Below, one piece after another: positions 1-64,000 of a DNA stretch of 64,000 nt. A model generated the notes under the pieces. That model ran no database searches. It was given only the letters and a program-made list of their open reading frames with translations, and had not been told where the DNA came from. Numbering within the stretch: the stretch's first letter is position 1; the number at the start of each line of letters is the position of its first letter. Origin of the DNA: Bacteroides caccae (GTDB lineage: Bacteria; Bacteroidota; Bacteroidia; Bacteroidales; Bacteroidaceae); the NCBI RefSeq assembly GCF_002222615.2, contig NZ_CP022412.2:3968001-4032000 (forward strand), read 5' to 3'. The position numbers were made by a program, and so were the translations under genes.

Positions 1-97
1 GAACTATTGAATTAAAAGGGGATGTTAAGTTATCAGCCTGCAAAAACACCGGCAATGGCGAAAGCAGAATGAGAATGATTAAGATATATTTTTTCAT
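1..97 (-). CDS. Exported protein, N-terminal fragment cut by the window edge
   Basis: Only the first 32 codons are present, read leftward from an ATG at 95-97. They encode a typical Sec signal peptide: a two-lysine N-terminus, a hydrophobic stretch rich in Ile and Leu, and a probable cleavage site around Phe-Leu-Gln-Ala. The ATG lies 18 bp beyond the stop codon of the sulfatase gene, so the two are almost certainly in the same operon with the SusC/SusD pair upstream. In such loci the next gene is usually a glycoside hydrolase or another sulfatase, but nothing in the fragment identifies the enzyme. Confidence 0.7.
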   Translation of the reverse strand, partial: MKKYILIILILLSPLPVFLQADNLTSPFNSIV

Positions 98-115
98 GAT
101 GTATGTACATTGGAT

Positions 116-1699
116 TTATTCCTTGTCACGTTCCGGTGAGAAACGGACAGGATCATTGTATTGCTCCTGAAGTTTCAGCATTTCTTCTTTCAACTCCTTC
201 ACCACCGGTTCGTATTCTGGTTGTCCGTAGAGATTGTGCATTTCCGACGGATCAGCTTGCAGGTCATATAGTTCCCACCAGTTGATATCATTATAGAAAT
301 GAATCAGTTTATAGCGGTCTGTGCGTACACCGTAATGACGTTTCACCATGTGTTCAGCAGGATATTCATAGAAATGATAGTAAAGAGCTTTCCGCCAGTC
401 TTTCGGATGTTCACCTTTCAACAAAGGCACAAGAGATACACCTTGAATATCGGAAGGTATCTCTGCTCCCGCCAGTTCGAGGAAAGTAGGTGCATAGTCA
501 ATGTTTTGAACCATTTCGGTGATGTCACCTCTGCGGTCGAATCCTTTCGGCAGACGCATGACAAGCGGTGTACGCATAGATTCTTCGTACATGAAACGTT
601 TGTCAAACCAACCGTGTTCGCCCATATAGAATCCCTGATCGGAAGTGTAGACTACAAGTGTGTTATCCAGTAAACCTTTCTCTTTCAAGTAATCGAGTAC
701 GCGACCAACATTGTCATCCAGTGATTTTACAGTCTTCATGTAATCACGCATATAACGCTGGAATTTCCAATTGGCAAGTTCCTTACCCTGAAGATTCTGT
801 TTATAGAAATCATCTATAATCGGAGTGTAAAACCTGTCCCATGCGGCACGTTGCGCTTCATCCATACGACCGATATATTTCTCATACAAGGATTTCAAAC
901 GGGATTTTTTATCAGGACGGAGCATTTTGAGGTCATAAATCATGTCCATATCCTTTACAATGCTCATTTCTTGTGCAGCGGCAGCGGGACGACCTTCATA
1001 ATCGTCAAAGAAATTATCCGGTAACGGGAAGGTTTTATCTTCATACAAAGCCAAATTACAAGTATCTGCCAGCCAGTTACGGTGAATTGCCTTGTGATGT
1101 ATCAAAAGACAGAAAGGTTTCTCCGGGTTGCGTTTATTCTCTATCCAGTCGATAGCATCATCAGTAATAAGGTTCGTAAGATACCCATGTTTTTGAATAG
1201 TGTCATTATTTTGCGTAATGAAATCCGGATTGTAGTAGTCACCTTGTCCGGGGACTATCTGCCAGTAATCAAAGCCGGAGGGCAGGCTTTCAAGATGCCA
1301 TTTACCCACCAATGCTGTCTGATAGCCGATTCTCTGCAACAGCTTCGGGAAAGTCTGTTGCGAACTGTCAAATACGCAAGTGGTATTATCATAGAATTTA
1401 TTGGCGCAACTATGCTTTCCTGTTATCATACAGGCGCGACTGGGACCACTTAAAGAATTGGCAACAAAGCTTTGGGTAAAACGTACACCGTCGGCAGCAA
1501 TGCGGTCAAGATTCGGTGTTTCCATGTAGCGTGTGTCGTAACAGCTCATCATTTGTGCTGTGTGATCGTCTGTCATTATGTAGACGATATTCAGTGGTTT
1601 CTGCTCCACAGGCTTTTGTTTGATTGAACAAGAAACAAGGGAAGTTACGGCGGTAACGCCAGTCAAAGAGTAAAATAGTCCGGATTGTAGATTTTTCAT
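116..1699 (-). CDS. Serine-type S1 sulfatase, lipoprotein
   Basis: A 527-residue sulfatase of the alkaline-phosphatase fold, predicted to remove sulfate esters from a glycan. The N-terminus is a lipoprotein signal with lipobox Leu-Val-Ser-Cys (Cys24), so the enzyme is membrane-anchored. Early metal ligands are seen in IMTDDH (about residues 41-46). The active-site signature is S-G-P-S-R at residues 84-88, with Ser84 the residue converted to formylglycine; the serine form needs the anaerobic radical-SAM maturase, which is not in this window. Later motifs include a DNTLVVYTSDQG-type metal site and GEHGWFDKR. Overall it resembles GlcNAc-6-O-sulfatases (subfamily S1_11 type) acting on host glycans, but this is recall rather than a search result. 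It follows susD by 198 bp and precedes another exported protein by 18 bp, fitting a sulfated-glycan utilization operon. Confidence 0.9.
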   Translation of the reverse strand: MKNLQSGLFYSLTGVTAVTSLVSCSIKQKPVEQKPLNIVYIMTDDHTAQMMSCYDTRYMETPNLDRIAADGVRFTQSFVANSLSGPSRACMITGKHSCANKFYDNTTCVFDSSQQTFPKLLQRIGYQTALVGKWHLESLPSGFDYWQIVPGQGDYYNPDFITQNNDTIQKHGYLTNLITDDAIDWIENKRNPEKPFCLLIHHKAIHRNWLADTCNLALYEDKTFPLPDNFFDDYEGRPAAAAQEMSIVKDMDMIYDLKMLRPDKKSRLKSLYEKYIGRMDEAQRAAWDRFYTPIIDDFYKQNLQGKELANWKFQRYMRDYMKTVKSLDDNVGRVLDYLKEKGLLDNTLVVYTSDQGFYMGEHGWFDKRFMYEESMRTPLVMRLPKGFDRRGDITEMVQNIDYAPTFLELAGAEIPSDIQGVSLVPLLKGEHPKDWRKALYYHFYEYPAEHMVKRHYGVRTDRYKLIHFYNDINWWELYDLQADPSEMHNLYGQPEYEPVVKELKEEMLKLQEQYNDPVRFSPERDKE

Positions 1700-1897
1700 A
1701 TATAATAAATTAAGTAAACGAAGAATTCATCATCGGCAAAAATAAGCTTTTTGATTAATAATCGACTTCCATTTATCGCCATTTTATTTCCATAAATGTT
1801 CAAAAGGACTGATTATAACCCTAAATTCCGGATGCCAGGACAAATATCCCCCGCATCCGGAAATTTATCAAGTCATTTAAGGGGTTTAAGCTTCTGC

Positions 1898-3742
1898 TTA
1901 ATTCGTATAGCCAAAATTATTATCTGAAGTAGTAAGGGCCGGATTGGCGTCAATCTCGCTACTAGGAATTGGCAATAACAAATTCTTTTTCAAAAATTCA
2001 TCCGTCAATCCTCTTGTACCATTATAAATACGATCTAACCAAGCATTAGAACTAGCAGGATACAATGCGTCAGATGCTATCGTTATTTCATGATTATTAT
2101 GTAACTCCAAAGCCATCTTAAAATACTTTGTCCCACGAATACGAGGCATTTCATACATTCCGGGCTCACCGCAAAGTTCTATGATACGCTCAAAAAACAA
2201 TTTCTGTCTTACTTCTTCCTGATTCAAGGATGTCGGCCAGTCAGCCGGCTGAGCAGAAACTTTCATACCCGAATTACGTGCACGATTTAGAACTTCTTTT
2301 GCTAATGATATGGCTTTAGGAGTGTCCCCCAATTCATTGTACACATCTGCCATCAACAATAACATTTCAGCATAACGGTAAACCATTAAGTTTTTATGAC
2401 TCGCTGTACCTACCTGATTCTGATCATATAACTTCTGAAAACATGGCCAAGCATTTTGAGATCCGGTTTTTACAAAAACTTCTTTTAAACATTTGGTGAT
2501 AGCTACATTTTCCAATGTAACGCCATGCGTTGAAGCATAATTTTCAATAGTCTCAATAGTAGGGTTCTTGGGATCAATGAATGCTTTATAAGGCAACTTT
2601 CCTACATATTTCTTTTTTTCTTTGGTAGCAACACCATTCTTCATCACATACTCGTCAATATCACCATTTACATATGCAAAATAAGGATACAAGTAAGTAG
2701 AGTCATTAGGTGAAAGTACATCTCCCACAGTCGGCTTTGGATTAGCCTGGTTGTTACCGCTACGGTTTCTCCAGCGAGTCAAAAATGTCTCATTAATTCG
2801 AGGATCTCCCGGATAAGTACCTTCATGTAAATCATAAGCAGCTTTAGACGCTTTATAAGTTCCCCAAGAAATTCCCGTAGTAGCCTGCGGAGGAGCAAAA
2901 CGATTACTTGCACGATTAAAGCAAACGGTAGAAGAAGTTGTAAAATTCAACTGAAAAATAGCCTCCTTTGATCCGGTCACATAATCACCAAACAAATCTC
3001 CGAATTTAGGTTCAAGATCGAAAATATGAGCTTCATAAACATCGTCAAACATATTCTTGGCATTCGTCCAATTTGCAGTTTCGTCAATACCCAGACACGC
3101 CATTTTATAATAAACCTTACCTAAAAAAGCTTTTGCAGCCCATGAATTCGCACGCCCATCTACAATCTTACTATCAATAGCCATAGCATCTTTCATATCC
3201 TGAACTACCAAAGCCAGAACCTCAGCTTGAGGGGAACGAGGTACAGAAATACCATCCGATGAAGAGGCAGCCGTTTTTAATGGCACATCACCAAACAAAG
3301 AAACCAAATTATAATAAGCTAATCCTCTCAAGAATTTAGCCTCCCCTCCCATTTGTACCTTATCTGTATCGCTCAAACTGCTTTTGTCCAAACTTTCCAA
3401 AAAAGCATTTACTTCAGTCACCACTTTATACATCCCATTCCAGGCTATAGGAATCAAGTCATCACTAGGTACAGCCTCCAATGAAATTGCCGTAGAAGCA
3501 GTACGCTGTCCGAAAGCAAATCCGGAAGCTATGATAGGCAGTTCCTGCCACATTTGTCCATACGCCCCTGTTGTCGTCATATATCCATAACATCCCAGCA
3601 GAGCCAATTCGGCATTACTCCTTGATGAAAAAACAACTGCATTATTCTGAGAATAGACCGGATCTTCATCCAACCAAGAGGTACAGGCTGAGAAACAGCC
3701 AACTGACGCCAATAATAAAATATAATATTTAATTCTTTTCAT
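1898..3742 (-). CDS. SusD/RagB-family glycan-binding lipoprotein
   Basis: A 614-residue surface lipoprotein of the SusD family, the lid that captures glycans over its partner SusC channel. The signal peptide ends in a lipobox Phe-Ser-Ala-Cys (Cys20). Family features are visible: the N-terminal segment starting SWLDEDP, helical TPR-like stretches such as GEAKFLRGLAYYNLVSLFGDVPL, the R-Y-A-E-M-L-L-L-M-A-D-V-Y helix and a C-terminal LLLPIPSSEIDANP motif typical of the family end. Length is within the normal range. It starts 19 bp after the susC stop codon and is clearly cotranscribed with it. Binding specificity cannot be read from the sequence; the neighbouring sulfatase suggests a sulfated ligand. 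Confidence 0.95.
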   Translation of the reverse strand: MKRIKYYILLLASVGCFSACTSWLDEDPVYSQNNAVVFSSRSNAELALLGCYGYMTTTGAYGQMWQELPIIASGFAFGQRTASTAISLEAVPSDDLIPIAWNGMYKVVTEVNAFLESLDKSSLSDTDKVQMGGEAKFLRGLAYYNLVSLFGDVPLKTAASSSDGISVPRSPQAEVLALVVQDMKDAMAIDSKIVDGRANSWAAKAFLGKVYYKMACLGIDETANWTNAKNMFDDVYEAHIFDLEPKFGDLFGDYVTGSKEAIFQLNFTTSSTVCFNRASNRFAPPQATTGISWGTYKASKAAYDLHEGTYPGDPRINETFLTRWRNRSGNNQANPKPTVGDVLSPNDSTYLYPYFAYVNGDIDEYVMKNGVATKEKKKYVGKLPYKAFIDPKNPTIETIENYASTHGVTLENVAITKCLKEVFVKTGSQNAWPCFQKLYDQNQVGTASHKNLMVYRYAEMLLLMADVYNELGDTPKAISLAKEVLNRARNSGMKVSAQPADWPTSLNQEEVRQKLFFERIIELCGEPGMYEMPRIRGTKYFKMALELHNNHEITIASDALYPASSNAWLDRIYNGTRGLTDEFLKKNLLLPIPSSEIDANPALTTSDNNFGYTN

Positions 3743-3761
3743 GTCTTCGTGATTTTAGAAA

Positions 3762-6700
3762 TTAGAATGTTAAATTTAAGCCAAAAACAAATGAACGAGG
3801 AGTCGGATATGAGTTCATATCAACACCCGGACGTAAACCGTCAAAAGCAAAACTATTTACTTCAGGATCATAACCACTATAATCTGTTATCACAAACGCA
3901 TTTTTTACAGAAGCATAAACAGATGTATTCTTTATACCAATCTTATTCGTCCATTTGGCAGGAAGTACATAACTCAGTGTAATATCAGAACAACGCAAAT
4001 AACTGCCATCTTCCACATAACGATCCATCACCATATTTTGTACGACAAATGTTGATTTCGGATATAAATTACTTGGATTCTCATCCGTCCACATATTTTG
4101 GAACGCTTTACGCGTCACATTATTCGATTTAGTTCCCGGAGTGTTATTGTAACGATTACCTACATTTAAAATATCCCTACCCTGTACCCCATTAAAGGAT
4201 GCAGACAACGACAAGGATTTCCAAGATACTTTAGTCTGAAAACCATAAGTAAAATCAGGATTCGGGTTACCAATAATATCGCGATCATTGTCATCCACTA
4301 CACCATCTCCATTTCTATCCACATACTTCACGTCACCGGCTACCGGAGTCGTTTTATTCACCGTTTGGTAATATCCCACACTTCCATCTTGTTTAATGTA
4401 CTTAATTCCATTTTCTGTTATATCTTCCTTTTGGACAATCCCTTGAGTCACATAACCATAAAATAATCCCGGAGCTTCACCTGCCAAGAAAATATGCCCT
4501 ACACCAAAATGATCCCCTAAACTATTACCATAATACCCAACTCTCTCACCCAAGCATCCAAAATCAGCAGGCAACAAACCTAAATCTGAAATTTCATTCC
4601 TATTGACACCGATATTACCACTTACAGACCATTTCCAAGATGAACTGTCAATGATTTGTGCATTCAAAGAAAATTCAACACCTTTATTATTCAATGAACC
4701 TTGATTGTAATAAGTAGAACTAAATCCAGCTGATCCCGGCAAATTCCTTGAAATAAGCAAATCTGTTGTTTTCTTCTGATAGATATCCAAGGTACCACTC
4801 AAACGGGAATTAAACAAACCAAAGTCCAATCCGACATTCCATGAAGATGTTTTTTCCCATTTCAAACTACTGTTTGACAAGTTGGTCACCACCATTGCAG
4901 TCGTTTTATTTCCTGTTCCATCCGCATATGAGATTTCACCAGATCCTTGTCCATACATCGAAAAAGTAGTATAAGGATCAATACTTTGATTTCCGGTTGC
5001 ACCATAGCTGAAACGCAACTTCAATTGATTCAGCCATGAAACATCTTTCAAAAATTCTTCTTGTTCCATACGCCAAGCTATGGATGCAGAAGGGAAATAT
5101 CCCCAACGATTATTTTTCGCAAACTTACTGGAACCATCGGCACGCAAAGAAGCTGTAATCAAATATTTATCAAGCAAACTAACATTAACTCGTCCCAAAT
5201 AAGAAAGTAACTGATAATCTTTTTGTATAGGCTGCGACGTAATTACATCACCTGCCATATGCATTCCATTCTCACGAAACTCAAACATCGTAAAGTTCTT
5301 TCCAATCACATTTTTATTTAGAAAATTATAATCATCATAAGTCATACCGACTGTTGCAGCCAATGTACCTACACTACCAAGTTTCGTATTATAGTTCACT
5401 ATATTTTCTACTGAATAATTACTTTTTGAAAGATTAGAGGTTGCCAGATAACCCTGATTATTCATTCCTTGATACAATTGCATTCCATACCATCGTTTGC
5501 GATCATTCGTATTGATATTACCACCTGCACGAAGACTATAAGTGAAAAACTTATTTATTTTCCAATTCAGATTCAAACTAGCTTTAAAAGTTTTGTCATC
5601 TGTCAAGTCCACATAATCATTCAGCCAGCTGAACACATTCGTTTTATTTTCATTTGTAAAAGACGGGTCATTCTCCGGCAATTCGAAAGGAGCATAATCA
5701 AGAGCAGTACGTGAAATAGCACCAGTAGCACCGCCAAGAGTATTACCACCTGCCATCATATTATTCTGTCGCAAGGATCCGCTTAACGCCATGTTTAAAT
5801 CTACAGATTTGGAAAGCTGCGCACTCAAATTTGCACGCAAGTCTCCTTGCTTCAAACCGGTCTGCTTCACAGTACCATTAATATCTTTAAAATTAGCGGA
5901 AATATAATAAGTTGTCTTACCTGCACCACCATTTACTGATAAAGAGTAGTTCTGAGAAAAAGCAGAAGTATAGATTTCTTTCTGCCAGTTACGATAATTT
6001 ACTACATTATAAGTTTCAGGATCAGCAGGATCATATTTATCGTAAGCTCCATTAAATACATATCTCACCTCATCTCCAACAATATGGAAAGGCACTTTGC
6101 CATCCGTAATTCTTGAATTATGATAAGCAGCATATTCCTCTAAATTCATCATCTCTAACAACCTGCTTGCATTAGCAATAGTAAAAGTAGCCGAAGCATT
6201 CACTTTAGCTTTGCCCTCCTTACCTTTTTTAGTAGTTATCAATATAACACCGTTCGCACCACGAGAACCGTAAATAGCAGTAGAGGATGCGTCTTTCAAT
6301 ATCGTAATATCCTCTATATCGGCAGGGTTCAATGATGACAGCGGATCTTGAGCAATCTGAAAGTCTCCGCTAATACCCGAAGAAGAAAATTCTCCAGTTG
6401 AAGCTTGCGGAATATTATCAATGACATAAAGAGGCTGATTATCACCTCGCAACGAACTAGCTCCACGAATCGTAATGGACGAAGCAGCTCCCGGATTGGA
6501 AGAAGCCGTGCTCACGACTAGACCGGCAACTTTTCCTTCCAACAGATTATCTATGGAAACGGCTTTTGCAGCTTCATTCGCATCTGGTCTCATCGTCGTC
6601 AGTGCTCCTGTCAAATCACCTTTACGAGCTGTTCCATAAGCAACTACCACGACTTCATCCAAACTCTGTGTATCATCTTTCATTTGAATGTTCAGTTTTG

Positions 6701-6983
6701 TTTGGTTTCCCACAGCAACTTCCTGCTTCACATATCCAATAAAAGTAAATACTAATACAGACTTTGTATTAGGTACGGAAATTGAAAAATCGCCATCAAT
6801 ATTAGTTATTGTTCCTGAGGTAGTACCTTTTACTTGTACATTAACACCAGGCATACCCTCATTAAGAGCATCCACTACCCTACCTGTAATGGTCTTTTGT
6901 TGTCCCATCATTTGCCCTGCAAAAGCAAATAACGTAATGAAACACATTAGAAAAACTTTCAATAGGTTCTTCATAGAAGTCAT
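3762..6983 (-). CDS. SusC/RagA-family TonB-dependent outer-membrane transporter
   Basis: A 1073-residue TonB-dependent glycan importer. After a signal peptide ending near GQMMGQ come a carboxypeptidase-regulatory-like domain (TITGRVVDALNEGMPGVNV, about residues 32-115), a plug domain beginning with the SusC signature SLDEVVVVAYG and containing SIRGASSLRGDNQPLYVIDN, then a long beta-barrel ending in the aromatic C-terminus FVFGLNLTF. There is no N-terminal STN domain, so an anti-sigma partner is not implied. Translation may start at either Met1 or Met4. It is the first gene of the locus; a TATATTTG box lies 67 bp upstream. With the SusD and the sulfatase it forms a minimal utilization locus. 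Confidence 0.96.
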   Translation of the reverse strand: MTSMKNLLKVFLMCFITLFAFAGQMMGQQKTITGRVVDALNEGMPGVNVQVKGTTSGTITNIDGDFSISVPNTKSVLVFTFIGYVKQEVAVGNQTKLNIQMKDDTQSLDEVVVVAYGTARKGDLTGALTTMRPDANEAAKAVSIDNLLEGKVAGLVVSTASSNPGAASSITIRGASSLRGDNQPLYVIDNIPQASTGEFSSSGISGDFQIAQDPLSSLNPADIEDITILKDASSTAIYGSRGANGVILITTKKGKEGKAKVNASATFTIANASRLLEMMNLEEYAAYHNSRITDGKVPFHIVGDEVRYVFNGAYDKYDPADPETYNVVNYRNWQKEIYTSAFSQNYSLSVNGGAGKTTYYISANFKDINGTVKQTGLKQGDLRANLSAQLSKSVDLNMALSGSLRQNNMMAGGNTLGGATGAISRTALDYAPFELPENDPSFTNENKTNVFSWLNDYVDLTDDKTFKASLNLNWKINKFFTYSLRAGGNINTNDRKRWYGMQLYQGMNNQGYLATSNLSKSNYSVENIVNYNTKLGSVGTLAATVGMTYDDYNFLNKNVIGKNFTMFEFRENGMHMAGDVITSQPIQKDYQLLSYLGRVNVSLLDKYLITASLRADGSSKFAKNNRWGYFPSASIAWRMEQEEFLKDVSWLNQLKLRFSYGATGNQSIDPYTTFSMYGQGSGEISYADGTGNKTTAMVVTNLSNSSLKWEKTSSWNVGLDFGLFNSRLSGTLDIYQKKTTDLLISRNLPGSAGFSSTYYNQGSLNNKGVEFSLNAQIIDSSSWKWSVSGNIGVNRNEISDLGLLPADFGCLGERVGYYGNSLGDHFGVGHIFLAGEAPGLFYGYVTQGIVQKEDITENGIKYIKQDGSVGYYQTVNKTTPVAGDVKYVDRNGDGVVDDNDRDIIGNPNPDFTYGFQTKVSWKSLSLSASFNGVQGRDILNVGNRYNNTPGTKSNNVTRKAFQNMWTDENPSNLYPKSTFVVQNMVMDRYVEDGSYLRCSDITLSYVLPAKWTNKIGIKNTSVYASVKNAFVITDYSGYDPEVNSFAFDGLRPGVDMNSYPTPRSFVFGLNLTF

Positions 6984-7049
6984 TTTTATAAGTTATTAAA
7001 TTAAAGATTAAAAAGTTTTTTCTGAATTCCCTTTCGTTGAAATTCATTG

Positions 7050-7057
7050 CAAATATA
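7050..7057 (-). promoter_or_regulatory. Candidate -7 box for the susC-susD-sulfatase operon
   Basis: The minus strand reads TATATTTG, an exact match to the Bacteroides -7 consensus TAnnTTTG, about 70 bases before the susC start. I see no good -33 TTTG at 19-21 bases upstream, so the promoter could need an activator. The motif alone is short and could occur by chance. Confidence 0.4.
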
Positions 7058-7207
7058 AAGACGTAGTTTAAAGTGAAGTGTTTAAAAACAGCTATGTTTT
7101 TTCCAAATTTGTCTAAAACCACCCATTTCATCGATTAATAATAATACAATAGACATCTTTGAACATTTTTTGAATCAAAAAAAGAAATAAGAAAATAGTG
7201 GTCTGGT

Positions 7208-7405
7208 CTACTTTTCAGATGAAAGAGGAGGACGGCTTTCTCCTTTTTTACTTTGCTGCTTTATTTCATCAAGAAAAGCCGTATGATTGAACAAATTACG
7301 TCCTATAAGATCTTTTTTTCTTTGCCTCCCATTAATTTCAACCGAGAATGGTTAATATCTATCATGAGACCAGCTCTATCGTATAATTCCAATCCTACAG
7401 ATAAA
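7208..7405 (-). pseudogene. Decayed PAS-domain fragment (sensor kinase remnant)
   Basis: The minus strand encodes, with one frame break near 7325, VGLELYDRAGLMIDINHSRL followed by KDLIGRNLFNHTAFLDEIKQ and a stop at 7208-7210. This closely parallels the second PAS domain of the intact histidine kinase at 16670 (VGIELYNKDGLLIDLNKKEL, then EDVLGVNLFENPLLPEEIKQ). No kinase or other domain accompanies it, and no start codon is present. It is best read as the remains of a paralogous PAS sensor gene. Seen directly in translation; homology inferred from that internal comparison. Confidence 0.6.
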
Positions 7406-7574
7406 TCATAAAAAAATATTATGTAACAATTTATCCGTTATCTCATTTACCAAAGTCTGATGATATCTATTTTCCATACAGCAAGATTTGCGTAGTTTAC
7501 AATATAGTTTGTTCAACCGGGTAAATTTACGCAAATCTTTTGTTTCATGCTAAAAACAGAGCTGTTTGGCCCCG

Positions 7575-8333
7575 TTAGGCATCGCTATGTAGTGTTCCGG
7601 TACAAAAGCCTTCGGCCTTAGCCAGTGTTTCAGGCTTACCGATATCAATGAGTCGCAAATCTTCTACCAGATAACCGGAAAACTCCACCTGCCGGCAGGT
7701 AGCAAGATAAAAATCCATAATAGAGAATTTGCCTTCCCAACAAGGAACATCCAACAAGCGGAAAATAGCAGGTGAAAGAACATGAATACCACTGAATGCA
7801 TATTCCTGATAACGTGATTCATCCGGTCGAAAGCCTTCCGGCTTCACTTGTCCCGTGTCTTTATTAATCCAGCCGCAAAGCCTCCTGTCCGTATCAAAAA
7901 GCAGATAACGTGAAGTTTTACGCCGACTGGCCAACAAAGTAGCCACACTGCCGTTTTGTAAATGATAGTCGTATAATTCCTTTAGGTCCACATCCGAAAG
8001 AATATCGACATTATGCACTAAAAAAGGCTCATCGGAATGTTCAAAGAAAGTACAGGCTTTCCTGACTCCTCCTCCCGTATCAAGCAACTGTTCACGCTCG
8101 TCGGAAATATGTATGGTAAGTCCGAAATTATCATTAGCTTTCAGAAAATCGAGTATCTGTTCACCGAAATGGTGAATATTAATCACAATTTCGGTGAAAC
8201 CGGATGCTTTCAGTTTCAGGATAACATGTTCCAGCATCGGACGTCCGGCTATGGGAACAAGGGCTTTCGGCATAGAGTCGGTCAACGGTTTCAGCCGGCT
8301 ACCCAAACCGGCAGCAAATATCATAGCTTTCAT
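7575..8333 (-). CDS. Sugar-1-phosphate nucleotidyltransferase (MurU-like)
   Basis: A 252-residue NTP_transferase-family enzyme. It begins MKAMIFAAGLGSRLKPLTD, the nucleotide-binding G-x-G-x-R signature, followed by MPKALVPIAGRPMLEHVI, typical of mannose-1-phosphate guanylyltransferase and of MurNAc-1-phosphate uridylyltransferase (MurU). The start at 8333 is chosen because the signature begins there; eight extra in-frame codons upstream are not conserved-looking and would overlap the preceding gene. It begins 7 bp after the kinase/RapZ fusion gene, so the two are cotranscribed. In the peptidoglycan-recycling pathway of Pseudomonas the same pairing (AmgK sugar kinase plus MurU) turns MurNAc into UDP-MurNAc; a similar role is inferred here. 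Another nucleotide-sugar product is possible. Confidence 0.85.
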   Translation of the reverse strand: MKAMIFAAGLGSRLKPLTDSMPKALVPIAGRPMLEHVILKLKASGFTEIVINIHHFGEQILDFLKANDNFGLTIHISDEREQLLDTGGGVRKACTFFEHSDEPFLVHNVDILSDVDLKELYDYHLQNGSVATLLASRRKTSRYLLFDTDRRLCGWINKDTGQVKPEGFRPDESRYQEYAFSGIHVLSPAIFRLLDVPCWEGKFSIMDFYLATCRQVEFSGYLVEDLRLIDIGKPETLAKAEGFCTGTLHSDA

Positions 8334-8340
8334 TAGTCTT

Positions 8341-9771
8341 CTATATAGTTGCTTCAAACGTACGTTCTATATTCTGTTCACGATGCACCAATTCTACTTT
8401 TACTCCGAATTTCTTATTAAGGTGCTCCGCCAAATGCTGGGCGGAATAAACAGAACGATGTTGCCCTCCGGTGCAGCCAAAACAAACAGATAAATTACTA
8501 AATCCCCGTTCCATATATCGTTTCACAGAAGCATCTACCAAGGCATAAACATGATCGAGAAAACGAAGAATCTCTCCGTCTTCTTCGAGGAAGGTAATCA
8601 CCGGTTCATCCAGTCCGGTAAAAGGTTTGTAACGTTCATATTTTCCGGGATTATTTACAGCGCGGCAATCAAAAACATAGCCGCCCCCATTGCCTGTCGG
8701 ATCGTCAGGAATCCCTTTCTTATAAGCAAAACTCATGACTTTGACTGTGAGCTGGCGCTTTTTCAGATCGTCCGTAAATTGTTTCAGCCCGGTCAGTTCA
8801 CGCAGTACTTTACAGAGATACGGATATTCCGGATATTCCTCTTTCAACAGTTCGCGCAGGTTCCCGATAGCATAAGGAACACTCTGGATAAAATGGGGCT
8901 TCTTTTCGAAGTAGCCACGAAAGCCATAGGCTCCAAGCACTTGCAAAGTACGGAAAAGTACAAAATGGCGAAGCTGGCTATAAAAATAAGGTTCGTCAAT
9001 TGGTTGGTATTTGCGGAGTGCTTCAATATATTCTTGCAGCAGTTCCTGACGGAGACTATCAGGATATTTTGCTTTTGCCTGCCATAAGAAAGAAGCAATG
9101 TCATAATAGAACGGTCCCTTACGTCCGCCCTGAAAATCAATAAACCATGGTTCGCCGTCTTTAATCATCACATTACGACTTTGGAAGTCACGATACATAA
9201 AAGTGGCAGAAGAACTACGAAGCAGAACATCGCTCATCTTCTGGAAATCATCTTCCAGTTTATCCTCTTGAAACTCCATGCCGGTAGCCTTGAGAAAACA
9301 GTATTTAAAGTAATTCAGGTCCCAAAGGATAGAACGTTGGTTAAACTCCGGCTGGGGATAGCAACGGGAGAAATCAAATCCGTCCGCCCCGGCAAACTGG
9401 ATAGCGGGCAGCAGGCGAATCGTCTTTCGAAGCAGTTCTTTTTCATCTTCGGAAAAGACACTCGTGGCACGTCCTTTCTCTATGGCATGAAACAACAAAG
9501 TGTCTCCTAAATCTTCTTGCAGATAATAGGTTTTATCTTCCGACACGATGTGAATCTCAGGAATAGGCAAACCGCATCTGCGGAAATGGGCCGCCATATA
9601 AAGAAAAGCTTCATTCTCATCGATACAGGTTCCATAAACTCCGATCAATGTTTGCACCCCCGCCAACCGGAAATAACGGCGATTGGAGCCGGAAGAAGGT
9701 AATTCTGTTATATTCTCGGCGGGAACTCCCGTATATGCCAGATAAAGTTTTTGTAGTTCTTCGGTAATCAT
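8341..9771 (-). CDS. AmgK-like kinase fused to a RapZ C-terminal domain
   Basis: A 476-residue two-domain protein. Residues 1 to about 325 are an aminoglycoside-phosphotransferase/AmgK-like kinase: a phosphate-loop-like SSGSNRRYFRL, a catalytic YRDFQSRNVM loop (usually H-G-D-x-x-x-x-N) and metal-binding WFIDFQGG. Residues 341-476 match the C-terminal domain of RapZ (YvcJ family) with the hallmark GCTGGQHRSV and an ending like HRE; RapZ binds glucosamine-6-phosphate and RNA partners in enterobacteria. The N-terminal ATPase domain of RapZ is absent. The start at 9771 is preferred to an upstream in-frame ATG at 9852 because a TATCTTTG promoter box lies at 9789-9796, inside that extension. The nucleotidyltransferase follows directly. 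Inferred role: phosphorylation of a recycled amino sugar plus sensing. Similar fusions may be widespread in Bacteroidota. Confidence 0.85.
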   Translation of the reverse strand: MITEELQKLYLAYTGVPAENITELPSSGSNRRYFRLAGVQTLIGVYGTCIDENEAFLYMAAHFRRCGLPIPEIHIVSEDKTYYLQEDLGDTLLFHAIEKGRATSVFSEDEKELLRKTIRLLPAIQFAGADGFDFSRCYPQPEFNQRSILWDLNYFKYCFLKATGMEFQEDKLEDDFQKMSDVLLRSSSATFMYRDFQSRNVMIKDGEPWFIDFQGGRKGPFYYDIASFLWQAKAKYPDSLRQELLQEYIEALRKYQPIDEPYFYSQLRHFVLFRTLQVLGAYGFRGYFEKKPHFIQSVPYAIGNLRELLKEEYPEYPYLCKVLRELTGLKQFTDDLKKRQLTVKVMSFAYKKGIPDDPTGNGGGYVFDCRAVNNPGKYERYKPFTGLDEPVITFLEEDGEILRFLDHVYALVDASVKRYMERGFSNLSVCFGCTGGQHRSVYSAQHLAEHLNKKFGVKVELVHREQNIERTFEATI

Positions 9772-9788
9772 AATCGTATATTTTCGAG

Positions 9789-9796
9789 CAAAGATA
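9789..9796 (-). promoter_or_regulatory. -7 promoter box of the kinase/RapZ operon
   Basis: The minus strand reads TATCTTTG, an exact TAnnTTTG match, placing transcription start about 10 bases before the ATG at 9771. It supports the shorter start of the fusion gene. No clear -33 TTTG is seen. Confidence 0.55.
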
Positions 9797-9852
9797 GGGA
9801 TAAAAACTAAAAAATAAGAGAGCTGATTTAAGTAATATTCATCCGAATACAT

Positions 9853-9860
9853 TATCTTTG
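9853..9860 (+). promoter_or_regulatory. -7 promoter box of the hybrid two-component regulator
   Basis: The plus strand reads TATCTTTG, 24 bases before the ATG at 9885, and is divergent from the box at 9789-9796. Both promoters sit in the 113-bp gap between the two genes. The -33 region is weak (ATTTAAG at 9826-9832). Confidence 0.55.
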
Positions 9861-9884
9861 TTTCAGTTAAACTGACCTGATTTC

Positions 9885-12800
9885 ATGAGAAAAAACATAT
9901 TGGTACTACTATGCGTAGCATTTATCATACAATTTACCGGCCTTCTCCCCCTTCAAGCCGGACATTATTACTATAAACAAATCTCCCTGAAAGACGGACT
10001 ACCTTCCACCGTGCGCTGTATCCTGACGGATGAACAAGGCTTTGTATGGATTGGAACCCGTTCCGGGCTGGGACGATACGACGGGCATGAACTCAAAAAA
10101 TATGTTCATCAGGCCGATGATCCTCATTCCATTCCACATAATTTTATCTATCAGATGATAGAAGACGAACAAAACAATATCTGGATTCTGACGGACAAAG
10201 GAGTGGCGCGCTATCGACGGCAGAGTGATGACTTCTTCATACCAACGAATGAGTCGGGAAATAACATTATCGTTTATTCAGTTTGCCTGACAAAAGGCGG
10301 CGTCTTGTTCGGTTCAAAAAATAAAATCTTTTTCTATAATTATCAGGATGCTTCCTTACGCCTCTTGCAATCATTTGAGCGGGAGTTGAATTACAATGTC
10401 ACCCTGCTGACCCTTTGGGATGAACATACCCTGCTCTGTTGTAGCCGGTGGCAGGGCTTACTACTACTCGACTTAAAAACCGGAAAATATAACCCTCCCC
10501 CTTTCGATTGCGGAAAAGAAATCATGAATATATTCATCGATTCACAGAAAAGGATATGGGTGGCACCTTACAACGGAGGCTTGAATTGCCTGACCCGCGA
10601 CGGAAAACTGCTAGCCACCTATACCACCCGCAATTCTTCTCTGAGCAACAATGTTGTATTAAGCCTCGCCGAACGGGAAGGGCAGATATGGATTGGAACA
10701 GACGGAGGAGGCATCAATATCCTTGACCCGGAAACGGGACAATTTTCCTTACTGGAACACATCCCCGGAAGAGATAACTATTCACTTCCTGCCAATTCGA
10801 TCTTATGTCTTTATAACGATCGGAATAATAATATGTGGGCAGGCAGCATCCGAAACGGATTAATCAGCATCCGGGAAGTTTCTATGAAAACATATAAAGA
10901 TGTATTGCCCGGCAATGACCGCGGATTAAGCAACTCCACCGTTTTGAGCCTTTTTCAGGAATCCGAAAACCGGATCTGGATAGGTACGGACGGAGGAGGC
11001 ATAAACAGCTTTAACCCGTTTACGGAGAAATTCGCCCATTACCCTTCGACTTGGGAAGACAAAGTAGCCTCTATCTGTCCGTTTACTCCCGGTAAATTAT
11101 TAATTTCCCTTTTCTCGCAGGGAGTATTCATTTTCAATCCGGCAACAGGAGAAAAACATCCCTTCACCATTGTCGATAATGAAACGAACACCCGTCTCTG
11201 TAACCGGGGAAAAGCCGTGAATTTACTACAAAACACGCCTCACAGCATATTATTCCTGGGAGATCATGTTTATAAATACAATCTGAAAGAACAGACTTTC
11301 AATATTGCTACCGAGCAGGAAGGGCAAGATATCATCGGTACCCTTTTACCTATTGGCAATTATCAGGATTATACTTATATAAACGATACAAAACACATCT
11401 ACGAACTGGATAACCGTACAAACCGGTTGAAAGCATTGTACTCTTGCCGAAAAGATACTGTTATCAACTCCGTTTCACGGGATGAAGAAGGGCACTTCTG
11501 GATCGGGAGCAATTACGGATTGATACATTATCATCCCGGAACCAAGACAAAGACTCTGATACCGACTTCCCTGTTCGGCGAAATTACTCTGCTCGTATGC
11601 GACCAGCAGGGAAAAGTATGGATAGGAGCCGACAGTATGCTCTTTGCCTGGTTGATCAAAGAAAAGAAGTTTGTCCTATTCGGAGAGTCGGATGGAGCTA
11701 TTCTAAACGAATATCTTTCCAAGCCTCAATTATTAAGTATGCAGGGAGATATCTACATGGGCGGTGTAAAAGGCTTGCTTCATATCAACAGCAAGCTCCC
11801 GCTGACCACCTCCGAACTTCCACAACTCCAATTGTCAAATGTCATTATCAACGGAGAATCCGTCAACGATAAGTTAAACGGCAATCCGAAAGGTATCTCC
11901 GCTCCTTGGAACAGCAATATTACTATCCGAATCATGTCGAAAGAGGAAGACATTTTCCGCCAAAAAGTATATAAATACCAGATAGAAGGGTTGAATGACC
12001 AACAAATCGAATCCTACAACCCTGAACTGGCTATACGCTCACTGCCACCGGGCAGTTATAAAATCATGGCTTCCTGTACGGCCAAAGACGGTAGTTGGAT
12101 TCCTAACCAAGAAGTACTGGAGTTAACGATTCTTCCTCCCTGGTATCGTACATGGTGGTTCATCCTCAGTTGCGCAGTTTTCGTTGTCGCCGTTATTATA
12201 GAGACTTTCCGAAGAACCTTGAAACGCAAAGAGGAAAAGCTCAAATGGGCTATGAAAGAGCACGAGCAACAAGTGTATGAAGAAAAAGTACGCTTCCTTA
12301 TCAATATCAGCCACGAGCTTCGTACACCGTTGACACTGATACACGCTCCACTTAGCAGAATATTGAAATCACTCTCCTCCGAAGATCATCAATACCTTCC
12401 GCTGAAAGCTATTTACAGACAGTCACAACGTATGAAGAACCTGATTAACATGGTGCTTGATGTGCGTAAAATGGAAGTCGGAGAAAGTAAAATGCAGATA
12501 CAGCCTCATCCGCTCAATAAATGGATTGAGGACGTATCACAAGACTTTATCAGTGAAGGTGAAGCCAAGAATGTGCGAATCCGTTATGAGCTCGACCCAC
12601 GGATTGAAACTGTCAGTTTCGATAAGGACAAGTGCGAGACTATTTTAAGCAACTTGCTTATCAACGCGCTCAAACATAGTCCTGAAAATACGGAAATTAC
12701 AATTACCTCCGAATTACTTTCAGAAGAAAGCAGAATACGTATTTCCATAATCGACCAGGGAAACGGATTGCAGCAAGTAGACACCCGGAAACTCTTTACC

Positions 12801-13832
12801 CGTTTCTATCAAGGGACAGGAGAACAAAGCGGAACGGGAATCGGATTATCTTATTCCAAGATTCTGGTTGAGCTGCATGGTGGTTCTATCGGTGCCCGCA
12901 ACAATCAGGAAACAGGTGCAACTTTCTTCTTTGAACTACCACTGAAGCAAAAGACCGAAGAAATTATCTGCCAGCCTAAGGCATATCTGAACGAACTGAT
13001 AGGCGACAATGACAATGAACAGATTCCTGATGAGGACAATTTCGACACGACCCCTTACAGTATTCTGGTAGTGGACGACAATTCCGACCTGACGGACTTC
13101 CTGAAAAAATCATTAGGAGAATATTTCAAGCGGATCGTAATTGCCGCAGACGGTGTAGAAGCCCTTCAACTTATCAAGAGCCATACTCCGGATATCATCG
13201 TCAGTGATGTAATGATGCCGCGAATGAACGGATATGAATTGTGTAAAAACATCAAAGAGGATATTACTATCAGCCACATCCCTATCATCCTGCTGACAGC
13301 AAGAGATGATAAACAAAGCCAGCTGAGCGGTTACAAAAACGGAGCAGACGCCTATCTCACCAAGCCTTTTGAAATAGAAATGTTAATGGAACTCATCCGC
13401 AACCGGTTGAAAAACCGCGAACATACCAAGAAAAGGTATCTGAATGCCGGCTTGATTCCTGCCCCGGAAGAAAGCACGTTCAGTCAGGCGGACGAAACAT
13501 TCTTACTCAAAATGAATAAGATTATCCAGGAAAATCTGGATAACAGTAATCTGGATGTCGCTCTGGTCTGCAAAGAAATCGGCATGAGCCGGGCTTCGCT
13601 CTATAACAAGCTAAAAGCTCTTACCGATATGGGGGCCAATGATTATATTAACAAATTCAGAATGGAGAAAGCGATCACATTAATGACTGGCACGGAACTG
13701 TCATTTACGGAAATCGCCGAGAAAGTCGGGTTTACTACTTCCCGCTATTTCAGTACGGCTTTCAAACAATATACAGGCGAAACGCCGACACAGTATAAGG
13801 AAAAGCGGAAACAGGAAAAGAAAAACGAATAG
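9885..13832 (+). CDS. Hybrid two-component system sensor/regulator (HTCS)
   Basis: A 1315-residue one-protein signalling system. Order of parts: signal peptide; two seven-bladed propellers built from Reg_prop repeats (recurring VWIGT-x-x-GL and IWIGTDGGGIN motifs, to about residue 660); a Y_Y_Y domain (SLPPGSYKIMASC); one transmembrane helix near residues 758-778; HisKA with phospho-acceptor His810 in NISHELRTP; HATPase; a receiver with Asp1108 in SDVMMPRMNGYE; and a C-terminal AraC-type helix-turn-helix. The periplasmic propeller senses an oligosaccharide and the cytoplasmic end activates a susCD operon. Its target is unclear: the nearest SusC starts at 6983, beyond a cell-wall sugar operon, and no carbohydrate genes adjoin it. 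A bidirectional terminator follows the stop codon. Confidence 0.97.
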   Translation: MRKNILVLLCVAFIIQFTGLLPLQAGHYYYKQISLKDGLPSTVRCILTDEQGFVWIGTRSGLGRYDGHELKKYVHQADDPHSIPHNFIYQMIEDEQNNIWILTDKGVARYRRQSDDFFIPTNESGNNIIVYSVCLTKGGVLFGSKNKIFFYNYQDASLRLLQSFERELNYNVTLLTLWDEHTLLCCSRWQGLLLLDLKTGKYNPPPFDCGKEIMNIFIDSQKRIWVAPYNGGLNCLTRDGKLLATYTTRNSSLSNNVVLSLAEREGQIWIGTDGGGINILDPETGQFSLLEHIPGRDNYSLPANSILCLYNDRNNNMWAGSIRNGLISIREVSMKTYKDVLPGNDRGLSNSTVLSLFQESENRIWIGTDGGGINSFNPFTEKFAHYPSTWEDKVASICPFTPGKLLISLFSQGVFIFNPATGEKHPFTIVDNETNTRLCNRGKAVNLLQNTPHSILFLGDHVYKYNLKEQTFNIATEQEGQDIIGTLLPIGNYQDYTYINDTKHIYELDNRTNRLKALYSCRKDTVINSVSRDEEGHFWIGSNYGLIHYHPGTKTKTLIPTSLFGEITLLVCDQQGKVWIGADSMLFAWLIKEKKFVLFGESDGAILNEYLSKPQLLSMQGDIYMGGVKGLLHINSKLPLTTSELPQLQLSNVIINGESVNDKLNGNPKGISAPWNSNITIRIMSKEEDIFRQKVYKYQIEGLNDQQIESYNPELAIRSLPPGSYKIMASCTAKDGSWIPNQEVLELTILPPWYRTWWFILSCAVFVVAVIIETFRRTLKRKEEKLKWAMKEHEQQVYEEKVRFLINISHELRTPLTLIHAPLSRILKSLSSEDHQYLPLKAIYRQSQRMKNLINMVLDVRKMEVGESKMQIQPHPLNKWIEDVSQDFISEGEAKNVRIRYELDPRIETVSFDKDKCETILSNLLINALKHSPENTEITITSELLSEESRIRISIIDQGNGLQQVDTRKLFTRFYQGTGEQSGTGIGLSYSKILVELHGGSIGARNNQETGATFFFELPLKQKTEEIICQPKAYLNELIGDNDNEQIPDEDNFDTTPYSILVVDDNSDLTDFLKKSLGEYFKRIVIAADGVEALQLIKSHTPDIIVSDVMMPRMNGYELCKNIKEDITISHIPIILLTARDDKQSQLSGYKNGADAYLTKPFEIEMLMELIRNRLKNREHTKKRYLNAGLIPAPEESTFSQADETFLLKMNKIIQENLDNSNLDVALVCKEIGMSRASLYNKLKALTDMGANDYINKFRMEKAITLMTGTELSFTEIAEKVGFTTSRYFSTAFKQYTGETPTQYKEKRKQEKKNE

Positions 13833-13855
13833 CCATCCGACAACTAAAAAATAAA

Positions 13856-13902
13856 AAACGGTGAACACTGTGCAGCAACGAACTGCCTGATGTTCACCGT
13901 TT
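13856..13902. terminator. Bidirectional terminator between HTCS and fsa
   Basis: A perfect 12-bp stem, AAACGGTGAACA (13856-13867) paired with its complement at 13891-13902; the loop contains a further GCAG/CTGC pairing. On the minus strand it is followed by a long T-rich tract, on the plus strand by TTGTTCTATAT. It serves the convergent HTCS and fsa genes. Confidence 0.85.
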
Positions 13903-13929
13903 GTTCTATATATTGAGCCTTGTCTACTC

Positions 13930-14586
13930 TCAACCGTTGACTTTTTTATAGTCTTCCAGGAATTTTTTCAGTCCCGAATCCGTCAACGGATGATTCAACA
14001 ATCCCTTAATGGCACTCAACGGGCAAGTAGCAACATCCGCCCCCACTTCCACACATTCGATAATGTGCTTCGTATTACGGATAGAAGCTGCCAGCACTTG
14101 TGTCTTGTAATCATACGTGCGGTACATACGTACAATATCCCCGACAAGTCCTATCCCATCTTCACAAATATCATCCAGACGGCCGACGAAAGGAGATACA
14201 TAAGTTGCCCCGGCTTTAGCCGCCAGCAACGCCTGTCCCACCGAAAAGACCAGCGTACAGTTCGTGCGTATTCCTTTCTCCGTGAAATACTTGATGGCTT
14301 TGATACCGTCGGCAATACAAGGCACTTTCACTACGATATGCGGATTAAGCGCCGCCAGCTCCTCGCCTTCGCGAATCATCCCTTCATAATCGGTCGCTAT
14401 CACCTCAGCACTCACATCACCGTTGACGATATTACATATCTTGACATAATGGTCACGCTGGTTCTGTGTTCCCTTAATACCTTCTTTCGCCATGAGCGAA
14501 GGGTTGGTAGTCACTCCGTCAAGTACACCGAGGTCATGTGCCTCCTTAATCTGCTCCAAATTGGCTGTGTCAATAAAAAACTTCAT
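13930..14586 (-). CDS. fsa: Fructose-6-phosphate aldolase / transaldolase, TalC type
   Basis: A 218-residue member of the small MipB/TalC transaldolase family, a cytoplasmic TIM barrel that forms a Schiff base. MKFFIDTANLEQI opens with the conserved Asp6; GVTTNPSLMAKEG is the family phosphate-site strand; the Schiff-base lysine is Lys87 in HIVVKVPC; TNCTLVFSVGQALLA and GATYVSPFVGRLDD complete the fold. Whether it works as a transaldolase or as a fructose-6-phosphate aldolase cannot be told from the sequence. It is the last gene of a gpmA-fba-fsa operon (68 bp after fba) and ends in a strong terminator. The operon joins sugar-phosphate interconversion to glycolysis. Confidence 0.93.
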   Translation of the reverse strand: MKFFIDTANLEQIKEAHDLGVLDGVTTNPSLMAKEGIKGTQNQRDHYVKICNIVNGDVSAEVIATDYEGMIREGEELAALNPHIVVKVPCIADGIKAIKYFTEKGIRTNCTLVFSVGQALLAAKAGATYVSPFVGRLDDICEDGIGLVGDIVRMYRTYDYKTQVLAASIRNTKHIIECVEVGADVATCPLSAIKGLLNHPLTDSGLKKFLEDYKKVNG

Positions 14587-14654
14587 ACTCTTATTTTTTA
14601 ATGGTTAACTATCTAATAGTCAAAGATAAGAAATTATTTCCATTCACAACCGTA

Positions 14655-15707
14655 TCAAGCGATCGTTATTGACGGATCAAGATAAACATCCTGGATAGCA
14701 TTCAATAATTCTACCCCTTTATTCATCGGTTTCTGGAAAGCCTTACGTCCGCTAATCAGTCCCATACCTCCGGCACGCTTATTCACTACGGCAGTAATGA
14801 CGGCATCACGCAAATCGGAAGTTCCGTGAGATTCCCCACCGGAATTAATCAGTCCTACACGCCCCATGTAGCCATTAGCAACCTGATAACGGCAAAGGTC
14901 AATCGGGTGGTCAGTCGCCAGTTCGGTGTACATACGTTCGTCCACCTTGCCGAAGCCGATAGCTTTAAAGCCGCCGTTATTCGTCGGAAGTTTCTGCTTC
15001 ACAATATCCGCCTTAATGGTCACACCCAGGCGGTCAGCCTGTCCGGTCAGGTCGGCAGCAGAGTGATAATCTATTGCTCCTTTTTTGAAATCATTGTTAC
15101 GCAGATAGCACCACAGAATGGTTGCCATACCCAGTTCGTGCGCATATTCAAACGCCTCGGCAATCTCTACCAACTGACGGCGGCTCTGTTCCGAACCGAA
15201 ATAGATAGTAGCTCCGACAGCTACTGCCCCCATGTTCCATGCCTCCTTCACGGTGCCAAACAACACTTGGTCGAAGCTGTTCGGATAAGAAAGCAGTTCA
15301 TTATGATTCAACTTCACAACGAAAGGTATCTTATGGGCATACTTACGCGCTACGGAACCCAGGATTCCGAAAGTGGAAGCCACGGCGTTGCAGCCGCCTT
15401 CAATAGCCAGTTTCACGATATTCTCCGGGTCGAAATAGATCGGGTTCGGAGCAAAAGAAGCCCCGGCGGTATGCTCGATATCCTGATCGACAGGAAGAAT
15501 GGACACATATCCGGTATTTGCCAATCGGCCATGCCCCAAGAGAGACTGAAGGCTATTCAATACCTTTATATTACGATCTGAATCCAACCAGATTTTATCT
15601 ATTGTATCGGGAGAGGGAATGTGAATCAGCGATTTATCGATGGTTTTACAGGTGTGATCCAAATAATAACAGGATTTATCTCCTAATAATTCTATAACTT
15701 TATTCAT
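14655..15707 (-). CDS. fbaB: Class I fructose-bisphosphate aldolase (DhnA/FbaB type)
   Basis: A 350-residue aldolase of the archaeal-type class I family, cleaving fructose 1,6-bisphosphate through a lysine Schiff base without metal. Family features are [14 protein letters not shown], the [14 protein letters not shown] strand and a C-terminal phosphate-binding region, GLINSGGES followed by a Gly-rich [10 protein letters not shown]. The length is normal for this family. It lies 30 bp after gpmA and 68 bp before fsa on the same strand, so the three are cotranscribed. Bacteroides also often carry a class II enzyme; none is present in this window. Confidence 0.93.
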
Positions 15708-15737
15708 AACTTCATTTTTTTAATGTATAACTTTATT

Positions 15738-16484
15738 CTATTTTTTCTTTCCCTGGTTGGCTACTGCCTCCATTAATTTTCTGATTTCTTCGGGATTACC
15801 CAGAAAGTAGTCATTAGCTACATTAAGATTCTCGTCGAACTCAAACACATAAGGCACGGCAGTAGGCAGGTTCAGTTTTATAATATCTTCATCCGAAATA
15901 TGTTTCAGATGTTTGATAATCCCCCTCAAACTATTACCGTGAGCTACCACCAGTAAAGTATGGGCAGTTTTCAATGCAGGAAATATATTTGATTCCCAAT
16001 AAGGCATAATACGTTCAATGGTATCCTTCAATGATTCGGTACGGGGCAGTTCAGCATCGGGTACCTCGTGATATCGATAGTCGAAACGTGGATTTCTAAG
16101 GTCATTCTCTGCAAGCGGATTAGGAGCAATGTCATAGCTGCGGCGCCATACAAGCACTTGTTCCTCCCCATACTTCCCGGCGGTTTCCGCTTTATTCAGC
16201 CCTTGTAACTCTCCATAATGCTTCTCATTCAGGCGCCAGTTCTTTTCCACGGGAATCCAGTCGAGATTCATCTTATCAAGCACGCAGTTCAGAGTTTTCA
16301 CTGCACGTTTCAGATAGGAAGTATAGGCTTTATCGAAATTGAAGCCATATTCTCTCAGCGTCTCCCCTGCCTTCTCGGCTTCGGCAACTCCTTTTTCCGT
16401 AAGGTCTACATCCGTCCAGCCGGTGAAACGATTTTCCTTGTTCCATACACTCTCTCCGTGACGAAGTAATACTATTTTTTTCAT
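15738..16484 (-). CDS. gpmA: 2,3-bisphosphoglycerate-dependent phosphoglycerate mutase
   Basis: A 248-residue glycolytic mutase of the histidine-phosphatase superfamily converting 3- to 2-phosphoglycerate. The phospho-histidine is His9 in [50 protein letters not shown] and [11 protein letters not shown] are all classical dPGM motifs, and the length matches the family. It is the first gene of the gpmA-fba-fsa operon. An unusually good Shine-Dalgarno (AAAGGAGA on the minus strand, 16493-16500) precedes the ATG, rare in this phylum and in keeping with high expression. Confidence 0.97.
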
Positions 16485-16669
16485 TCTTAATGATCTCCTT
16501 TCTTTTTATATCTACGCATTATATATAGAACATTTTATTTCTTCACAAAGTTCACGAAAGAATAAGGAGTTATCAATACCTAAAAATGGTGGTTTATTAG
16601 CAGGAATCCGACAAAAATGACTACTTTTACATATTAAACAAATTTTTAACCTTCAGAACAAACTGTAAA

Positions 16670-18538
16670 ATGCCTGAAACAGACACACACAGAGAAGACA
16701 TCTTCCTACGGAAATTAATGAATAAAGCCAACATCGGCTGGTGGGAGGCAGATGTAAAAACAGAGTGTTACAAATGCTCCGGCTTCATAGCCCAACTTCT
16801 CGGTCTCGACGAGGATGGCATTATTAGTTTCAATGATTTCAACAAGCGGATTCTGAGGGAAGACCAGCAACACACCACTTCCCACTCTTTCGATGAATTA
16901 CAGCAGACGATTGAAGAAGTATATCTACTCGATACTCCTAAAGGGGGTGTATGGATACGCAGCAAGATATGTTACCAGGAAACAGACGAGGCAGGAAACA
17001 CCAAGATATATGGCATAGCCGAAACACAAGACGGACCACATATGGCGTCCGCTTACCAGGCATTGCAAAACAGTGAACGCATTCTGCATAATATCTATAA
17101 AAATATCCCCGTAGGCATCGAATTATACAATAAAGACGGGCTCCTGATCGACCTTAACAAGAAGGAACTGGAAATGTTTCATATAGCCAGCAAAGAAGAT
17201 GTCTTGGGAGTTAATCTGTTCGAGAATCCCCTGCTTCCGGAAGAGATCAAACAGAAACTCAGAAATAATGAAGACGCCGACTTTACATTCTGCTATGAAT
17301 TTTCCAAGATAAACGGATACTACCAGTCACAAAATTCGGGAGGCAGCATAGATTTAACAACCAAAGTAACTACGCTGTACGATCATAATCATGAGCCGAT
17401 CAATTACTTGGTGATTAACGTAGACAAGACCGAAAATACCATTGCTTATAATAAGATTCAGGAGTTCAAAAATTTCTTCGACCTGGTAGGCGACTATGCC
17501 AAAGTTGGTTATGCCCATTTCGACGCTTTGAGCCGGGACGGTTATGCCCTGAGCAGCTGGTACAGGAATGTAGGAGAGAAAGAAGGTACCCCACTACCGG
17601 AAATCATCGGCATACACTCCCACTTCCACCCCGAAGACCGGGCTGTAATGCTTGATTTTCTGGATAAGGTCATTAAAGGGGAAAGTAGCAAATTATGTCG
17701 TGATATGCGTATTCGCAGAGCTGACGGAAACTATACGTGGACACGCGTGAATGTGTTGGTCCGGAATTATCTCCCACAGGATAATATCATCGAAATGTTG
17801 TGCATCAACTTTGATATCACCCAACTGAAAGAAACGGAACGAATGCTCATTCAAGCTAAAGAGAAAGCAGAAGAATCCGACCGGCTAAAGTCTGCCTTCC
17901 TTGCCAATATGAGCCACGAGATACGTACACCGCTCAATGCGATTGTCGGTTTTTCGAGTATGCTGCAAGAGGCGGACAATCCGGAAGAAAAACTGCAGTA
18001 TGTCACCATCATCGAAGAGAACAACAAACGCCTGCTACAACTTATTTCCGATATTCTCGACTTGTCAAAAATCGAAGCTGGAACTTTTGACTTTACCTTC
18101 GAGAAAGTGAACGCCAAACGGTTATGCAATGAATTATACCAAGCAATGCAGATGCGAACCTCCCCACAGGTGGAACTCCGCCTGTCTCCCGATCTGCCCG
18201 ATTTGCAACTCACCAGCGATAAAAGTAGGCTTTACCAAGTATTATCAAACTTCGTAGTAAATGCGTTAAAATTTACCTCCGAAGGGAGTATAACCATCAG
18301 TTACCAAATAAAAGGAAAAGAAGCGAAATTCTCCGTAGAGGATACGGGTATAGGAATCGAACCGGAAAAGCAAACGGCTGTATTCAACCGTTTTGTCAAA
18401 CTCAATAATTTTATTCCCGGCACCGGTCTCGGTCTTTCTATCTGCCAGAGTATCATCACACAACTCGGAGGAAAGATCGGAGTAGATTCGGAACCCGGAA
18501 AGGGTTCCTGTTTCTGGTTTACACATCCACTCGGCTAA
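16670..18538 (+). CDS. Cytoplasmic PAS-domain sensor histidine kinase
   Basis: A 622-residue kinase without a signal peptide or membrane helix. It holds probably three PAS-like domains (about 15-125, 130-255 with PVGIELYNKDGLLID, and 265-385 with GIHSHFHPEDRAV and a PAC-type FDITQLKETE), then HisKA with phospho-acceptor His416 in ANMSHEIRTPLNAI and a HATPase with N, G1 and G2 boxes (NALKFTSEG, EDTGIGIE, GTGLGLSICQ). There is no receiver domain and no response regulator next to it, so the partner is elsewhere. The ligand is likely a cytoplasmic redox or metabolite cue, not identifiable here. A decayed fragment of a related PAS domain occurs at 7208-7405. The palindrome array at 18604-18687 follows its stop codon. 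Confidence 0.93.
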   Translation: MPETDTHREDIFLRKLMNKANIGWWEADVKTECYKCSGFIAQLLGLDEDGIISFNDFNKRILREDQQHTTSHSFDELQQTIEEVYLLDTPKGGVWIRSKICYQETDEAGNTKIYGIAETQDGPHMASAYQALQNSERILHNIYKNIPVGIELYNKDGLLIDLNKKELEMFHIASKEDVLGVNLFENPLLPEEIKQKLRNNEDADFTFCYEFSKINGYYQSQNSGGSIDLTTKVTTLYDHNHEPINYLVINVDKTENTIAYNKIQEFKNFFDLVGDYAKVGYAHFDALSRDGYALSSWYRNVGEKEGTPLPEIIGIHSHFHPEDRAVMLDFLDKVIKGESSKLCRDMRIRRADGNYTWTRVNVLVRNYLPQDNIIEMLCINFDITQLKETERMLIQAKEKAEESDRLKSAFLANMSHEIRTPLNAIVGFSSMLQEADNPEEKLQYVTIIEENNKRLLQLISDILDLSKIEAGTFDFTFEKVNAKRLCNELYQAMQMRTSPQVELRLSPDLPDLQLTSDKSRLYQVLSNFVVNALKFTSEGSITISYQIKGKEAKFSVEDTGIGIEPEKQTAVFNRFVKLNNFIPGTGLGLSICQSIITQLGGKIGVDSEPGKGSCFWFTHPLG

Positions 18539-18603
18539 CCCGGAAAGCAGGTTCACAATTTACTTCCAGAACCCCCGTTACGATACATTCAGGGCAGGGA
18601 TTA

Positions 18604-18687
18604 TTCTCACCATGACGAGAAAAAATTCTCATAGTAATGAGAAAAAGTTCTCACTATGATGAGAATTTTTTCTCATCATAGTGAGAA
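18604..18687. repeat. Four 18-bp palindromes at an exact 22-bp period
   Basis: Units start at 18604, 18626, 18648 and 18670, each 18 bp and each an imperfect dyad of form TTCTCAY-N4-RTGAGAA (the first unit departs from this by one base), separated by 4-bp spacers of A or T. Units 3 (TTCTCACTATGATGAGAA) and 4 are exact reverse complements, so together they also form an 18-bp perfect stem with a 4-base loop. The array lies between the convergent histidine kinase and ABC ATPase genes. It could terminate transcription, bind a dimeric protein at two-turn spacing, or both. Confidence 0.9.
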
Positions 18688-18783
18688 TGGTTTGAGAAAA
18701 ACCTTAGTTAATAACTTATATAAATGAATAGAATAATCAATTCATAAAAGAAGATTAGAAACCAAACTTGAACGGTGTACCAT

Positions 18784-20235
18784 CTAATTTCTTTTCAGGA
18801 AAATGCGGTCTGTTATCGTGCCCGGAAGCTCCGATTCATAATGTGTCACCATAATCATCGTTTTATCTTTACGTTGGCAGAAGGCTTCAATCACCTTCTT
18901 CACCCGGCGACGGTTGTAAGTATCAAGTCCGTGAAGCGGTTCATCCAAAATCAACAGTTCCGGATCTTTGACGAAAGCACGTGCCAGCAGAGCCAGCCGT
19001 TGCTCGCCACTGGAAAGTTGCAGGAATGCTTTATCTTTCAATGCTGCGATACCGAATACATCCATCCACCATTCACAAATATCCATCTGCTCCGGTTGCG
19101 GACGTCTGTACAACCCGATACTATCATGTAAACCGCTTGCTACAATCTCAATAGCCGGCAGGTTTTTAAGGTAAGCACGATGCATCTCCGGACTGACGTA
19201 GCCGATGTGTTTCTTAATTTCCCAGATACTCTCCCCGGTTCCTCTTTTTCGTCCGAACAGGCTGATATCACAGGCATACGATTGGGGATTATCCGCACAA
19301 ACAAGACTCAGCAAGGTTGATTTGCCTGCGCCGTTTTCTCCACTCAATGCCCATTTCTCCCCACGATGCACAGTCCAATCGAGTTCTTTCAGAATAGTAC
19401 GGTCACCATAGCGGATACTGACTTTGTTTAGTTTCACCACCTCGTCGGCATCGTAATTGTTGCCGTTGTAAGGCAAATCAATAATACGTTGTTGTAAATC
19501 GTCAAAAGGAACGACCGTATCTCTTGAACGGAAAGCATCCAAATAGACTTCACGTTCCATTTTCGGAAAGACTTCCATTTTGTCAACGGGAATGACATGG
19601 GTAATGAAGGAAGGAATATCATCCAACATGGAAAGCACCAGAATTATCTGTACCGACGACATCTTCGTCAGACGATCGAGCAAAGAGAAAAGCAATTCGC
19701 GTGTAGGAGCATCCAGTCCGATAAACGGGTTATCCATAATCAGAACACGGGGAGCAGTCAGCAGGGTCTTTGTGAGCTGGAATTTGCGTAATTCCCCACT
19801 GGAAAGAAGGATAATCTTCTTATCCAGAAGAGGCTCGATACGGAAAAGGTCGAATAATTCGTTTTTCAGTTGCTCGTCCTTGATCTCGCCCAGCATTTCG
19901 CGGACATCGGGAGCCTCATCCTGGTCATGGGCATTCCAACGTTGCTGATAGTAGTAATTGGCGTCGGCAGCTCCATAGGTATCACGAAAAGCGATGTATT
20001 TTACATTATCATAAACGGTCTGAGTAGCAGAAGGAGAAAAATCATATTGCAGCGCTCCTTCACGCAGCGGATATTTACCGATCAGCGTATCTACAAAAAG
20101 GCTTTTACCACTACCGTTCGGTCCTACAATGGCTATATGTTCGTCTGCCCCGATAGTTGCCGTGACGGGTTTGGCTAAACGCACAAGCGGGTTGCGTGCT
20201 ACGCCCCCCGCCATGCTGAATGTATTTTGGCTCAT
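18784..20235 (-). CDS. Tandem ABC ATPase, ModF/PhrA-like
   Basis: A 483-residue soluble protein with two complete ABC ATPase domains. Domain 1 has Walker A GPNGSGKS (about residues 38-45), signature LSSGELRK and Walker B VLIMDNPF; domain 2 has Walker A GENGAGKS (near 297), signature LSSGEQRL and LLILDEPLHGLD. The layout resembles E. coli ModF (PhrA), a molybdenum-linked ATPase of unknown mechanism; no permease adjoins it, so transport is doubtful. Asn replaces the usual Glu after the Walker B Asp in domain 1 (DNP), which suggests an asymmetric dimer with one weak ATP site. It starts 16 bp after the pullulanase stop codon, hence probable cotranscription, with no obvious functional link. Confidence 0.88.
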   Translation of the reverse strand: MSQNTFSMAGGVARNPLVRLAKPVTATIGADEHIAIVGPNGSGKSLFVDTLIGKYPLREGALQYDFSPSATQTVYDNVKYIAFRDTYGAADANYYYQQRWNAHDQDEAPDVREMLGEIKDEQLKNELFDLFRIEPLLDKKIILLSSGELRKFQLTKTLLTAPRVLIMDNPFIGLDAPTRELLFSLLDRLTKMSSVQIILVLSMLDDIPSFITHVIPVDKMEVFPKMEREVYLDAFRSRDTVVPFDDLQQRIIDLPYNGNNYDADEVVKLNKVSIRYGDRTILKELDWTVHRGEKWALSGENGAGKSTLLSLVCADNPQSYACDISLFGRKRGTGESIWEIKKHIGYVSPEMHRAYLKNLPAIEIVASGLHDSIGLYRRPQPEQMDICEWWMDVFGIAALKDKAFLQLSSGEQRLALLARAFVKDPELLILDEPLHGLDTYNRRRVKKVIEAFCQRKDKTMIMVTHYESELPGTITDRIFLKRN

Positions 20236-20251
20236 ATTCTTTTATTTTTAT

Positions 20252-22258
20252 CTATTTATACATAATCAGTGCAGACTGGCCGGGAACAATTACTTCCGGT
20301 CCGGTTTGCGTCCCAAGTCCGCGAACATCTATCACACCGTCCTTACATACTACCGTATATTTGCCGGCAGGTACTTCCAGACGTGCGGGAGTAGTGCGGG
20401 AGTTGAAAGCAACGATAATATCTTCCCAACGGTCACCGTTCGCATGCTCCTTCAAAAGGAACGCAATCAGATTGTTCCCCTCGACAGGCAGGAATTCCAA
20501 ATGTCTCCGAACCATTTCCGCGTCTCCCATACGGAAGGCGGGATGAGATTTACGCAAGTCAATCAAACGCTTATAATAGGTGAAAACATCCTCATTCGTA
20601 GTTTTGCGCCGCCAGTCAATAGCGTTTACCGCATCCGGACTCTTGTAGCTGTTGTCCACTCCTTTCTTATCACGCATCACTTCCTCGCCAGCATAAATAA
20701 AAGGAATACCTTGTGAAGTAAAGACCACCGTTTGCGCCAATTTATCCAGACGGACCAACTGTTCGGGAGTAATTCCCGGCATACTTGCCTTTATTCGGTC
20801 AACAAGGCATAATCCGTCATGACAGGAAACATAACTAATCATCTGTGTAGGTTGCTTCGCCCAAGGTTGCCGGCTATAATTCACCGAATCACAGCGCACT
20901 TGCGGATGTTCAATCGCACCCACAATACCAAACTTTACACTCGCCTCTCCTCCCGGAACACCGGCAAGAAACGCACCTTTATCTTTTTCCCATACAGGTC
21001 CGCAAAGCCCATCACGCAGTTCATCCGAAAAGACAGCGATATCCGGCATACGGGCAACATTTCCTTTCATGGCCAACGAATCCGCCGGATATTGAGGAGC
21101 TTCAGCAGCCCAGCCTTCTCCATAAATGCAAATAGTAGGATCAATCTTGTTGACAGCTTTCCTGATTTCGTTCATCGTCTCGATGTCGTGTATTCCCATG
21201 AGGTCAAAGCGGAAGCCGTCAATATGATATTCATTAATCCAGTAAAGGACAGATTCGATCATAAATTTACGCATCATAGGACGTTCACTTGCAGTCTCAT
21301 TGCCGCATCCCGAGCCATTTGCCAGAGAACCATCTTCTTTCCGGCGATAAAAGTAACCGGGAGCGGTACGTTCAAAGTTACTCTCTATCGTATTGAACGT
21401 ATGGTTGTACACTACGTCCATTATCACTCGGATACCTGCCTGATGTAATGCCTGTACCATTTGTTTGAACTCCTTCACACGAACCGCAGGCTGATAAGGG
21501 TCGGTCGAATAAGAACCATCCGGCACGTTATAATTCAGCGGATCATATCCCCAGTTATAGTGGTTTTCTTCCAACTTCGTCTCGTCTACGGAAGCATAAT
21601 CATAAGAAGGAAGCAGATGTACATGCGTGATCCCCAGTTCTCTCAAATGGTCGATCCCTGTCAGACGTTTATCAGCATTCATGGTTCCTCGTTCGGTCAA
21701 GGCAAGATATTTTCCTTTGTTCTTTACCCCCGAAGTAGAATCCGACGAGAAATCACGATGATGCATTTCGTAGATAATCATATCGGCAGCAGATTTCAGG
21801 GTAGGGCGCCGGTCATTCTCCCACCCTTCCGGCTGGGTCGATTTCCAGTCGATAATAGCAGCACGCTTGCCATTTACTCCGACAGCACGAGCGTTAATAC
21901 CCGGTGTATCTCCTTGCCATTTATCATCAATCTTCACATTGAAGGTGTAGAATTTACCCAGCAAATCTTTGTCTACGGTCACCGTCCATGTTCCGTCTTC
22001 AGCAGGTTCCATTTTCTCCGTTTCGTAAGCATGACCACCTTCCCCTGCATCATAAAGCATCAGGCGTACCTCATCAGCCGTAGGCGCCCAAAGCGTAAAC
22101 CTGGTAGCCCCCGGAGCATACTCCATTTCGACAAGATTCCCCGAACGAACGGGATAGAGTTCATAAGAAGCGTATTCCTTTTTTGCAGAAGAACAACTCA
22201 TCACTGTTGTCATCGTAGTTACTCCCAGTATTGCTAAATAATTAGTTCCCATCTTCAT
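20252..22258 (-). CDS. pulA: Type I pullulanase (GH13), lipoprotein
   Basis: A 668-residue alpha-1,6-glucan debranching enzyme. A lipobox Val-Met-Ser-Cys (Cys22) anchors it to a membrane. After a CBM48-type beta-sandwich (TRFTLWAPTADEVRLMLYD) comes the GH13 barrel, with the type I pullulanase hallmark YNWGYDPLNYNVPDGSYS, VIMDVVYNHT (region I), nucleophile Asp in DGFRFDLMG (region II), acid/base Glu in IYGEGWAA (region III) and the transition-state Asp in VSCHDG (region IV). All catalytic residues are present. It lies 72 bp after ruvC and 16 bp before the tandem ABC gene on the same strand. Substrates would be pullulan, glycogen or branched maltodextrins. Confidence 0.95.
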   Translation of the reverse strand: MKMGTNYLAILGVTTMTTVMSCSSAKKEYASYELYPVRSGNLVEMEYAPGATRFTLWAPTADEVRLMLYDAGEGGHAYETEKMEPAEDGTWTVTVDKDLLGKFYTFNVKIDDKWQGDTPGINARAVGVNGKRAAIIDWKSTQPEGWENDRRPTLKSAADMIIYEMHHRDFSSDSTSGVKNKGKYLALTERGTMNADKRLTGIDHLRELGITHVHLLPSYDYASVDETKLEENHYNWGYDPLNYNVPDGSYSTDPYQPAVRVKEFKQMVQALHQAGIRVIMDVVYNHTFNTIESNFERTAPGYFYRRKEDGSLANGSGCGNETASERPMMRKFMIESVLYWINEYHIDGFRFDLMGIHDIETMNEIRKAVNKIDPTICIYGEGWAAEAPQYPADSLAMKGNVARMPDIAVFSDELRDGLCGPVWEKDKGAFLAGVPGGEASVKFGIVGAIEHPQVRCDSVNYSRQPWAKQPTQMISYVSCHDGLCLVDRIKASMPGITPEQLVRLDKLAQTVVFTSQGIPFIYAGEEVMRDKKGVDNSYKSPDAVNAIDWRRKTTNEDVFTYYKRLIDLRKSHPAFRMGDAEMVRRHLEFLPVEGNNLIAFLLKEHANGDRWEDIIVAFNSRTTPARLEVPAGKYTVVCKDGVIDVRGLGTQTGPEVIVPGQSALIMYK

Positions 22259-22330
22259 CTTAACCCTTTCCTTTGATGTATAGTGCTTTATCGCACCTAT
22301 AAACTTATAGCATAGAACTTATATCCTCAA

Positions 22331-22897
22331 TTATTTCACCTTATCCGGGTTCTTTGCTATGTAATCTTTCCAACTATTATATCCTTTTTCCAATGCCGGT
22401 CGTCCCATTTGTAGAAAATGGCAATATGCGGCCGCCAAACCGTCTGTCGCATCCATGAAAGTAGGCATATCTTCTTTCGAAAAGTGAAGCATTCGCTGCA
22501 ACATATCCGCCACTTGCTCTTTCGAGGCCTGTCCGTTTCCGGTAATAGCCATTTTAATTTTCAAAGGAGCATACTCGGTGATTGGTATGTCACGGCTTAG
22601 GGCCACTGCCATTGCTACTCCCTGCGCACGCCCCAGCTTCAACATCGACTGCACGTTTTTGCCGAAGAATGGTGCTTCAATAGCCAGTTCGTCAGGCAGA
22701 TAGCTTTCAATGATACTCAATACACGCTCATGAATATGACGTAGTTTCAGATAGTGATTGGCAAATTTACGCAAGTCGATAATCCCCATTGCAACCATTT
22801 CGGGCTTGGTTCCTTTTATTCTCAAGATCCCATATCCCATGATCGTAGTACCGGGGTCAATACCCAGGATTATCTTTTCTTTTACCGGTTGAATCAC
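22331..22897 (-). CDS. ruvC: Holliday junction endonuclease RuvC
   Basis: A 188-residue RuvC resolvase. The first catalytic Asp is in ILGIDPGT, the Glu in [11 protein letters not shown], and the last acidic pair in [14 protein letters not shown]; the basic DNA-binding [13 protein letters not shown] helix is present. Length and order of motifs are standard. Its start overlaps the stop codon of the DUF4286 gene by four bases (ATGA), so the two are translationally coupled. RuvA and RuvB are not in the window. Confidence 0.97.
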
Positions 22898-23196
22898 TCT
22901 ATCACCTCCATTAATGTCGGAAAACCAATCACCTTATCCTTAAATATTTTTGTAAGTTCATCATTCAGGCGCACTCCCTGTTCCAGATGCCAGCGGTGCA
23001 GCAACCCACTACTCTCTACCTCCCACTGCAAGGAGTAAGCACTTCCTTCCTCCCGGTGGCTCAATATCCGGCAGATACGCGGCGTCTTCAATGCACCATG
23101 CTTCTGTACTTCGGGAATATAGGATTCTTTGATCCAAATCAGAAAATTATCGTGAACGTCGTCATCCACCTGAAAAGTCGTATTATAAATCAGCAT
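22894..23196 (-). CDS. DUF4286 family protein
   Basis: A 100-residue cytoplasmic protein beginning [19 protein letters not shown] and carrying [10 protein letters not shown], the typical opening of the DUF4286 family found next to ruvC in Bacteroidota. It has a predicted ferredoxin-like alpha/beta pattern and no membrane or export signal. Function unknown. It is the first gene of a ruvC operon, overlapping ruvC by four bases. A TATGTTTG promoter box lies 27 bases upstream of its ATG. Confidence 0.85.
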
Positions 23197-23223
23197 TTCT
23201 TTATTTTAAACTATTATTTACCG

Positions 23224-23231
23224 CAAACATA
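23224..23231 (-). promoter_or_regulatory. -7 promoter box of the DUF4286-ruvC operon
   Basis: The minus strand reads TATGTTTG, matching TAnnTTTG, 27 bases before the ATG at 23196. It is divergent from the tRNA promoter box at 23255-23262. Confidence 0.5.
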
Positions 23232-23254
23232 GCAATTATTTCAGAATATTGCAT

Positions 23255-23262
23255 TATATTTG
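23255..23262 (+). promoter_or_regulatory. -7 promoter box of tRNA-Ala
   Basis: The plus strand reads TATATTTG, an exact TAnnTTTG match, 50 bases before the tRNA. A clear -33 element is not visible. Confidence 0.5.
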
Positions 23263-23312
23263 CACCAACAAAAAAGATTCGTTTACAAACGTTATCATAT
23301 AAGATTAAAGAA

Positions 23313-23386
23313 GGGGCGTTAGCTCATCTGGCTAGAGCGTAACACTGGCAGTGTTAAGGTGATCGGTTCGAGTCCGATACGCTCCA
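23313..23386 (+). tRNA. tRNA-Ala, anticodon GGC
   Basis: A complete cloverleaf of 74 bases. The acceptor stem is GGGGCGT paired with ACGCTCC and includes the G3-U70 wobble that identifies alanine tRNAs. D-arm GCTC/GAGC, anticodon stem TAACA/TGTTA with loop CTGGCAG (anticodon GGC, codons GCC and GCU), and T-arm loop TTCGAGT are all present. CCA is not encoded; the discriminator A is at 23386. Its 3' end is the apparent integration site of the island that follows. Confidence 0.97.
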
Positions 23387-23389
23387 CTT
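23371..23389 (+). repeat. attL-type repeat inside tRNA-Ala
   Basis: AGTCCGATACGCTCCACTT: the T-arm and acceptor 3' half of the tRNA plus three bases. It is identical to 50793-50811. The flanking bases differ between the copies, so 19 bp is the exact shared length. Confidence 0.8.
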
Positions 23390-23404
23390 ACAAAAGATTT
23401 AAAT

Positions 23405-23428
23405 CTCTGATTTTCAGAGCTTTTTCTT
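23405..23428 (+). terminator. Terminator after tRNA-Ala, probably island-borne
   Basis: CTCTGA (23405-23410) pairs with TCAGAG (23414-23419), followed by CTTTTTCTT. It sits 19 bp beyond the tRNA, inside the island. The terminator at 50816-50849 looks like the original one. Confidence 0.55.
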
Positions 23429-23625
23429 TTTCACTAATGGCTTTACTCCCCACTCAGAAAGCACTATACTTATATTACTTTAACTCTATTCATCCCCCAT
23501 TTCCTAACAAATTAAACTAAAATTCCTTTTTTCGTTCTCATCATCTCTATTTCGAACAGCAATAAAAAAGGGAATGCACAGTAAACTGTATGTCCCCTCA
23601 ATCAATAACTTATTCAAGATTTACC

Positions 23626-24473
23626 CTATAACTTTTCTATTTCCTCTTTAGACAATCCCGTAGCTTGTGAAATTATATCAATAGCTACTCCCAGTTTTTT
23701 TCAGATTACGAGCATTATCCCAATTAGCCTCTTCACGCCCTTCCGCCCTTCCTTCTTCTCGTTCGGTATAGATATTATCACGCAGAATTACTATATTATC
23801 CAAGTGACGATAATAAGCCACCAATTCATCCTTAGTCATGCTATCCAACTTCAATCTCTCCCGTGCCTCTTCAAGCTCTAGAGCTGTAGCACTAGAAGGA
23901 ATCTCACCTGTATTCAAATAGTAAATCCATTCTTCCAACGGACTCTTGGCTATCTGATTAAAGCCATTTACCTTTAAGATATAGTATTCAGGATACAACT
24001 GACTAACTGTATCCACCTTGAATGTTTGCTTTTGAAATGGAGTCAGTTCTAAAATATCCCCTTGATAAATACCCCTGAATTCTGTCTTTCCATGATATAC
24101 GAAGTCCGTCCCATGACCTAATGAGAAATAGACGATATTAATACTATATACTTTACGTACCTTGTCATAACTCTCTCCTCTATTTATATACTTTTAGAAG
24201 TACCGAACAACATACGCTGGAAGTAAGCATATTCATTATTATCCTGTACCTCGATCAAGACAAGCTCATCCTTAGAATTCTCGGCAAGCATATCTACTTG
24301 TCAAACTTATCCTCCTGATTACTTTCACTTTCAAGGAGTTTCTGAATAACAATCTTCTCACCCGGCAACGTAGTAAGCAAACCTTCAAGTACACTAAAGT
24401 TTGCCTTATTCCGGAGCAGACGTTTCATCGCCCAGTCAAAACGAATTATCTGATTATTATTACTATTATTCAT
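23626..24473 (-). pseudogene. Rpn / PD-(D/E)XK nuclease-family transposase, frameshifted
   Basis: The minus strand encodes the parts of a single Rpn-type (PDDEXK_2) protein in order: NNQIIRFDWAMKRLLRNKAN from 24473; LIEVQDNNEYAYFQRMLFGT near 24270-24200; INIVYFSLGHGTDFVYHGKT near 24145-24090; then GFNQIAKSPLEEWIYYLNTG and the C-terminal ATGLSKEEIEKL ending at 23626. At least three lesions break it: a stop near 24297, a stop/frame change near 24195, and a one-base gain in an A-run near 23697. The nuclease core L-I-E-V-Q-D is still readable. These proteins are linked to DNA breakage and recombination and are multi-copy in Bacteroides. Not functional here. Confidence 0.85.
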
Positions 24474-24732
24474 ATTCAATATATTGATTAACACAAAGGC
24501 AAACAAAATGCCTTGTAATTCCAAAGAGTAAAGTACTTTTTAGAATATAAAGCCCCTCAAATACTTAAGAATATAAATATCGATCGAATTAATAATTCTA
24601 TTTAGAAGTCCATGCTAAAATTACACGTCTACTGTGTAGATACAATATTATACAACATACAATTCTCTTTGCTCACTCATTTGCCATAATTCTTCTGGAA
24701 TATTTTTACGCATTTTTTTGAACTGAAATATA

Positions 24733-24805
24733 GAGGATGTAAATTAAACTGTGTCAGCAAAATTAATATTTTATTTTTTGCTGACACAGTTTAATTTACA
24801 TCCTC
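24733..24805. mobile_element. 73-bp hairpin element with perfect 30-bp inverted repeats (MITE-like)
   Basis: 24733-24762 and 24776-24805 are perfect 30-bp reverse complements around a 13-bp AT centre. Each arm begins GAGGATGTAAATTAAACTGT at its outer end, reminiscent of IS256-type ends by recall. A 5-bp ATATA flanks both sides. The element coincides with the breakpoint of the GH20 fragment on its right. In the 260 bp to its left (24474-24732) I see only a short minus-strand reading frame starting MRKNIPEELW, perhaps the start of a lost transposase. Confidence 0.7.
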
Positions 24806-25091
24806 ATATAATCATATTCTTGTCATTCACATCCTGTCCGGATTCCACTTTTAACCGCCTTCCTGTCGCTTCTTTAATGTATCCGGCAAGGAATTGTGTG
24901 TTCCTTTCTAAAAGAATATTATCTTCAAGATAAAGAATGCGGGTATCTTTTTCAATAACAAAAGGATTCCCAGCTACCATTACTATTTCATGTGATAGAG
25001 GAATTACATTCCTATAATCCTCCACCCTTTCTAAAGTATTGTACGCAGCTATAACAACGGATATTACACTTATTGCAATCAGTTTCTTTAT
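24805..25091 (-). pseudogene. GH20 beta-hexosaminidase N-terminus, truncated
   Basis: Reads from a start-like context at 25091, where ATA stands in place of an ATG before Lys-Lys-Leu-Ile-Ala (signal peptide), through VIPLSHEIVMVAGNPFVIEK to GQDVNDKNMII, then a stop formed at the edge of the 73-bp hairpin element. The sequence matches the GH20b N-terminal domain seen in the intact GH20 at 31518 (VIPLPQFISYGRGAF). The whole catalytic barrel is missing and is not found beyond the element. It begins 12 bp after the GH3 gene, so it was once the next gene in that operon. Confidence 0.75.
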
Positions 25092-25102
25092 ACTGTTTCT
25101 GC

Positions 25103-27430
25103 TTAGTCAATATTGGGAGTATCCCAAATTTTGTCTTCTTCACAGTCTATATACAGTATCTCACTACCACATTTCATGCGGAAACGTCCTTGCTCCAACC
25201 GCCATTTTCTATCCTGACCGACAAAAGCCAGGTCGCTTCCCTTCAACTTCATAACAACCTTCTTTGTTTCACCCGATTGTAATTCAACTTTCTCAAAATA
25301 ACGAAGACGGATCACATCTGGTGAAACACTAGCTGCCAAATCACTAGAATACAACAGGACCGTTTCCTTACCTGCTCTTTCTCCCACGTTCTTTACATCC
25401 ACTTCAAATATCAGTTCATCATCCGCATTGAAAGTCGTACGATTCACTTTAAAATTACTATACTCATAGGACGTATAACTTAATCCATATCCAAAGGGCC
25501 ATTGAACATCCATGACCGCATCATAATTATACTCCCCTTCCATAGGTCCCATCTGTTCACACGGCTTATAATCATACGTAGCAAGCGAATTGATGAATTT
25601 CGGATAGGTAAAAGGCAATTTACCGCTGAAGTTCACATCTCCAGCAATCAAGTCAGCCAATGCATCTCCTCCGTAATTTCCCGGCAACATAATATGAACC
25701 ACCGCTTTTGCCAAAGGTTCTATCTCATGAATAATACGCGGCCGTCCTTCGTTCAGAACCAATATTACCGGCTTTCCTGTTGTCGCAAGCCTTCTCACTA
25801 ACTCTTTCTGATTGGAAGAAAGATTCAAGTCATTCAGATTTCCCGGAGTCTCACAATACGTATTCTCTCCTATACAAGCTATTATCACATCCGCCCTACC
25901 GGCAGCAGTAACTGCCTTTCCAATCTCTGGACAATTTTCTTTCCACCAGTTATCATTAGGATCAGCAACATACGTCACTCCCGGTTCATAGATAATGTTT
26001 TCCGTACCAAACTTGTTGCATAATGCTTCATAGATAGTATTATAAGCCTGCGCAAATTCATCCGCCAACTCTCCCTGCCAACTGTAAGACCATCCTCCGT
26101 TGAGACAACGCATAGCATTGGCGTTCGGACCTGCCAACAATATCTTCGTTCCCTTACGTAAAGGCAAAAGTTCTCCTTCGTTTTTCAACAAGACCTCCGA
26201 CTCCCTGGCAGCCTGCAATGCCACTTCTGCAAACTCCCGACTTCCAAACTTGTCATATTTCCGAATATCCCAGTAAGGATTCTCAAACAATCCCAAACGG
26301 AATTTCAAACGTAGCACACGCCGCACGGCATCGTCAATACGTTTCATTGATACAGCCCCTTCCTCAACCAATTCCTTCAAGTCGATACAAAACTGTTGTT
26401 CTTCCGAAGGAATCATTGCCATATCAATACCCGCATTTACAGCCAATCTGATAGCATCTTTCTTGCTGCTTGCAATATGATCGCGAAAATACAGATTATC
26501 AATATCATTCCAATCGGTCACAATCATTCCATCCCAGTTCAAGTCCTCCTTCAACCAGCCTGTCAGTAGCTCTTTATTGGCATGAAACGCCACCCCGTTA
26601 TTATTGGCGGAATTGACCATCAATGACAACGCACCCGCACGGATCGCCGCCTTGAAAGGAGCAAAGTGCTTCTCACGCAAGTCAATATCGGTAATAGAAG
26701 AAGGGGTACGGTCTTTACCGGATACAGGAACCCCATATCCCATAAAATGCTTGATACAGGAAGAAATATGATATTCATCCACTTTATTCAGATTATCCCC
26801 CTGCAAACCACGTACAGCCTGCACAGCCATTTGCGCATTCACATAGGCATCTTCCCCGAAACTCTCCCACATACGCGGCCAACGAGGATCGCGCCCGAGA
26901 TCCATTACAGGAGCAAACGTCCATGGTACACAACAAGCGCGAGTCTCGTAAGCCGTAATCTCCGCACAATACCTAGTTAGTTCCCTATTAAAAGCAGCCG
27001 CCATATTGATGCCTTGAGGAAAATAAGTAGCGTCTTGTGTATATGAAGCCCCGTGAATCTGATCCAAACCATAAATACATGGAATCCCAATTTCTTCCAA
27101 AGATTTCTTTTGAATCTGTGTGATCACTTCTGCGAATACTTCCTTTTTTTGGCTGACTCCGAAGGGAATATTCAGTAACGAACCTACCCTATATTTACCA
27201 ATCACCGTATCCAGTAACGCTTCACTCAATTTATTATCGTTTTTATCTGTCACTGCCCCAATGGTCAGTTCACACATTTGGCCAATCTTCTCTTCAAGGG
27301 TCATGCCTTTAAGCAGTTTCTCTATTTTTCCTTCTATTTCCGGATCTGATGGAATGGCAGGAACCGGTTGTCTTTCAGCACAAGCCGAAAAAAAGCTTCC
27401 AAACAATAAAGTTGTTAATAGTTTTTTCAT
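25103..27430 (-). CDS. GH3 beta-glycosidase, lipoprotein
   Basis: A 775-residue family 3 glycoside hydrolase, probably a beta-glucosidase or beta-xylosidase type exo-enzyme. Lipobox Phe-Phe-Ser-Ala-Cys (Cys17). Domain order is GH3 N-terminal barrel ([10 protein letters not shown], then [17 protein letters not shown]), nucleophile Asp306 in [12 protein letters not shown]3 C-terminal domain with [18 protein letters not shown] and [16 protein letters not shown], and a fibronectin III-like C-terminal domain ([17 protein letters not shown]). It appears complete. Within the island it follows the decayed beta-helix gene and precedes the truncated GH20. Substrate specificity is not readable from sequence. 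Confidence 0.95.
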
Positions 27431-27442
27431 GGTAATTTGTAT

Positions 27443-28003
27443 TTATTTAAATTGTAAATTCTCTATATATGGATTGACAAACAGATATTTTCTACAATCA
27501 GCCTTCTTTATCTGTCTTCCGTTAAACATGACATTATCAAATACCACATTCCGCAAAGGAAACTCACGACTCACTCTCCGCACTTGAGCAGGCAGATATT
27601 TGTCGTCTGTAAAAGTTATATTCCGAAAGACAACTTTGGACAAACTTCCCGTATCTTTACCGTCACTTACTATCTCCACAGCAATTGGTCGTCCGCCATA
27701 CAAGTTCTCAAATTGTATATTCTCGAACGGAATGTCAGACATCCGTCCACCCCACCGCCAAGTTCCTCGTATATGCCAACACATGATTAATAGCCGCACA
27801 TCCTCCTCTCCAGCCCTCATCCCCTTCCTTGTTATCATACAATGTAGGTGTCTCCAATACGATACAGTTTCTAAAAGTCACATTCTGGATATAATCCGGA
27901 CGAGATTCACGAAACGTTCCGCACTCCACGGGTCGGCCAAAAACACATTGGTGCAATCCGTCCAACCCACACAGTTTTCCACCAAAATATCCTCACATCC
28001 TAT
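27443..28003 (-). pseudogene. Parallel beta-helix glycosidase, C-terminal remnant
   Basis: Minus-strand fragments in shifting frames form the end of a right-handed beta-helix protein: ILVENCVGWTDCTNVFLADP (about 27990-27930), YIQNVTFRNCIVLETPTLYD (27890 down), then SDIPFENIQFENLYGGRPIA and VVFDNVMFNGRQIKKADCRK to the stop at 27443. At least two frameshifts lie between them and the N-terminal half is absent, replaced at about 28003 by an IS982-type transposase fragment. The pattern of N-x-x-F-x-N coils fits GH28-like or related helix enzymes; the exact family is uncertain. It ends 12 bp before the GH3 start, hence once in the same operon. Confidence 0.7.
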
Positions 28004-28312
28004 AAAAATAGTCAGTGGAAGTAGTACCTCCTTTTCCAATTCCACAAAACGGTTGTAAAATACACATTGAGGAAACATACCCTTCAAATGCTTGCAGACA
28101 TATTCCTTATAATAATGCTTGAAGCATCTGAAACCTCTAGAATGAAACAGGATAAGAATAACCATTATTTCCGTATCGCTCATACGGTTCAGCTTATTCC
28201 GGTGCTTGCAGTTCTTGTTTTCAACCATATATTTTTTCTGTTGCAATGCAAATTCCTTGCATAAATCATCTGCCATACAATAAATTTCCGTAACTTTAAA
28301 TTTTGGGAACAT
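28004..28312 (-). pseudogene. IS982-type transposase N-terminal fragment
   Basis: Encodes about 100 residues, KVTEIYCMADDLCKEFALQQ, NRMSDTEIMVILILF, then FNRFVELEKEVLLPLTIFI-like text (YNRFVELEKEVLLPLTIFI), the usual opening of Bacteroides IS982-family transposases. It then runs in frame into beta-helix sequence at about 28003, so the catalytic DDE part is missing and the reading frame is a chance fusion. Family assignment is from recall of IS982 N-termini. Confidence 0.7.
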
Positions 28313-28783
28313 AGCGGTAATCGTTTAAACTCTATAATTAGACACTATAAATTTAATACTTTTATCGCTATATGTCTATTATTCAATGAAATATTTATAA
28401 ACTTAGGTAGTCATATACAAAAGAATATATTTATAATTGTTTTGCTCTTAAATCTTCCGACTTTTTTAATTACATATCTATATAAAAACTTTATATTATA
28501 ACAAAATATTTCAACAAGAATTAAGCTGTAAGATTGTACATAGTTACCAAATAATAAATAAATACATAGACATACATTTTGCCAAAACGAGAGAAAAGAA
28601 TGTGTGTCATAATACCCAAATTAAAAAATTTAAGACTGTCTAACAAGGCTCTTCTCAACGATTTCACCCCCTTCTGAACTGAACTCTGACAGAGATTTCT
28701 TTTTTCGGCACTTGTTAGACAACCTCATTTTCATTAACAAGTATTTTTATAAAACCTCTTAATATAAAATTCTACATGAGAAA
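28313..28783. other. 471-bp AT-rich stretch without a gene
   Basis: No credible reading frame. The only structure is an 11-bp inverted repeat, TGTCTAACAAG at 28637-28647 and its complement at 28711-28721, enclosing 63 bp; it resembles paired ends of a lost insertion sequence or a small non-autonomous element. Confidence 0.5.
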
Positions 28784-31354
28784 CTATTTGGTCACCTTGT
28801 AAGTTCCACTTACATACTCCTTTGACTTCATCTCTCCGGGAAGGATTACGGTAGCGATAACGCCCTTAGGAATGGTAAATTCCCAAATCCAGGTGTCCCC
28901 CTCATATTTCCAGGCACTCTTGATGAGTCCGGAGACGGAACGGTATTCGGCAGTCACGTGTCCTAACCGCTTGTCCGGAATAGGCTTCATAATGATATGC
29001 TTGAAGCCAGGGGTGGCGGGATCGGCTGCGATGCCGGCAACGGTTTCCCAAATCCATTCACATACGCATCCGTAGGCATAATGATTGAAACTGTTCATGC
29101 CGCGTGGTCCCATTCCTTTGTCTATCATATAGCTGTTCCACCGCTCCCAAATGGTGGTGGCTCCATTGTCCACAGAATATAGCCAGCTTGGGTTCTTACG
29201 TTGAAAGAGGAGTTCATAGGCAATGTCTTCCATGCCATTCTCCGTAAGGGTGGCCATAAGGATAGATGTGCCTAGGAATCCGGTCTGCAAGCAAAGATCG
29301 TGTTGTGCGAAGTTTTTGCGCAGGCGGTCTATCATCTTCGCTTTGGCTTCGCCTTCCAAAAGCTGGTTCTTCAGGGCGAACAAGGCAGGAGTTTGCATAG
29401 TGTTGAGAATGGCGGTTTTGAAGGTACCGTCCTCATTGAGGAAATTCTCTTTGATGTATGCCTTTGCCGAATCAGACATTTGCTGGTACTTGGCAGCATC
29501 GCGCCCCGTGGCGGCAGCCATATCCCGCATCATGGAAGCATCTATCACCCAATAGGAAGCGCTCAAGTAGTTCCAGTAGCTGACGGCATCAGGAAGCGGA
29601 CCTTGGGGAGAGAAAGCCAGTCCGCTACAACTTTCCAGCGGTTCGTAGCTCAACCAGTCGGCCCATTGGTAGTTACCGTTCTCCCCGCAGAGGGTCTCGT
29701 GGTTATACTTTGTATCGTTGATGTAGTTCATAAACAAATCCATAGCGTTCCAGTTCTCCTCAATGATTTGCGTGTCACCAAATTGTTTCCATACCGTCCA
29801 AGGCACAATGATTCCGGCATCGGCCCAACCCAAACGCATTTTCTCATCGCCGTATTGTGCCAAGGGAGCCACTCCGGGAAATCCGCCCAAACTGTTCTGG
29901 GTGTCGCGCATGTCACGCATCCACTTGTGGAAGAACTTCATAGTGTTAGCAAAGAACGTACCGGTTTCGGCAAACACTTGTGTGTCTGCTGTCCATCCCA
30001 GGCGCTCGTCGCGTTGCGGACAGTCGGTGGGTATAGACAGATAGTTGGATAGCTGCCCCCAATAAGTATTGGAGATGAGCTTGTTCACAAGGTCGTTGCC
30101 TGTAGTGATAGTGCCGGTTTCCAGTTCCTTTGCGATGGAAGTAACGGGAATGGACTTCAACGACTTGATGGCAACATTCCCAGTGGAAGTTATGGAGACA
30201 TAGCGGTAACCGAAGAAGGTGCAGTGAGGATAATAGGCCACATAGTTATCTCCGCTAGCAAAGGTATAATCCAGACGGATACCAGTGTGGGGGATGCGCA
30301 GATTTTCACGGTGGCAACTTCCTTCCGGACCATCCATTCCACGAATCTTGGCGCCGTTGCCGTCATTGAGCAATTCCGCGGGAAGGCAGGTCAGCACTGT
30401 TCCTTCGGCAGCTTTGAATACGAAAGAAGGTACGCTGGCACAATTTTGTCCGAAGTCCACCACTAATGTCTCTCCCGGACTTACGGTCATCTCCGTACCC
30501 GATGCGAACTCACGGGCGATAATCACCTTACCAAACTCATTCTCCTTTGCTCCTTCTACATTCTTCCAAACGTATGCTTTGACAGGAGCGAGGGCGAGAT
30601 CTGTACGCAGATAGACTTCCGCCCCGTCCGAAGGCAGGATATCACCGGAGAATTCGGTGTTCTCTTCGGGTGTGGAGAGTTTGTCCACACATTCGTAACC
30701 CATCGGTTCGCGTGCATCGTACTCTTCTCCGTCAAAGATACCGGCATGTTTCACCGGACCGGCAATTCCGGCCTTCCAGTTTTTAAGATCAGTACCGTAA
30801 CGCTTCTTGTTTCCGTCAGAGAAAGTCAGTTCCAGTACACCACGGAAGGCACATTTCTTACCTATCATGCCGTCATATCCTCCGGGGGTTATGATTTTGT
30901 CACCCCACCATCCCGGCGTCACCTGTACGGAGAGCATATTCTCGGCGTTTGGCTTGGTACGGATGATGTCTGTAATATCATAGGTGAAAGAACGTTTAGT
31001 CTTGGCATAGTGTGTGAAGCCCGGTTTCAGGAATTCCCCGCCTACGGGTTTCCCATTCACATATAACTCGTAAACTCCTAGTCCAGCGGTCATCCACTTG
31101 GCGGAGACAATTTTCTGTTCGTTTTTCACGGTGGACACGAACCAACTCGCGCCATCGGCTGCGCGACCGTTGTTATGTCCTTTCACTACAGGGGCATCTA
31201 CTGCGGAAATCCATTTGGATTCGTTCCAGGCTGATGCTTCCAATGCGTCAGTACGTTTTCCGAATTCGGTTGCGTTTATCAGTCCGCTATTTGAGAAAAG
31301 CTCGAGAATCATTATTGAAATAAGATTCGCAAAACAATGGAGATTCATTTTCAT
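28784..31354 (-). CDS. GH78 alpha-L-rhamnosidase
   Basis: An 856-residue family 78 enzyme from the start chosen at 31354, where a basic and hydrophobic signal peptide begins (MKMNLHCFANLISIMILEL); 24 further in-frame codons upstream look non-coding. The N-terminal beta-sandwich carries the Bac_rhamnosid_N motif GLGVYELYVNGKPVGGEFL and VQVTPGWWGDK. The (alpha/alpha)6 barrel holds the acidic DCPQRDERLGWTAD loop expected for the general acid, WADAGIIVPWTVW, and WERWNSYM near its end. A short C-terminal sandwich domain follows. It lies 163 bp after the GH20 gene on the same strand. Predicted to release alpha-linked rhamnose outside the cytoplasm. Confidence 0.93.
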   Translation of the reverse strand: MKMNLHCFANLISIMILELFSNSGLINATEFGKRTDALEASAWNESKWISAVDAPVVKGHNNGRAADGASWFVSTVKNEQKIVSAKWMTAGLGVYELYVNGKPVGGEFLKPGFTHYAKTKRSFTYDITDIIRTKPNAENMLSVQVTPGWWGDKIITPGGYDGMIGKKCAFRGVLELTFSDGNKKRYGTDLKNWKAGIAGPVKHAGIFDGEEYDAREPMGYECVDKLSTPEENTEFSGDILPSDGAEVYLRTDLALAPVKAYVWKNVEGAKENEFGKVIIAREFASGTEMTVSPGETLVVDFGQNCASVPSFVFKAAEGTVLTCLPAELLNDGNGAKIRGMDGPEGSCHRENLRIPHTGIRLDYTFASGDNYVAYYPHCTFFGYRYVSITSTGNVAIKSLKSIPVTSIAKELETGTITTGNDLVNKLISNTYWGQLSNYLSIPTDCPQRDERLGWTADTQVFAETGTFFANTMKFFHKWMRDMRDTQNSLGGFPGVAPLAQYGDEKMRLGWADAGIIVPWTVWKQFGDTQIIEENWNAMDLFMNYINDTKYNHETLCGENGNYQWADWLSYEPLESCSGLAFSPQGPLPDAVSYWNYLSASYWVIDASMMRDMAAATGRDAAKYQQMSDSAKAYIKENFLNEDGTFKTAILNTMQTPALFALKNQLLEGEAKAKMIDRLRKNFAQHDLCLQTGFLGTSILMATLTENGMEDIAYELLFQRKNPSWLYSVDNGATTIWERWNSYMIDKGMGPRGMNSFNHYAYGCVCEWIWETVAGIAADPATPGFKHIIMKPIPDKRLGHVTAEYRSVSGLIKSAWKYEGDTWIWEFTIPKGVIATVILPGEMKSKEYVSGTYKVTK

Positions 31355-31517
31355 ACTTATATGTAATTTTAGTATTAAAAGATTAACTTGCGAAAGGCTT
31401 GACCATGCCTTCAAGGATTCTTTCATTAGATAGTCCTTCGCCGAAAGTATACTGCATTTACGGTTTTCATGGTCGTATACTTTTACATTATATAATATTC
31501 AGTTCTCCCTTTTTTCC

Positions 31518-33155
31518 TCACCAACCGGGTCCCGGATAGTTTTTCTCATCCATTCCTCCGACATAAATACCGCGTGCCTTCCATAAATCCCACATCGGAG
31601 ACAAACGATACTTAAAGTTTGTGTAATCTTTTGCCGATTGCTTGCTCCAAGCCGTCTCGGCATAAGCTGCAATACGGGGAAAGATATGGTCAAATGTTTT
31701 TTCCAATGTTGAATCCCATTCACTCCAGCAAGAAGCCTCAAAACCAATTATATTCTTTACTTTAGTAGCATCTACTCTTTCCGGAATACAACTTGTTAGA
31801 TAGGCATTCTGTAGCCCTGCATTGAAATAAGCAAAATCCGTGTGCGACTGCACGACTTTAAAGCCTAATCTTAACGAATGATTCAAGACATCTACCGAAC
31901 CTGCCCAATATTGAGAGATAGCTCCAGGCATATCTACCGCCATCTTAGAGGCAACTCCTACGGGGCCTGCCATGTCACTCCAACCCATCATTTTTCGTCC
32001 TTTTTCATTCAGATATTTATTTATCTGATTGAAATACCAAATCTGTAATTCAAAATTTTCCGTAATGCCCAGACTATTTTTCAGGCTCCTAATAGACTGC
32101 GAGTTAGCCCAATGATTTCCGTGTGCTTCGTCACCACCAATATGAATATATTCACCCGGGAACAAAGCCATCACCTCATCCAGCACATCATGCATAAATT
32201 GTATAGCGAAATCATCCGAGACATCAATTATTTCACTAAACACCCCCATTCTGCATTCCACCTCTATCTGTTTTTTAGTGGTTCCCAACTGAGGATAGGA
32301 AGCAATTGCTGCAGAGCTATGCGTCAGAATCTCTATTTCCGGAACAATCGTTATATTCAATTTCTTGGCATAAGCCACGATCTCCTTGATATCCTCTTGA
32401 GTATAGTGACCAGCCTGAGGAATATTATCAAATTGATCATTTTCCCATTCCCAACCCAAACCGGAGCATTTACGTTTAGAACCGACTTCAATCAATTTAG
32501 GATATTTCTTTATTTCAATACGCCAGCCCTGATCATCCGTCAGATGCCAATGAAAGGTGTTCATCTTCAAGCGTGCCATTTCATAAAGAAGCGTCTTCAC
32601 AGCTTCTTTCCCTTTGAAATAACGAGCTTCGTCAAGCATCACCGAACGCCATGAAAAAACAGGATAGTCTGAGATACTAACTTCACGTACCACAAATAAA
32701 TTGCCCTGCAACGTAATCAATTGCCGAACAGTTTGTGATCCGTAAAAGATCCCCAAATTATCTTTAGCCGTTAACACGATTTTGTTATTGGCAACTTCTA
32801 TCCGATATCCGCCTTCGGCCTTCACCGTCAACGCCGGATCTATTACTAACTGAATGGTAGCATCTGTCTTATCCTTACTGACCACCGGTTCCATACCGTG
32901 ATCTTCTTTTAAATAACCTGCCAACAAAGTGGCTTCATCTTCTATTGCCGCTGTGCAACTGATTGTAACATCTTTATCTACTGCAAATGCTCCACGTCCA
33001 TAACTTATAAATTGTGGCAATGGAATGACTCTAATATCTTCTAGGGAAACTCCATCGCCTCCACTACTTTCACCTGTACCGTTATCACTATCTGAACATC
33101 CTGCAAAAGGTAAAAGCAGGAATGAAAAGCAAAGAAATATACTCATTTTCTTCAT
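31518..33155 (-). CDS. GH20 beta-N-acetylhexosaminidase, lipoprotein
   Basis: A 545-residue exo-beta-N-acetylhexosaminidase. Lipobox Pro-Phe-Ala-Gly-Cys (Cys20). A GH20b domain (VIPLPQFISYGRGAF, about 43-160) precedes the barrel, with NTFHWHLTDDQGWRIEIKKY and the substrate-assisted catalytic pair Asp342-Glu343 in YIHIGGDEAHG. It appears complete and ends soon after the barrel. Its ATG overlaps the stop of the preceding GH78-type gene by four bases, so the two are coupled. Pairing a hexosaminidase with rhamnosidases implies a glycan holding both HexNAc and rhamnose. Confidence 0.95.
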   Translation of the reverse strand: MKKMSIFLCFSFLLLPFAGCSDSDNGTGESSGGDGVSLEDIRVIPLPQFISYGRGAFAVDKDVTISCTAAIEDEATLLAGYLKEDHGMEPVVSKDKTDATIQLVIDPALTVKAEGGYRIEVANNKIVLTAKDNLGIFYGSQTVRQLITLQGNLFVVREVSISDYPVFSWRSVMLDEARYFKGKEAVKTLLYEMARLKMNTFHWHLTDDQGWRIEIKKYPKLIEVGSKRKCSGLGWEWENDQFDNIPQAGHYTQEDIKEIVAYAKKLNITIVPEIEILTHSSAAIASYPQLGTTKKQIEVECRMGVFSEIIDVSDDFAIQFMHDVLDEVMALFPGEYIHIGGDEAHGNHWANSQSIRSLKNSLGITENFELQIWYFNQINKYLNEKGRKMMGWSDMAGPVGVASKMAVDMPGAISQYWAGSVDVLNHSLRLGFKVVQSHTDFAYFNAGLQNAYLTSCIPERVDATKVKNIIGFEASCWSEWDSTLEKTFDHIFPRIAAYAETAWSKQSAKDYTNFKYRLSPMWDLWKARGIYVGGMDEKNYPGPGW

Positions 33156-35431
33156 GGTTTTAAATTTTTAAATTTATCTATTTTTTTTGCTAATATGGTA
33201 TATGTTCCGGCAGATAAAGCACAGCCCTGTTCTGAGAGAACCTTACCATTCACACGAACCTCTCCATTTACCGAATTTGGCAGTTGCAGAATAGCTTGTG
33301 TATTCTTAGGAACCGTTATTTCCATTTTAAAATCTTTATCCGACGATTCAAAAGAAGAACGTATCTCACCGGCTATAGTAGGTATGGTGATAGCCGCCTG
33401 ATGCAAATAGGTATCATCCGGTGCTATACGAAATGTTTTATAAGCTGCATCCAAGGGCTCTATACCACAGACATAACGGGCAATGACAATCAGAGGACCA
33501 CCACTCCAGGCATGATTTACAGTTCCGCCACCGAAACCATTGGGACCGATATCCCAGCCTTCAAACAAGGTGGTATAGAAAGGATGGTTCACCATAGGAG
33601 CAAAACGTTTTTGCATACGTTCCATAGCATACTTGCCCTCACCCATTACAAAGAGTGCTTCCATAACATATTTCTCCATGTACGGACTAGCATAGAATTG
33701 CTTCTTAAACAAGTCAATGATATACGGATATTTATCTTGTTCAGCAATACCGGAAACAACAGCCAGGGCCTGTACGCGATCGTCCGTACAATCATTATAC
33801 TCTGGATGCCTGTACGCATATCCGTTCCAGCAACGATTATACCCCTCTTTCACCTTGTTCATCTGCCGACTGTAATTATTAGCATCAGTTGTTTCTCCCA
33901 AAAGTTGTGCCATTTGCCGAGCACCTTTTAAGGCCAAGTAATGCCAACCGGCAAAGATAAGCCGAATATCCCGTTGTTCTCCCCAATCCCCCCAAGTCCA
34001 ACTGCCTCCACGGAAATTTGTTAACCCCGTGCTATCCAATGTCCATAACTCCAAATAGCGTTTCACTCCCGGATAAACCTGCGCTATCGTTTCGCGATCA
34101 CCGGTATTCATATAATAATTCCAAAAGCCATAATATCCGATACTGGCTAACATCTGTCCCGGCAATTCACTATCATAATTACCCGCCGGAATCGGTGAAG
34201 AAAGTGCTCCATCAGAATGTTGCCAAGCAATCAACTCCTTGATGCCCTTACTCATCAAAGCATAAACGGAAGATGAACAAGTGTAAAAGCACTCTCCCAT
34301 TAAAATCACTTCGTCACCCCACCATTGCGCACGTTCACGTTCCGGACAATCAAAATACGTATCGCGCATGTTAACATAAAGGGTTCGCAAGGCCTTCTTC
34401 CAAAAACGATTCACAAAATCATTATCACAGCTAAAACTTCCGGTCATTTCTGTATTATAGCCCGTTTCACGATATTTCAATCCATTAACTTCGATACCTT
34501 TAGGCAGAATAAAATAAACCTCATGTCCATTCAACCAGCCTAGTGATTCATAAGATTGCCGACCTCGACGAGTAATATACTCAGCTCTCAGATTAATATC
34601 TCCCGCTGCATATGTATTATCCGTATAAATGCCGATGCAGTTTCCCCCTACAGGGTCCGTTATTTCCAATATTGGAGTCATCTGTAAATTATAGGGTAAC
34701 AAGGCAATCAGCGTATCCTGTTGTTCTCCTTTCAATCTGCGCATAGACTCAAAAGAACGTATACCGAAGTCTTTCCATTGCGGAATAGGACGTTTTATAA
34801 GTTTATTGTAAGGAGCTTCTCCCCATGTTCCTAACACCAGTGCGTTACTAAATCCCAGCGTTTCCGGACATTCAGTTGTCTGCCACCCCGTCATATCCTT
34901 ACGAGCATCAAAACGAATGTTCGATTCCGGTAAACGAAAATTAGGATAAGGTGCATCCGCACTCCCATAAGCAGGATGAATCCGGCAAAGCCACGTTTCA
35001 TCACTACCCAAAACAAATTTCTTACTTTCTAAATTAAATAGCAATCCAGCTTGTCCGCTACTCTTGTGCGAAAAGCCCTCTTTACCGAAATACCAGACCA
35101 ATATAGCTATCTGATTTTTCCCTTTTTGCAAGAAAGGGGCTAAGTCCACCTCATCGTAATAGGTGTCCTTCGGAGTCGGTCCACGCTTCACTCCTCCTTC
35201 AAAAACAGCAAGTTGTCCGTTAATCCAAAGCCAATACTTACTATCCACGGCAATCTGTGCAACCGCCTTCTCCGGACGTTTTGGCAAGATAATGTCTTTC
35301 CGGAAAGTCATCCACGTATTGGGATGATTGGCATCGGAAGGGGCGATCCATTTTCCTTCAGTTGCTTGTATTCCCAAAAGTGAACTCAAGGAAAAAGCAA
35401 AAATCAGAACTATAAAAAATCGGTTCATCAT
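33152..35431 (-). CDS. GH78-type alpha-L-rhamnosidase-like enzyme
   Basis: A 759-residue exported enzyme with a Sec signal peptide ending near LLGIQA. An N-terminal sandwich (KYWLWINGQLAVFEGGVKRG, NQIAILVWYFGKEG) precedes an (alpha/alpha)6 barrel with the acidic YFDCPERERAQWWGDE loop, the counterpart of DCPQRDERLGW in the other GH78 of this locus, and a trailing sandwich domain (VNGEVRVNGKVLSEQG). It is the first enzyme gene after susD (103-bp gap) and is translationally coupled to the GH20. The divergent acidic loop leaves open a related rhamnosidase family or another alpha-linked sugar. Confidence 0.85.
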   Translation of the reverse strand: MMNRFFIVLIFAFSLSSLLGIQATEGKWIAPSDANHPNTWMTFRKDIILPKRPEKAVAQIAVDSKYWLWINGQLAVFEGGVKRGPTPKDTYYDEVDLAPFLQKGKNQIAILVWYFGKEGFSHKSSGQAGLLFNLESKKFVLGSDETWLCRIHPAYGSADAPYPNFRLPESNIRFDARKDMTGWQTTECPETLGFSNALVLGTWGEAPYNKLIKRPIPQWKDFGIRSFESMRRLKGEQQDTLIALLPYNLQMTPILEITDPVGGNCIGIYTDNTYAAGDINLRAEYITRRGRQSYESLGWLNGHEVYFILPKGIEVNGLKYRETGYNTEMTGSFSCDNDFVNRFWKKALRTLYVNMRDTYFDCPERERAQWWGDEVILMGECFYTCSSSVYALMSKGIKELIAWQHSDGALSSPIPAGNYDSELPGQMLASIGYYGFWNYYMNTGDRETIAQVYPGVKRYLELWTLDSTGLTNFRGGSWTWGDWGEQRDIRLIFAGWHYLALKGARQMAQLLGETTDANNYSRQMNKVKEGYNRCWNGYAYRHPEYNDCTDDRVQALAVVSGIAEQDKYPYIIDLFKKQFYASPYMEKYVMEALFVMGEGKYAMERMQKRFAPMVNHPFYTTLFEGWDIGPNGFGGGTVNHAWSGGPLIVIARYVCGIEPLDAAYKTFRIAPDDTYLHQAAITIPTIAGEIRSSFESSDKDFKMEITVPKNTQAILQLPNSVNGEVRVNGKVLSEQGCALSAGTYTILAKKIDKFKNLKP

Positions 35432-35534
35432 ATAAAAGTTTATTTGTTTTATTGAATCCCCCTCCTTCGTCCTTCTGTTAAAAAGGGGAAAAGTTCAAAG
35501 GAGAGGCATTCAAATATACTCAATCAGATTCTAC

Positions 35535-37202
35535 TTACCAACCCGGATTTTGCTTTAGTCGACCGTTGCTCATATTTATCTGTTTGGTAGGCAATGGGGC
35601 TAGATAATCACGTCCCGGACGGAACTTACGGTTATCTTCGGTTATTACAAATCCGTCACTATCCAAAGATGGACTCAATTCTTCATTCTCGTCTGCATAA
35701 TTAGAGAACTTTACGCCTTTCAACGGTAGCGGCATCTCTACTTCAGCTGTTTTCCAACGACGAAGGTCATCATACCGGTTGGCTTCAAAACAGAGTTCAA
35801 TCGTACGTTCCCGACGGATCTCCTCACGCATATCCAAGCCATACTTTGTAACAAACTCATTAGTTAAATCCGGCATTCCTACACGTTTACGGATACGGTT
35901 AATAGAGTTATTCAAATCATTATCACTAATCTCGCCTTCCAGCTCATAGGTAGCTTCTGCATAAATCAACAGGACTTCTGCAAAACGGATAATGTGGGCA
36001 TTGTAATAAGCCCCTACATGATAAATATCAGGTAGTTCACTGATATACTTCCACACACGATATCCGGTATTTGTAGAGCAAATACCCATAAAACTAACCG
36101 GACATTCAGTAGCCACACCATGTTGACTAACATAAATATATTTACGGCCAGGCACCTGCAAGACACAAGTCATACGCGGATCACGGTCTTCATATTCCGA
36201 TTGCACACTTTCATAACCCTGGAAACACGTTTCTACATTATCAATAGGAACACCATTCTTATCCAAAAACATATCGGCAAACTTCTTGGTTGCCAAAAGA
36301 TAACCAGCGCTAACCTTATCAGCCATATCATGGAAAGTTCCTTTCATGTTCTTAGCATACTGATAATCAAGAATAGACTCGCACGAATTATCACCATCTT
36401 CCAAAAACAATTTACGATATGAATCCGCACCTAATGACGCTTCGTAGTATAAATCATATTCCGGTTTGTCGAAAATAAGTTGCCGGGCACATTCTTTGGC
36501 AATCCCCAATAATGCCAGTCCATCACTACGATGTTTATGATTTATAGCCCAGGTTCCGGCATACAGTGCTACTCTTGCCCTGAAAGCCACGGCTGCCCCA
36601 CTGGTTATACGTCCGGTTTCGGCTACTGCCATTTCAGACTTCTTTGGTAATAATAGTGAAGCATCATACAAATCCTGCAAGATGGCATCTTCTACCTCTT
36701 TACGGGGCGTACGTTCCATAAACAGTTCAGGAGAATCAATATCCAAAGAATGTGTAACTAAAGGGACATCTCCAAAACGATTGAGCAACTTAAAATACTG
36801 GTATGCCCGGAAGAACAACGCTTCTCCTTTGTATCGAAGAATCTTTGGATCAGTAGTATGCAAGGCATCGACATGCTCCAATAAAATATGAATCTTGCGT
36901 AGATATGCATAACAATCATCCCATACTCCATCACTCTCCGATGGCAACCAACGACCATTACTCACACTGTTAAATCCAAAATAAGAAGTTGACAAATCCG
37001 CTTTCTGATCATATTGGGCTAAATTATCATCCCCATTAAATTTCATTAAAGAAGGATATAAGCCATTCGCATAAATTTTAAAATCATTTTCCGTCAGCCA
37101 ATAGTCACCATCCGACATTTTATCTGCGGGCATCAGATCCATTCCTTGGCAGGAAGACAATAGTATAGCCACTATAAAACTATAAAATATATTCTTTTTC
37201 AT
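35535..37202 (-). CDS. SusD/RagB-family glycan-binding lipoprotein (island locus)
   Basis: A 555-residue SusD homologue from the ATG at 37202; a TTG two codons earlier is also in frame directly after the susC stop. Lipobox Leu-Leu-Ser-Ser-Cys. Family features include an early MDLMPADKMSDGDYW, GEALFFRAYQYFKLLNRFGD, RFAEVLLIYAEATYE and a C-terminal FRPGRDYLAPLPTKQINMS. It is only distantly similar to the SusD at 1898, so a different glycan is implied. It follows susC by a few bases and precedes the GH78-type enzyme. Confidence 0.95.
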   Translation of the reverse strand: MKKNIFYSFIVAILLSSCQGMDLMPADKMSDGDYWLTENDFKIYANGLYPSLMKFNGDDNLAQYDQKADLSTSYFGFNSVSNGRWLPSESDGVWDDCYAYLRKIHILLEHVDALHTTDPKILRYKGEALFFRAYQYFKLLNRFGDVPLVTHSLDIDSPELFMERTPRKEVEDAILQDLYDASLLLPKKSEMAVAETGRITSGAAVAFRARVALYAGTWAINHKHRSDGLALLGIAKECARQLIFDKPEYDLYYEASLGADSYRKLFLEDGDNSCESILDYQYAKNMKGTFHDMADKVSAGYLLATKKFADMFLDKNGVPIDNVETCFQGYESVQSEYEDRDPRMTCVLQVPGRKYIYVSQHGVATECPVSFMGICSTNTGYRVWKYISELPDIYHVGAYYNAHIIRFAEVLLIYAEATYELEGEISDNDLNNSINRIRKRVGMPDLTNEFVTKYGLDMREEIRRERTIELCFEANRYDDLRRWKTAEVEMPLPLKGVKFSNYADENEELSPSLDSDGFVITEDNRKFRPGRDYLAPLPTKQINMSNGRLKQNPGW

Positions 37203-37208
37203 AATCAA

Positions 37209-40200
37209 TTAAAAATTAAGATTTACACCAAACGAGAAATAACGCATAAACGGATACCCAGAATAATTCCCATTATCTTCAGGATCATATTTGAAAGGAA
37301 TATTATCAATTTCAAACAAGTCATTTCCGCTAAAATAAACTCTCAAACGATCTACCTTTATTTTCTGAGTCAAAAAGCGAGGAATGGTATAACCAAACTG
37401 TAAATTCTTTAAACGTACATAAGCCGCATTCACCAACAGGTTATCCGATGTACGATAGTTCCATAAGTTACGGTCATCGTCATGAGTCAATATCGGATAT
37501 TTAGCATTCGGACGGTCAGCAGACCAAGTATTATGATAGAATTCGGACAATGGATAATGCCAGTCAGGATAGAAAGGTATCAAAGGTTCTCCGTCTTGTA
37601 CAACTTTACGTTTGGCCACTCCTTGAAAAAAAATGCTTAGATCAAACCCCTTCCATTCCATATCGATATTCAAACCGAAATTATAACGGGGATTACTGGT
37701 ACCTAAGTACACAAGATCACCCTGATATCCACGTTTAGGATCACCCGTCGCAGTAATCGCTCCATCACCGTCGAGATCCAGATACATCATATCACCCACA
37801 CGCAGATTATCCGGAACTCCCTTCATTTTTTTATACTCGCGCAAAGTAGCTTCGTCTCGAATAATTCCTCCTGATTGATATCCAAAATATGCATTGGTAG
37901 AATAACCCTGAATATTTGATATTAAGCCCGAGCGCAGTCCGGAAAATCCACCCAAATTAGTAACCTTATTGCGAGAATCAGAAATATTACCACGAACACT
38001 ATAGGAAAAATCATTCACCTTATCTCTCCATGCCAAAGAAACTTCCCAACCTTTCACTTCAAGAGAACCGTTATTGGATGCCGGAGCAGTCGCACCCAAC
38101 AGACTCGGATAATCTACAGCAATCAACATATTTTTATTTTTCTTATAGAACCAGTCTACGCTGGCGCTCAAACGATTATTAAGTATTGCTATGTCCAGTC
38201 CGATATTTGTTACTTCCAGTTTCTCCCAAGTACGTGCCAAAGAGACCATGTTGGAAGATGCCTGCTGACTCTTCTCCTCTTTGTTGAATGGATAAGGCCA
38301 ATCCGAACTGATGTTAATAATCGGAATATAGTCATAACGTCCGATCCCCCCCTGACAATTACCCATTTGCCCCCAGGAACCTCTTATTTTTAACTGGTCA
38401 AAAATGTTCAAATCTTTAATAAAATCTTCTTCAGACAGACGCCAGGCAGCAGAATATCCTGTAAATAATCCCCAACGATGCCCTGGAGCAAAACGAGAAG
38501 TTCCATCATACCGGCCATTAATCTCAACAATATAACGGTCATTGTATACATAACTCAAACGACCGTACACAGAGCGCAACGTTTCCGCCCAAGTGGCAGC
38601 ACCTGTTTCCTGATCCTTCGAACTACCTAATGCCAGATTAAAATTATCACTTGTAAAATTCTTACGCGTAGCCGAGAAAGTATCATAAGAGAATTCTTCA
38701 TGTTGTGCACCCGCCATGACCTTCAAATCATGTTTCTCAGCGAATAGTTTATGATATTCCGCATAAACATTATAGTTACGGTACCATTGTTTAGAGAAAG
38801 CTCTTGAAGCCCAATTTTCAGTCGTATTATATCTATTCAGCGAATCATCCCAATTCCATTGAGCATATTTTCCTCCATTAGTGGTATCATCATTTACCTG
38901 TCTTCTCAGGATAGCCTGTCCAGAAATTTTCAGTTCAGGTAAAATATTCCAGTCCAATGCAAAATTGAAAGTAGTAATAGCGTTGGCATAAAGGGTATTT
39001 CCTCCTTCTTCCAGTTCTTGTGCTGGATTACCATATCCTTGCCAAGAATAAAATTTACCAGACGGAGTATAAAGCGGTGCCCAAGGTGGTTGTCTATACC
39101 CCCATGCCAAAGCAGTGCCGATAGCTGAAGAAAAATCATGATCATGTGCCGTATATGAAATATTGGAATGGAACAAAAGGTTTTCTAGAACCTTCACTTC
39201 ATTTTTCACACGCAGTGAATAACGTTTACTATCATCGTGACCAAATTTTAAAGGAGAATCTTCCGACTGATAGAAGCCAGATACATAAAAGTTATATCTG
39301 TCTGTTCCCCCGGATACATTCAAAGAGTAATTTTGCAGCCCTGAGCTTTTTCCCAAAAGAGATTTCGTCCAGTCATGATACTGATAATGCTTAGCAAAAC
39401 CAAGATACCCACCCATCACTACCTTATCATTATTTTCACGAATCAAGTCCAGCTCATCTTCAGAGTATACAGGATTATCCGAACCGTCGGAACAAGCTTC
39501 TCTGTCCATTTCGGCAAACTGAAGTAAGTTTACTTTCTCTTTTACCCTTCCAGGTGTTTTAAAAGCATAGTAAGCATTAAAATCAACTTTCACCTTACCT
39601 TTTGCAGCAGATTTCGTAGTGACCAATACAACCCCATTAGCAGCACGATTACCATAGATAGAGGCTTGAGCATCTTTCAATACGGAGACACTCTCAATAT
39701 CATTAGGATTCAAAAAATTTATATTTCCCTCTGCACCATCAATAAGTACCAAAGGCGAACCGCCATTTACAGAAGAGACATCACGAACACTAAAAGTAGC
39801 TTCGTCACCGGGACGGCTTCCCTGACCGTTACTTCTATTAACGACTAATCCGGGGATTAATCCCTGAAGCGCATTAATCGGTGTAGCTGAAGGTTTAGAC
39901 TGAAATGCTTTCTGGTCGGCAGTAGCTACTGCTCCGGCAAGGTTTGCCCGCTTCGTCGTACCATAACCGACAACCACCACGTCATCCAGCATTTTACTAT
40001 CTTCTTCCAATACTACATTGATAATTCCTCTGTTGCCAACCTTTTTCTGTACACTTTTATATCCGATAAAGGATATCTCAATTATATCTTTCGGAGTAGC
40101 ACTCACAGTATAAATACCATAGACATTGGTAATAGTACCTTTTGTAGTTCCTTTAACGGTCACATTAGCTCCAATAATCATTTCTCCATTTGTATCGCAG

Positions 40201-40295
40201 ACTGTTCCCGTAATGCTTTTGGTCTGTGCCCATATCCCTACCTGTGATGATAGTAAGCAAGTAATTAGCAATATTCGAATAATATTAAATTTCAT
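37209..40295 (-). CDS. SusC/RagA-family TonB-dependent transporter (island locus)
   Basis: A 1028-residue outer-membrane glycan importer: signal peptide ending SQVGIWAQ, carboxypeptidase-regulatory-like domain (SITGTVCDTNGEMIIGANVT), the SusC plug signature MLDDVVVVGYGTTKR, plug domain with FSVRDVSSVNGGSPLVLIDG, and a barrel ending in YFSFGVNLNF. No STN domain. The gene follows an exported lipoprotein gene by 97 bp and is followed directly by susD. The unusual order, with the accessory lipoprotein before susC, is noted under that gene. Confidence 0.96.
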   Translation of the reverse strand: MKFNIIRILLITCLLSSQVGIWAQTKSITGTVCDTNGEMIIGANVTVKGTTKGTITNVYGIYTVSATPKDIIEISFIGYKSVQKKVGNRGIINVVLEEDSKMLDDVVVVGYGTTKRANLAGAVATADQKAFQSKPSATPINALQGLIPGLVVNRSNGQGSRPGDEATFSVRDVSSVNGGSPLVLIDGAEGNINFLNPNDIESVSVLKDAQASIYGNRAANGVVLVTTKSAAKGKVKVDFNAYYAFKTPGRVKEKVNLLQFAEMDREACSDGSDNPVYSEDELDLIRENNDKVVMGGYLGFAKHYQYHDWTKSLLGKSSGLQNYSLNVSGGTDRYNFYVSGFYQSEDSPLKFGHDDSKRYSLRVKNEVKVLENLLFHSNISYTAHDHDFSSAIGTALAWGYRQPPWAPLYTPSGKFYSWQGYGNPAQELEEGGNTLYANAITTFNFALDWNILPELKISGQAILRRQVNDDTTNGGKYAQWNWDDSLNRYNTTENWASRAFSKQWYRNYNVYAEYHKLFAEKHDLKVMAGAQHEEFSYDTFSATRKNFTSDNFNLALGSSKDQETGAATWAETLRSVYGRLSYVYNDRYIVEINGRYDGTSRFAPGHRWGLFTGYSAAWRLSEEDFIKDLNIFDQLKIRGSWGQMGNCQGGIGRYDYIPIINISSDWPYPFNKEEKSQQASSNMVSLARTWEKLEVTNIGLDIAILNNRLSASVDWFYKKNKNMLIAVDYPSLLGATAPASNNGSLEVKGWEVSLAWRDKVNDFSYSVRGNISDSRNKVTNLGGFSGLRSGLISNIQGYSTNAYFGYQSGGIIRDEATLREYKKMKGVPDNLRVGDMMYLDLDGDGAITATGDPKRGYQGDLVYLGTSNPRYNFGLNIDMEWKGFDLSIFFQGVAKRKVVQDGEPLIPFYPDWHYPLSEFYHNTWSADRPNAKYPILTHDDDRNLWNYRTSDNLLVNAAYVRLKNLQFGYTIPRFLTQKIKVDRLRVYFSGNDLFEIDNIPFKYDPEDNGNYSGYPFMRYFSFGVNLNF

Positions 40296-40392
40296 AATAT
40301 GAATAAGGTTTTGTTGAACTCTCGCAACATTGATAGGTCATATATATCATCGATGAATGTTACGGAATCCTGTTATTTAATAGAGGTTAGAA

Positions 40393-41832
40393 CTATTTTT
40401 GAATGGCATAAGCCCTCATTAAGAAATTATCAAAGACAATATGGCAGTTTCCATACATCTTATCATTTAAAGTTGTATCAAAAAACCACGCTCCTGGATA
40501 CTTGTCTTTATCTTCTTTAAGCAACCATATTTCCGGATCATGATTATCATCACCTGTAGCTACAATCCATTCAGCGCCACCTTTACCAAAAGATACATCA
40601 ACACCACTTCGAGATAAATTATAATCAATCGTCCAAACTGCAGGAGCATTCTCAGAGTCAAACTGCGACATTGGCGGATAATCCTCCCAAGCAAAAACAA
40701 AATACATTTCTTCAAATTGCGAAGCCTTTTTATCCAAAGCTTTTATATCGTAAGTACCCATAAGCAAATCAAAAGTTATTTCGTAATGTCCCACATTCTC
40801 CAATATAATCGGATTCGGATTATCTGACTTTATGATATACTGTCCATCATTACTAATTCCATACTTTACTTGAGTCTCTGGATCCTTACTACTTACAAAG
40901 ATAATTCTTGTATTAGTCACCGGAGCAAAATAAGAAGCTGTAAACTTATAGCTTTCCACACTCTTCTTTTCCGCCAGCATCGGAAGTCCAAACACAACTT
41001 TACTTAAATCAATTGAAGTATCCAACGTAAATATCTTAGTGTGTTTCTGATTATGCTCTGCAAAAGTCGATTTGACAGAAACCATTGGATCATATTTAGC
41101 TGTATTTCCGTCTTCATCCGTCAGCGTAAATACAACCTGTTTTTTGTCCAAATCACCGCTTGTACTTATCGGATAATCTTTAGTAAATTCAACATGGCGT
41201 CCTTCGTCCGTTGCTATAGCGGTTAAATCAATTGTTTCATCAATACCCAATGCCGTGCCTTTCACTGTGAGAGTCTTTAATTTCGTCCTATTACTTTCCA
41301 TGATAAGGCTAACAGGTAATACCAAATTATCTGCAACACTGAATGTTACATCATTATTATCGACGTGAGCGACACCACCATTCAATACAATATTAAAACC
41401 CATTTCCTGTCTGATTTCAAGACGAGGAGCTTCAGGTGTAACCAATACATTCAGTATTTCAGTTTTCGATTTACCCGAATGATCATAAACAACAACCTTT
41501 ACTTCACCCACAGAACCTCTTTCTACATTTCCAGGAATAATCACAGCTTGTATCAAGTCATATTCTGTAATATAATTCTGATCGCTAAAAGGAATTCTTT
41601 CACTAAATTCAAACTCTGCACATTCAATCTGAATATAGTTAATACCAGCATCATCCGTCACTTTAGCCTTAATATTCACGGTTTCACCAGGCAACCCTTC
41701 AAGTTCCTCGCCAAGAAACTCAATCATGGGAGGCTGAGTATCATTAGCATTTTCATTGTCATCTCCGCACGAAATGGCGAAGAGAACAAGCAACGTTACA
41801 AACAACGTAACTAAATAATGTTTTTTTTTCAT
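40393..41832 (-). CDS. Exported glycan-binding-type lipoprotein, first gene of the island locus
   Basis: A 479-residue lipoprotein from ATG 41832 (an ATG two codons earlier is possible), lipobox Phe-Ala-Ile-Ser-Cys. Two Ig-like beta domains follow (PPMIEFLGEELEGLPGETVN with IKAKVTDDAGINYIQIE, then about residues 130-240), and a beta-rich C-terminal part (KHTKIFTLDTSIDLSKVVFG to the end) with TWxx-type aromatic motifs resembling SusE/SusF starch-binding modules. No catalytic motifs are visible, so surface capture of the glycan is inferred. Such proteins usually follow susD; here it precedes susC. I do not recognise a named family for the C-terminal part. Confidence 0.85.
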   Translation of the reverse strand: MKKKHYLVTLFVTLLVLFAISCGDDNENANDTQPPMIEFLGEELEGLPGETVNIKAKVTDDAGINYIQIECAEFEFSERIPFSDQNYITEYDLIQAVIIPGNVERGSVGEVKVVVYDHSGKSKTEILNVLVTPEAPRLEIRQEMGFNIVLNGGVAHVDNNDVTFSVADNLVLPVSLIMESNRTKLKTLTVKGTALGIDETIDLTAIATDEGRHVEFTKDYPISTSGDLDKKQVVFTLTDEDGNTAKYDPMVSVKSTFAEHNQKHTKIFTLDTSIDLSKVVFGLPMLAEKKSVESYKFTASYFAPVTNTRIIFVSSKDPETQVKYGISNDGQYIIKSDNPNPIILENVGHYEITFDLLMGTYDIKALDKKASQFEEMYFVFAWEDYPPMSQFDSENAPAVWTIDYNLSRSGVDVSFGKGGAEWIVATGDDNHDPEIWLLKEDKDKYPGAWFFDTTLNDKMYGNCHIVFDNFLMRAYAIQK

Positions 41833-41996
41833 ATTCAATAGCTTAAAATTAATAGATATAAAAGTTAACGCTATAAATAATACCGGTATATTAAAAATGC
41901 GAGTACTTCATTTAAGTAGATTTTTTTAATTGCTTTTCACGTGCCCATAATCTTAAATTTTAGCAAGGTTAATATTGATATAAATAATTAATAATG

Positions 41997-42004
41997 CAAA
42001 ATTA
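41997..42004 (-). promoter_or_regulatory. Candidate -7 box of the island susCD operon
   Basis: The minus strand reads TAATTTTG, matching TAnnTTTG, about 165 bases before the lipoprotein ATG. An identical box lies in front of the AraC regulator (45330-45337). No -33 match is visible, compatible with a need for an activator. Nothing else is seen in 41839-42106. Confidence 0.3.
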
Positions 42005-42106
42005 CGCAATCATATACGCATTGTGTTTATGAAAATGATATATTAATTTATGATTCTGACCGTACATGTATTTTTTATTCACTCATATTTTTTTGATATT
42101 ACATCG

Positions 42107-43869
42107 GGGGCTTCTTCAAATTTGGTGGTATTCCTCTTATTATGAATGCAGAATCTTAGCTCTTAGTAGTTTTATTCCGGCTTTGTTGAACATTTGTCTT
42201 TTGACCGCTTTAATTTTATTCACTGGTCTCCCAGTAATCCGTTACTGAAGGGGACATCAATGACTGCCTGTACTGTCTCCCTGTCTTTTTTCAATACCAT
42301 ATGCAAAGTTCGTCAGTGCCATGTTACGTGTTGCATTCGCTTTTTCAATCTATTTTCTAATATCCTTATCATAAGTATTCCCATTGATCATACCTCTGAA
42401 ATTCGTACATACGTTTAAAAATTCTTTAATCTATGGTGAGGACTTATACAGTTCCGCTAGTTTAGAATTATCCGATTTTCCCTTTAGAATGTATTGGCAT
42501 ATCTGATTCTGTGAAACTCTCTGTATTTTACTTCTGTTTTCAATTCTCTCATTATGCTCCTTGACTTCCTTCCTCTTTTGGTGATACATTCTTCGCAAGC
42601 CAGATGCTATCCTTCCAATAAGTGCCCCACTGATTTTACTCCCCATTTTTTGCCAATATTTTCCGGTTAATACAACCCGCACTAATGATTGTAACCAGTT
42701 CGGATACATATTTAAGAGCAGTCTTCTGTTTCCCATTCAAGTATGCTCCTATTCTTCTGTTGTGAATGTTCTTATAAATGTAGCAGCTTTTCTTGCCCAA
42801 ATGTGTGGCTGTATGCTCAATGATCATCCCCTGCATTTTTAAATTCAGACTTTCCCTGTATATCCTCAATTTTTCTCTGTGTCGGGCATCTCCCATGGTA
42901 AATATGTTCTGGAGAATTAACGAAGAAGCCGTATCTCTGTCAGGATATTCATATTTGAGCTTTTACTTGGTCTGACGAATTATTTTCTCTATTTCCGGTA
43001 TCATCGTATCCGTCATATTCTTGATTAGATGAAACCGGTCGCAGATTTGTGTAACACCGGGGATTATTCTGTTTATAGACTCTGTGAAACATCTTCCACG
43101 GTCTCTCATCATATATTGTATTTGAGGATTCCAGATGAGCCAGTTATCAAGTGCTTCTCCGCTTCTATCCTCTAACAAAGCAATAGGTGTCATCTGGCCT
43201 ACGACCACCCCCATATAATCCTTACCTTTTTTATAGGCAAAATCATCAATACCCACATCAATACTTTTTATTATGCATTAGAAGATTATGTTGCCCGTAC
43301 TGTTGTAGGATGCGTAAGCAGGAAGAGCTACTGACCGTTATATGAAACAATTGCAAAAGAAAAGAAACCTTTCGGAAGGTAAGTTTCAAGCTTATCGATC
43401 TGATGCGTTCCTCAACAAGATAGCTCCGTCTACCATACCGACGAACCAGAAAAGACAATGGTTCGCAGAATATTTTTTACAGACAAGAAACATTGTCACA
43501 ATAATATTTACCAACCCTTATGACTAACTCCAAAGTATGATCGTAAACTTCAAAATCCTGAATATGTTAGGAGTAGCAACTGTGCAATTAGTGACTGAAA
43601 TGTCCGCAATAAGGACAGGAAGCCCCCTTGCCGGCCGTATATAGAAAGACCGTCAATGAACCAACATCTTCAGAGATACCATCTTGTTGTAGATTATCGT
43701 AGCCAAGACTGAATCTGAAATTATGGAATAATCCCCTATTTTCGGGGATTTTCTTTTTATATACCGGGAAAATTACAGTTTCTCACTGGGGAACAATTCC
43801 TTGACCGTGAGGAAAAAGAGGTGAGGCTAAGAAATAAAAAAAGATTATCACCAAATTTGAAGAAGAACC
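42107..43869 (-). mobile_element. ISL3-family insertion sequence, degenerate
   Basis: Ends are imperfect inverted repeats of about 23 bp: GGGGCTTCTTCAAATTTGGT starting at 42107 and a complement of GGTTCTTCTTCAAATTTGGT at the right end (to 43869). This fits ISL3-type ends and gives a length of 1763 bp. The 8 bp outside each end do not match, so the insertion site has been rearranged or eroded. The single gene inside is a transposase pseudogene. Confidence 0.75.
42140..43745 (-). pseudogene. ISL3-family transposase, multiply frameshifted
   Basis: Minus-strand text runs in order through an N-terminal zinc-finger stretch (GASCPYCGHFSH near 43600), a DNA-binding part (SFLVRRYGRRSYLVEERIRS near 43440), the DDE core start VGIDDFAYKKGKDYMGVVV (43256 down), RDRGRCFTESINRIIPG with CDRFHLIKNM (about 43100-43010), and the C-terminal GLLGDQ.IKLKAVKRQMFNK near 42230-42180, ending at 42140. 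Internal stops and at least four frame changes split it. The family call rests on the IDDFAYKKG and DRFHLIKNM motifs. Confidence 0.85.
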
Positions 43870-43924
43870 TTTATTTGATTTTTATACTATAATGATACAT
43901 ATAATAAAGTATTCTAACTAATTC

Positions 43925-44370
43925 TTAAGTATATTTCTTATCCAAAACTCCGGTCTGAAACATTCAAGTTCGTCCGCTTCTGTGATGAAGAAGATGAACA
44001 TGATTCACTTTCCCGATAGACACCAAACACTTATCCACACTCAATGTTGCCAATCTTTATAAAAGGTGATTAGTCGAACTGTGCTTCAAATGGCTGAAGC
44101 AACACCTCAAGATAAAGATTTTTCAGGGAACCGCTGAGAACGCTGTCCGAATACAGATTAGCGTGACTATCATCACTTACTGTCTCGTAGCCATTATCCA
44201 ATATGATATGTAACTAGAACGTTCGACATACGAAGTCTTGCAAATTCTGCATATCTCATTAATAAGTAAAACTACTTTGTAAAACATATTAAATAAGCCT
44301 GACTTCAAAAATGTTAAAGTTCTATCTGATCCCCTTATTTCAGTTATTTTTGGAATATCCCTAATCAATA
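43925..44370 (+). pseudogene. IS4-family transposase C-terminal remnant
   Basis: Plus-strand fragments in changing frames: FVRFCDEEDEHD (near 43965), NVANLYK (44043), LVELCFKWLKQHLKIKIFQG then TAENAVRIQISVTIITYCLV (44073-44195), and STYEVLQILHISLISKTTL with PDFKNVKVLSDPL (44224-44340). The order and text match the last third of Bacteroides IS4-type transposases with the E-L-F-F-K-W-L-K-Q-H-L motif. Stops and frameshifts throughout; the N-terminal two thirds are absent. Lies between the ISL3 remnant and the AraC gene. Confidence 0.75.
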
Positions 44371-45255
44371 TTTAGGTCTTGCATATTTTTTGAACTCACT
44401 TGCCGTAACCCCCTCTTTTGTCTTAAAAAACAAAGAAAAATGGCTAACACTATCGAATCCTAATTGATAAGCAATCTCCGATATGGAATCATCCGTATTT
44501 GTAAGAAGCTCCTTGGCCTTACTCAATTTAAGTTGCAATTGATATTGAGCAGGTGAAATTCCGATGTTCTCTTTGAAAGCTTTCCTAAACCATGAATAAC
44601 TAACTCCTAAATCTGTTGCTATTGCTTCCGATGTCTTATTCGTATGTAAGTTTTTCCGCATCATAATTCTTGCCAGATTTATTTTATCCAAAACAGAAGT
44701 ATTAATCCGGCATTGACTTTTATAATACACTTCTCCCAACATATGGCATATAATACTCGCAATAAAAACTGCATATCCGGTACGTTCTTCCTCAACAACT
44801 TCAAGAATATTTGTATAGAGCTCAAGAATAGATTGACTAATACCGATATTCAACAAGGGAGTTGAAGGGGAAAAATAACCATTACGTATCCATTCATCTG
44901 CTCCATCCCCTTTAAAACCCACCCAATATTCAGTCCAACCTGTATTTGCATCCGGTCGGTAGGTATGTCGCTCGCCTGGAAACAACATAATTATCGTACC
45001 TGCAGATACTTTGGTAGTTGCACAAGAATCAGAAGTGAAATACCCACTCCCTGCTACAATATAGACAAATTGATATTCATGAAGTATCCTACCATATCTC
45101 TTAAAGTTATAATTGTCTGGATGTATAGACAATGGATAATGACAACGTGGGGCCACAATCTGATATCCCACTGTAGTACATAAAATCCCCCATTTAGCAG
45201 TATTTGAATAATTAGCAGTCAGGTAGTGTAAAAGGTATTTTTCAGAGTTTTTCAT
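44365..45255 (-). CDS. AraC-family transcriptional regulator
   Basis: A 296-residue regulator: N-terminal cupin sugar-sensing domain (about residues 35-170; YQFVYIVAGSGYFTSD, IMLFPGERHTYRPD, then WTEYWVGFKG) and a C-terminal AraC double helix-turn-helix (ATDLGVSYSWFRKAFKENIG, then ISEIAYQLGFDSVSHFSLFF). The aromatic W-x-E-Y-W-x-x-F motif is typical of AraC members that regulate plant or host glycan genes. It is divergent from the GH35/GH20 genes and 2.5 kb from the susCD operon, separated by IS remnants, so it is the best local candidate to regulate the island locus. Appears intact. Confidence 0.93.
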   Translation of the reverse strand: MKNSEKYLLHYLTANYSNTAKWGILCTTVGYQIVAPRCHYPLSIHPDNYNFKRYGRILHEYQFVYIVAGSGYFTSDSCATTKVSAGTIIMLFPGERHTYRPDANTGWTEYWVGFKGDGADEWIRNGYFSPSTPLLNIGISQSILELYTNILEVVEEERTGYAVFIASIICHMLGEVYYKSQCRINTSVLDKINLARIMMRKNLHTNKTSEAIATDLGVSYSWFRKAFKENIGISPAQYQLQLKLSKAKELLTNTDDSISEIAYQLGFDSVSHFSLFFKTKEGVTASEFKKYARPKY

Positions 45256-45316
45256 ATTGTATCAAATTTATAAAAAGATATATCAAAAAATAACACATAT
45301 AACCATAGTGTATTTC

Positions 45317-45324
45317 TAACTTTG
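45317..45324 (+). promoter_or_regulatory. -7 promoter box of the GH35/GH20 genes
   Basis: TAACTTTG on the plus strand, about 130 bases before the GH35 ATG. It overlaps the region of a divergent box (45330-45337) serving the AraC gene, an arrangement suited to shared control. Confidence 0.45.
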
Positions 45325-45329
45325 TATCG

Positions 45330-45337
45330 CAAAATTA
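45330..45337 (-). promoter_or_regulatory. -7 promoter box of the AraC regulator
   Basis: TAATTTTG on the minus strand, 74 bases before the AraC ATG, five bases from the divergent plus-strand box. No -33 match seen. Confidence 0.4.
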
Positions 45338-45454
45338 CATTATACAACAACAACTTAAAAGAAATAAGTATTAAAAAATATTGCAAAAGTATATTTTACA
45401 ATCCAGCAATCATTCCATAATACTTCAAAAGTGATTAAGCTTTTTATTTAAAAT

Positions 45455-46468
45455 ATGAAATTGATAAAAGTATTCTTTCTAATAGTGTTTATACTATGTT
45501 GCGAATTAACATCAGCCCAGCAACGTTTTAAAATAGAAAATGGTTCTTTCCTCATTGTTGGAAAAAGGACACAACTGATTTGTGGTGAAATGCATTATTC
45601 GTGTATTCCTCACGAATATTGGAGAGACCGTTTGAAAAGAACAAAAGCAATGGGATTAAATACCATATCTACTTACGTTTTGGGGAATTTTCATAAAAGG
45701 CAACCAGATATTTTTGACTTCAAAGGTCAAGCTGATTTATCTCATTTTATAAAATTGACACAAGAAGAAAGTCTTTATGTATTATTACGTCCAGGCCTCT
45801 ATGTATGTGCGGAATGGGACTTTGGAGGATATCCTTATAGGCTCTTAAATGAAGAAGGTATGGTTTTCCGAAGTAGAAATGAACACTTTTTAAAAGCATG
45901 TGAAAGGTATATTATGCGATTGGGAGAAGAACTATCTTCACAAACTATTAACCGAGGGGACAACATCCTCATGGTACAATTGGAGAATGAATATGGTTCT
46001 TATGGCGATGATAAGATATATCTGAGTGCTTTAAAAAATATGATTCAAAAAGCAGGATTCGACATTCCACTTCTCACATGTGACAGAGGAGGGCAAATAG
46101 AAGCCGGTCATCTTGAGGGAGTATTTCCTGCTATCAATGGAGTCTTAGGAGATGATATTTTAAGATTGTAGATCGATACCAAAAAGGTGGTCCCTATTTT
46201 ATTGCAGAATTGTATACGCTGATAATGAACAAACAGATAAAAATATTGGCATAGCTGAAAATCTAATAGATAGCGACATTTCTTCTTTTTGGCATACGAG
46301 TCCAAATAAACCGGGACATCATCCACACTGTATAATCATTGACATGAATGAAATATATAAAGTAAAATCTATCCGCCTACCTTCACGTGAAGGCGCATTT
46401 TTAACGGGAATAGTTCGTGACTTCCGCATTTACGCACGTCCTCAATTTTTCTTATTTAAATCTATTTA
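45455..46468 (+). pseudogene. GH35 beta-galactosidase, internally deleted and frameshifted
   Basis: Begins as a normal exported family 35 enzyme: signal peptide, LICGEMHYSCIPHEYWRDRL, LLRPGLYVCAEWDFGGYPYR, general acid Glu179 in VQLENEYGSYG, LTCDRGG. A frameshift near 46160 ends the frame at 46171; the next text, VDRYQKGGPYFIAEL, is in another frame. After about 46215 the sequence jumps, again out of frame, to a C-terminal F5/8 type C (CBM32-like) domain, IGIAENLIDSDISSFWHTSP and IYKVKSIRLPSREG, ending at 46468. The nucleophile Glu and most of the enzyme (some hundreds of residues) are deleted. Three bases separate it from the GH20 start. Not a working enzyme. Confidence 0.85.
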
Positions 46469-46471
46469 GCC

Positions 46472-48211
46472 ATGAAAAAAGTATTATTTATATGCGTTAC
46501 AATGTTATTAATATGTATCTCAGGAAAGGCTACCGAGAGGAACCTTCTTCTTATTCCATATCCACAACAAGTATCAATAAAACAAGGTAACTATAATCTA
46601 ACAGACAACGTAAAAATAGGAGCAGATCCGCTTTTTACACAAGAACTGAAGAAACTGCAAGAGGTACTCACAGAAGACTTCGGATTAAAATCCCAAATAG
46701 TAAAACCTTCCAAAGCTGATATTTCTCTTTGCTACGATGCTTCCTTCATGCAGGAAGAAAAAGAAGCCTATCAGTTGGAAGTAACTGACATGAAAATAAC
46801 TATCCGCGCCCAAATGGCAACGGGCATATTTTACGGCATTCAGTCGTTGCGCCAACTTATCAAATCGGAAGCAGGAAAATGGATAATCCCAAAATTGACC
46901 ATAACTGACTATCCTGCACTTTCGTGGCGTTCATTTATGTTGGACGAAGGACGTTATTTTAAAGGAGAAAAGGTAGTAAAGCAAATTCTGGATGAAATGG
47001 CTTTGCTAAAGATGAATGTGTTTCAATGGCACCTGACCGATGATCAAGGTTGGCGCATTGAAATAAAAAAATACCCTCGTCTCACGGAAATCGGAGCATT
47101 TCGCGACTCTACCCAAATGGAATGGTACGAAAGTCACCATTACGACGGCAAGCCACATGGCGGATTCTATACCCAGACACAAATCCGTAGTATTATAAAA
47201 TATGCTTCCGAACGACATATAACTATTATTCCTGAAATTGAAATGCCCGGTCACAGTGCTGCTGCTATTGCAGCTTATCCTTGGTTAAGTGCAACAGGAA
47301 AAGAAATAAAAGTACCCTGCAATTTCGGAGTTCAATACGACGTGTTCAATGTTACAGATCCGAAAGTTTTGAATTTTCTTAATGATGTCATAGATGAAGT
47401 GACCACGTTATTTTCCTCGGGAATATTACATATTGGTGGAGATGAAGTTCGGTATGACCAATGGAATGCATCATCTTCTGTCCAAAAATTTATTCAAGAA
47501 AAAGGATTTTCTTCCGCTTCCGACATACAAGTATGGTTCACAAACCAAATGTCGAAAGTAATTGCTCAAAAGGGGTGGCGTATGATGGGGTGGAATGACA
47601 TTACAGGCGAAAAACTACACCACTTTCAAAGCGGAGATAAAGAAGGAACCGAACGTTTAGCACCAGGTACTATCGTACAATTTTGGAAAGGAGATTCCGA
47701 CATACTGCAACGTACTGCCGAACAAGGGCAGCATATAGTCAACTCTTACAACAATTTTACCTACTTAAATTATAGTTATGAATATGATTCTTTACAAGCG
47801 ACATACGAGTTCAAACCTATTTCATTGCAACGTGCCTATGAATTCAAGCCTGTACCGGAAAACTTCCCAGTACATTTAGTTCCTCAAATTCTCGGAGCCA
47901 GTTGTCAGATGTGGGGAGAATGGATCCCCACTGTAGAAAGTATGAACTATCATATTTACCCTCGCATAGGTGCATATGCAGAAGTTTTTTGGACGCTCCC
48001 AATACAAAAAGATTACGTCCGTTTCCGAAAATCATTAGAGTATTTCCTGACACGTTGGAAAAAACAAGGAATTATTTATGGTCCCACAAGAAACAACCAA
48101 ATTCATTCCACACAACAGACCAACATCGAATTTGGAATCCCTGATGAATATAATGATCCCTACCGATATATCACCGGAACTTCAGACAAAGCTTTGTCTA
48201 TTGGAAATTAA
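46472..48211 (+). CDS. GH20 beta-N-acetylhexosaminidase (second intact copy)
   Basis: A 579-residue exported GH20. Signal peptide to about residue 19 without a lipobox; GH20b domain (LLLIPYPQQVSIKQGNYNL); barrel with NVFQWHLTDDQGWRIEIKKY and catalytic Asp324-Glu325 in ILHIGGDEVRYDQW; WGEWIPTVESMNYHIYPRIG near the end. The barrel is whole. The C-terminus (after about residue 540) may be eroded: the downstream sequence in another frame, and LamG-like text near 48390-48606, suggest that a longer protein has lost its C-terminal module. It lies downstream of the GH35 pseudogene, divergent from the AraC gene. A third GH20, truncated, is at 24805. Confidence 0.9.
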   Translation: MKKVLFICVTMLLICISGKATERNLLLIPYPQQVSIKQGNYNLTDNVKIGADPLFTQELKKLQEVLTEDFGLKSQIVKPSKADISLCYDASFMQEEKEAYQLEVTDMKITIRAQMATGIFYGIQSLRQLIKSEAGKWIIPKLTITDYPALSWRSFMLDEGRYFKGEKVVKQILDEMALLKMNVFQWHLTDDQGWRIEIKKYPRLTEIGAFRDSTQMEWYESHHYDGKPHGGFYTQTQIRSIIKYASERHITIIPEIEMPGHSAAAIAAYPWLSATGKEIKVPCNFGVQYDVFNVTDPKVLNFLNDVIDEVTTLFSSGILHIGGDEVRYDQWNASSSVQKFIQEKGFSSASDIQVWFTNQMSKVIAQKGWRMMGWNDITGEKLHHFQSGDKEGTERLAPGTIVQFWKGDSDILQRTAEQGQHIVNSYNNFTYLNYSYEYDSLQATYEFKPISLQRAYEFKPVPENFPVHLVPQILGASCQMWGEWIPTVESMNYHIYPRIGAYAEVFWTLPIQKDYVRFRKSLEYFLTRWKKQGIIYGPTRNNQIHSTQQTNIEFGIPDEYNDPYRYITGTSDKALSIGN

Positions 48212-48606
48212 TGCCACCTATAGACATAGAATTGAACTGAATCAATTGAATAATCAGGCAAGCGTTTCTTTTTTTCTCATCTCTGAACGAAAAGTAGTTC
48301 GAAATACCATCTAGGAGCAAAAGCGTTATTAAGTAATAAAAAATTTAATTCCAATAAAAATAAAGGATAACTATTAACCACTCAAAAAATGGTTCCTACA
48401 TGCTATCTGTAAGCAATAGAAATGGAGTACAACATGATTACCGACCAACTGTAGAAAAAACACCCTAAACGAGGGAGATTGGCATCAAATAGGAATAAGT
48501 TTTGATACTACTCGGCAAGAACTTCGCCTATATTATGACAGTCACAATGTAGCCATATATTATACCGAAAGTATAAATAATGCGAATCTATATTTGATTC
48601 ATTAGT
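48212..48606 (+). pseudogene. LamG/concanavalin-like domain remnant
   Basis: The plus strand carries NGSYMLSVSNRNGVQHDYRP (48389-48450), a stop and frame change near 48465, then GDWHQIGISFDTTRQELRLY and DSHNVAIYYTESINNANLYL to a stop at 48604-48606. The G-x-W-H-x-I-x-x-S-F-D pattern is that of laminin-G-like sandwich domains often attached to glycosidases. The first 170 bp (48212-48385) show only short frames. Either the lost C-terminal part of the GH20 before it or of another enzyme. Confidence 0.55.
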
Positions 48607-49436
48607 TAAAAATTAGGGTAATCAATGTGATGGCTATTTTTCCCATCGTGTGTACTAGAAGCCCAGATGTAGATCTGACCTTCATCGCTCTTTGAATATT
48701 TGTTTTTTCATTCAACCAGTTGAACAATTATTCAATGGGTTGTCTGACTTTAGAAACTGCCGTTGAAAACAAGTCTCTTGCCACTTTCTCCCTTTTGGTT
48801 ATTTCAGGTGATTCTCCTTTGATAGCTTTTACAGGAGTAAATAACGAAAGTTTTTTGCATTCTTGCGTCTCTTTATAGAATAGTATATCTGAATATATTT
48901 TATCGGCATATATTTCTCTATTGTTCTGATTTCCCACACCTTACTCTTTTGAATACAATACAGTTGAGTCATTTTCATCCGCAGCGGAAAGTATAAGCAT
49001 TTCAAGAAAAAAGGTATAATTCCTTTTCTACGGAAAGCCACTACATGGAGTTTTAGTCCGAAGTAATATACGTTTTTTGTCGAATAATATCCTCTGGAAG
49101 TAATCTCAGTGGACATCTTTCCTGCTCTGTTCTTTCCCGAGCAAGTAATGATAGGCATTGGGTCGACTAATGATTTCATACTGCCACAATCTTGAGGTTT
49201 GAATGAATTAACAGCCAGACAAGTTCCCTAATTGCTTCTGGCATCAAAATCAATCTATAATTGAATGCTTGGTAAGAAGAAGACAAGTCGAGGAACCATG
49301 AAAGCAGGTATTCCTTGGCAAAAGGATGATTGTTATTACTGAACTTCTGGTAGTAGAATTTGAGTGAAGACTCGTAAACATCGCAGATATACATATATAT
49401 TTTTATAAGTTTTAATTCTTTCTCCTTGAGAATCAT
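48605..49436 (-). pseudogene. DDE-type transposase, degenerate
   Basis: Minus-strand text in shifting frames: LSWFLDLSSSYQAFNYRLIL (near 49300), DPMPIITCSGKNRAGKM with GYYSTKNVYYFGLKLHVVAF (49160-49035), NREIYADKIYSDILFYKETQ (48920 down), LFTPVKAIKGESPEITKREK, VARDLFSTAVSKVRQPIE, then LFNWLNEKTNIQRAMKVRST to a stop at 48613-48615. At least two frameshifts and one internal stop. The general layout is that of a Bacteroides DDE transposase of IS4/IS5/IS982 relatives; I cannot fix the family. Confidence 0.7.
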
Positions 49437-49807
49437 TATTAGAACAACGAGGACTTTATTATTATAATATACTGATTATCAATAAGATTGATAAATAATT
49501 AATGAGATAATTAACTTAATAATAACGTTTTAACAAGCAAAAAGGTAGATGATTGTCAACTGCTGATTCGTATAAATAATTTAAATAGTGGATTTCCTTT
49601 CAATTTAGGAAGCATAGACAGCAGTAAATGGCAAGCTTTCATTGATTACCTTGACCATCTTAGTTTTACAACAAAACTAAATCAGCAGATTGGTTTGCTA
49701 AAGATTTTAAGATATTGACTAACCAAGTACCCTAGAATTATCAATTACGTCCAAGCAATTAAGCATTATGGGATTCAACATTTATCATGAATTGAAAAGA
49801 AGCATTA
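49437..49807. other. 371-bp stretch, eroded coding traces
   Basis: No complete gene. A plus-strand open stretch without ATG (about 49545-49719) encodes SSKWQAFIDYLDHLSFTTKL then NQQIGLLKILRY before a stop; it looks protein-like but I cannot assign it with confidence. The remainder is AT-rich. Confidence 0.35.
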
Positions 49808-50596
49808 TTAAAACTCTGGATAATATATATATCTAGCTCTATCTAAGTACTCTTTACTTTTAGGAAATTGGAAAGATGCAAAATGGAGTAATTCTTTATA
49901 TTTCAGAAAAGTAACTTCTTTTTTAGTCACAGTTAAGTTTACCTTACAGTTGAGTACTCCTTGTCCTACAGGATAACCATTGGCAGCAATCCATCTAAGA
50001 AAAGATTTTAATATTCTGAATTGTTTTACAGTGGTACGATTACGATATCCATTCTTCACGTAGCATTTTTTTAATTCTGTCATTTTATTCTCATCAAGTA
50101 TCACTAGAGAAATGTCTGGATCACAGCTATTTAATTGATTCCATACTTGAACATATTTGTGATGTACAGATCCACTCCAACTTCTTTCTATAGAACAAAC
50201 TTCTAAGAAATCATTGAAAATTTCACGAAAAGATTTTTCTCTCTCTATTGAACCAACTACTACTATCTCCTTTTCTATTCTCCCCAGCTTCTCATTAACC
50301 AACTCTTTTGTGGTAGGGATTTGGGAATGTACACCATACTCTGTGAAAGATTCTTCAATACATTCCAAAAATTGAGAAATGCGATTATTAATATCACGGG
50401 CAACATATACCTTTCCACCAACTTTATGAGTAGTGTTGTATCTGACTCTCTGGTTCTCATTATCCCATTTTTCAAGATCAGCATTGCAACCTACAGAAAA
50501 GCCAACTTCACACTTCCTGTTATTCCATCTGACGCGAATCATAACCTGTCCGTTCTTGTGTAGAAAAGCTCTACAACTGTGACTAATTCCCATCAT
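49808..50596 (-). pseudogene. Tyrosine recombinase (island integrase), catalytic domain lost
   Basis: A 262-residue reading frame holding the N-terminal arm-binding region (FLHKNGQVMIRVRWNNRKCE, VGFSVGCNADLEKWDNENQR), and a SAM-like core-binding domain (FREIFNDFLEVCSIERSWSG to ILKSFLRWIAANGYP) of a Bacteroides tyrosine recombinase. It stops just after EYLDRARYIYYPEF, where the catalytic domain with Arg, His-x-x-Arg and Tyr should begin; none is found in the other frames downstream. It starts 197 bp from the right-end repeat (50793) and reads inward, so it was probably the enzyme that inserted the island. The loss would lock the island in place. Confidence 0.85.
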
Positions 50597-50650
50597 ATAT
50601 CTTACTACTTTATTTGTTATTTTGGAGCAAATTTAGAAAGAAAAAATCGT

Positions 50651-50685
50651 GGGGAGTAAGCGTCTATTTCTACTCCCCCTTTTTT
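50651..50685 (+). terminator. Rho-independent terminator near the island right end
   Basis: GGGGAGTA (50651-50658) pairs with TACTCCCC (50671-50678), followed by CTTTTTTT. It is oriented to stop plus-strand transcripts, although no plus-strand gene lies directly before it; it may shield the integrase promoter region. Confidence 0.6.
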
Positions 50686-50792
50686 TGAGCGTACATGATT
50701 TTATGTGCTATAAAAAGATGCAATTCGCCACATACATTACTGATCTACAATAGTATACAAAATTAATCCAAAGCAATTGTGGTCAAAGCTAT

Positions 50793-50811
50793 AGTCCGAT
50801 ACGCTCCACTT
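50793..50811 (+). repeat. attR-type repeat: partial tRNA-Ala 3' end
   Basis: AGTCCGATACGCTCCACTT, identical to 23371-23389. Only the 3' end of the tRNA is present; the preceding sequence does not fold as a tRNA. Confidence 0.8.
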
Positions 50812-50815
50812 CTTC

Positions 50816-50849
50816 AAAAGAGTAATTCGGCAACGAGTTACTCTTTTTT
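50816..50849 (+). terminator. Displaced original tRNA-Ala terminator
   Basis: AAAAGAGTAA (50816-50825) pairs with TTACTCTTTT (50838-50847), followed by further T residues. It starts 4 bases beyond the attR repeat, exactly where a terminator of the uninterrupted tRNA gene would lie. Confidence 0.75.
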
Positions 50850-50898
50850 GATTTACTTATATGAAGTGTCTTTACTACATTTTATACCCACCAAATAA

Positions 50899-50927
50899 AA
50901 AAAGGACCTTTATTCAAGGTCCTTTTT
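50899..50927 (-). terminator. Terminator overlapping the end of the small gene
   Basis: A perfect 12-bp stem, AAAAAGGACCTT at 50899-50910 and its complement at 50916-50927, with a 5-base loop. On the minus strand the stem ends in a T run. The stop codon of the 70-residue gene lies at the loop. Confidence 0.75.
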
Positions 50928-51122
50928 AATTACTTCATCCATTTCTTTTATACGTTTCTTGCGGTTCTTGATAGGACCGTCTTTCGTATCATCTTTGAAA
51001 ACATTATCTGCACGGTCAGTTACTTCACTGCTCCATTCTTCAAACTGATTTTTAGCCGGACGGCCATTCGGTTCGATATTCTCTTCGGCAATCGAATCGT
51101 GTCTGTTAATCATATCATCCAT
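50910..51122 (-). CDS. Small hydrophilic conserved-type protein
   Basis: A 70-residue acidic and lysine-rich protein without export signal, rich in Asp, Glu, Lys and Asn (INRHDSIAEENIEPNGRPAK, then EWSSEVTDRADNVF and a basic IKNRKKRIKEM). It looks largely disordered. I do not recognise a family or function. The reading frame is credible because its 3' end is built into a strong terminator hairpin (50899-50927) and codon use is like that of its neighbours. It is the first gene beyond the island. Confidence 0.65.
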   Translation of the reverse strand: MDDMINRHDSIAEENIEPNGRPAKNQFEEWSSEVTDRADNVFKDDTKDGPIKNRKKRIKEMDEVIKKDLE

Positions 51123-51451
51123 ATCTTCTCTATTTTAATAGGTTATAGAAACAAGACAATAAAACAGGCAAAAAGTTCTTAGTTTTAATCATTTTTATTC
51201 TCCCTAACAAACATATATGTATCGGCCCAAATCAGCCATAACACAGCATCTTGATATTCAACATCTTATTTACATCTATTTTGGGTTTAAAACCAAGCCC
51301 CTGTTCCTTTAAAAGAAACGACCTATTTCTCACCGAGGAACGACTTCTTCCTTTTAAAGAAACAATACCTTTATTAAATCCTGGCACAAAACCAGCCATA
51401 TTAATGAGAATACTTGTATCTTTATTGTCGAATTAATCAATAAATTGTGAG
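51123..51451. repeat. 329-bp upstream region of the recombinase with twin 16-bp repeats
   Basis: TTCCTTTAAAAGAAAC at 51304-51319 recurs as TTCCTTTTAAAGAAAC at 51348-51363, 44 bp apart start to start. Each is itself a near-palindrome around TTTTAAA. They lie about 90-150 bp before the recombinase ATG and could be operator or recombinase-binding sites. A weak -7-like TATCTTTA lies at 51417-51424. I see no gene in this stretch. Confidence 0.5.
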
Positions 51452-52390
51452 ATGTCAAAAGTATTAGGATTTATGAAGCAAGTAGCCCGTGGGCTACAAA
51501 TGGAGGGAAACTTTGGAACTGCTCATGTCTATCGCAGCAGTCTCAATGCCATTATTGCTTATCGTGGGAAAGATGATTTTGCCTTCAATGAGGTAACTTC
51601 AGAGTGGTTAAAAGGGTTCGAAGTTTATCTTCGTAGTCGTGGGTGTAGTTGGAATACGGTTTCTACCTATCTGCGCACTTTTCGTGCCGTTTACAATCGT
51701 GCCGTCGATCTTCGTCGGGCACCATACGTGCCGCATCTGTTCCGTTCGGTGTATACGGGAACTCGTGCCGACCATAAACGGGCTTTGGGTAATGAAGATA
51801 TGAAAAGGGTCTTTTGCAAATTGTCACAATCTTCGGGTGCATCTTCGAATATGCGCCGTGCACAAGAATTTTTCATTCTTATGTTTCTACTTCGAGGTAT
51901 GCCGTTTGTCGATCTTGCTTATCTACGCAAGAGTGATTTGCGTGATAATGTGATCACGTATCGTCGGCGTAAAACAGGCCGTCCCCTGTCGGTGACGTTA
52001 ATTCCGGAAGCAATGATTCTGGTAAAGAAATACATGAACCGCGATTCTTTTTCTCCTTATCTCTTTCCTTTTTTGGAAAGCCGTGAAGGAACAAAAGAAG
52101 CGTATCGGGAATATCAGTTGGCGTTGCGCAGCTTTAATCAACAACTAATGTTGCTGGGAGAGTTATTAGGACTAGGCGATAAATTAAGCTCGTACACCGC
52201 CCGCCACACTTGGGCTACGACGGCTTATTATTGCGAAATTCATCCGGGTATTATTTCCGAAGCTATGGGACATTCGTCTATCACTGTAACGGAAACATAC
52301 CTCAAGCCTTTCCGAAGCAAAAAAATTGATGAAGCAAATAAACAAGTTCTCGATTTTATAAAGCGCTCAGTAATAGGATTAAATACCTGA
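51452..52390 (+). CDS. Tyrosine recombinase (promoter invertase)
   Basis: A 312-residue tyrosine recombinase. SAM-like core-binding domain (about 1-105; GTAHVYRSSLNAIIAYRGKD, SWNTVSTYLRTFRAVYNRAV), then the catalytic domain with Arg in FLLRGMPFVDLAYLRKSDL, beta-hairpin Lys in YRRRKTGRP, the box YTARHTWATTAY, which has Arg but Tyr in place of the first His of H-x-x-R, GHSSITVTETYL with the nucleophile Tyr, all expected. This H-to-Y change is common among Bacteroides shuffling recombinases by recall. It lies directly before a segment flanked by perfect 22-bp inverted repeats (52401-52702), its likely substrate, and the surface-protein gene. Confidence 0.92.
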   Translation: MSKVLGFMKQVARGLQMEGNFGTAHVYRSSLNAIIAYRGKDDFAFNEVTSEWLKGFEVYLRSRGCSWNTVSTYLRTFRAVYNRAVDLRRAPYVPHLFRSVYTGTRADHKRALGNEDMKRVFCKLSQSSGASSNMRRAQEFFILMFLLRGMPFVDLAYLRKSDLRDNVITYRRRKTGRPLSVTLIPEAMILVKKYMNRDSFSPYLFPFLESREGTKEAYREYQLALRSFNQQLMLLGELLGLGDKLSSYTARHTWATTAYYCEIHPGIISEAMGHSSITVTETYLKPFRSKKIDEANKQVLDFIKRSVIGLNT

Positions 52391-52400
52391 TTATTATCCT

Positions 52401-52422
52401 GTTACTTTGTAGGTAACGGGGA
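52401..52422 (+). repeat. Left inverted repeat of the invertible segment
   Basis: Starts GTTACTTTGTAGGTAACGGG; exact reverse complement of 52681-52702. It begins 10 bp after the recombinase stop codon. Confidence 0.9.
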
Positions 52423-52434
52423 GAAATTCCGGTG

Positions 52435-52466
52435 CAAATATGAGCATATTTCTTAAAACAACCAAA
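52435..52466 (-). promoter_or_regulatory. Invertible promoter, currently facing away from the surface gene
   Basis: On the minus strand, TTTG (52463-52466) is followed after 20 bases by CATATTTG (52435-52442), one mismatch from the -7 consensus TAnnTTTG. It is the only promoter-like pair I see in the invertible segment. It reads left, toward the recombinase 3' end, hence OFF for the gene at 52766. Confidence 0.55.
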
Positions 52467-52680
52467 CGAAATCAAACATTTTTTCCAATAAACTACTCAA
52501 AAACAGAACTAGGATAGATAAAACACGCGGATTCTTTATTTTAGGGCTTTGTTAACCTCTAAATTATGCCAAAGATTTTCCTCCCCTCTGCCGCTCGTCA
52601 GAAGCAGGGGTAAAGAACTTTCATAATCTATCGTATCATTTTTCTGTATTGACTACTCTAAAAGAGCAGGAACAAAGGTT

Positions 52681-52702
52681 TCCCCGTTACCTACAAAGTA
52701 AC
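52681..52702 (-). repeat. Right inverted repeat of the invertible segment
   Basis: Exact reverse complement of 52401-52422. Here the dyad extends to eight bases each side: CCCGTTAC-N7-GTAACGGG at 52683-52705. Confidence 0.9.
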
Positions 52703-52765
52703 GGGTTGTCTATTATTGAAACTTAGTGTTTAATAATATATTATTAATGTAATTTTTAAGTAGTT

Positions 52766-55387
52766 ATGAAAAGAAAATTTGTAAAAGTGATGTTCTTCGG
52801 GGCGTTGGCACTTTCTACTGTCACCTATGTAGGCTGTAAGGACTACGATGATGACATCGACAATCTACAAACACAGATTGACGCAAACAAAGCCGACATC
52901 GCCAAGTTGCAGAGTTTTGTAAAAGAAGGTAAATGGGTGACTAATGTTGAAGACATTACCGGTGGATTTAAGATAACTTTTAATGATAATAAAAGTTATT
53001 CTATCACAAGCGGTAAGGATGCTACTCCAACGACAATCAAGATTGATCCGGTAACAAAGAACTGGATTGTCAATGGCAATGACCTAGGTATTTGTGCTGA
53101 AGGTAAAAAAGGTGATGCGGGAGTAGGAACTCCGGGCAAAGCTGGATATGCACCGGAAATTTCTGAAGATGGATATTGGATAGTTTGGGATGCAGAAGAC
53201 GGAAAACCTAAAAAAACAAATGTTAAAGCTGCTACAGATATCTATGTAAGTGCTGACGCTAGCAATCCATTGGTTTGGGTATTGAATATTCTCAATAAGG
53301 AAACAGGAGAATGGGAAAAGGTTTCTATGCCGAAATCTGCTCGTATCACCGGTATGAGTGTGCTAGGTGTAAAAGAGGATGGTACTGTTGATTTAGGCTC
53401 TACACAAGCTGAAGCGACTCTGTATTATCATAAAGCAACCACAGACATCAAATTTAATGGAAATGATAAATTTAAGAAAGCAGGTGATTTACTTATTGCC
53501 AGAGGTGGTAGTAAGATTCACGCTTTGATTAATCCGGTGAATCTGAAAGCTGCAGATATTCAGGCTTACGAAATCGGTCTGACAGATTCTAAAGGTAATA
53601 CTAGCTTTGTTGTAGCTAATATTGCAGATAATTTTAGTGTAGATGCTTTGACTCGTGTAGCAGACCCAGAAAAAGAACCTACTGCTAACAAAGGTGTTTA
53701 TGATTTGACTCTCAGATTTGCAAATGGAGTAACTGATACAGAATTGAAGGCCTTGGAAGAGAATACTGCTTATGCTCTTACAACAAAAGATGCATGGGGT
53801 AATGAAATCATTTCCGGATATGACGTAAAGGTTGCGGCTAAAGCTGCTACAGAACAAGACCAACCAGAAGTCGAGTTTACTGCTCCTGACGAAGCCTTGA
53901 CTTATCAGAAGAGCTATAATTTGGATGAACTGTTTAACAGTGAATTAGATAAGGTGGTAGCTTACTATTATGAAGTTACTAAGGACGAAGCTGCTAAGGT
54001 GGATGCAACATTTGATAAAGATAAGAATACAATTATTGCAAAGAAGGAAGGTAAAATGAAGATTAAGATTCACTATCTTCCTGTTAGTGGAACAGTTGCT
54101 AGTACTGAAGTAACACTGACTTTTGCTTATGTAGCTAAACAGGCTGAAATCAAAGATATGACTTGGGTTGTAGATGGCAAGAAATTAACAGCTACTTCTG
54201 AAATTGTTGGTCCTTCAGTAGATGAAATTAAAAAGTCTATTAATGGCATTGATTCCGAAATTGAATATACTGACGGTAAGGTAACAATCAATGGAGTAAA
54301 GGATTTACAATACTCAGACGAAGATGCTAAAAATAGTATTACATTAGCTTTGGTAGGTCTGAATGCAAAAGGTGAAGAAACGACTACAGCGGAAAACATT
54401 ACTAAGTATGTAATCAAAGCTACATTCGATCATGAACATGTTGCTGCTGTACCTCATACCGCAACAGTTAAATTCAAGAATAAAAAATATGATCAAAACA
54501 ATTCAGAGCTGGGTAATGAATATTTGTATGAAACTACATTCAAAATTACTGTAGATCAGCCGAAGAATCTGTATACATTCAAACATGCAACTGCTTACTT
54601 TGAGGACAAAGAGAATGCTGTAGCTTACGGTAAAGTATATGAAGGTAATAGTCCTAAACTTATTTCTTTCAACCTTTATACCTTGTATCAAGCTAATTCT
54701 ATTCTTGAAGGTGATGCAACAACTAATAGCTTTGTGAAATTCACAGAAGTAATACCGGAAAAGAGTGGTAACAAAGTAGCTAAAGCATGGTTAACAGAAC
54801 AAGGTACTGATAATGGGGCAATTTCAGTCGAACCTTCTCCTTTACACGGTGGTGTTAATACAAGTCGTAGTATTACGGTTACTTATGCACCATTCGGAAA
54901 TACTCGTTTGAATGCTATTGTTGACAAATTTAACTTGAAAGTATTATCTGAAATTTATCAAGGTAGTTTCGATTTTGTGAAGAAGTTCAAAATCGACGGA
55001 AAAGATGTACAGAAAGGTGAGAAAGAGGATAATCCGATTGAAATAGAAGGAACAGGTACTGTCGAAATACTAGAAAGTGATTTCATCAGAAAAGATGCTC
55101 GTGCTAATGACTATGGCTTTGATGATAATAGAATTGTATCGGTTAAGGTTGAGTTAGCAGATGATGACGCTAAAACTTATCTGACAATTGACAACACTGA
55201 GTTTAAGATGGGAACTGAAGTTGCTGCACAGTCTGGAACAGAACAAAAAATGAACACTGTTACTATTGGAAAGAATCAGACCGCAGGAGCCATTATAAAT
55301 GCTCCTACTTGTAAAGTCAACATCAATATTCTTGACAAGTGGGGTATGACGAAAACAGCATCAATCTATGTTAAAGTGAACAAATAA
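52766..55387 (+). CDS. Large surface lipoprotein, S-layer type, phase-variable
   Basis: An 873-residue exported lipoprotein: signal peptide with lipobox Tyr-Val-Gly-Cys (Cys24), then an acidic DYDDDIDNL and a short coiled coil (DNLQTQIDANKADIAKLQSF) that can trimerise, a Gly-rich GKKGDAGVGTPGKAGYAPEI and WxxWDAEDGK module, and a long beta-rich body with repeated Ig-like segments to the C-terminus. Composition is Lys, Thr, Asp and Ala-rich, like surface-array proteins. It matches the plan of the phase-variable surface-layer protein family of B. thetaiotaomicron (BT1927 type) by recall. Expression is expected to depend on inversion of the promoter segment at 52401-52702. Terminator hairpins follow. 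Confidence 0.85.
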   Translation: MKRKFVKVMFFGALALSTVTYVGCKDYDDDIDNLQTQIDANKADIAKLQSFVKEGKWVTNVEDITGGFKITFNDNKSYSITSGKDATPTTIKIDPVTKNWIVNGNDLGICAEGKKGDAGVGTPGKAGYAPEISEDGYWIVWDAEDGKPKKTNVKAATDIYVSADASNPLVWVLNILNKETGEWEKVSMPKSARITGMSVLGVKEDGTVDLGSTQAEATLYYHKATTDIKFNGNDKFKKAGDLLIARGGSKIHALINPVNLKAADIQAYEIGLTDSKGNTSFVVANIADNFSVDALTRVADPEKEPTANKGVYDLTLRFANGVTDTELKALEENTAYALTTKDAWGNEIISGYDVKVAAKAATEQDQPEVEFTAPDEALTYQKSYNLDELFNSELDKVVAYYYEVTKDEAAKVDATFDKDKNTIIAKKEGKMKIKIHYLPVSGTVASTEVTLTFAYVAKQAEIKDMTWVVDGKKLTATSEIVGPSVDEIKKSINGIDSEIEYTDGKVTINGVKDLQYSDEDAKNSITLALVGLNAKGEETTTAENITKYVIKATFDHEHVAAVPHTATVKFKNKKYDQNNSELGNEYLYETTFKITVDQPKNLYTFKHATAYFEDKENAVAYGKVYEGNSPKLISFNLYTLYQANSILEGDATTNSFVKFTEVIPEKSGNKVAKAWLTEQGTDNGAISVEPSPLHGGVNTSRSITVTYAPFGNTRLNAIVDKFNLKVLSEIYQGSFDFVKKFKIDGKDVQKGEKEDNPIEIEGTGTVEILESDFIRKDARANDYGFDDNRIVSVKVELADDDAKTYLTIDNTEFKMGTEVAAQSGTEQKMNTVTIGKNQTAGAIINAPTCKVNINILDKWGMTKTASIYVKVNK

Positions 55388-55410
55388 TTTAGATTGAAAG
55401 ACTTATAATT

Positions 55411-55452
55411 GAGAGGCATCCTAATTCTCTTTGAGACTAGAGATGCCTTCTC
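55411..55452 (+). terminator. Terminator-like hairpin after the surface gene
   Basis: GAGAGGCATC (55411-55420) pairs with GATGCCTTCTC (55442-55452) with one bulged T. It lies 24 bp beyond the stop codon. No strong T tract. Confidence 0.5.
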
Positions 55453-55527
55453 TATTATACGAGACAATAAATTCTTTAAAAGAAATATACTGAGAGATCA
55501 ACTGAAAATTATGCTTGTGAAAGTATA

Positions 55528-55555
55528 TTTTCAAATGTTTGTCTCTTGGAAGGGA
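55528..55555 (+). repeat. Left copy of a 28-bp imperfect direct repeat flanking the ABC operon
   Basis: 23 of 28 positions match 59644-59671 and all five differences are transitions. It begins TTTTCAAATG in both copies. It overlaps the second terminator stem. Confidence 0.55.
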
Positions 55556-55588
55556 TGCCTCCCTTATTTCCCACGGGCATCCCTTTTC
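55550..55588 (+). terminator. Second terminator-like hairpin
   Basis: AAGGGATGCC (55550-55559) pairs with GGCATCCCTT (55576-55585), followed by TTC. Its stem repeats the GGATGCC core of the hairpin at 55411. Confidence 0.55.
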
Positions 55589-55811
55589 TGCTCTTAATGC
55601 ATCTCACTTATCGTACTAGAAAGCAATTTACTAGTCCCTTATTTCCCCAAGACAAGGAGATGTTTTTAAGAATATAAATGCTCGGGCTTGTGAAAGTCCG
55701 TGCTTTTATTTATACAACTATAATGTCTGTAGTTAACTAATGTCTTTATATTTTCGACATGGAATTAAATATCCACCACTTATGCTTTTAGGAATATAAA
55801 AATAATCAATT

Positions 55812-56771
55812 ATGAAAAGTGTATATTATTATCTGTCAGTGCTGATTATATTTCTTTCAGCATGTCATACCAATAAATCAGAATTAGAAACAATTAAAGT
55901 TGCACAGTTTGGAGATGTATTCATATATATACCTCTATATTTGGCAAATACCAAAGGATTTTTCAAAGAAGAAGGTTTGAAAGTTGATCTGATAAACACT
56001 GGAGGGGACGATAAAACCTATGCAGCGGTAATTGGTGGTTCCGCTTTATTTGGTATTGCAGATCCTACTTTTGTTGCTATTGCTAAGGAACAAGGAATAG
56101 ATGGATGTGTGATAGGAAGTATTGTCAACAGTGTTCCCTTTTGGGCTCTGACAAAAAATCCCAATGTTCCTCAGATTACGAATTCCGCGATGTTAGCTCC
56201 TTACAGCGTAGCTACCTTCTCTGCTCCTTCTACAGCATATACAGTTCAAACTGAAATGTTCAAAGAAGCTAATTTGCCTACAAATATCAGACAAGGTGCA
56301 TTTGGAACTTTATTACCTATGCTTGATACCGGCAATGCTGATATCGCCCTTGAATTGGAACCGAATGTTTCAATAGCGGTAGCCAATGGAGCAAAGGTCG
56401 TTTATTCTTTTGCTGATAAATATCCGGATTTTACCTTCACAGGTATCACAACAAGTAAAAAGACTATCGATGAAAAACCTGAAATAGTCCAGCATTTTAT
56501 CAATGCTATTACCAAAGCTGAAAAATTTGCACATGAGTATCCTGATAGTGCCGCTTACTATATGGCAGAACTATACCCTGATGTGAATAAGAATATAATA
56601 GCACAGGCCATCAAACGCATGGTAGACTCAAACACATTACCTCAAAACGCAGTAATCTCACCGGAAGCTTGGAAACAAGCCGTTGCATTACGTCACCGTA
56701 TGGGAGATTTAAAATCATTGGATAATATAGAAAGTGTATTAGATATGAATTTCGCTGAAAAAGCACGTTGA
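55812..56771 (+). CDS. ABC importer substrate-binding lipoprotein, NMT1/TauA class
   Basis: A 319-residue periplasmic-side lipoprotein (lipobox Phe-Leu-Ser-Ala-Cys, Cys18) of the NMT1/ThiY/TauA fold. Characteristic strands are IKVAQFGDVFIYIPLYLANT, GFFKEEGLKVDLINTGGDD, ALFGIADPTFVAIAKEQ and a C-terminal helix region (KPEIVQHFINAITKAEKFAH). Relatives bind sulfonates, nitrate, or thiamine pyrimidine precursors; the ligand here is not deducible. It is the first of four overlapping genes forming one importer operon, followed at once by a paralogue that lacks a signal peptide. Confidence 0.9.
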   Translation: MKSVYYYLSVLIIFLSACHTNKSELETIKVAQFGDVFIYIPLYLANTKGFFKEEGLKVDLINTGGDDKTYAAVIGGSALFGIADPTFVAIAKEQGIDGCVIGSIVNSVPFWALTKNPNVPQITNSAMLAPYSVATFSAPSTAYTVQTEMFKEANLPTNIRQGAFGTLLPMLDTGNADIALELEPNVSIAVANGAKVVYSFADKYPDFTFTGITTSKKTIDEKPEIVQHFINAITKAEKFAHEYPDSAAYYMAELYPDVNKNIIAQAIKRMVDSNTLPQNAVISPEAWKQAVALRHRMGDLKSLDNIESVLDMNFAEKAR

Positions 56772-56788
56772 CAAAAAAGTTATTGAAT

Positions 56789-58141
56789 ATGAAAATCATA
56801 TTTATGTTAGCCGCAAAAACATATATGTACCTTCCTCTTTTTCTGGCAAAAGAAAAAGGTATTTTTAAATCTGTATTTGAGGCAAAGAGAATAAAGGATG
56901 ATATAGAGTTTCGCATTTGTGATGGCGATGATGACGCTATTGACAGCATGTTGGATTTTAACAGGAATGCACGTAAATGCAAATTAGACGAAATAGCAAT
57001 TGCTATTTCAGACCCGACTTCTATATTGCGGCAACATAAAAGTTTTGATAACAAAACAGATATAAAAGTTATAGGCAAATTGATAAACAAATTGCCTTTT
57101 TGGGTTATTTGTCCCTATAATGAGGAATTAGATAATAATTCGCATAATGGGTTTATGGATATTAAGGAATTAAAAGCCAAACGTCTTTATACACCTAATA
57201 GTTCATACATTACTGCCAACTCTTGCTGTTCTCAACTATTAAATAAAAACAATTATAAAATCAAACCTGTTGATTTTTCCGAAGAAATAGAGAAATGCAT
57301 TAATGATTCCGAATCCATAGCTCTGACGGGTGACTTAAATTTAATGGCAAGAAAATATATTGAGAACAAAATTTGTATTTACAGCCATATGGCGAATAAT
57401 AATGATGAAAGCATAGCTACAACTATTATAACCAGCAGATATATATGTAAGCAGTACGAGGACATGCTGGCACTTGTCTTGGAGGCTATTCAGAAAGCCA
57501 TTTTTATTATATATTCATCACCTGAAATAGCCACAGAAGTATGTTATAAAATCAGTGATGAGATTGATAGTTATCGGATGCCTGACGAAAATATTCAAAA
57601 AGAAAAAACAGAAATCATTATATCAATTATTAACAGTGATCATCTATATCCGATGACTACCGATATCTCATTTTCTGATTGGAAAAAAACAGTAAATTAT
57701 TACCTTTCGCATGGGATAAATATATTTGAATATATGAGGGAGCACAACTCGCCAACCAGACCCAATGAGAATGAAGCATATGTTGCAGGTATATATCAAA
57801 AAATGTTCTTCAAAAATCCTGCACACACTGCAGAAAGAAAGATTGTTGAGGATTTTGGAGTAGATTGCAATACTTTTGACAAAGAAATACCATATCATTT
57901 GATCAGAAAACTGAAGAATAAGATTTTGTTTTTCATGAAAAAGGATTTTTGGTATATCCTGTGCTTTATTTTATTTGTATGTGTTGTAGGGTATGTGGTA
58001 TACCAGACTTTTTATAACAATAATCATGATTACATATCGAATGTCGGTTTAATATTTGGTGCATTATCTTTAATATGGGGTATCCTAACTAGTCTGGGGG
58101 TATTCCCTAAGTTGAAAAAAACGAGTCGTTATGATGATTGA
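56789..58141 (+). CDS. NMT1-like domain with C-terminal membrane anchor, no signal peptide
   Basis: A 450-residue protein from ATG 56789 (an in-frame TTG at 56768 overlaps the previous stop). Its first 300 residues track the substrate-binding protein before it segment by segment: MYLPLFLAKEKGIFK for IYIPLYLANTKGFFK, IAISDPTSI for FGIADPTFV, VIGKLINKLPFWVI for VIGSIVNSVPFWAL, and similar C-terminal helices. But it opens directly with the first beta strand, with no signal peptide. Two membrane helices lie near 387-410 and 417-440, each flanked inside by Lys/Arg (RKLKNK, KLKKTSR), so both ends and the binding-fold domain should face the cytoplasm. It overlaps the ATPase gene by 11 bp. Function unknown: intracellular ligand sensor or transporter partner are guesses. 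Confidence 0.85.
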   Translation: MKIIFMLAAKTYMYLPLFLAKEKGIFKSVFEAKRIKDDIEFRICDGDDDAIDSMLDFNRNARKCKLDEIAIAISDPTSILRQHKSFDNKTDIKVIGKLINKLPFWVICPYNEELDNNSHNGFMDIKELKAKRLYTPNSSYITANSCCSQLLNKNNYKIKPVDFSEEIEKCINDSESIALTGDLNLMARKYIENKICIYSHMANNNDESIATTIITSRYICKQYEDMLALVLEAIQKAIFIIYSSPEIATEVCYKISDEIDSYRMPDENIQKEKTEIIISIINSDHLYPMTTDISFSDWKKTVNYYLSHGINIFEYMREHNSPTRPNENEAYVAGIYQKMFFKNPAHTAERKIVEDFGVDCNTFDKEIPYHLIRKLKNKILFFMKKDFWYILCFILFVCVVGYVVYQTFYNNNHDYISNVGLIFGALSLIWGILTSLGVFPKLKKTSRYDD

Positions 58142-58862
58142 ACTACAAAATGTAGGGTTTGCCTACAATAACAAACATACAGTATTTTCTAATTTAAATC
58201 TTTATATTGATAGAGGAGATATTGTATCTATTGTCGGCAATAGCGGTTGCGGAAAAACGACATTGCTGAATCTTATTGCCGGAGTTTTACTACCTTCTAA
58301 AGGAGAAATCAAGAAATCGGATAAGAATATAGCCTATTTGATGCAGGATGTCACATTATTGCCTTATAGGACAGCGTGGGAAAACACTTTTCTTGCTTGT
58401 GAACTACGGGGAATACCTGTTGACAACATACAGAAGCAGGCTGCCAAAGAAATACTAGACTTATTCAACATAGAAACGGAAGCTCTAAACAAGTTCCCCA
58501 AAGAACTCTCCGGAGGAATGAAACAACGGATCGGATTGTTACAAACTCTACTCACCGACGCTTCATTATTTTTGCTTGATGAACCTTTTAACGCCATTGA
58601 TATTAATGCACTGAACAGTATTAAACTCTATATATGGGAATACCTCATCAAGAGTAATAAAACAATGATCTTTATCACCCATAATATTGATCAGGCATTG
58701 CTTTTAAGCGACCGTATTCTAATTATGAGAAGTCCAACTGAATTATTAGAAATAAAGCCCACTAAAGAATATTGCTCACTTTCCCCTGACGAAAGAATAG
58801 ACACAAGCGAATATAAGAAACTTTTTTTTGAAATCGTTGAGAATTTGAAATATGAGAAATAA
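58131..58862 (+). CDS. ABC importer ATPase (SsuB/TauB/ThiZ class)
   Basis: A 243-residue ATP-binding subunit. Walker A GNSGCGKT at residues 36-43, Q-loop YLMQDVTLLPYRTAWEN, signature LSGGMKQR, Walker B LFLLDEPFNAID and the switch His in TMIFITHNID are all present, with the order and spacing of the nitrate/sulfonate/taurine subclass. It overlaps the preceding gene by 11 bp and the permease gene by 11 bp, so all are translationally coupled. Confidence 0.95.
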   Translation: MMIELQNVGFAYNNKHTVFSNLNLYIDRGDIVSIVGNSGCGKTTLLNLIAGVLLPSKGEIKKSDKNIAYLMQDVTLLPYRTAWENTFLACELRGIPVDNIQKQAAKEILDLFNIETEALNKFPKELSGGMKQRIGLLQTLLTDASLFLLDEPFNAIDINALNSIKLYIWEYLIKSNKTMIFITHNIDQALLLSDRILIMRSPTELLEIKPTKEYCSLSPDERIDTSEYKKLFFEIVENLKYEK

Positions 58863-59619
58863 AATATTACAATGGTTACCATTGGCTGTTTTACTGATTG
58901 CTTGGGAAGCATATGCCAAATTTCAGTCAGGCTTTTCAACCATGTTTTCTTCCCCTGTGAGAATAATAACATTGTTATATGAGAAAACGGTATCTGGCGA
59001 CCTGCCATATCATACATTCATAACTGCTTATGAATCATTTGTCGGATTGCTGTTTGGGCTATTCATTGGATGTATTATAGGTTTTATTTTAGTCTATTTT
59101 CCAAAATGCTCGAAAATAGCTCATCCTTATATAATAGCACTTAGTTCAATTCCTACTTTCGCATTGGCTCCTCTAATGATTATTTGGTTTGGAACCGGAT
59201 TGAAAATGAAAATTGTATTGGCATTCCTCTCTACTGTTTTTATTACTGCTTTTCAAACCTATGAAGGAGCAAGCAAAATCTCTGAAAGTGACGATACTTT
59301 TTTCAAAATCAATCATGCTACCAACAAACAACGCTTTTGGATGCTCTCATTCCCAGCCTCACTGGATTGGGTTATCCAATCACTCAAACTGAATGCCGGC
59401 TTCTGTGTTTTGGGAGCATTCATTGGCGAATTTATAGCCTCTGAAGCTGGTTTAGGATATATCATTCTAAAAGCAAGTGGCTTATACGATACCACCTATG
59501 TCTTTGCCGCTATTATATGTATTATCTTACTTTCTATGTTTTTTAATTTGTTGGCCGTATTCGTAAACAAATATAAATTGAGGATAATTCGTTTTGCAAC
59601 AATGAAATATGGTAAATAA
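58852..59619 (+). CDS. ABC importer permease (SsuC/TauC/ThiX class)
   Basis: A 255-residue inner-membrane permease with about six helices, beginning ILQWLPLAVLLIAWEAYAKF. The EAA-type coupling loop lies in TNKQRFWMLSFPASLDWVIQ followed by LKLNAGFCVLGAFIGEF. It is the last gene of the four-gene importer operon, starting within the ATPase gene. No outer-membrane partner or biosynthetic gene adjoins it to reveal the substrate. Confidence 0.93.
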   Translation: MRNKILQWLPLAVLLIAWEAYAKFQSGFSTMFSSPVRIITLLYEKTVSGDLPYHTFITAYESFVGLLFGLFIGCIIGFILVYFPKCSKIAHPYIIALSSIPTFALAPLMIIWFGTGLKMKIVLAFLSTVFITAFQTYEGASKISESDDTFFKINHATNKQRFWMLSFPASLDWVIQSLKLNAGFCVLGAFIGEFIASEAGLGYIILKASGLYDTTYVFAAIICIILLSMFFNLLAVFVNKYKLRIIRFATMKYGK

Positions 59620-59643
59620 AAAACTCTTCATAAAACTAAATGT

Positions 59644-59671
59644 TTTTCAAATGCTTATCTCCTGAAAGGAA
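59644..59671 (+). repeat. Right copy of the 28-bp imperfect direct repeat
   Basis: Lies 25 bp beyond the permease stop codon and matches 55528-55555 at 23 of 28 positions. Confidence 0.55.
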
Positions 59672-59686
59672 CGTAAACGCATTTTC

Positions 59687-60700
59687 CTATGGCTTATATA
59701 ACTTTGGACGGAAAGGAATATAAAGCGTATAGTTACTATCCGTCGGCTTTCCTCCCGCCAGTGCCGGCGACCATTTCGGCATTCCCTTTACAATACGAAG
59801 AGCCTCCTCGGCAAACTCGGAATGAGTAGCTTTCAAAATATGAGGACGCAGAATCACTCCTTCCTTATCAATCGTAAACTCACACAAAGCATATCCCGAT
59901 ATATTCTTGGCTAAAAGATTTGCCGGATAAACCATTTGATCTGCAATATATTCTTCCGGAGTAGTGCCGGACAAATGAGCAAGTTCTTCTATCTGTTTGC
60001 CGGAAAGCGACCTCTGCTGAGGCCCCACCTGATAAATTCCGACATACATCGGTTTCTTATAAGCATCCGGTTGCTCCTTAGTGCGCTGTTGCAACTCCTT
60101 CAATAAAGCAGCAGCTTCTTCCGCCACCGCCTGTTCCGAAATATCTTCTCCTCTGGATAACATATAAGCCGACTGACAGACCAACACAAGACGATCCATT
60201 AAAGAACCTTTTTTCGGGGACCACTTACGTCCCATCTGATTTGTACCTTTCGCATCCGTCGAAGTGAAATAATAAACGACTCCGTCCAAACCTGCCGTAG
60301 AACCGTCCAAATCCTGCACCTGACTCGTCACCGTACGAAAAATGGCACCCAAAGACTGATAAAGGGACGAACTGATAACCACCGATCTCGTATCTACCGT
60401 CACTGTTCCTTTCTCTGCTTGCCAATAGGTACGCGACAATGTGTTCGAAACCAAACAATAACGCCCACCCTTCTTCTCTACCGACATGGCATACTCGGGC
60501 GAGAAAGAAGGAATTGCTACAAAACGAGCATACGGTTGTTGCTGAAAGCCTGTGTTCAATAAAGAAAATACATTGCGATAATATTCGCCCAATTCGCCTG
60601 TGTAAGTAGTGAAAGGTTTCACCGGCTCCAGATAATCAATCTGTGCCGTAAGACGAAAAGATAAGGTCAAAAGTAGAATAAAGAAAACAATCTTTTTCAT
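59687..60700 (-). CDS. Exported protein with TonB C-terminal-like domain
   Basis: A 337-residue exported protein from the ATG at 60700, chosen because a signal peptide (IVFFILLLTLSFRLTAQ) begins there and a TATCTTTG promoter box lies at 60732-60739, inside the longer possible frame. The middle part is novel to me, with a predicted alpha/beta pattern (YYFTSTDAKGTNQMGRKWSP). The last 80 residues resemble a TonB_C fold: YALCEFTIDKEGVILRPHIL, FAEEALRIVKGMPKWSPALA and YTLYIPF. The absence of a membrane-spanning Pro-rich linker argues against an energy-transducing TonB; a periplasmic protein using the fold for binding is more likely. Confidence 0.8.
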   Translation of the reverse strand: MKKIVFFILLLTLSFRLTAQIDYLEPVKPFTTYTGELGEYYRNVFSLLNTGFQQQPYARFVAIPSFSPEYAMSVEKKGGRYCLVSNTLSRTYWQAEKGTVTVDTRSVVISSSLYQSLGAIFRTVTSQVQDLDGSTAGLDGVVYYFTSTDAKGTNQMGRKWSPKKGSLMDRLVLVCQSAYMLSRGEDISEQAVAEEAAALLKELQQRTKEQPDAYKKPMYVGIYQVGPQQRSLSGKQIEELAHLSGTTPEEYIADQMVYPANLLAKNISGYALCEFTIDKEGVILRPHILKATHSEFAEEALRIVKGMPKWSPALAGGKPTDSNYTLYIPFRPKLYKP

Positions 60701-60731
60701 AAGTTGCCGGATTTTCAATGCGTATCGGCAA

Positions 60732-60739
60732 CAAAGATA
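60732..60739 (-). promoter_or_regulatory. -7 promoter box of the TonB-C protein
   Basis: TATCTTTG on the minus strand, 31 bases before the ATG at 60700. It supports the shorter start. Divergent from the pheS box. Confidence 0.5.
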
Positions 60740-60770
60740 CAAATTATTTCGATGGTTCGTGATAAAATTA

Positions 60771-60778
60771 TATCTTTG
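60771..60778 (+). promoter_or_regulatory. -7 promoter box of pheS
   Basis: TATCTTTG on the plus strand, 42 bases before the pheS ATG, with a TTTC 20 bases upstream as a near -33 match. Confidence 0.6.
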
Positions 60779-60820
60779 CACGGTTTTTACTAAGAAACTG
60801 AATAACAATACATCAAAAAT

Positions 60821-61840
60821 ATGATAGCTAAGATTGAACAACTTCTGAAAGAGGTAGAGGCCTTGCATGCCTCCAATGCTGAAGAACTTGAAGCTCTCCG
60901 CATCAAATACCTTAGCAAGAAGGGAGCCATTAATGACTTAATGGCGGATTTCCGTAACGTAGCTGCCGAACAGAAAAAAGAAGTCGGCATGAGACTGAAT
61001 GAACTGAAAACAAAAGCGCAGGATAAAATCAACGCACTGAAAGAACAGTTTGAAAGTCAAGACAACGGTTGTGACGGATTGGATTTGACACGCTCGGCTT
61101 ATCCCGTCGAACTCGGTACACGTCACCCGCTTACCATTGTAAAAAATGAAATTATCGACATCTTCGCCCGTTTGGGATTCAGCATCGCTGAAGGACCGGA
61201 AATAGAAGATGACTGGCACGTATTCTCGGCACTGAACTTTGCCGAAGACCATCCGGCACGCGATATGCAGGATACTTTCTTCATCGAGGCTCACCCGGAT
61301 GTTGTATTGCGTACACATACTTCTTCCGTACAGACCCGCGTTATGGAAACGTCACAGCCTCCTATCCGCATCATCTGTCCGGGACGTGTATACCGTAACG
61401 AAGCAATCAGCTACCGTGCGCACTGTTTCTTCCACCAGGTAGAAGCTCTGTATGTAGACAAAGACGTATCATTCACCGACTTGAAACAGGTATTGCTGCT
61501 TTTCGCTAAAGAGATGTTCGGTGCAGATACTAAGATTCGCCTGCGTCCGTCATACTTCCCCTTTACAGAACCCAGTGCTGAAATGGATATCAGTTGTAAC
61601 ATCTGCGGTGGTAAAGGTTGCCCGTTCTGCAAGCATACCGGTTGGGTGGAAATCCTCGGTTGCGGTATGGTAGACCCGAACGTACTTGAATCCAACGGCA
61701 TTGACAGCAAAGTATACAGCGGTTATGCTCTCGGTATGGGTATCGAACGTATCACAAACCTGAAATATCAGGTGAAAGATCTCCGTATGTTCTCCGAAAA
61801 CGACACACGCTTCTTGAAAGAATTCGAGAGCGCATACTAA
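60821..61840 (+). CDS. pheS: Phenylalanyl-tRNA synthetase alpha subunit
   Basis: A 339-residue class II synthetase subunit that charges tRNA-Phe together with PheT (not in the window). An N-terminal coiled coil (LLKEVEALHASNAEELEALR) precedes the catalytic domain: HPLTIVKNEIIDIFARLGFS, EDDWHVFSALNFAEDHPARD, motif 2 RVYRNEAISYRAHCFFHQVE, and motif 3 GYALGMGIERI. A zinc-type CNICGGKGCPFCKHTGW insert is present. Full length. Confidence 0.98.
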   Translation: MIAKIEQLLKEVEALHASNAEELEALRIKYLSKKGAINDLMADFRNVAAEQKKEVGMRLNELKTKAQDKINALKEQFESQDNGCDGLDLTRSAYPVELGTRHPLTIVKNEIIDIFARLGFSIAEGPEIEDDWHVFSALNFAEDHPARDMQDTFFIEAHPDVVLRTHTSSVQTRVMETSQPPIRIICPGRVYRNEAISYRAHCFFHQVEALYVDKDVSFTDLKQVLLLFAKEMFGADTKIRLRPSYFPFTEPSAEMDISCNICGGKGCPFCKHTGWVEILGCGMVDPNVLESNGIDSKVYSGYALGMGIERITNLKYQVKDLRMFSENDTRFLKEFESAY

Positions 61841-61847
61841 AAACAGG

Positions 61848-61935
61848 TTGAGAGTTGAGAGTTGAGAATTGAGAGTGGCTATGCAGAATAATGTAGCTAA
61901 CCCTTAACTCTCAACTCTCCATTCTTAACTTCTCC
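61848..61935. repeat. TTGAGAG tandem repeat facing its inverted copy
   Basis: 61848-61875 is four units of TTGAGAG (the third ends in A); 61903-61935 carries the complementary CTCAACTCTC and a degenerate second part. The arms can form a long hairpin across the 99-bp pheS-MFS gap. This composition is common between genes in Bacteroides, by recall. May act as terminator. Confidence 0.65.
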
Positions 61936-61939
61936 AATT

Positions 61940-63136
61940 ATGAAGGATAGACTCACTACTTCCAGTTATTGTTTCATCTTGGCAGCCAACTTTTTGCTCT
62001 ACTTCGGTTTTTGGTTGCTAATCCCTGTTTTGCCGTTCTATCTGTCCGAGTTCTTCCAGGCGGGAAATTCTACTATTGGTATTGTTCTTTCCTGCTATAC
62101 GGTAGCAGCACTCTGCATCCGCCCATTTTCCGGTTATCTGCTCGATACCTTTGCCCGTAAACCTCTCTATCTTTTCGCATATTTCATATTTATGATGATG
62201 TTCGGCGGATATCTGATTGCAGGTTCTCTTACCTTATTTATTATGTTCCGCATCATTCACGGTGTCTCTTTCGGAATGGTTACCGTAGGCGGAAATACAG
62301 TAGTAATCGACATTATGCCTTCTTCGCGCAGAGGGGAAGGATTGGGATATTATGGTCTAACCAATAATACGGCAATGTCTATCGGACCGATGTTCGGACT
62401 TTTTCTGCATGACGCCGGAGTCTCATTTGCAACAATATTCTGTTATGCATTCGGGGCATGTATATTAGGATTTTTATCAGCCAGTCTGGTAAAGACACCT
62501 TATAAGCCTCCTGTAAAGCGTGAGCCGATTTCGCTCGATCGTTTTATCTTGCTGAAAGGAATGCCTGCGGGACTTAGCTTGTTGCTACTTTCCATTCCTT
62601 ATGGGATGACAACCAACTATGTCGCTATGTATGCCCGACAGATAGGACTACACACACAAACCGGATTCTTCTTTACCTTTATGGCAGTCGGCATGGCTAT
62701 CTCCCGTATCTTTTCGGGAAAGCTGGTAGATCGAGGAAGAATCACACAAGTGATAGCAGCGGGATTATATTTAGTAGTGTTCAGCTTCTTCCTGCTCGCA
62801 GGCTGCGTGTATCTGATTCAATGGAGCGACACAGCCTGTACGATTCTGTTTTTCGGAATCGCTTTATTAATGGGCATCGGATTCGGAATCATGTTTCCGG
62901 CTTTCAATACCTTGTTCGTCAACCTTGCCCCCAACAGTCAGCGAGGAACGGCAACTTCCACTTACCTGACCTCCTGGGATGTGGGAATCGGTATCGGTAT
63001 GCTGACGGGAGGATATATCGCCGAAATCAGCACGTTTGACAAAGCCTACCTTTTCGGTGCCTGTCTGACGGTAGTCTCCGCCATTTATTTCAAAATTAAA
63101 GTAACGCCTCATTATCATAAAAACAAATTACGATGA
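61940..63136 (+). CDS. Major facilitator superfamily transporter
   Basis: A 398-residue 12-helix MFS permease. The loop 2-3 motif is GYLLDTFARKPLYLF, close to the canonical G-x-L-x-D-x-x-G-R-K/R; helices carry FGMVTVGGNTVVIDIMPSSR and RGEGLGYYGLTNNTAMSIGP, as in drug or metabolite exporters of the YfcJ/AraJ type. A matching GKLVDRGRI motif begins the second half. Substrate unknown. Its stop overlaps the nth start by four bases (ATGA), so the two are coupled, without an obvious functional link. Confidence 0.92.
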   Translation: MKDRLTTSSYCFILAANFLLYFGFWLLIPVLPFYLSEFFQAGNSTIGIVLSCYTVAALCIRPFSGYLLDTFARKPLYLFAYFIFMMMFGGYLIAGSLTLFIMFRIIHGVSFGMVTVGGNTVVIDIMPSSRRGEGLGYYGLTNNTAMSIGPMFGLFLHDAGVSFATIFCYAFGACILGFLSASLVKTPYKPPVKREPISLDRFILLKGMPAGLSLLLLSIPYGMTTNYVAMYARQIGLHTQTGFFFTFMAVGMAISRIFSGKLVDRGRITQVIAAGLYLVVFSFFLLAGCVYLIQWSDTACTILFFGIALLMGIGFGIMFPAFNTLFVNLAPNSQRGTATSTYLTSWDVGIGIGMLTGGYIAEISTFDKAYLFGACLTVVSAIYFKIKVTPHYHKNKLR

Positions 63137-63810
63137 GAAAGAAAGAACGTTATGAGAAAGTAATCGCTTGGTTTCAGGAAAATGTGCCAGTAGCCGAAAC
63201 AGAACTGCATTACAACAATCCGTACGAACTACTGATTGCTGTTATCCTTTCCGCACAATGTACGGATAAACGGGTGAATATCATCACTCCGCCTTTGTAT
63301 CGGGATTTTCCTACTCCGGAAGCGTTGGCGGCCACCACCCCGGAAGTGGTATTCGAATATATCCGGAGTGTATCTTATCCGAACAATAAAGCTAAACATT
63401 TGGTCGGCATGGCTAAAATGTTGGTAAATGAGTTTAATAGTCAAGTTCCCGACAATATGGAAGATTTAATAAAATTGCCCGGTGTAGGAAGGAAAACAGC
63501 CAATGTAATACAATCGGTTGTATTTCATAAAGCGGCAATGGCAGTGGATACCCATGTGTTCCGCGTCAGTCACCGCATCGGACTAGTGCCGGACAGTTGT
63601 ACCACCCCGTTCAGTGTGGAAAAGGAACTGATGAAGAATATCCCGGAAAAACTGGTTCCCATAGCACACCACTGGCTTATCCTGCACGGCCGTTATGTTT
63701 GCCAGGCACGCACCCCAAAATGTGACACCTGCGGTTTGCAAATGATGTGCAAATATTTCTGTAACACCTATAAAGTAACGAAAGAGGCACCAAAAGCCAA
63801 GAATAAATAA
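63133..63810 (+). CDS. nth: Endonuclease III, DNA glycosylase/AP lyase
   Basis: A 225-residue base-excision repair enzyme removing oxidised pyrimidines. LIAVILSAQCTDKRVN opens the helical domain; the helix-hairpin-helix is LPGVGRKTANVI with its catalytic Lys, and the catalytic Asp follows in MAVDTHVFRVSHR. The [4Fe-4S] ligands are seen as C-x6-C-x2-C-x5-C in CQARTPKCDTCGLQMMC. Length is normal. It overlaps the MFS gene by four bases. Confidence 0.97.
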   Translation: MRKKERYEKVIAWFQENVPVAETELHYNNPYELLIAVILSAQCTDKRVNIITPPLYRDFPTPEALAATTPEVVFEYIRSVSYPNNKAKHLVGMAKMLVNEFNSQVPDNMEDLIKLPGVGRKTANVIQSVVFHKAAMAVDTHVFRVSHRIGLVPDSCTTPFSVEKELMKNIPEKLVPIAHHWLILHGRYVCQARTPKCDTCGLQMMCKYFCNTYKVTKEAPKAKNK

Positions 63811-63841
63811 CGTTTTAATAGCAGAGAAACGAAATAAATAG

Positions 63842-63849
63842 TAACTTTG
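63842..63849 (+). promoter_or_regulatory. -7 promoter box of pgk
   Basis: TAACTTTG on the plus strand, 53 bases before the pgk ATG and beyond the nth stop codon. The -33 region is weak. Confidence 0.5.
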
Positions 63850-63902
63850 CAGGCGTTCTAAAAGAAAATCTTTAAAACACTTTTAAATAAAAATAGAGTA
63901 TT

Positions 63903-64000
63903 ATGCAGACAATTGACAAATTCAATTTTGCCGGTAAAAAGGCATTTGTTCGCGTGGACTTCAATGTACCCCTGGACGAAAACTTCAACATTACAGATGA
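63903..64000 (+). CDS. pgk: Phosphoglycerate kinase, N-terminal fragment
   Basis: The first 32 codons before the window ends: [20 protein letters not shown] followed by [11 protein letters not shown]. The R-V-D-F-N-V-P segment is the universal N-terminal signature of phosphoglycerate kinase (3-phosphoglycerate-binding region). The gene has its own upstream promoter box and is separated from nth by 92 bp. Confidence 0.93.

Follow-up and report, generated by a model that had tools for sequence, protein, structure and literature searches.

The glycan-utilization locus described here lies in a 64-kb stretch of a Bacteroides caccae chromosome (the window), between two copies of the 3′ end of a tRNA-Ala(GGC) gene and beside a shortened tyrosine recombinase, which raises the question of how the locus came to this site and what holds it there. 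An earlier note on this DNA had claimed that a whole utilization locus entered as an integrative island and was then fixed by decay of its integrase. The two boundaries are built from the following features (G numbers denote genomes):

23313..23387, plus strand, tRNA-Ala(GGC), the target gene, still complete (ARAGORN)
23371..23389, plus strand, left attachment core, 19 bp (17 bp common to G093 and G059)
23405..23432, plus strand, element-borne terminator-like hairpin with a T-run; G059 has the hairpin too
50793..50811, plus strand, right attachment core
50812..50860, plus strand, original terminator of the tRNA, now beyond the island (homology to G107)

As the earlier note had stated, the duplication is exact: AGTCCGATACGCTCCACTT occurs at 23371 and 50793, and a search of the 64-kb window yielded no third copy. 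Allowing up to three mismatches, the 17-bp core is likewise found at these two positions only, with 0.09 matches expected by chance in the window. Homology to G107 ends precisely at each copy of the repeat, and the sequence at 50812..50860, which folds as a terminator (-17.5 kcal/mol), is homologous to the sequence just 3′ of the tRNA in that genome. The hairpin at 23405..23432 folds at -9.4 kcal/mol (z -2.4). In five of the 13 relatives from which the tRNA region was retrieved, all of them other species of the genus, the tRNA is joined straight to the homologue of the 50793 sequence with a single core, just as the earlier note had expected of an unoccupied site; a second core without an island, which it had named as counter-evidence, is absent from all five empty loci. 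The region thus displays what marks a tRNA-targeted island, namely an insertion into a tRNA 3′ end bounded by direct repeats, an uninterrupted site in relatives (five of 13 genomes, other species) and an integrase at one end, here truncated and in relatives at the same core intact. The segment from 23388 to 50811 is an integrative island inserted site-specifically into tRNA-Ala.

The interior of the island is occupied by a SusCD locus:

25103..27430, minus strand, GH3 (Pfam)
28784..31426, minus strand, GH78 alpha-L-rhamnosidase (Pfam)
31518..33155, minus strand, GH20 (Pfam)
33152..35431, minus strand, second GH78-type enzyme (Pfam)
35535..37208, minus strand, SusD (Pfam)
37209..40295, minus strand, SusC (Pfam)
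40393..41838, minus strand, 481-aa ORF, weak DUF4625 match below cut-off
44365..45255, minus strand, AraC-type regulator (Pfam)
46472..48211, plus strand, second GH20 (Pfam)

Pfam confirms the gene content that had been read between the copies (GH3, two GH78-type enzymes, two GH20, SusC, SusD and AraC), and the adjacent SusC and SusD accompanied by carbohydrate-active enzymes identify a glycan-utilization locus, the core of which is intact and the edges worn. The enzyme families suggest a glycan containing rhamnose and N-acetylhexosamine as substrate. Among the matches listed from a database of 5.8 billion proteins, no relative of the island SusD exceeds 74% identity. Scoring two candidates in each of 149 genomes of the genus, its own included, brought up no close copy of the SusCD region, so that the same cargo in all relatives, which the earlier note would have counted against itself, was not seen. 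Neither was a live element bearing the SusCD locus found. GC3 within the locus ranges from 0.26 to 0.56.

The GC content of the island is 39.0%, against 42.3% in the left and 38.6% in the right flank of the window; relative to these flanks it tends not to mark the island off, which speaks against a simple foreign-DNA signal. Coverage by ORFs of 200 aa or more is 70% in the island, 89% in the left flank and 88% in the right flank; the claim that nearly all pseudogenes of the window lie inside the island is borne out in this measure of coding density only. The worn genes and the integrase are:

23600..24540, minus strand, PDDEXK_2 gene with broken frame, forming the element's left end (homologous DNA in G093 and G009)
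24807..25106, minus strand, weak GH20 N-terminal fragment (E 0.029, below cut-off)
27443..28324, minus strand, broken ORFs with an IS982 N-terminal trace at 28001-28180
42434..43782, minus strand, ISL3-type transposase remnant (Pfam match at 42966-43277 only; extent by eye)
44070..44210, plus strand, weak DDE_Tnp_1 transposase scrap (E 0.0035)
45455..46466, plus strand, broken GH35 (profile 1-182 of 319), then an F5/8 piece
48573..49589, minus strand, degraded IS982-family element (89-90% to the G057, G086 and G128 copies)
49808..50596, minus strand, tyrosine integrase cut after 255 residues; homology begins at 49827

The PDDEXK_2 gene carries two 10-bp deletions, and its intact counterpart in G093 is PF12784. 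The same left-end sequence adjoins the tRNA in G093, G009 and G044, and in G059 it adjoins a 47-bp copy of the tRNA end. The IS982 remnant differs from an intact copy by 39 non-synonymous and 25 synonymous codon changes, two stops and five indels. The possibility that two IS982 copies formed a composite transposon around the locus is not supported, as the two traces share no DNA similarity and match different parts of the transposase profile, and the left trace has no match to the G057 copy. By eye, the remainder of 27443..28324 resembles a beta-helix gene, without Pfam support.

Taken alone, the ORF at 49808-50596 has no Pfam or NCBIfam match. Its sequence matches the opening portion of intact 455-aa integrases and ends ahead of what we take to be the positions of their catalytic motifs, in agreement with the earlier description of a recombinase lacking its catalytic domain beside the right copy. 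In two other species, G093 and G059, intact relatives flank this right core, and among 158 genomes of the genus a match across this core from the integrase side is confined to these two and the window's own genome. The integrase family is common in the protein database, and in G059 it is accompanied by other genes. All 255 residues of the remnant are identical to P0130 and P0132, two intact 452-residue metagenome integrases known as protein sequences only, and the comparison with G093 gives a dN/dS of 0.030/0.121. A single break near 49830 severed the gene. The clean integrase sequence abuts worn DNA exactly at this break. Judged from these comparisons, the integrase was apparently lost by one cut, apparently a recent one, rather than by slow decay, and the claim of fixation through integrase decay is not supported in that form. 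Since 255 residues are unchanged while the adjoining IS982 element and the left-end gene are rotted, the worn interior probably predates the loss of the integrase, the wear of IS982 and integrase being read from separate reference points without a common clock.

No backbone gene of the relatives was recognised within 24556-49811; what is left of the element backbone is its two ends only, the disrupted PDDEXK_2 gene at the left and the 255 integrase residues at the right. Relaxase PF03432 and TraG PF19044 have no match in the island, which, judged by these two families, lacks what defines an integrative and conjugative element and, for want of a PF03432 match beside the integrase, an integrative and mobilizable element. 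Both families are also missing from the G059 and G093 contigs that bear the intact integrase; hence, the element may never have had transfer genes of its own, and the earlier remark that no transfer genes remain stands for PF03432 and PF19044, though not necessarily as a loss. A search of eight G059 and two G093 proteins against PHROGs returned integrase, helicase, primase, weak ParB-like and unknown-function matches, and no phage structural genes among these proteins of the relatives. A phage nature of the element is not favoured: a viral-contig scan contained no relative of the G093 integrase, and the 41 phage records that match this integrase all stay under 60% identity to it, as do the plasmid records. 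Two further candidates at this tRNA were considered. A large G093 island, with its left end on contig C22 and the end bearing the integrase on C19 (more than 90 kb combined), fails because C19 farther on carries homoserine dehydrogenase and LptF/LptG genes and so leaves the element. A second utilization locus was suspected in G021 and G128 from gene sizes; according to Pfam, the G021 genes are a cluster of sigma factor, FecR, TonB receptor and peptidase S46, and those of G128 resemble this cluster in size.

Our best reading is a mosaic island, in which a SusCD locus is bounded by the two ends of a recently disabled tRNA-Ala integrative element. An integrase of a family targeting the tRNA-Ala(GGC) 3′ end would have recombined the element core AGTCCGATACGCTCCAC with the tRNA, a step suggested by the family. 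This would have rebuilt the tRNA, set the element's terminator-like hairpin behind it and pushed the native terminator to the far side, as the observed anatomy indicates. We give a probability of about 0.4 to the history in which the element delivered the locus, its edges already worn, and a later deletion took the other backbone genes together with the catalytic half of the integrase. The break near 49830, not gradual decay, would then have locked the island in place. The empty sites, the intact integrases at the right core, the left-end matches and the identical remnant speak for an element-borne history. Counting against delivery as cargo are the lack of a live locus-bearing element, the unremarkable GC content and the absence of backbone genes, for which the following scenario accounts equally well. 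Of the original claim of entry as an integrative island, the island in tRNA-Ala with its empty sites is upheld, and the locus may or may not have been its cargo.

It is hardly less likely that a tRNA-Ala element already in place, carrying a functional integrase and different cargo, received an old, worn glycan block by recombination, one event replacing the backbone and cutting the integrase, so that the locus was never moved by this integrase. Such a splicing-in fits the meeting of clean integrase and worn DNA at the break, the other genes beside the G059 integrase, the contrast between a common integrase and a SusD at most 74% identical among the matches listed, and a GC3 spread indicative of mixed origin. 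However, the same junction arises from a deletion within a locus-bearing element, and a copy of the block was not found elsewhere in the genus (149 genomes). That the whole locus came as cargo and the island, integrase included, decayed in place and so became fixed agrees with matching ends, a truncated integrase and many broken genes between, yet it is improbable given a remnant unchanged over 255 residues relative to two intact proteins and a dN/dS that is reduced, unlike in the adjacent IS982 remnant. A history in which a donor strain supplied the whole tRNA region, island included, through homologous recombination in the flanks and with no integration in this lineage, would draw on the conjugal chromosome transfer proposed for Bacteroides in PMC8845570, which is described there as exchanging such loci and needs no element genes; we regard it as decidedly unlikely, as it adds a step and still requires the original integration. 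A coincidental 19-bp repeat without any island, compatible with the unremarkable GC content, can be dismissed in view of the 0.09 matches expected even at three mismatches, the G107 homology breaking exactly at the repeat, the intact integrases bordering the same core in two species and the five empty sites.

Overall, the island is a well-documented case of a familiar type of gene transfer. NBU1 is a small integrative mobilizable Bacteroides element with a tyrosine integrase, and the island is like it in being an integrative element with such an enzyme; unlike NBU1, no mobilization gene was found in the island, the likeness being one of element type. Small mobilizable elements such as NBU1 are named in PMC2704930, which describes tRNA-targeted genomic islands with insertion at the tRNA 3′ end, repeats of 16-20 bp, an integrase at one end and IS remnants. 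The island shares these traits and differs from that description in its glycan-utilization cargo and in its truncated integrase at the end away from the tRNA. Porphyran and agarose utilization loci are reported on conjugative elements (PMC8845570, PMC5849685) and 47 SusC/SusD loci on mobile elements (PMC6907783); like these, the present SusCD locus is bounded by mobile-element features, whereas here relaxase and TraG matches are lacking and most of the backbone is gone. No paper emerged from a literature search joining tRNA-Ala and Bacteroides with genomic islands and integrases.

The variation in glycan use between Bacteroides strains frequently maps to gene blocks without mobile genes, and PMC8845570 weighs the idea that these may derive from elements which targeted core genes, tRNAs for example, and later lost their mobile DNA. 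Here both ends of the element survive, relatives show its empty site, and the remaining part of the integrase has identical counterparts in intact proteins, which makes the proposed intermediate stage testable in strains of one species. Tentatively, and with more doubt than confidence, we suggest that glycan-utilization loci may shed their mobile signature in this way, a family without conjugation genes delivering or capturing a block at tRNA-Ala and then losing backbone and integrase in one or a few recombination steps. If true, a little further erosion would leave a locus resembling the many strain-variable ones found between core genes with no mobile DNA, and the island would be a snapshot of glycan-utilization loci losing their mobile signature.

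An exact search of the whole window (bases 3968001–4032000 of the host genome, one contig of 4.57 Mb) bore out the earlier note's claim that the 3′ end of tRNA-Ala(GGC) is exactly duplicated: the 19-mer AGTCCGATACGCTCCACTT occurs at 23371 and 50793 and nowhere else in the window. With up to three mismatches allowed, the first 17 bases of AGTCCGATACGCTCCACTT again matched the window only at these two positions, against 0.09 matches expected. The features discussed here are:

23313–23387, tRNA-Ala(GGC)
49808–50596, integrase remnant ORF, 262 aa
51452–52390, intact tyrosine recombinase
52398–52422 and 52681–52705, 25-bp inverted repeats (24/25 bases) bounding a 283-bp segment
52766–55387, DUF4988 protein, following the 283-bp segment

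Pfam matches between the cores comprise GH3, GH78, GH20, a second GH78-type enzyme, SusD, SusC, AraC, a truncated GH35 followed by an F5/8 piece, and a second GH20, accompanied by remnants of IS982 (in two places) and ISL3 and a weak DDE_Tnp_1 scrap, while a frame-broken PDDEXK_2 gene adjoins the tRNA. The share of sequence covered by ORFs of 200 aa or more is 70% in this island and 89% and 88% in the flanks. With a GC content of 39.0% (flanks, 42.3% and 38.6%), the island would not be revealed by composition alone.

Each flank served as a query against 149 genus genomes, among them that of the window. Of these, 138 matched the left flank together with the tRNA and 37 the right flank, and stretches around either were fetched from 13 other genomes, all of other species. 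Alignment of the flanks with these relatives, as the earlier note had proposed, yielded empty sites: in five of the 13 (G107, G091, G001, G012 and G086) the tRNA continues directly into a homologue of the sequence at 50793, each stretch holding a single core copy, with one mismatch in G091, G012 and G086. The clearest is G107, in which left-flank homology extends to its base 2081 (window 23389) and right-flank homology starts at base 2063 (window 50793), the 19-base overlap being the repeat itself. G091 has one alignment that continues as far as window 51196; in the four remaining genomes the terminator is separated from the next homologous stretch by different sequence, about 0.5 to 1.6 kb long. 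G001 also carries, away from its own, empty tRNA-Ala, a sequence (contig C50, 19014–19136) with 87% identity to the right end of the integrative element.

The tRNA-Ala site is repeatedly used. The left end of the element lies directly after the tRNA in G093, G009 and G044 and after a 47-bp copy of the tRNA end in G059 (together 4/13), and a second integrase family, apart from that of the window, seems to use the same tRNA, as G128 carries a different integrase immediately after it (fetched locus L109:711–2375) and a 47-bp tRNA-end copy further on (L110:80–126). G111, G021 and G082 showed neither an empty site nor the arrangement of element left end or tRNA-end copy. Matches crossing the right core from the integrase side were confined, among 158 genus genomes, to the window's own genome, G093 and G059; AGTCCGATACGCTCCAC is common to the right cores of all three, and the bases that follow are each chromosome's own. 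The same end of the element joins, in G042 and G012, sequences that by eye resemble the ends of other tRNAs (L064 about 2470–2500 and L066 about 2450–2500, respectively; ARAGORN called no tRNA in these short loci), so that the integrase family may have switched its target tRNA. Behind the tRNA the element places a hairpin and T-run, identical in the window and G059; the predicted fold of the hairpin in the window is −9.4 kcal/mol, versus −17.5 kcal/mol for the stronger, displaced terminator.

The integrase had been described as lacking its catalytic part, and this agrees with the 262-aa ORF, which has no Pfam or NCBIfam match and aligns with residues 1–258 of larger frames (92% in G093, 84% in G042, 83% in G059 and 67% in G012), its DNA homology to intact integrases stopping at 49827. 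The G093 and G059 integrase genes each encode 455 aa, SAM-like and catalytic domains being present in the latter, and the catalytic motifs of the intact integrases presumably lie beyond this point. Between the IS982 remnant and the break lie 237 bp (49590–49826) that had no match in the 149 genus genomes; one frame therein resembles a recombinase core-binding domain by eye, with no Pfam support.

Decay of the integrase, as previously suggested, is not supported by its relatives. The G093 integrase retrieved at least 120 of them from 5.8 billion proteins, and two among the 120 matches listed (P0130 and P0132) hold all 255 pre-break residues without difference; nine more (P0123–P0129, P0131 and P0133) match the remnant at 252–254 out of 256 positions. 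Compared with G093 across 255 codons, the remnant has a dN/dS of 0.030/0.121. Against an intact copy in G057, the adjacent IS982 remnant shows differences at 73/824 bases; its codon changes number 39 non-synonymous and 25 synonymous, and it also has two in-frame stops and five indels. The left-end PDDEXK_2 gene carries two 10-bp deletions relative to both G093 and G009, and its longest piece reaches at best 86.5% identity among 120 matches listed, which were drawn with the G093 protein, so that closer ones may exist. Since the remnant is identical over 255 residues to P0130 and P0132 while the IS982 and PDDEXK_2 remnants are degraded, we infer that decay of the interior came first and that a recent rearrangement then probably cut the integrase, on a protein-level match and comparisons that share no common clock.

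That transfer genes are absent holds for the two families searched: PF03432 and PF19044, sought in eight whole genomes, had no match in the island, on G093 contigs C19 and C22 or on contig C12 of G059 (71% complete). The G059 element spans 26.4 kb between cores, and the ten ORFs scanned in its region include an integrase, a UvrD-type helicase, DUF3871, pentapeptide and leucine-rich repeats and a weak ParB-like match, with five lacking a Pfam match and SusC and SusD absent. In G093, DUF3871 lies close to the left end, and some 5 kb separate a D5-type primase from the integrase. The element family may rely on other elements for transfer. The G093 element ends (L102–L106) sit on different contigs, C22 and C19, the latter continuing into core genes including homoserine dehydrogenase and LptF/LptG, owing to a rearrangement or an assembly fault.

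The SusCD locus is rare in the collections searched. Its SusC/SusD region had no close copy in the 149 genus genomes with two candidates scored per genome, the best-scoring match elsewhere being 250 bp at 70%. For SusD, the best identity among 393 sampled genomes of the order was 48%, with three candidates taken per genome under a strict E-value limit; the collection of named genomes gave 43% (in Arenibacter), and the matches listed from the protein database reached 74%. Of 39 loci from the named collection, 38 matched both SusC and SusD, four matched GH20 and one GH3; none matched either GH78 gene. GC3 across the locus ranges from 0.26 to 0.56. Its rhamnosidases and hexosaminidases suggest a target glycan containing rhamnose and N-acetylhexosamine.

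To the right of the island, the intact recombinase, the inverted repeats and the DUF4988 gene look, from their arrangement, like a candidate recombinase-controlled invertible promoter; among 189 loci, the repeat arm was found only in two copies of the window's own region.

The kind of island is already known. Islands at tRNA 3′ ends, flanked by 16–20 bp repeats and carrying an integrase that is functional or cryptic, are textbook knowledge (PMC2704930). One survey counts 47 utilization loci on mobile elements that have both SusC and SusD (PMC6907783), and porphyran and agarose loci on mobile elements are also described (PMC8845570, PMC5849685). PMC8845570 also considers that tRNA-targeting elements may deliver such loci and later lose mobile DNA, an idea with which the island agrees without proving it. 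This island adds a stage: its locus is worn but intact at the core and lies between the two ends of an element family that has intact members, and its integrase was apparently cut so recently that the surviving part is identical to intact proteins.
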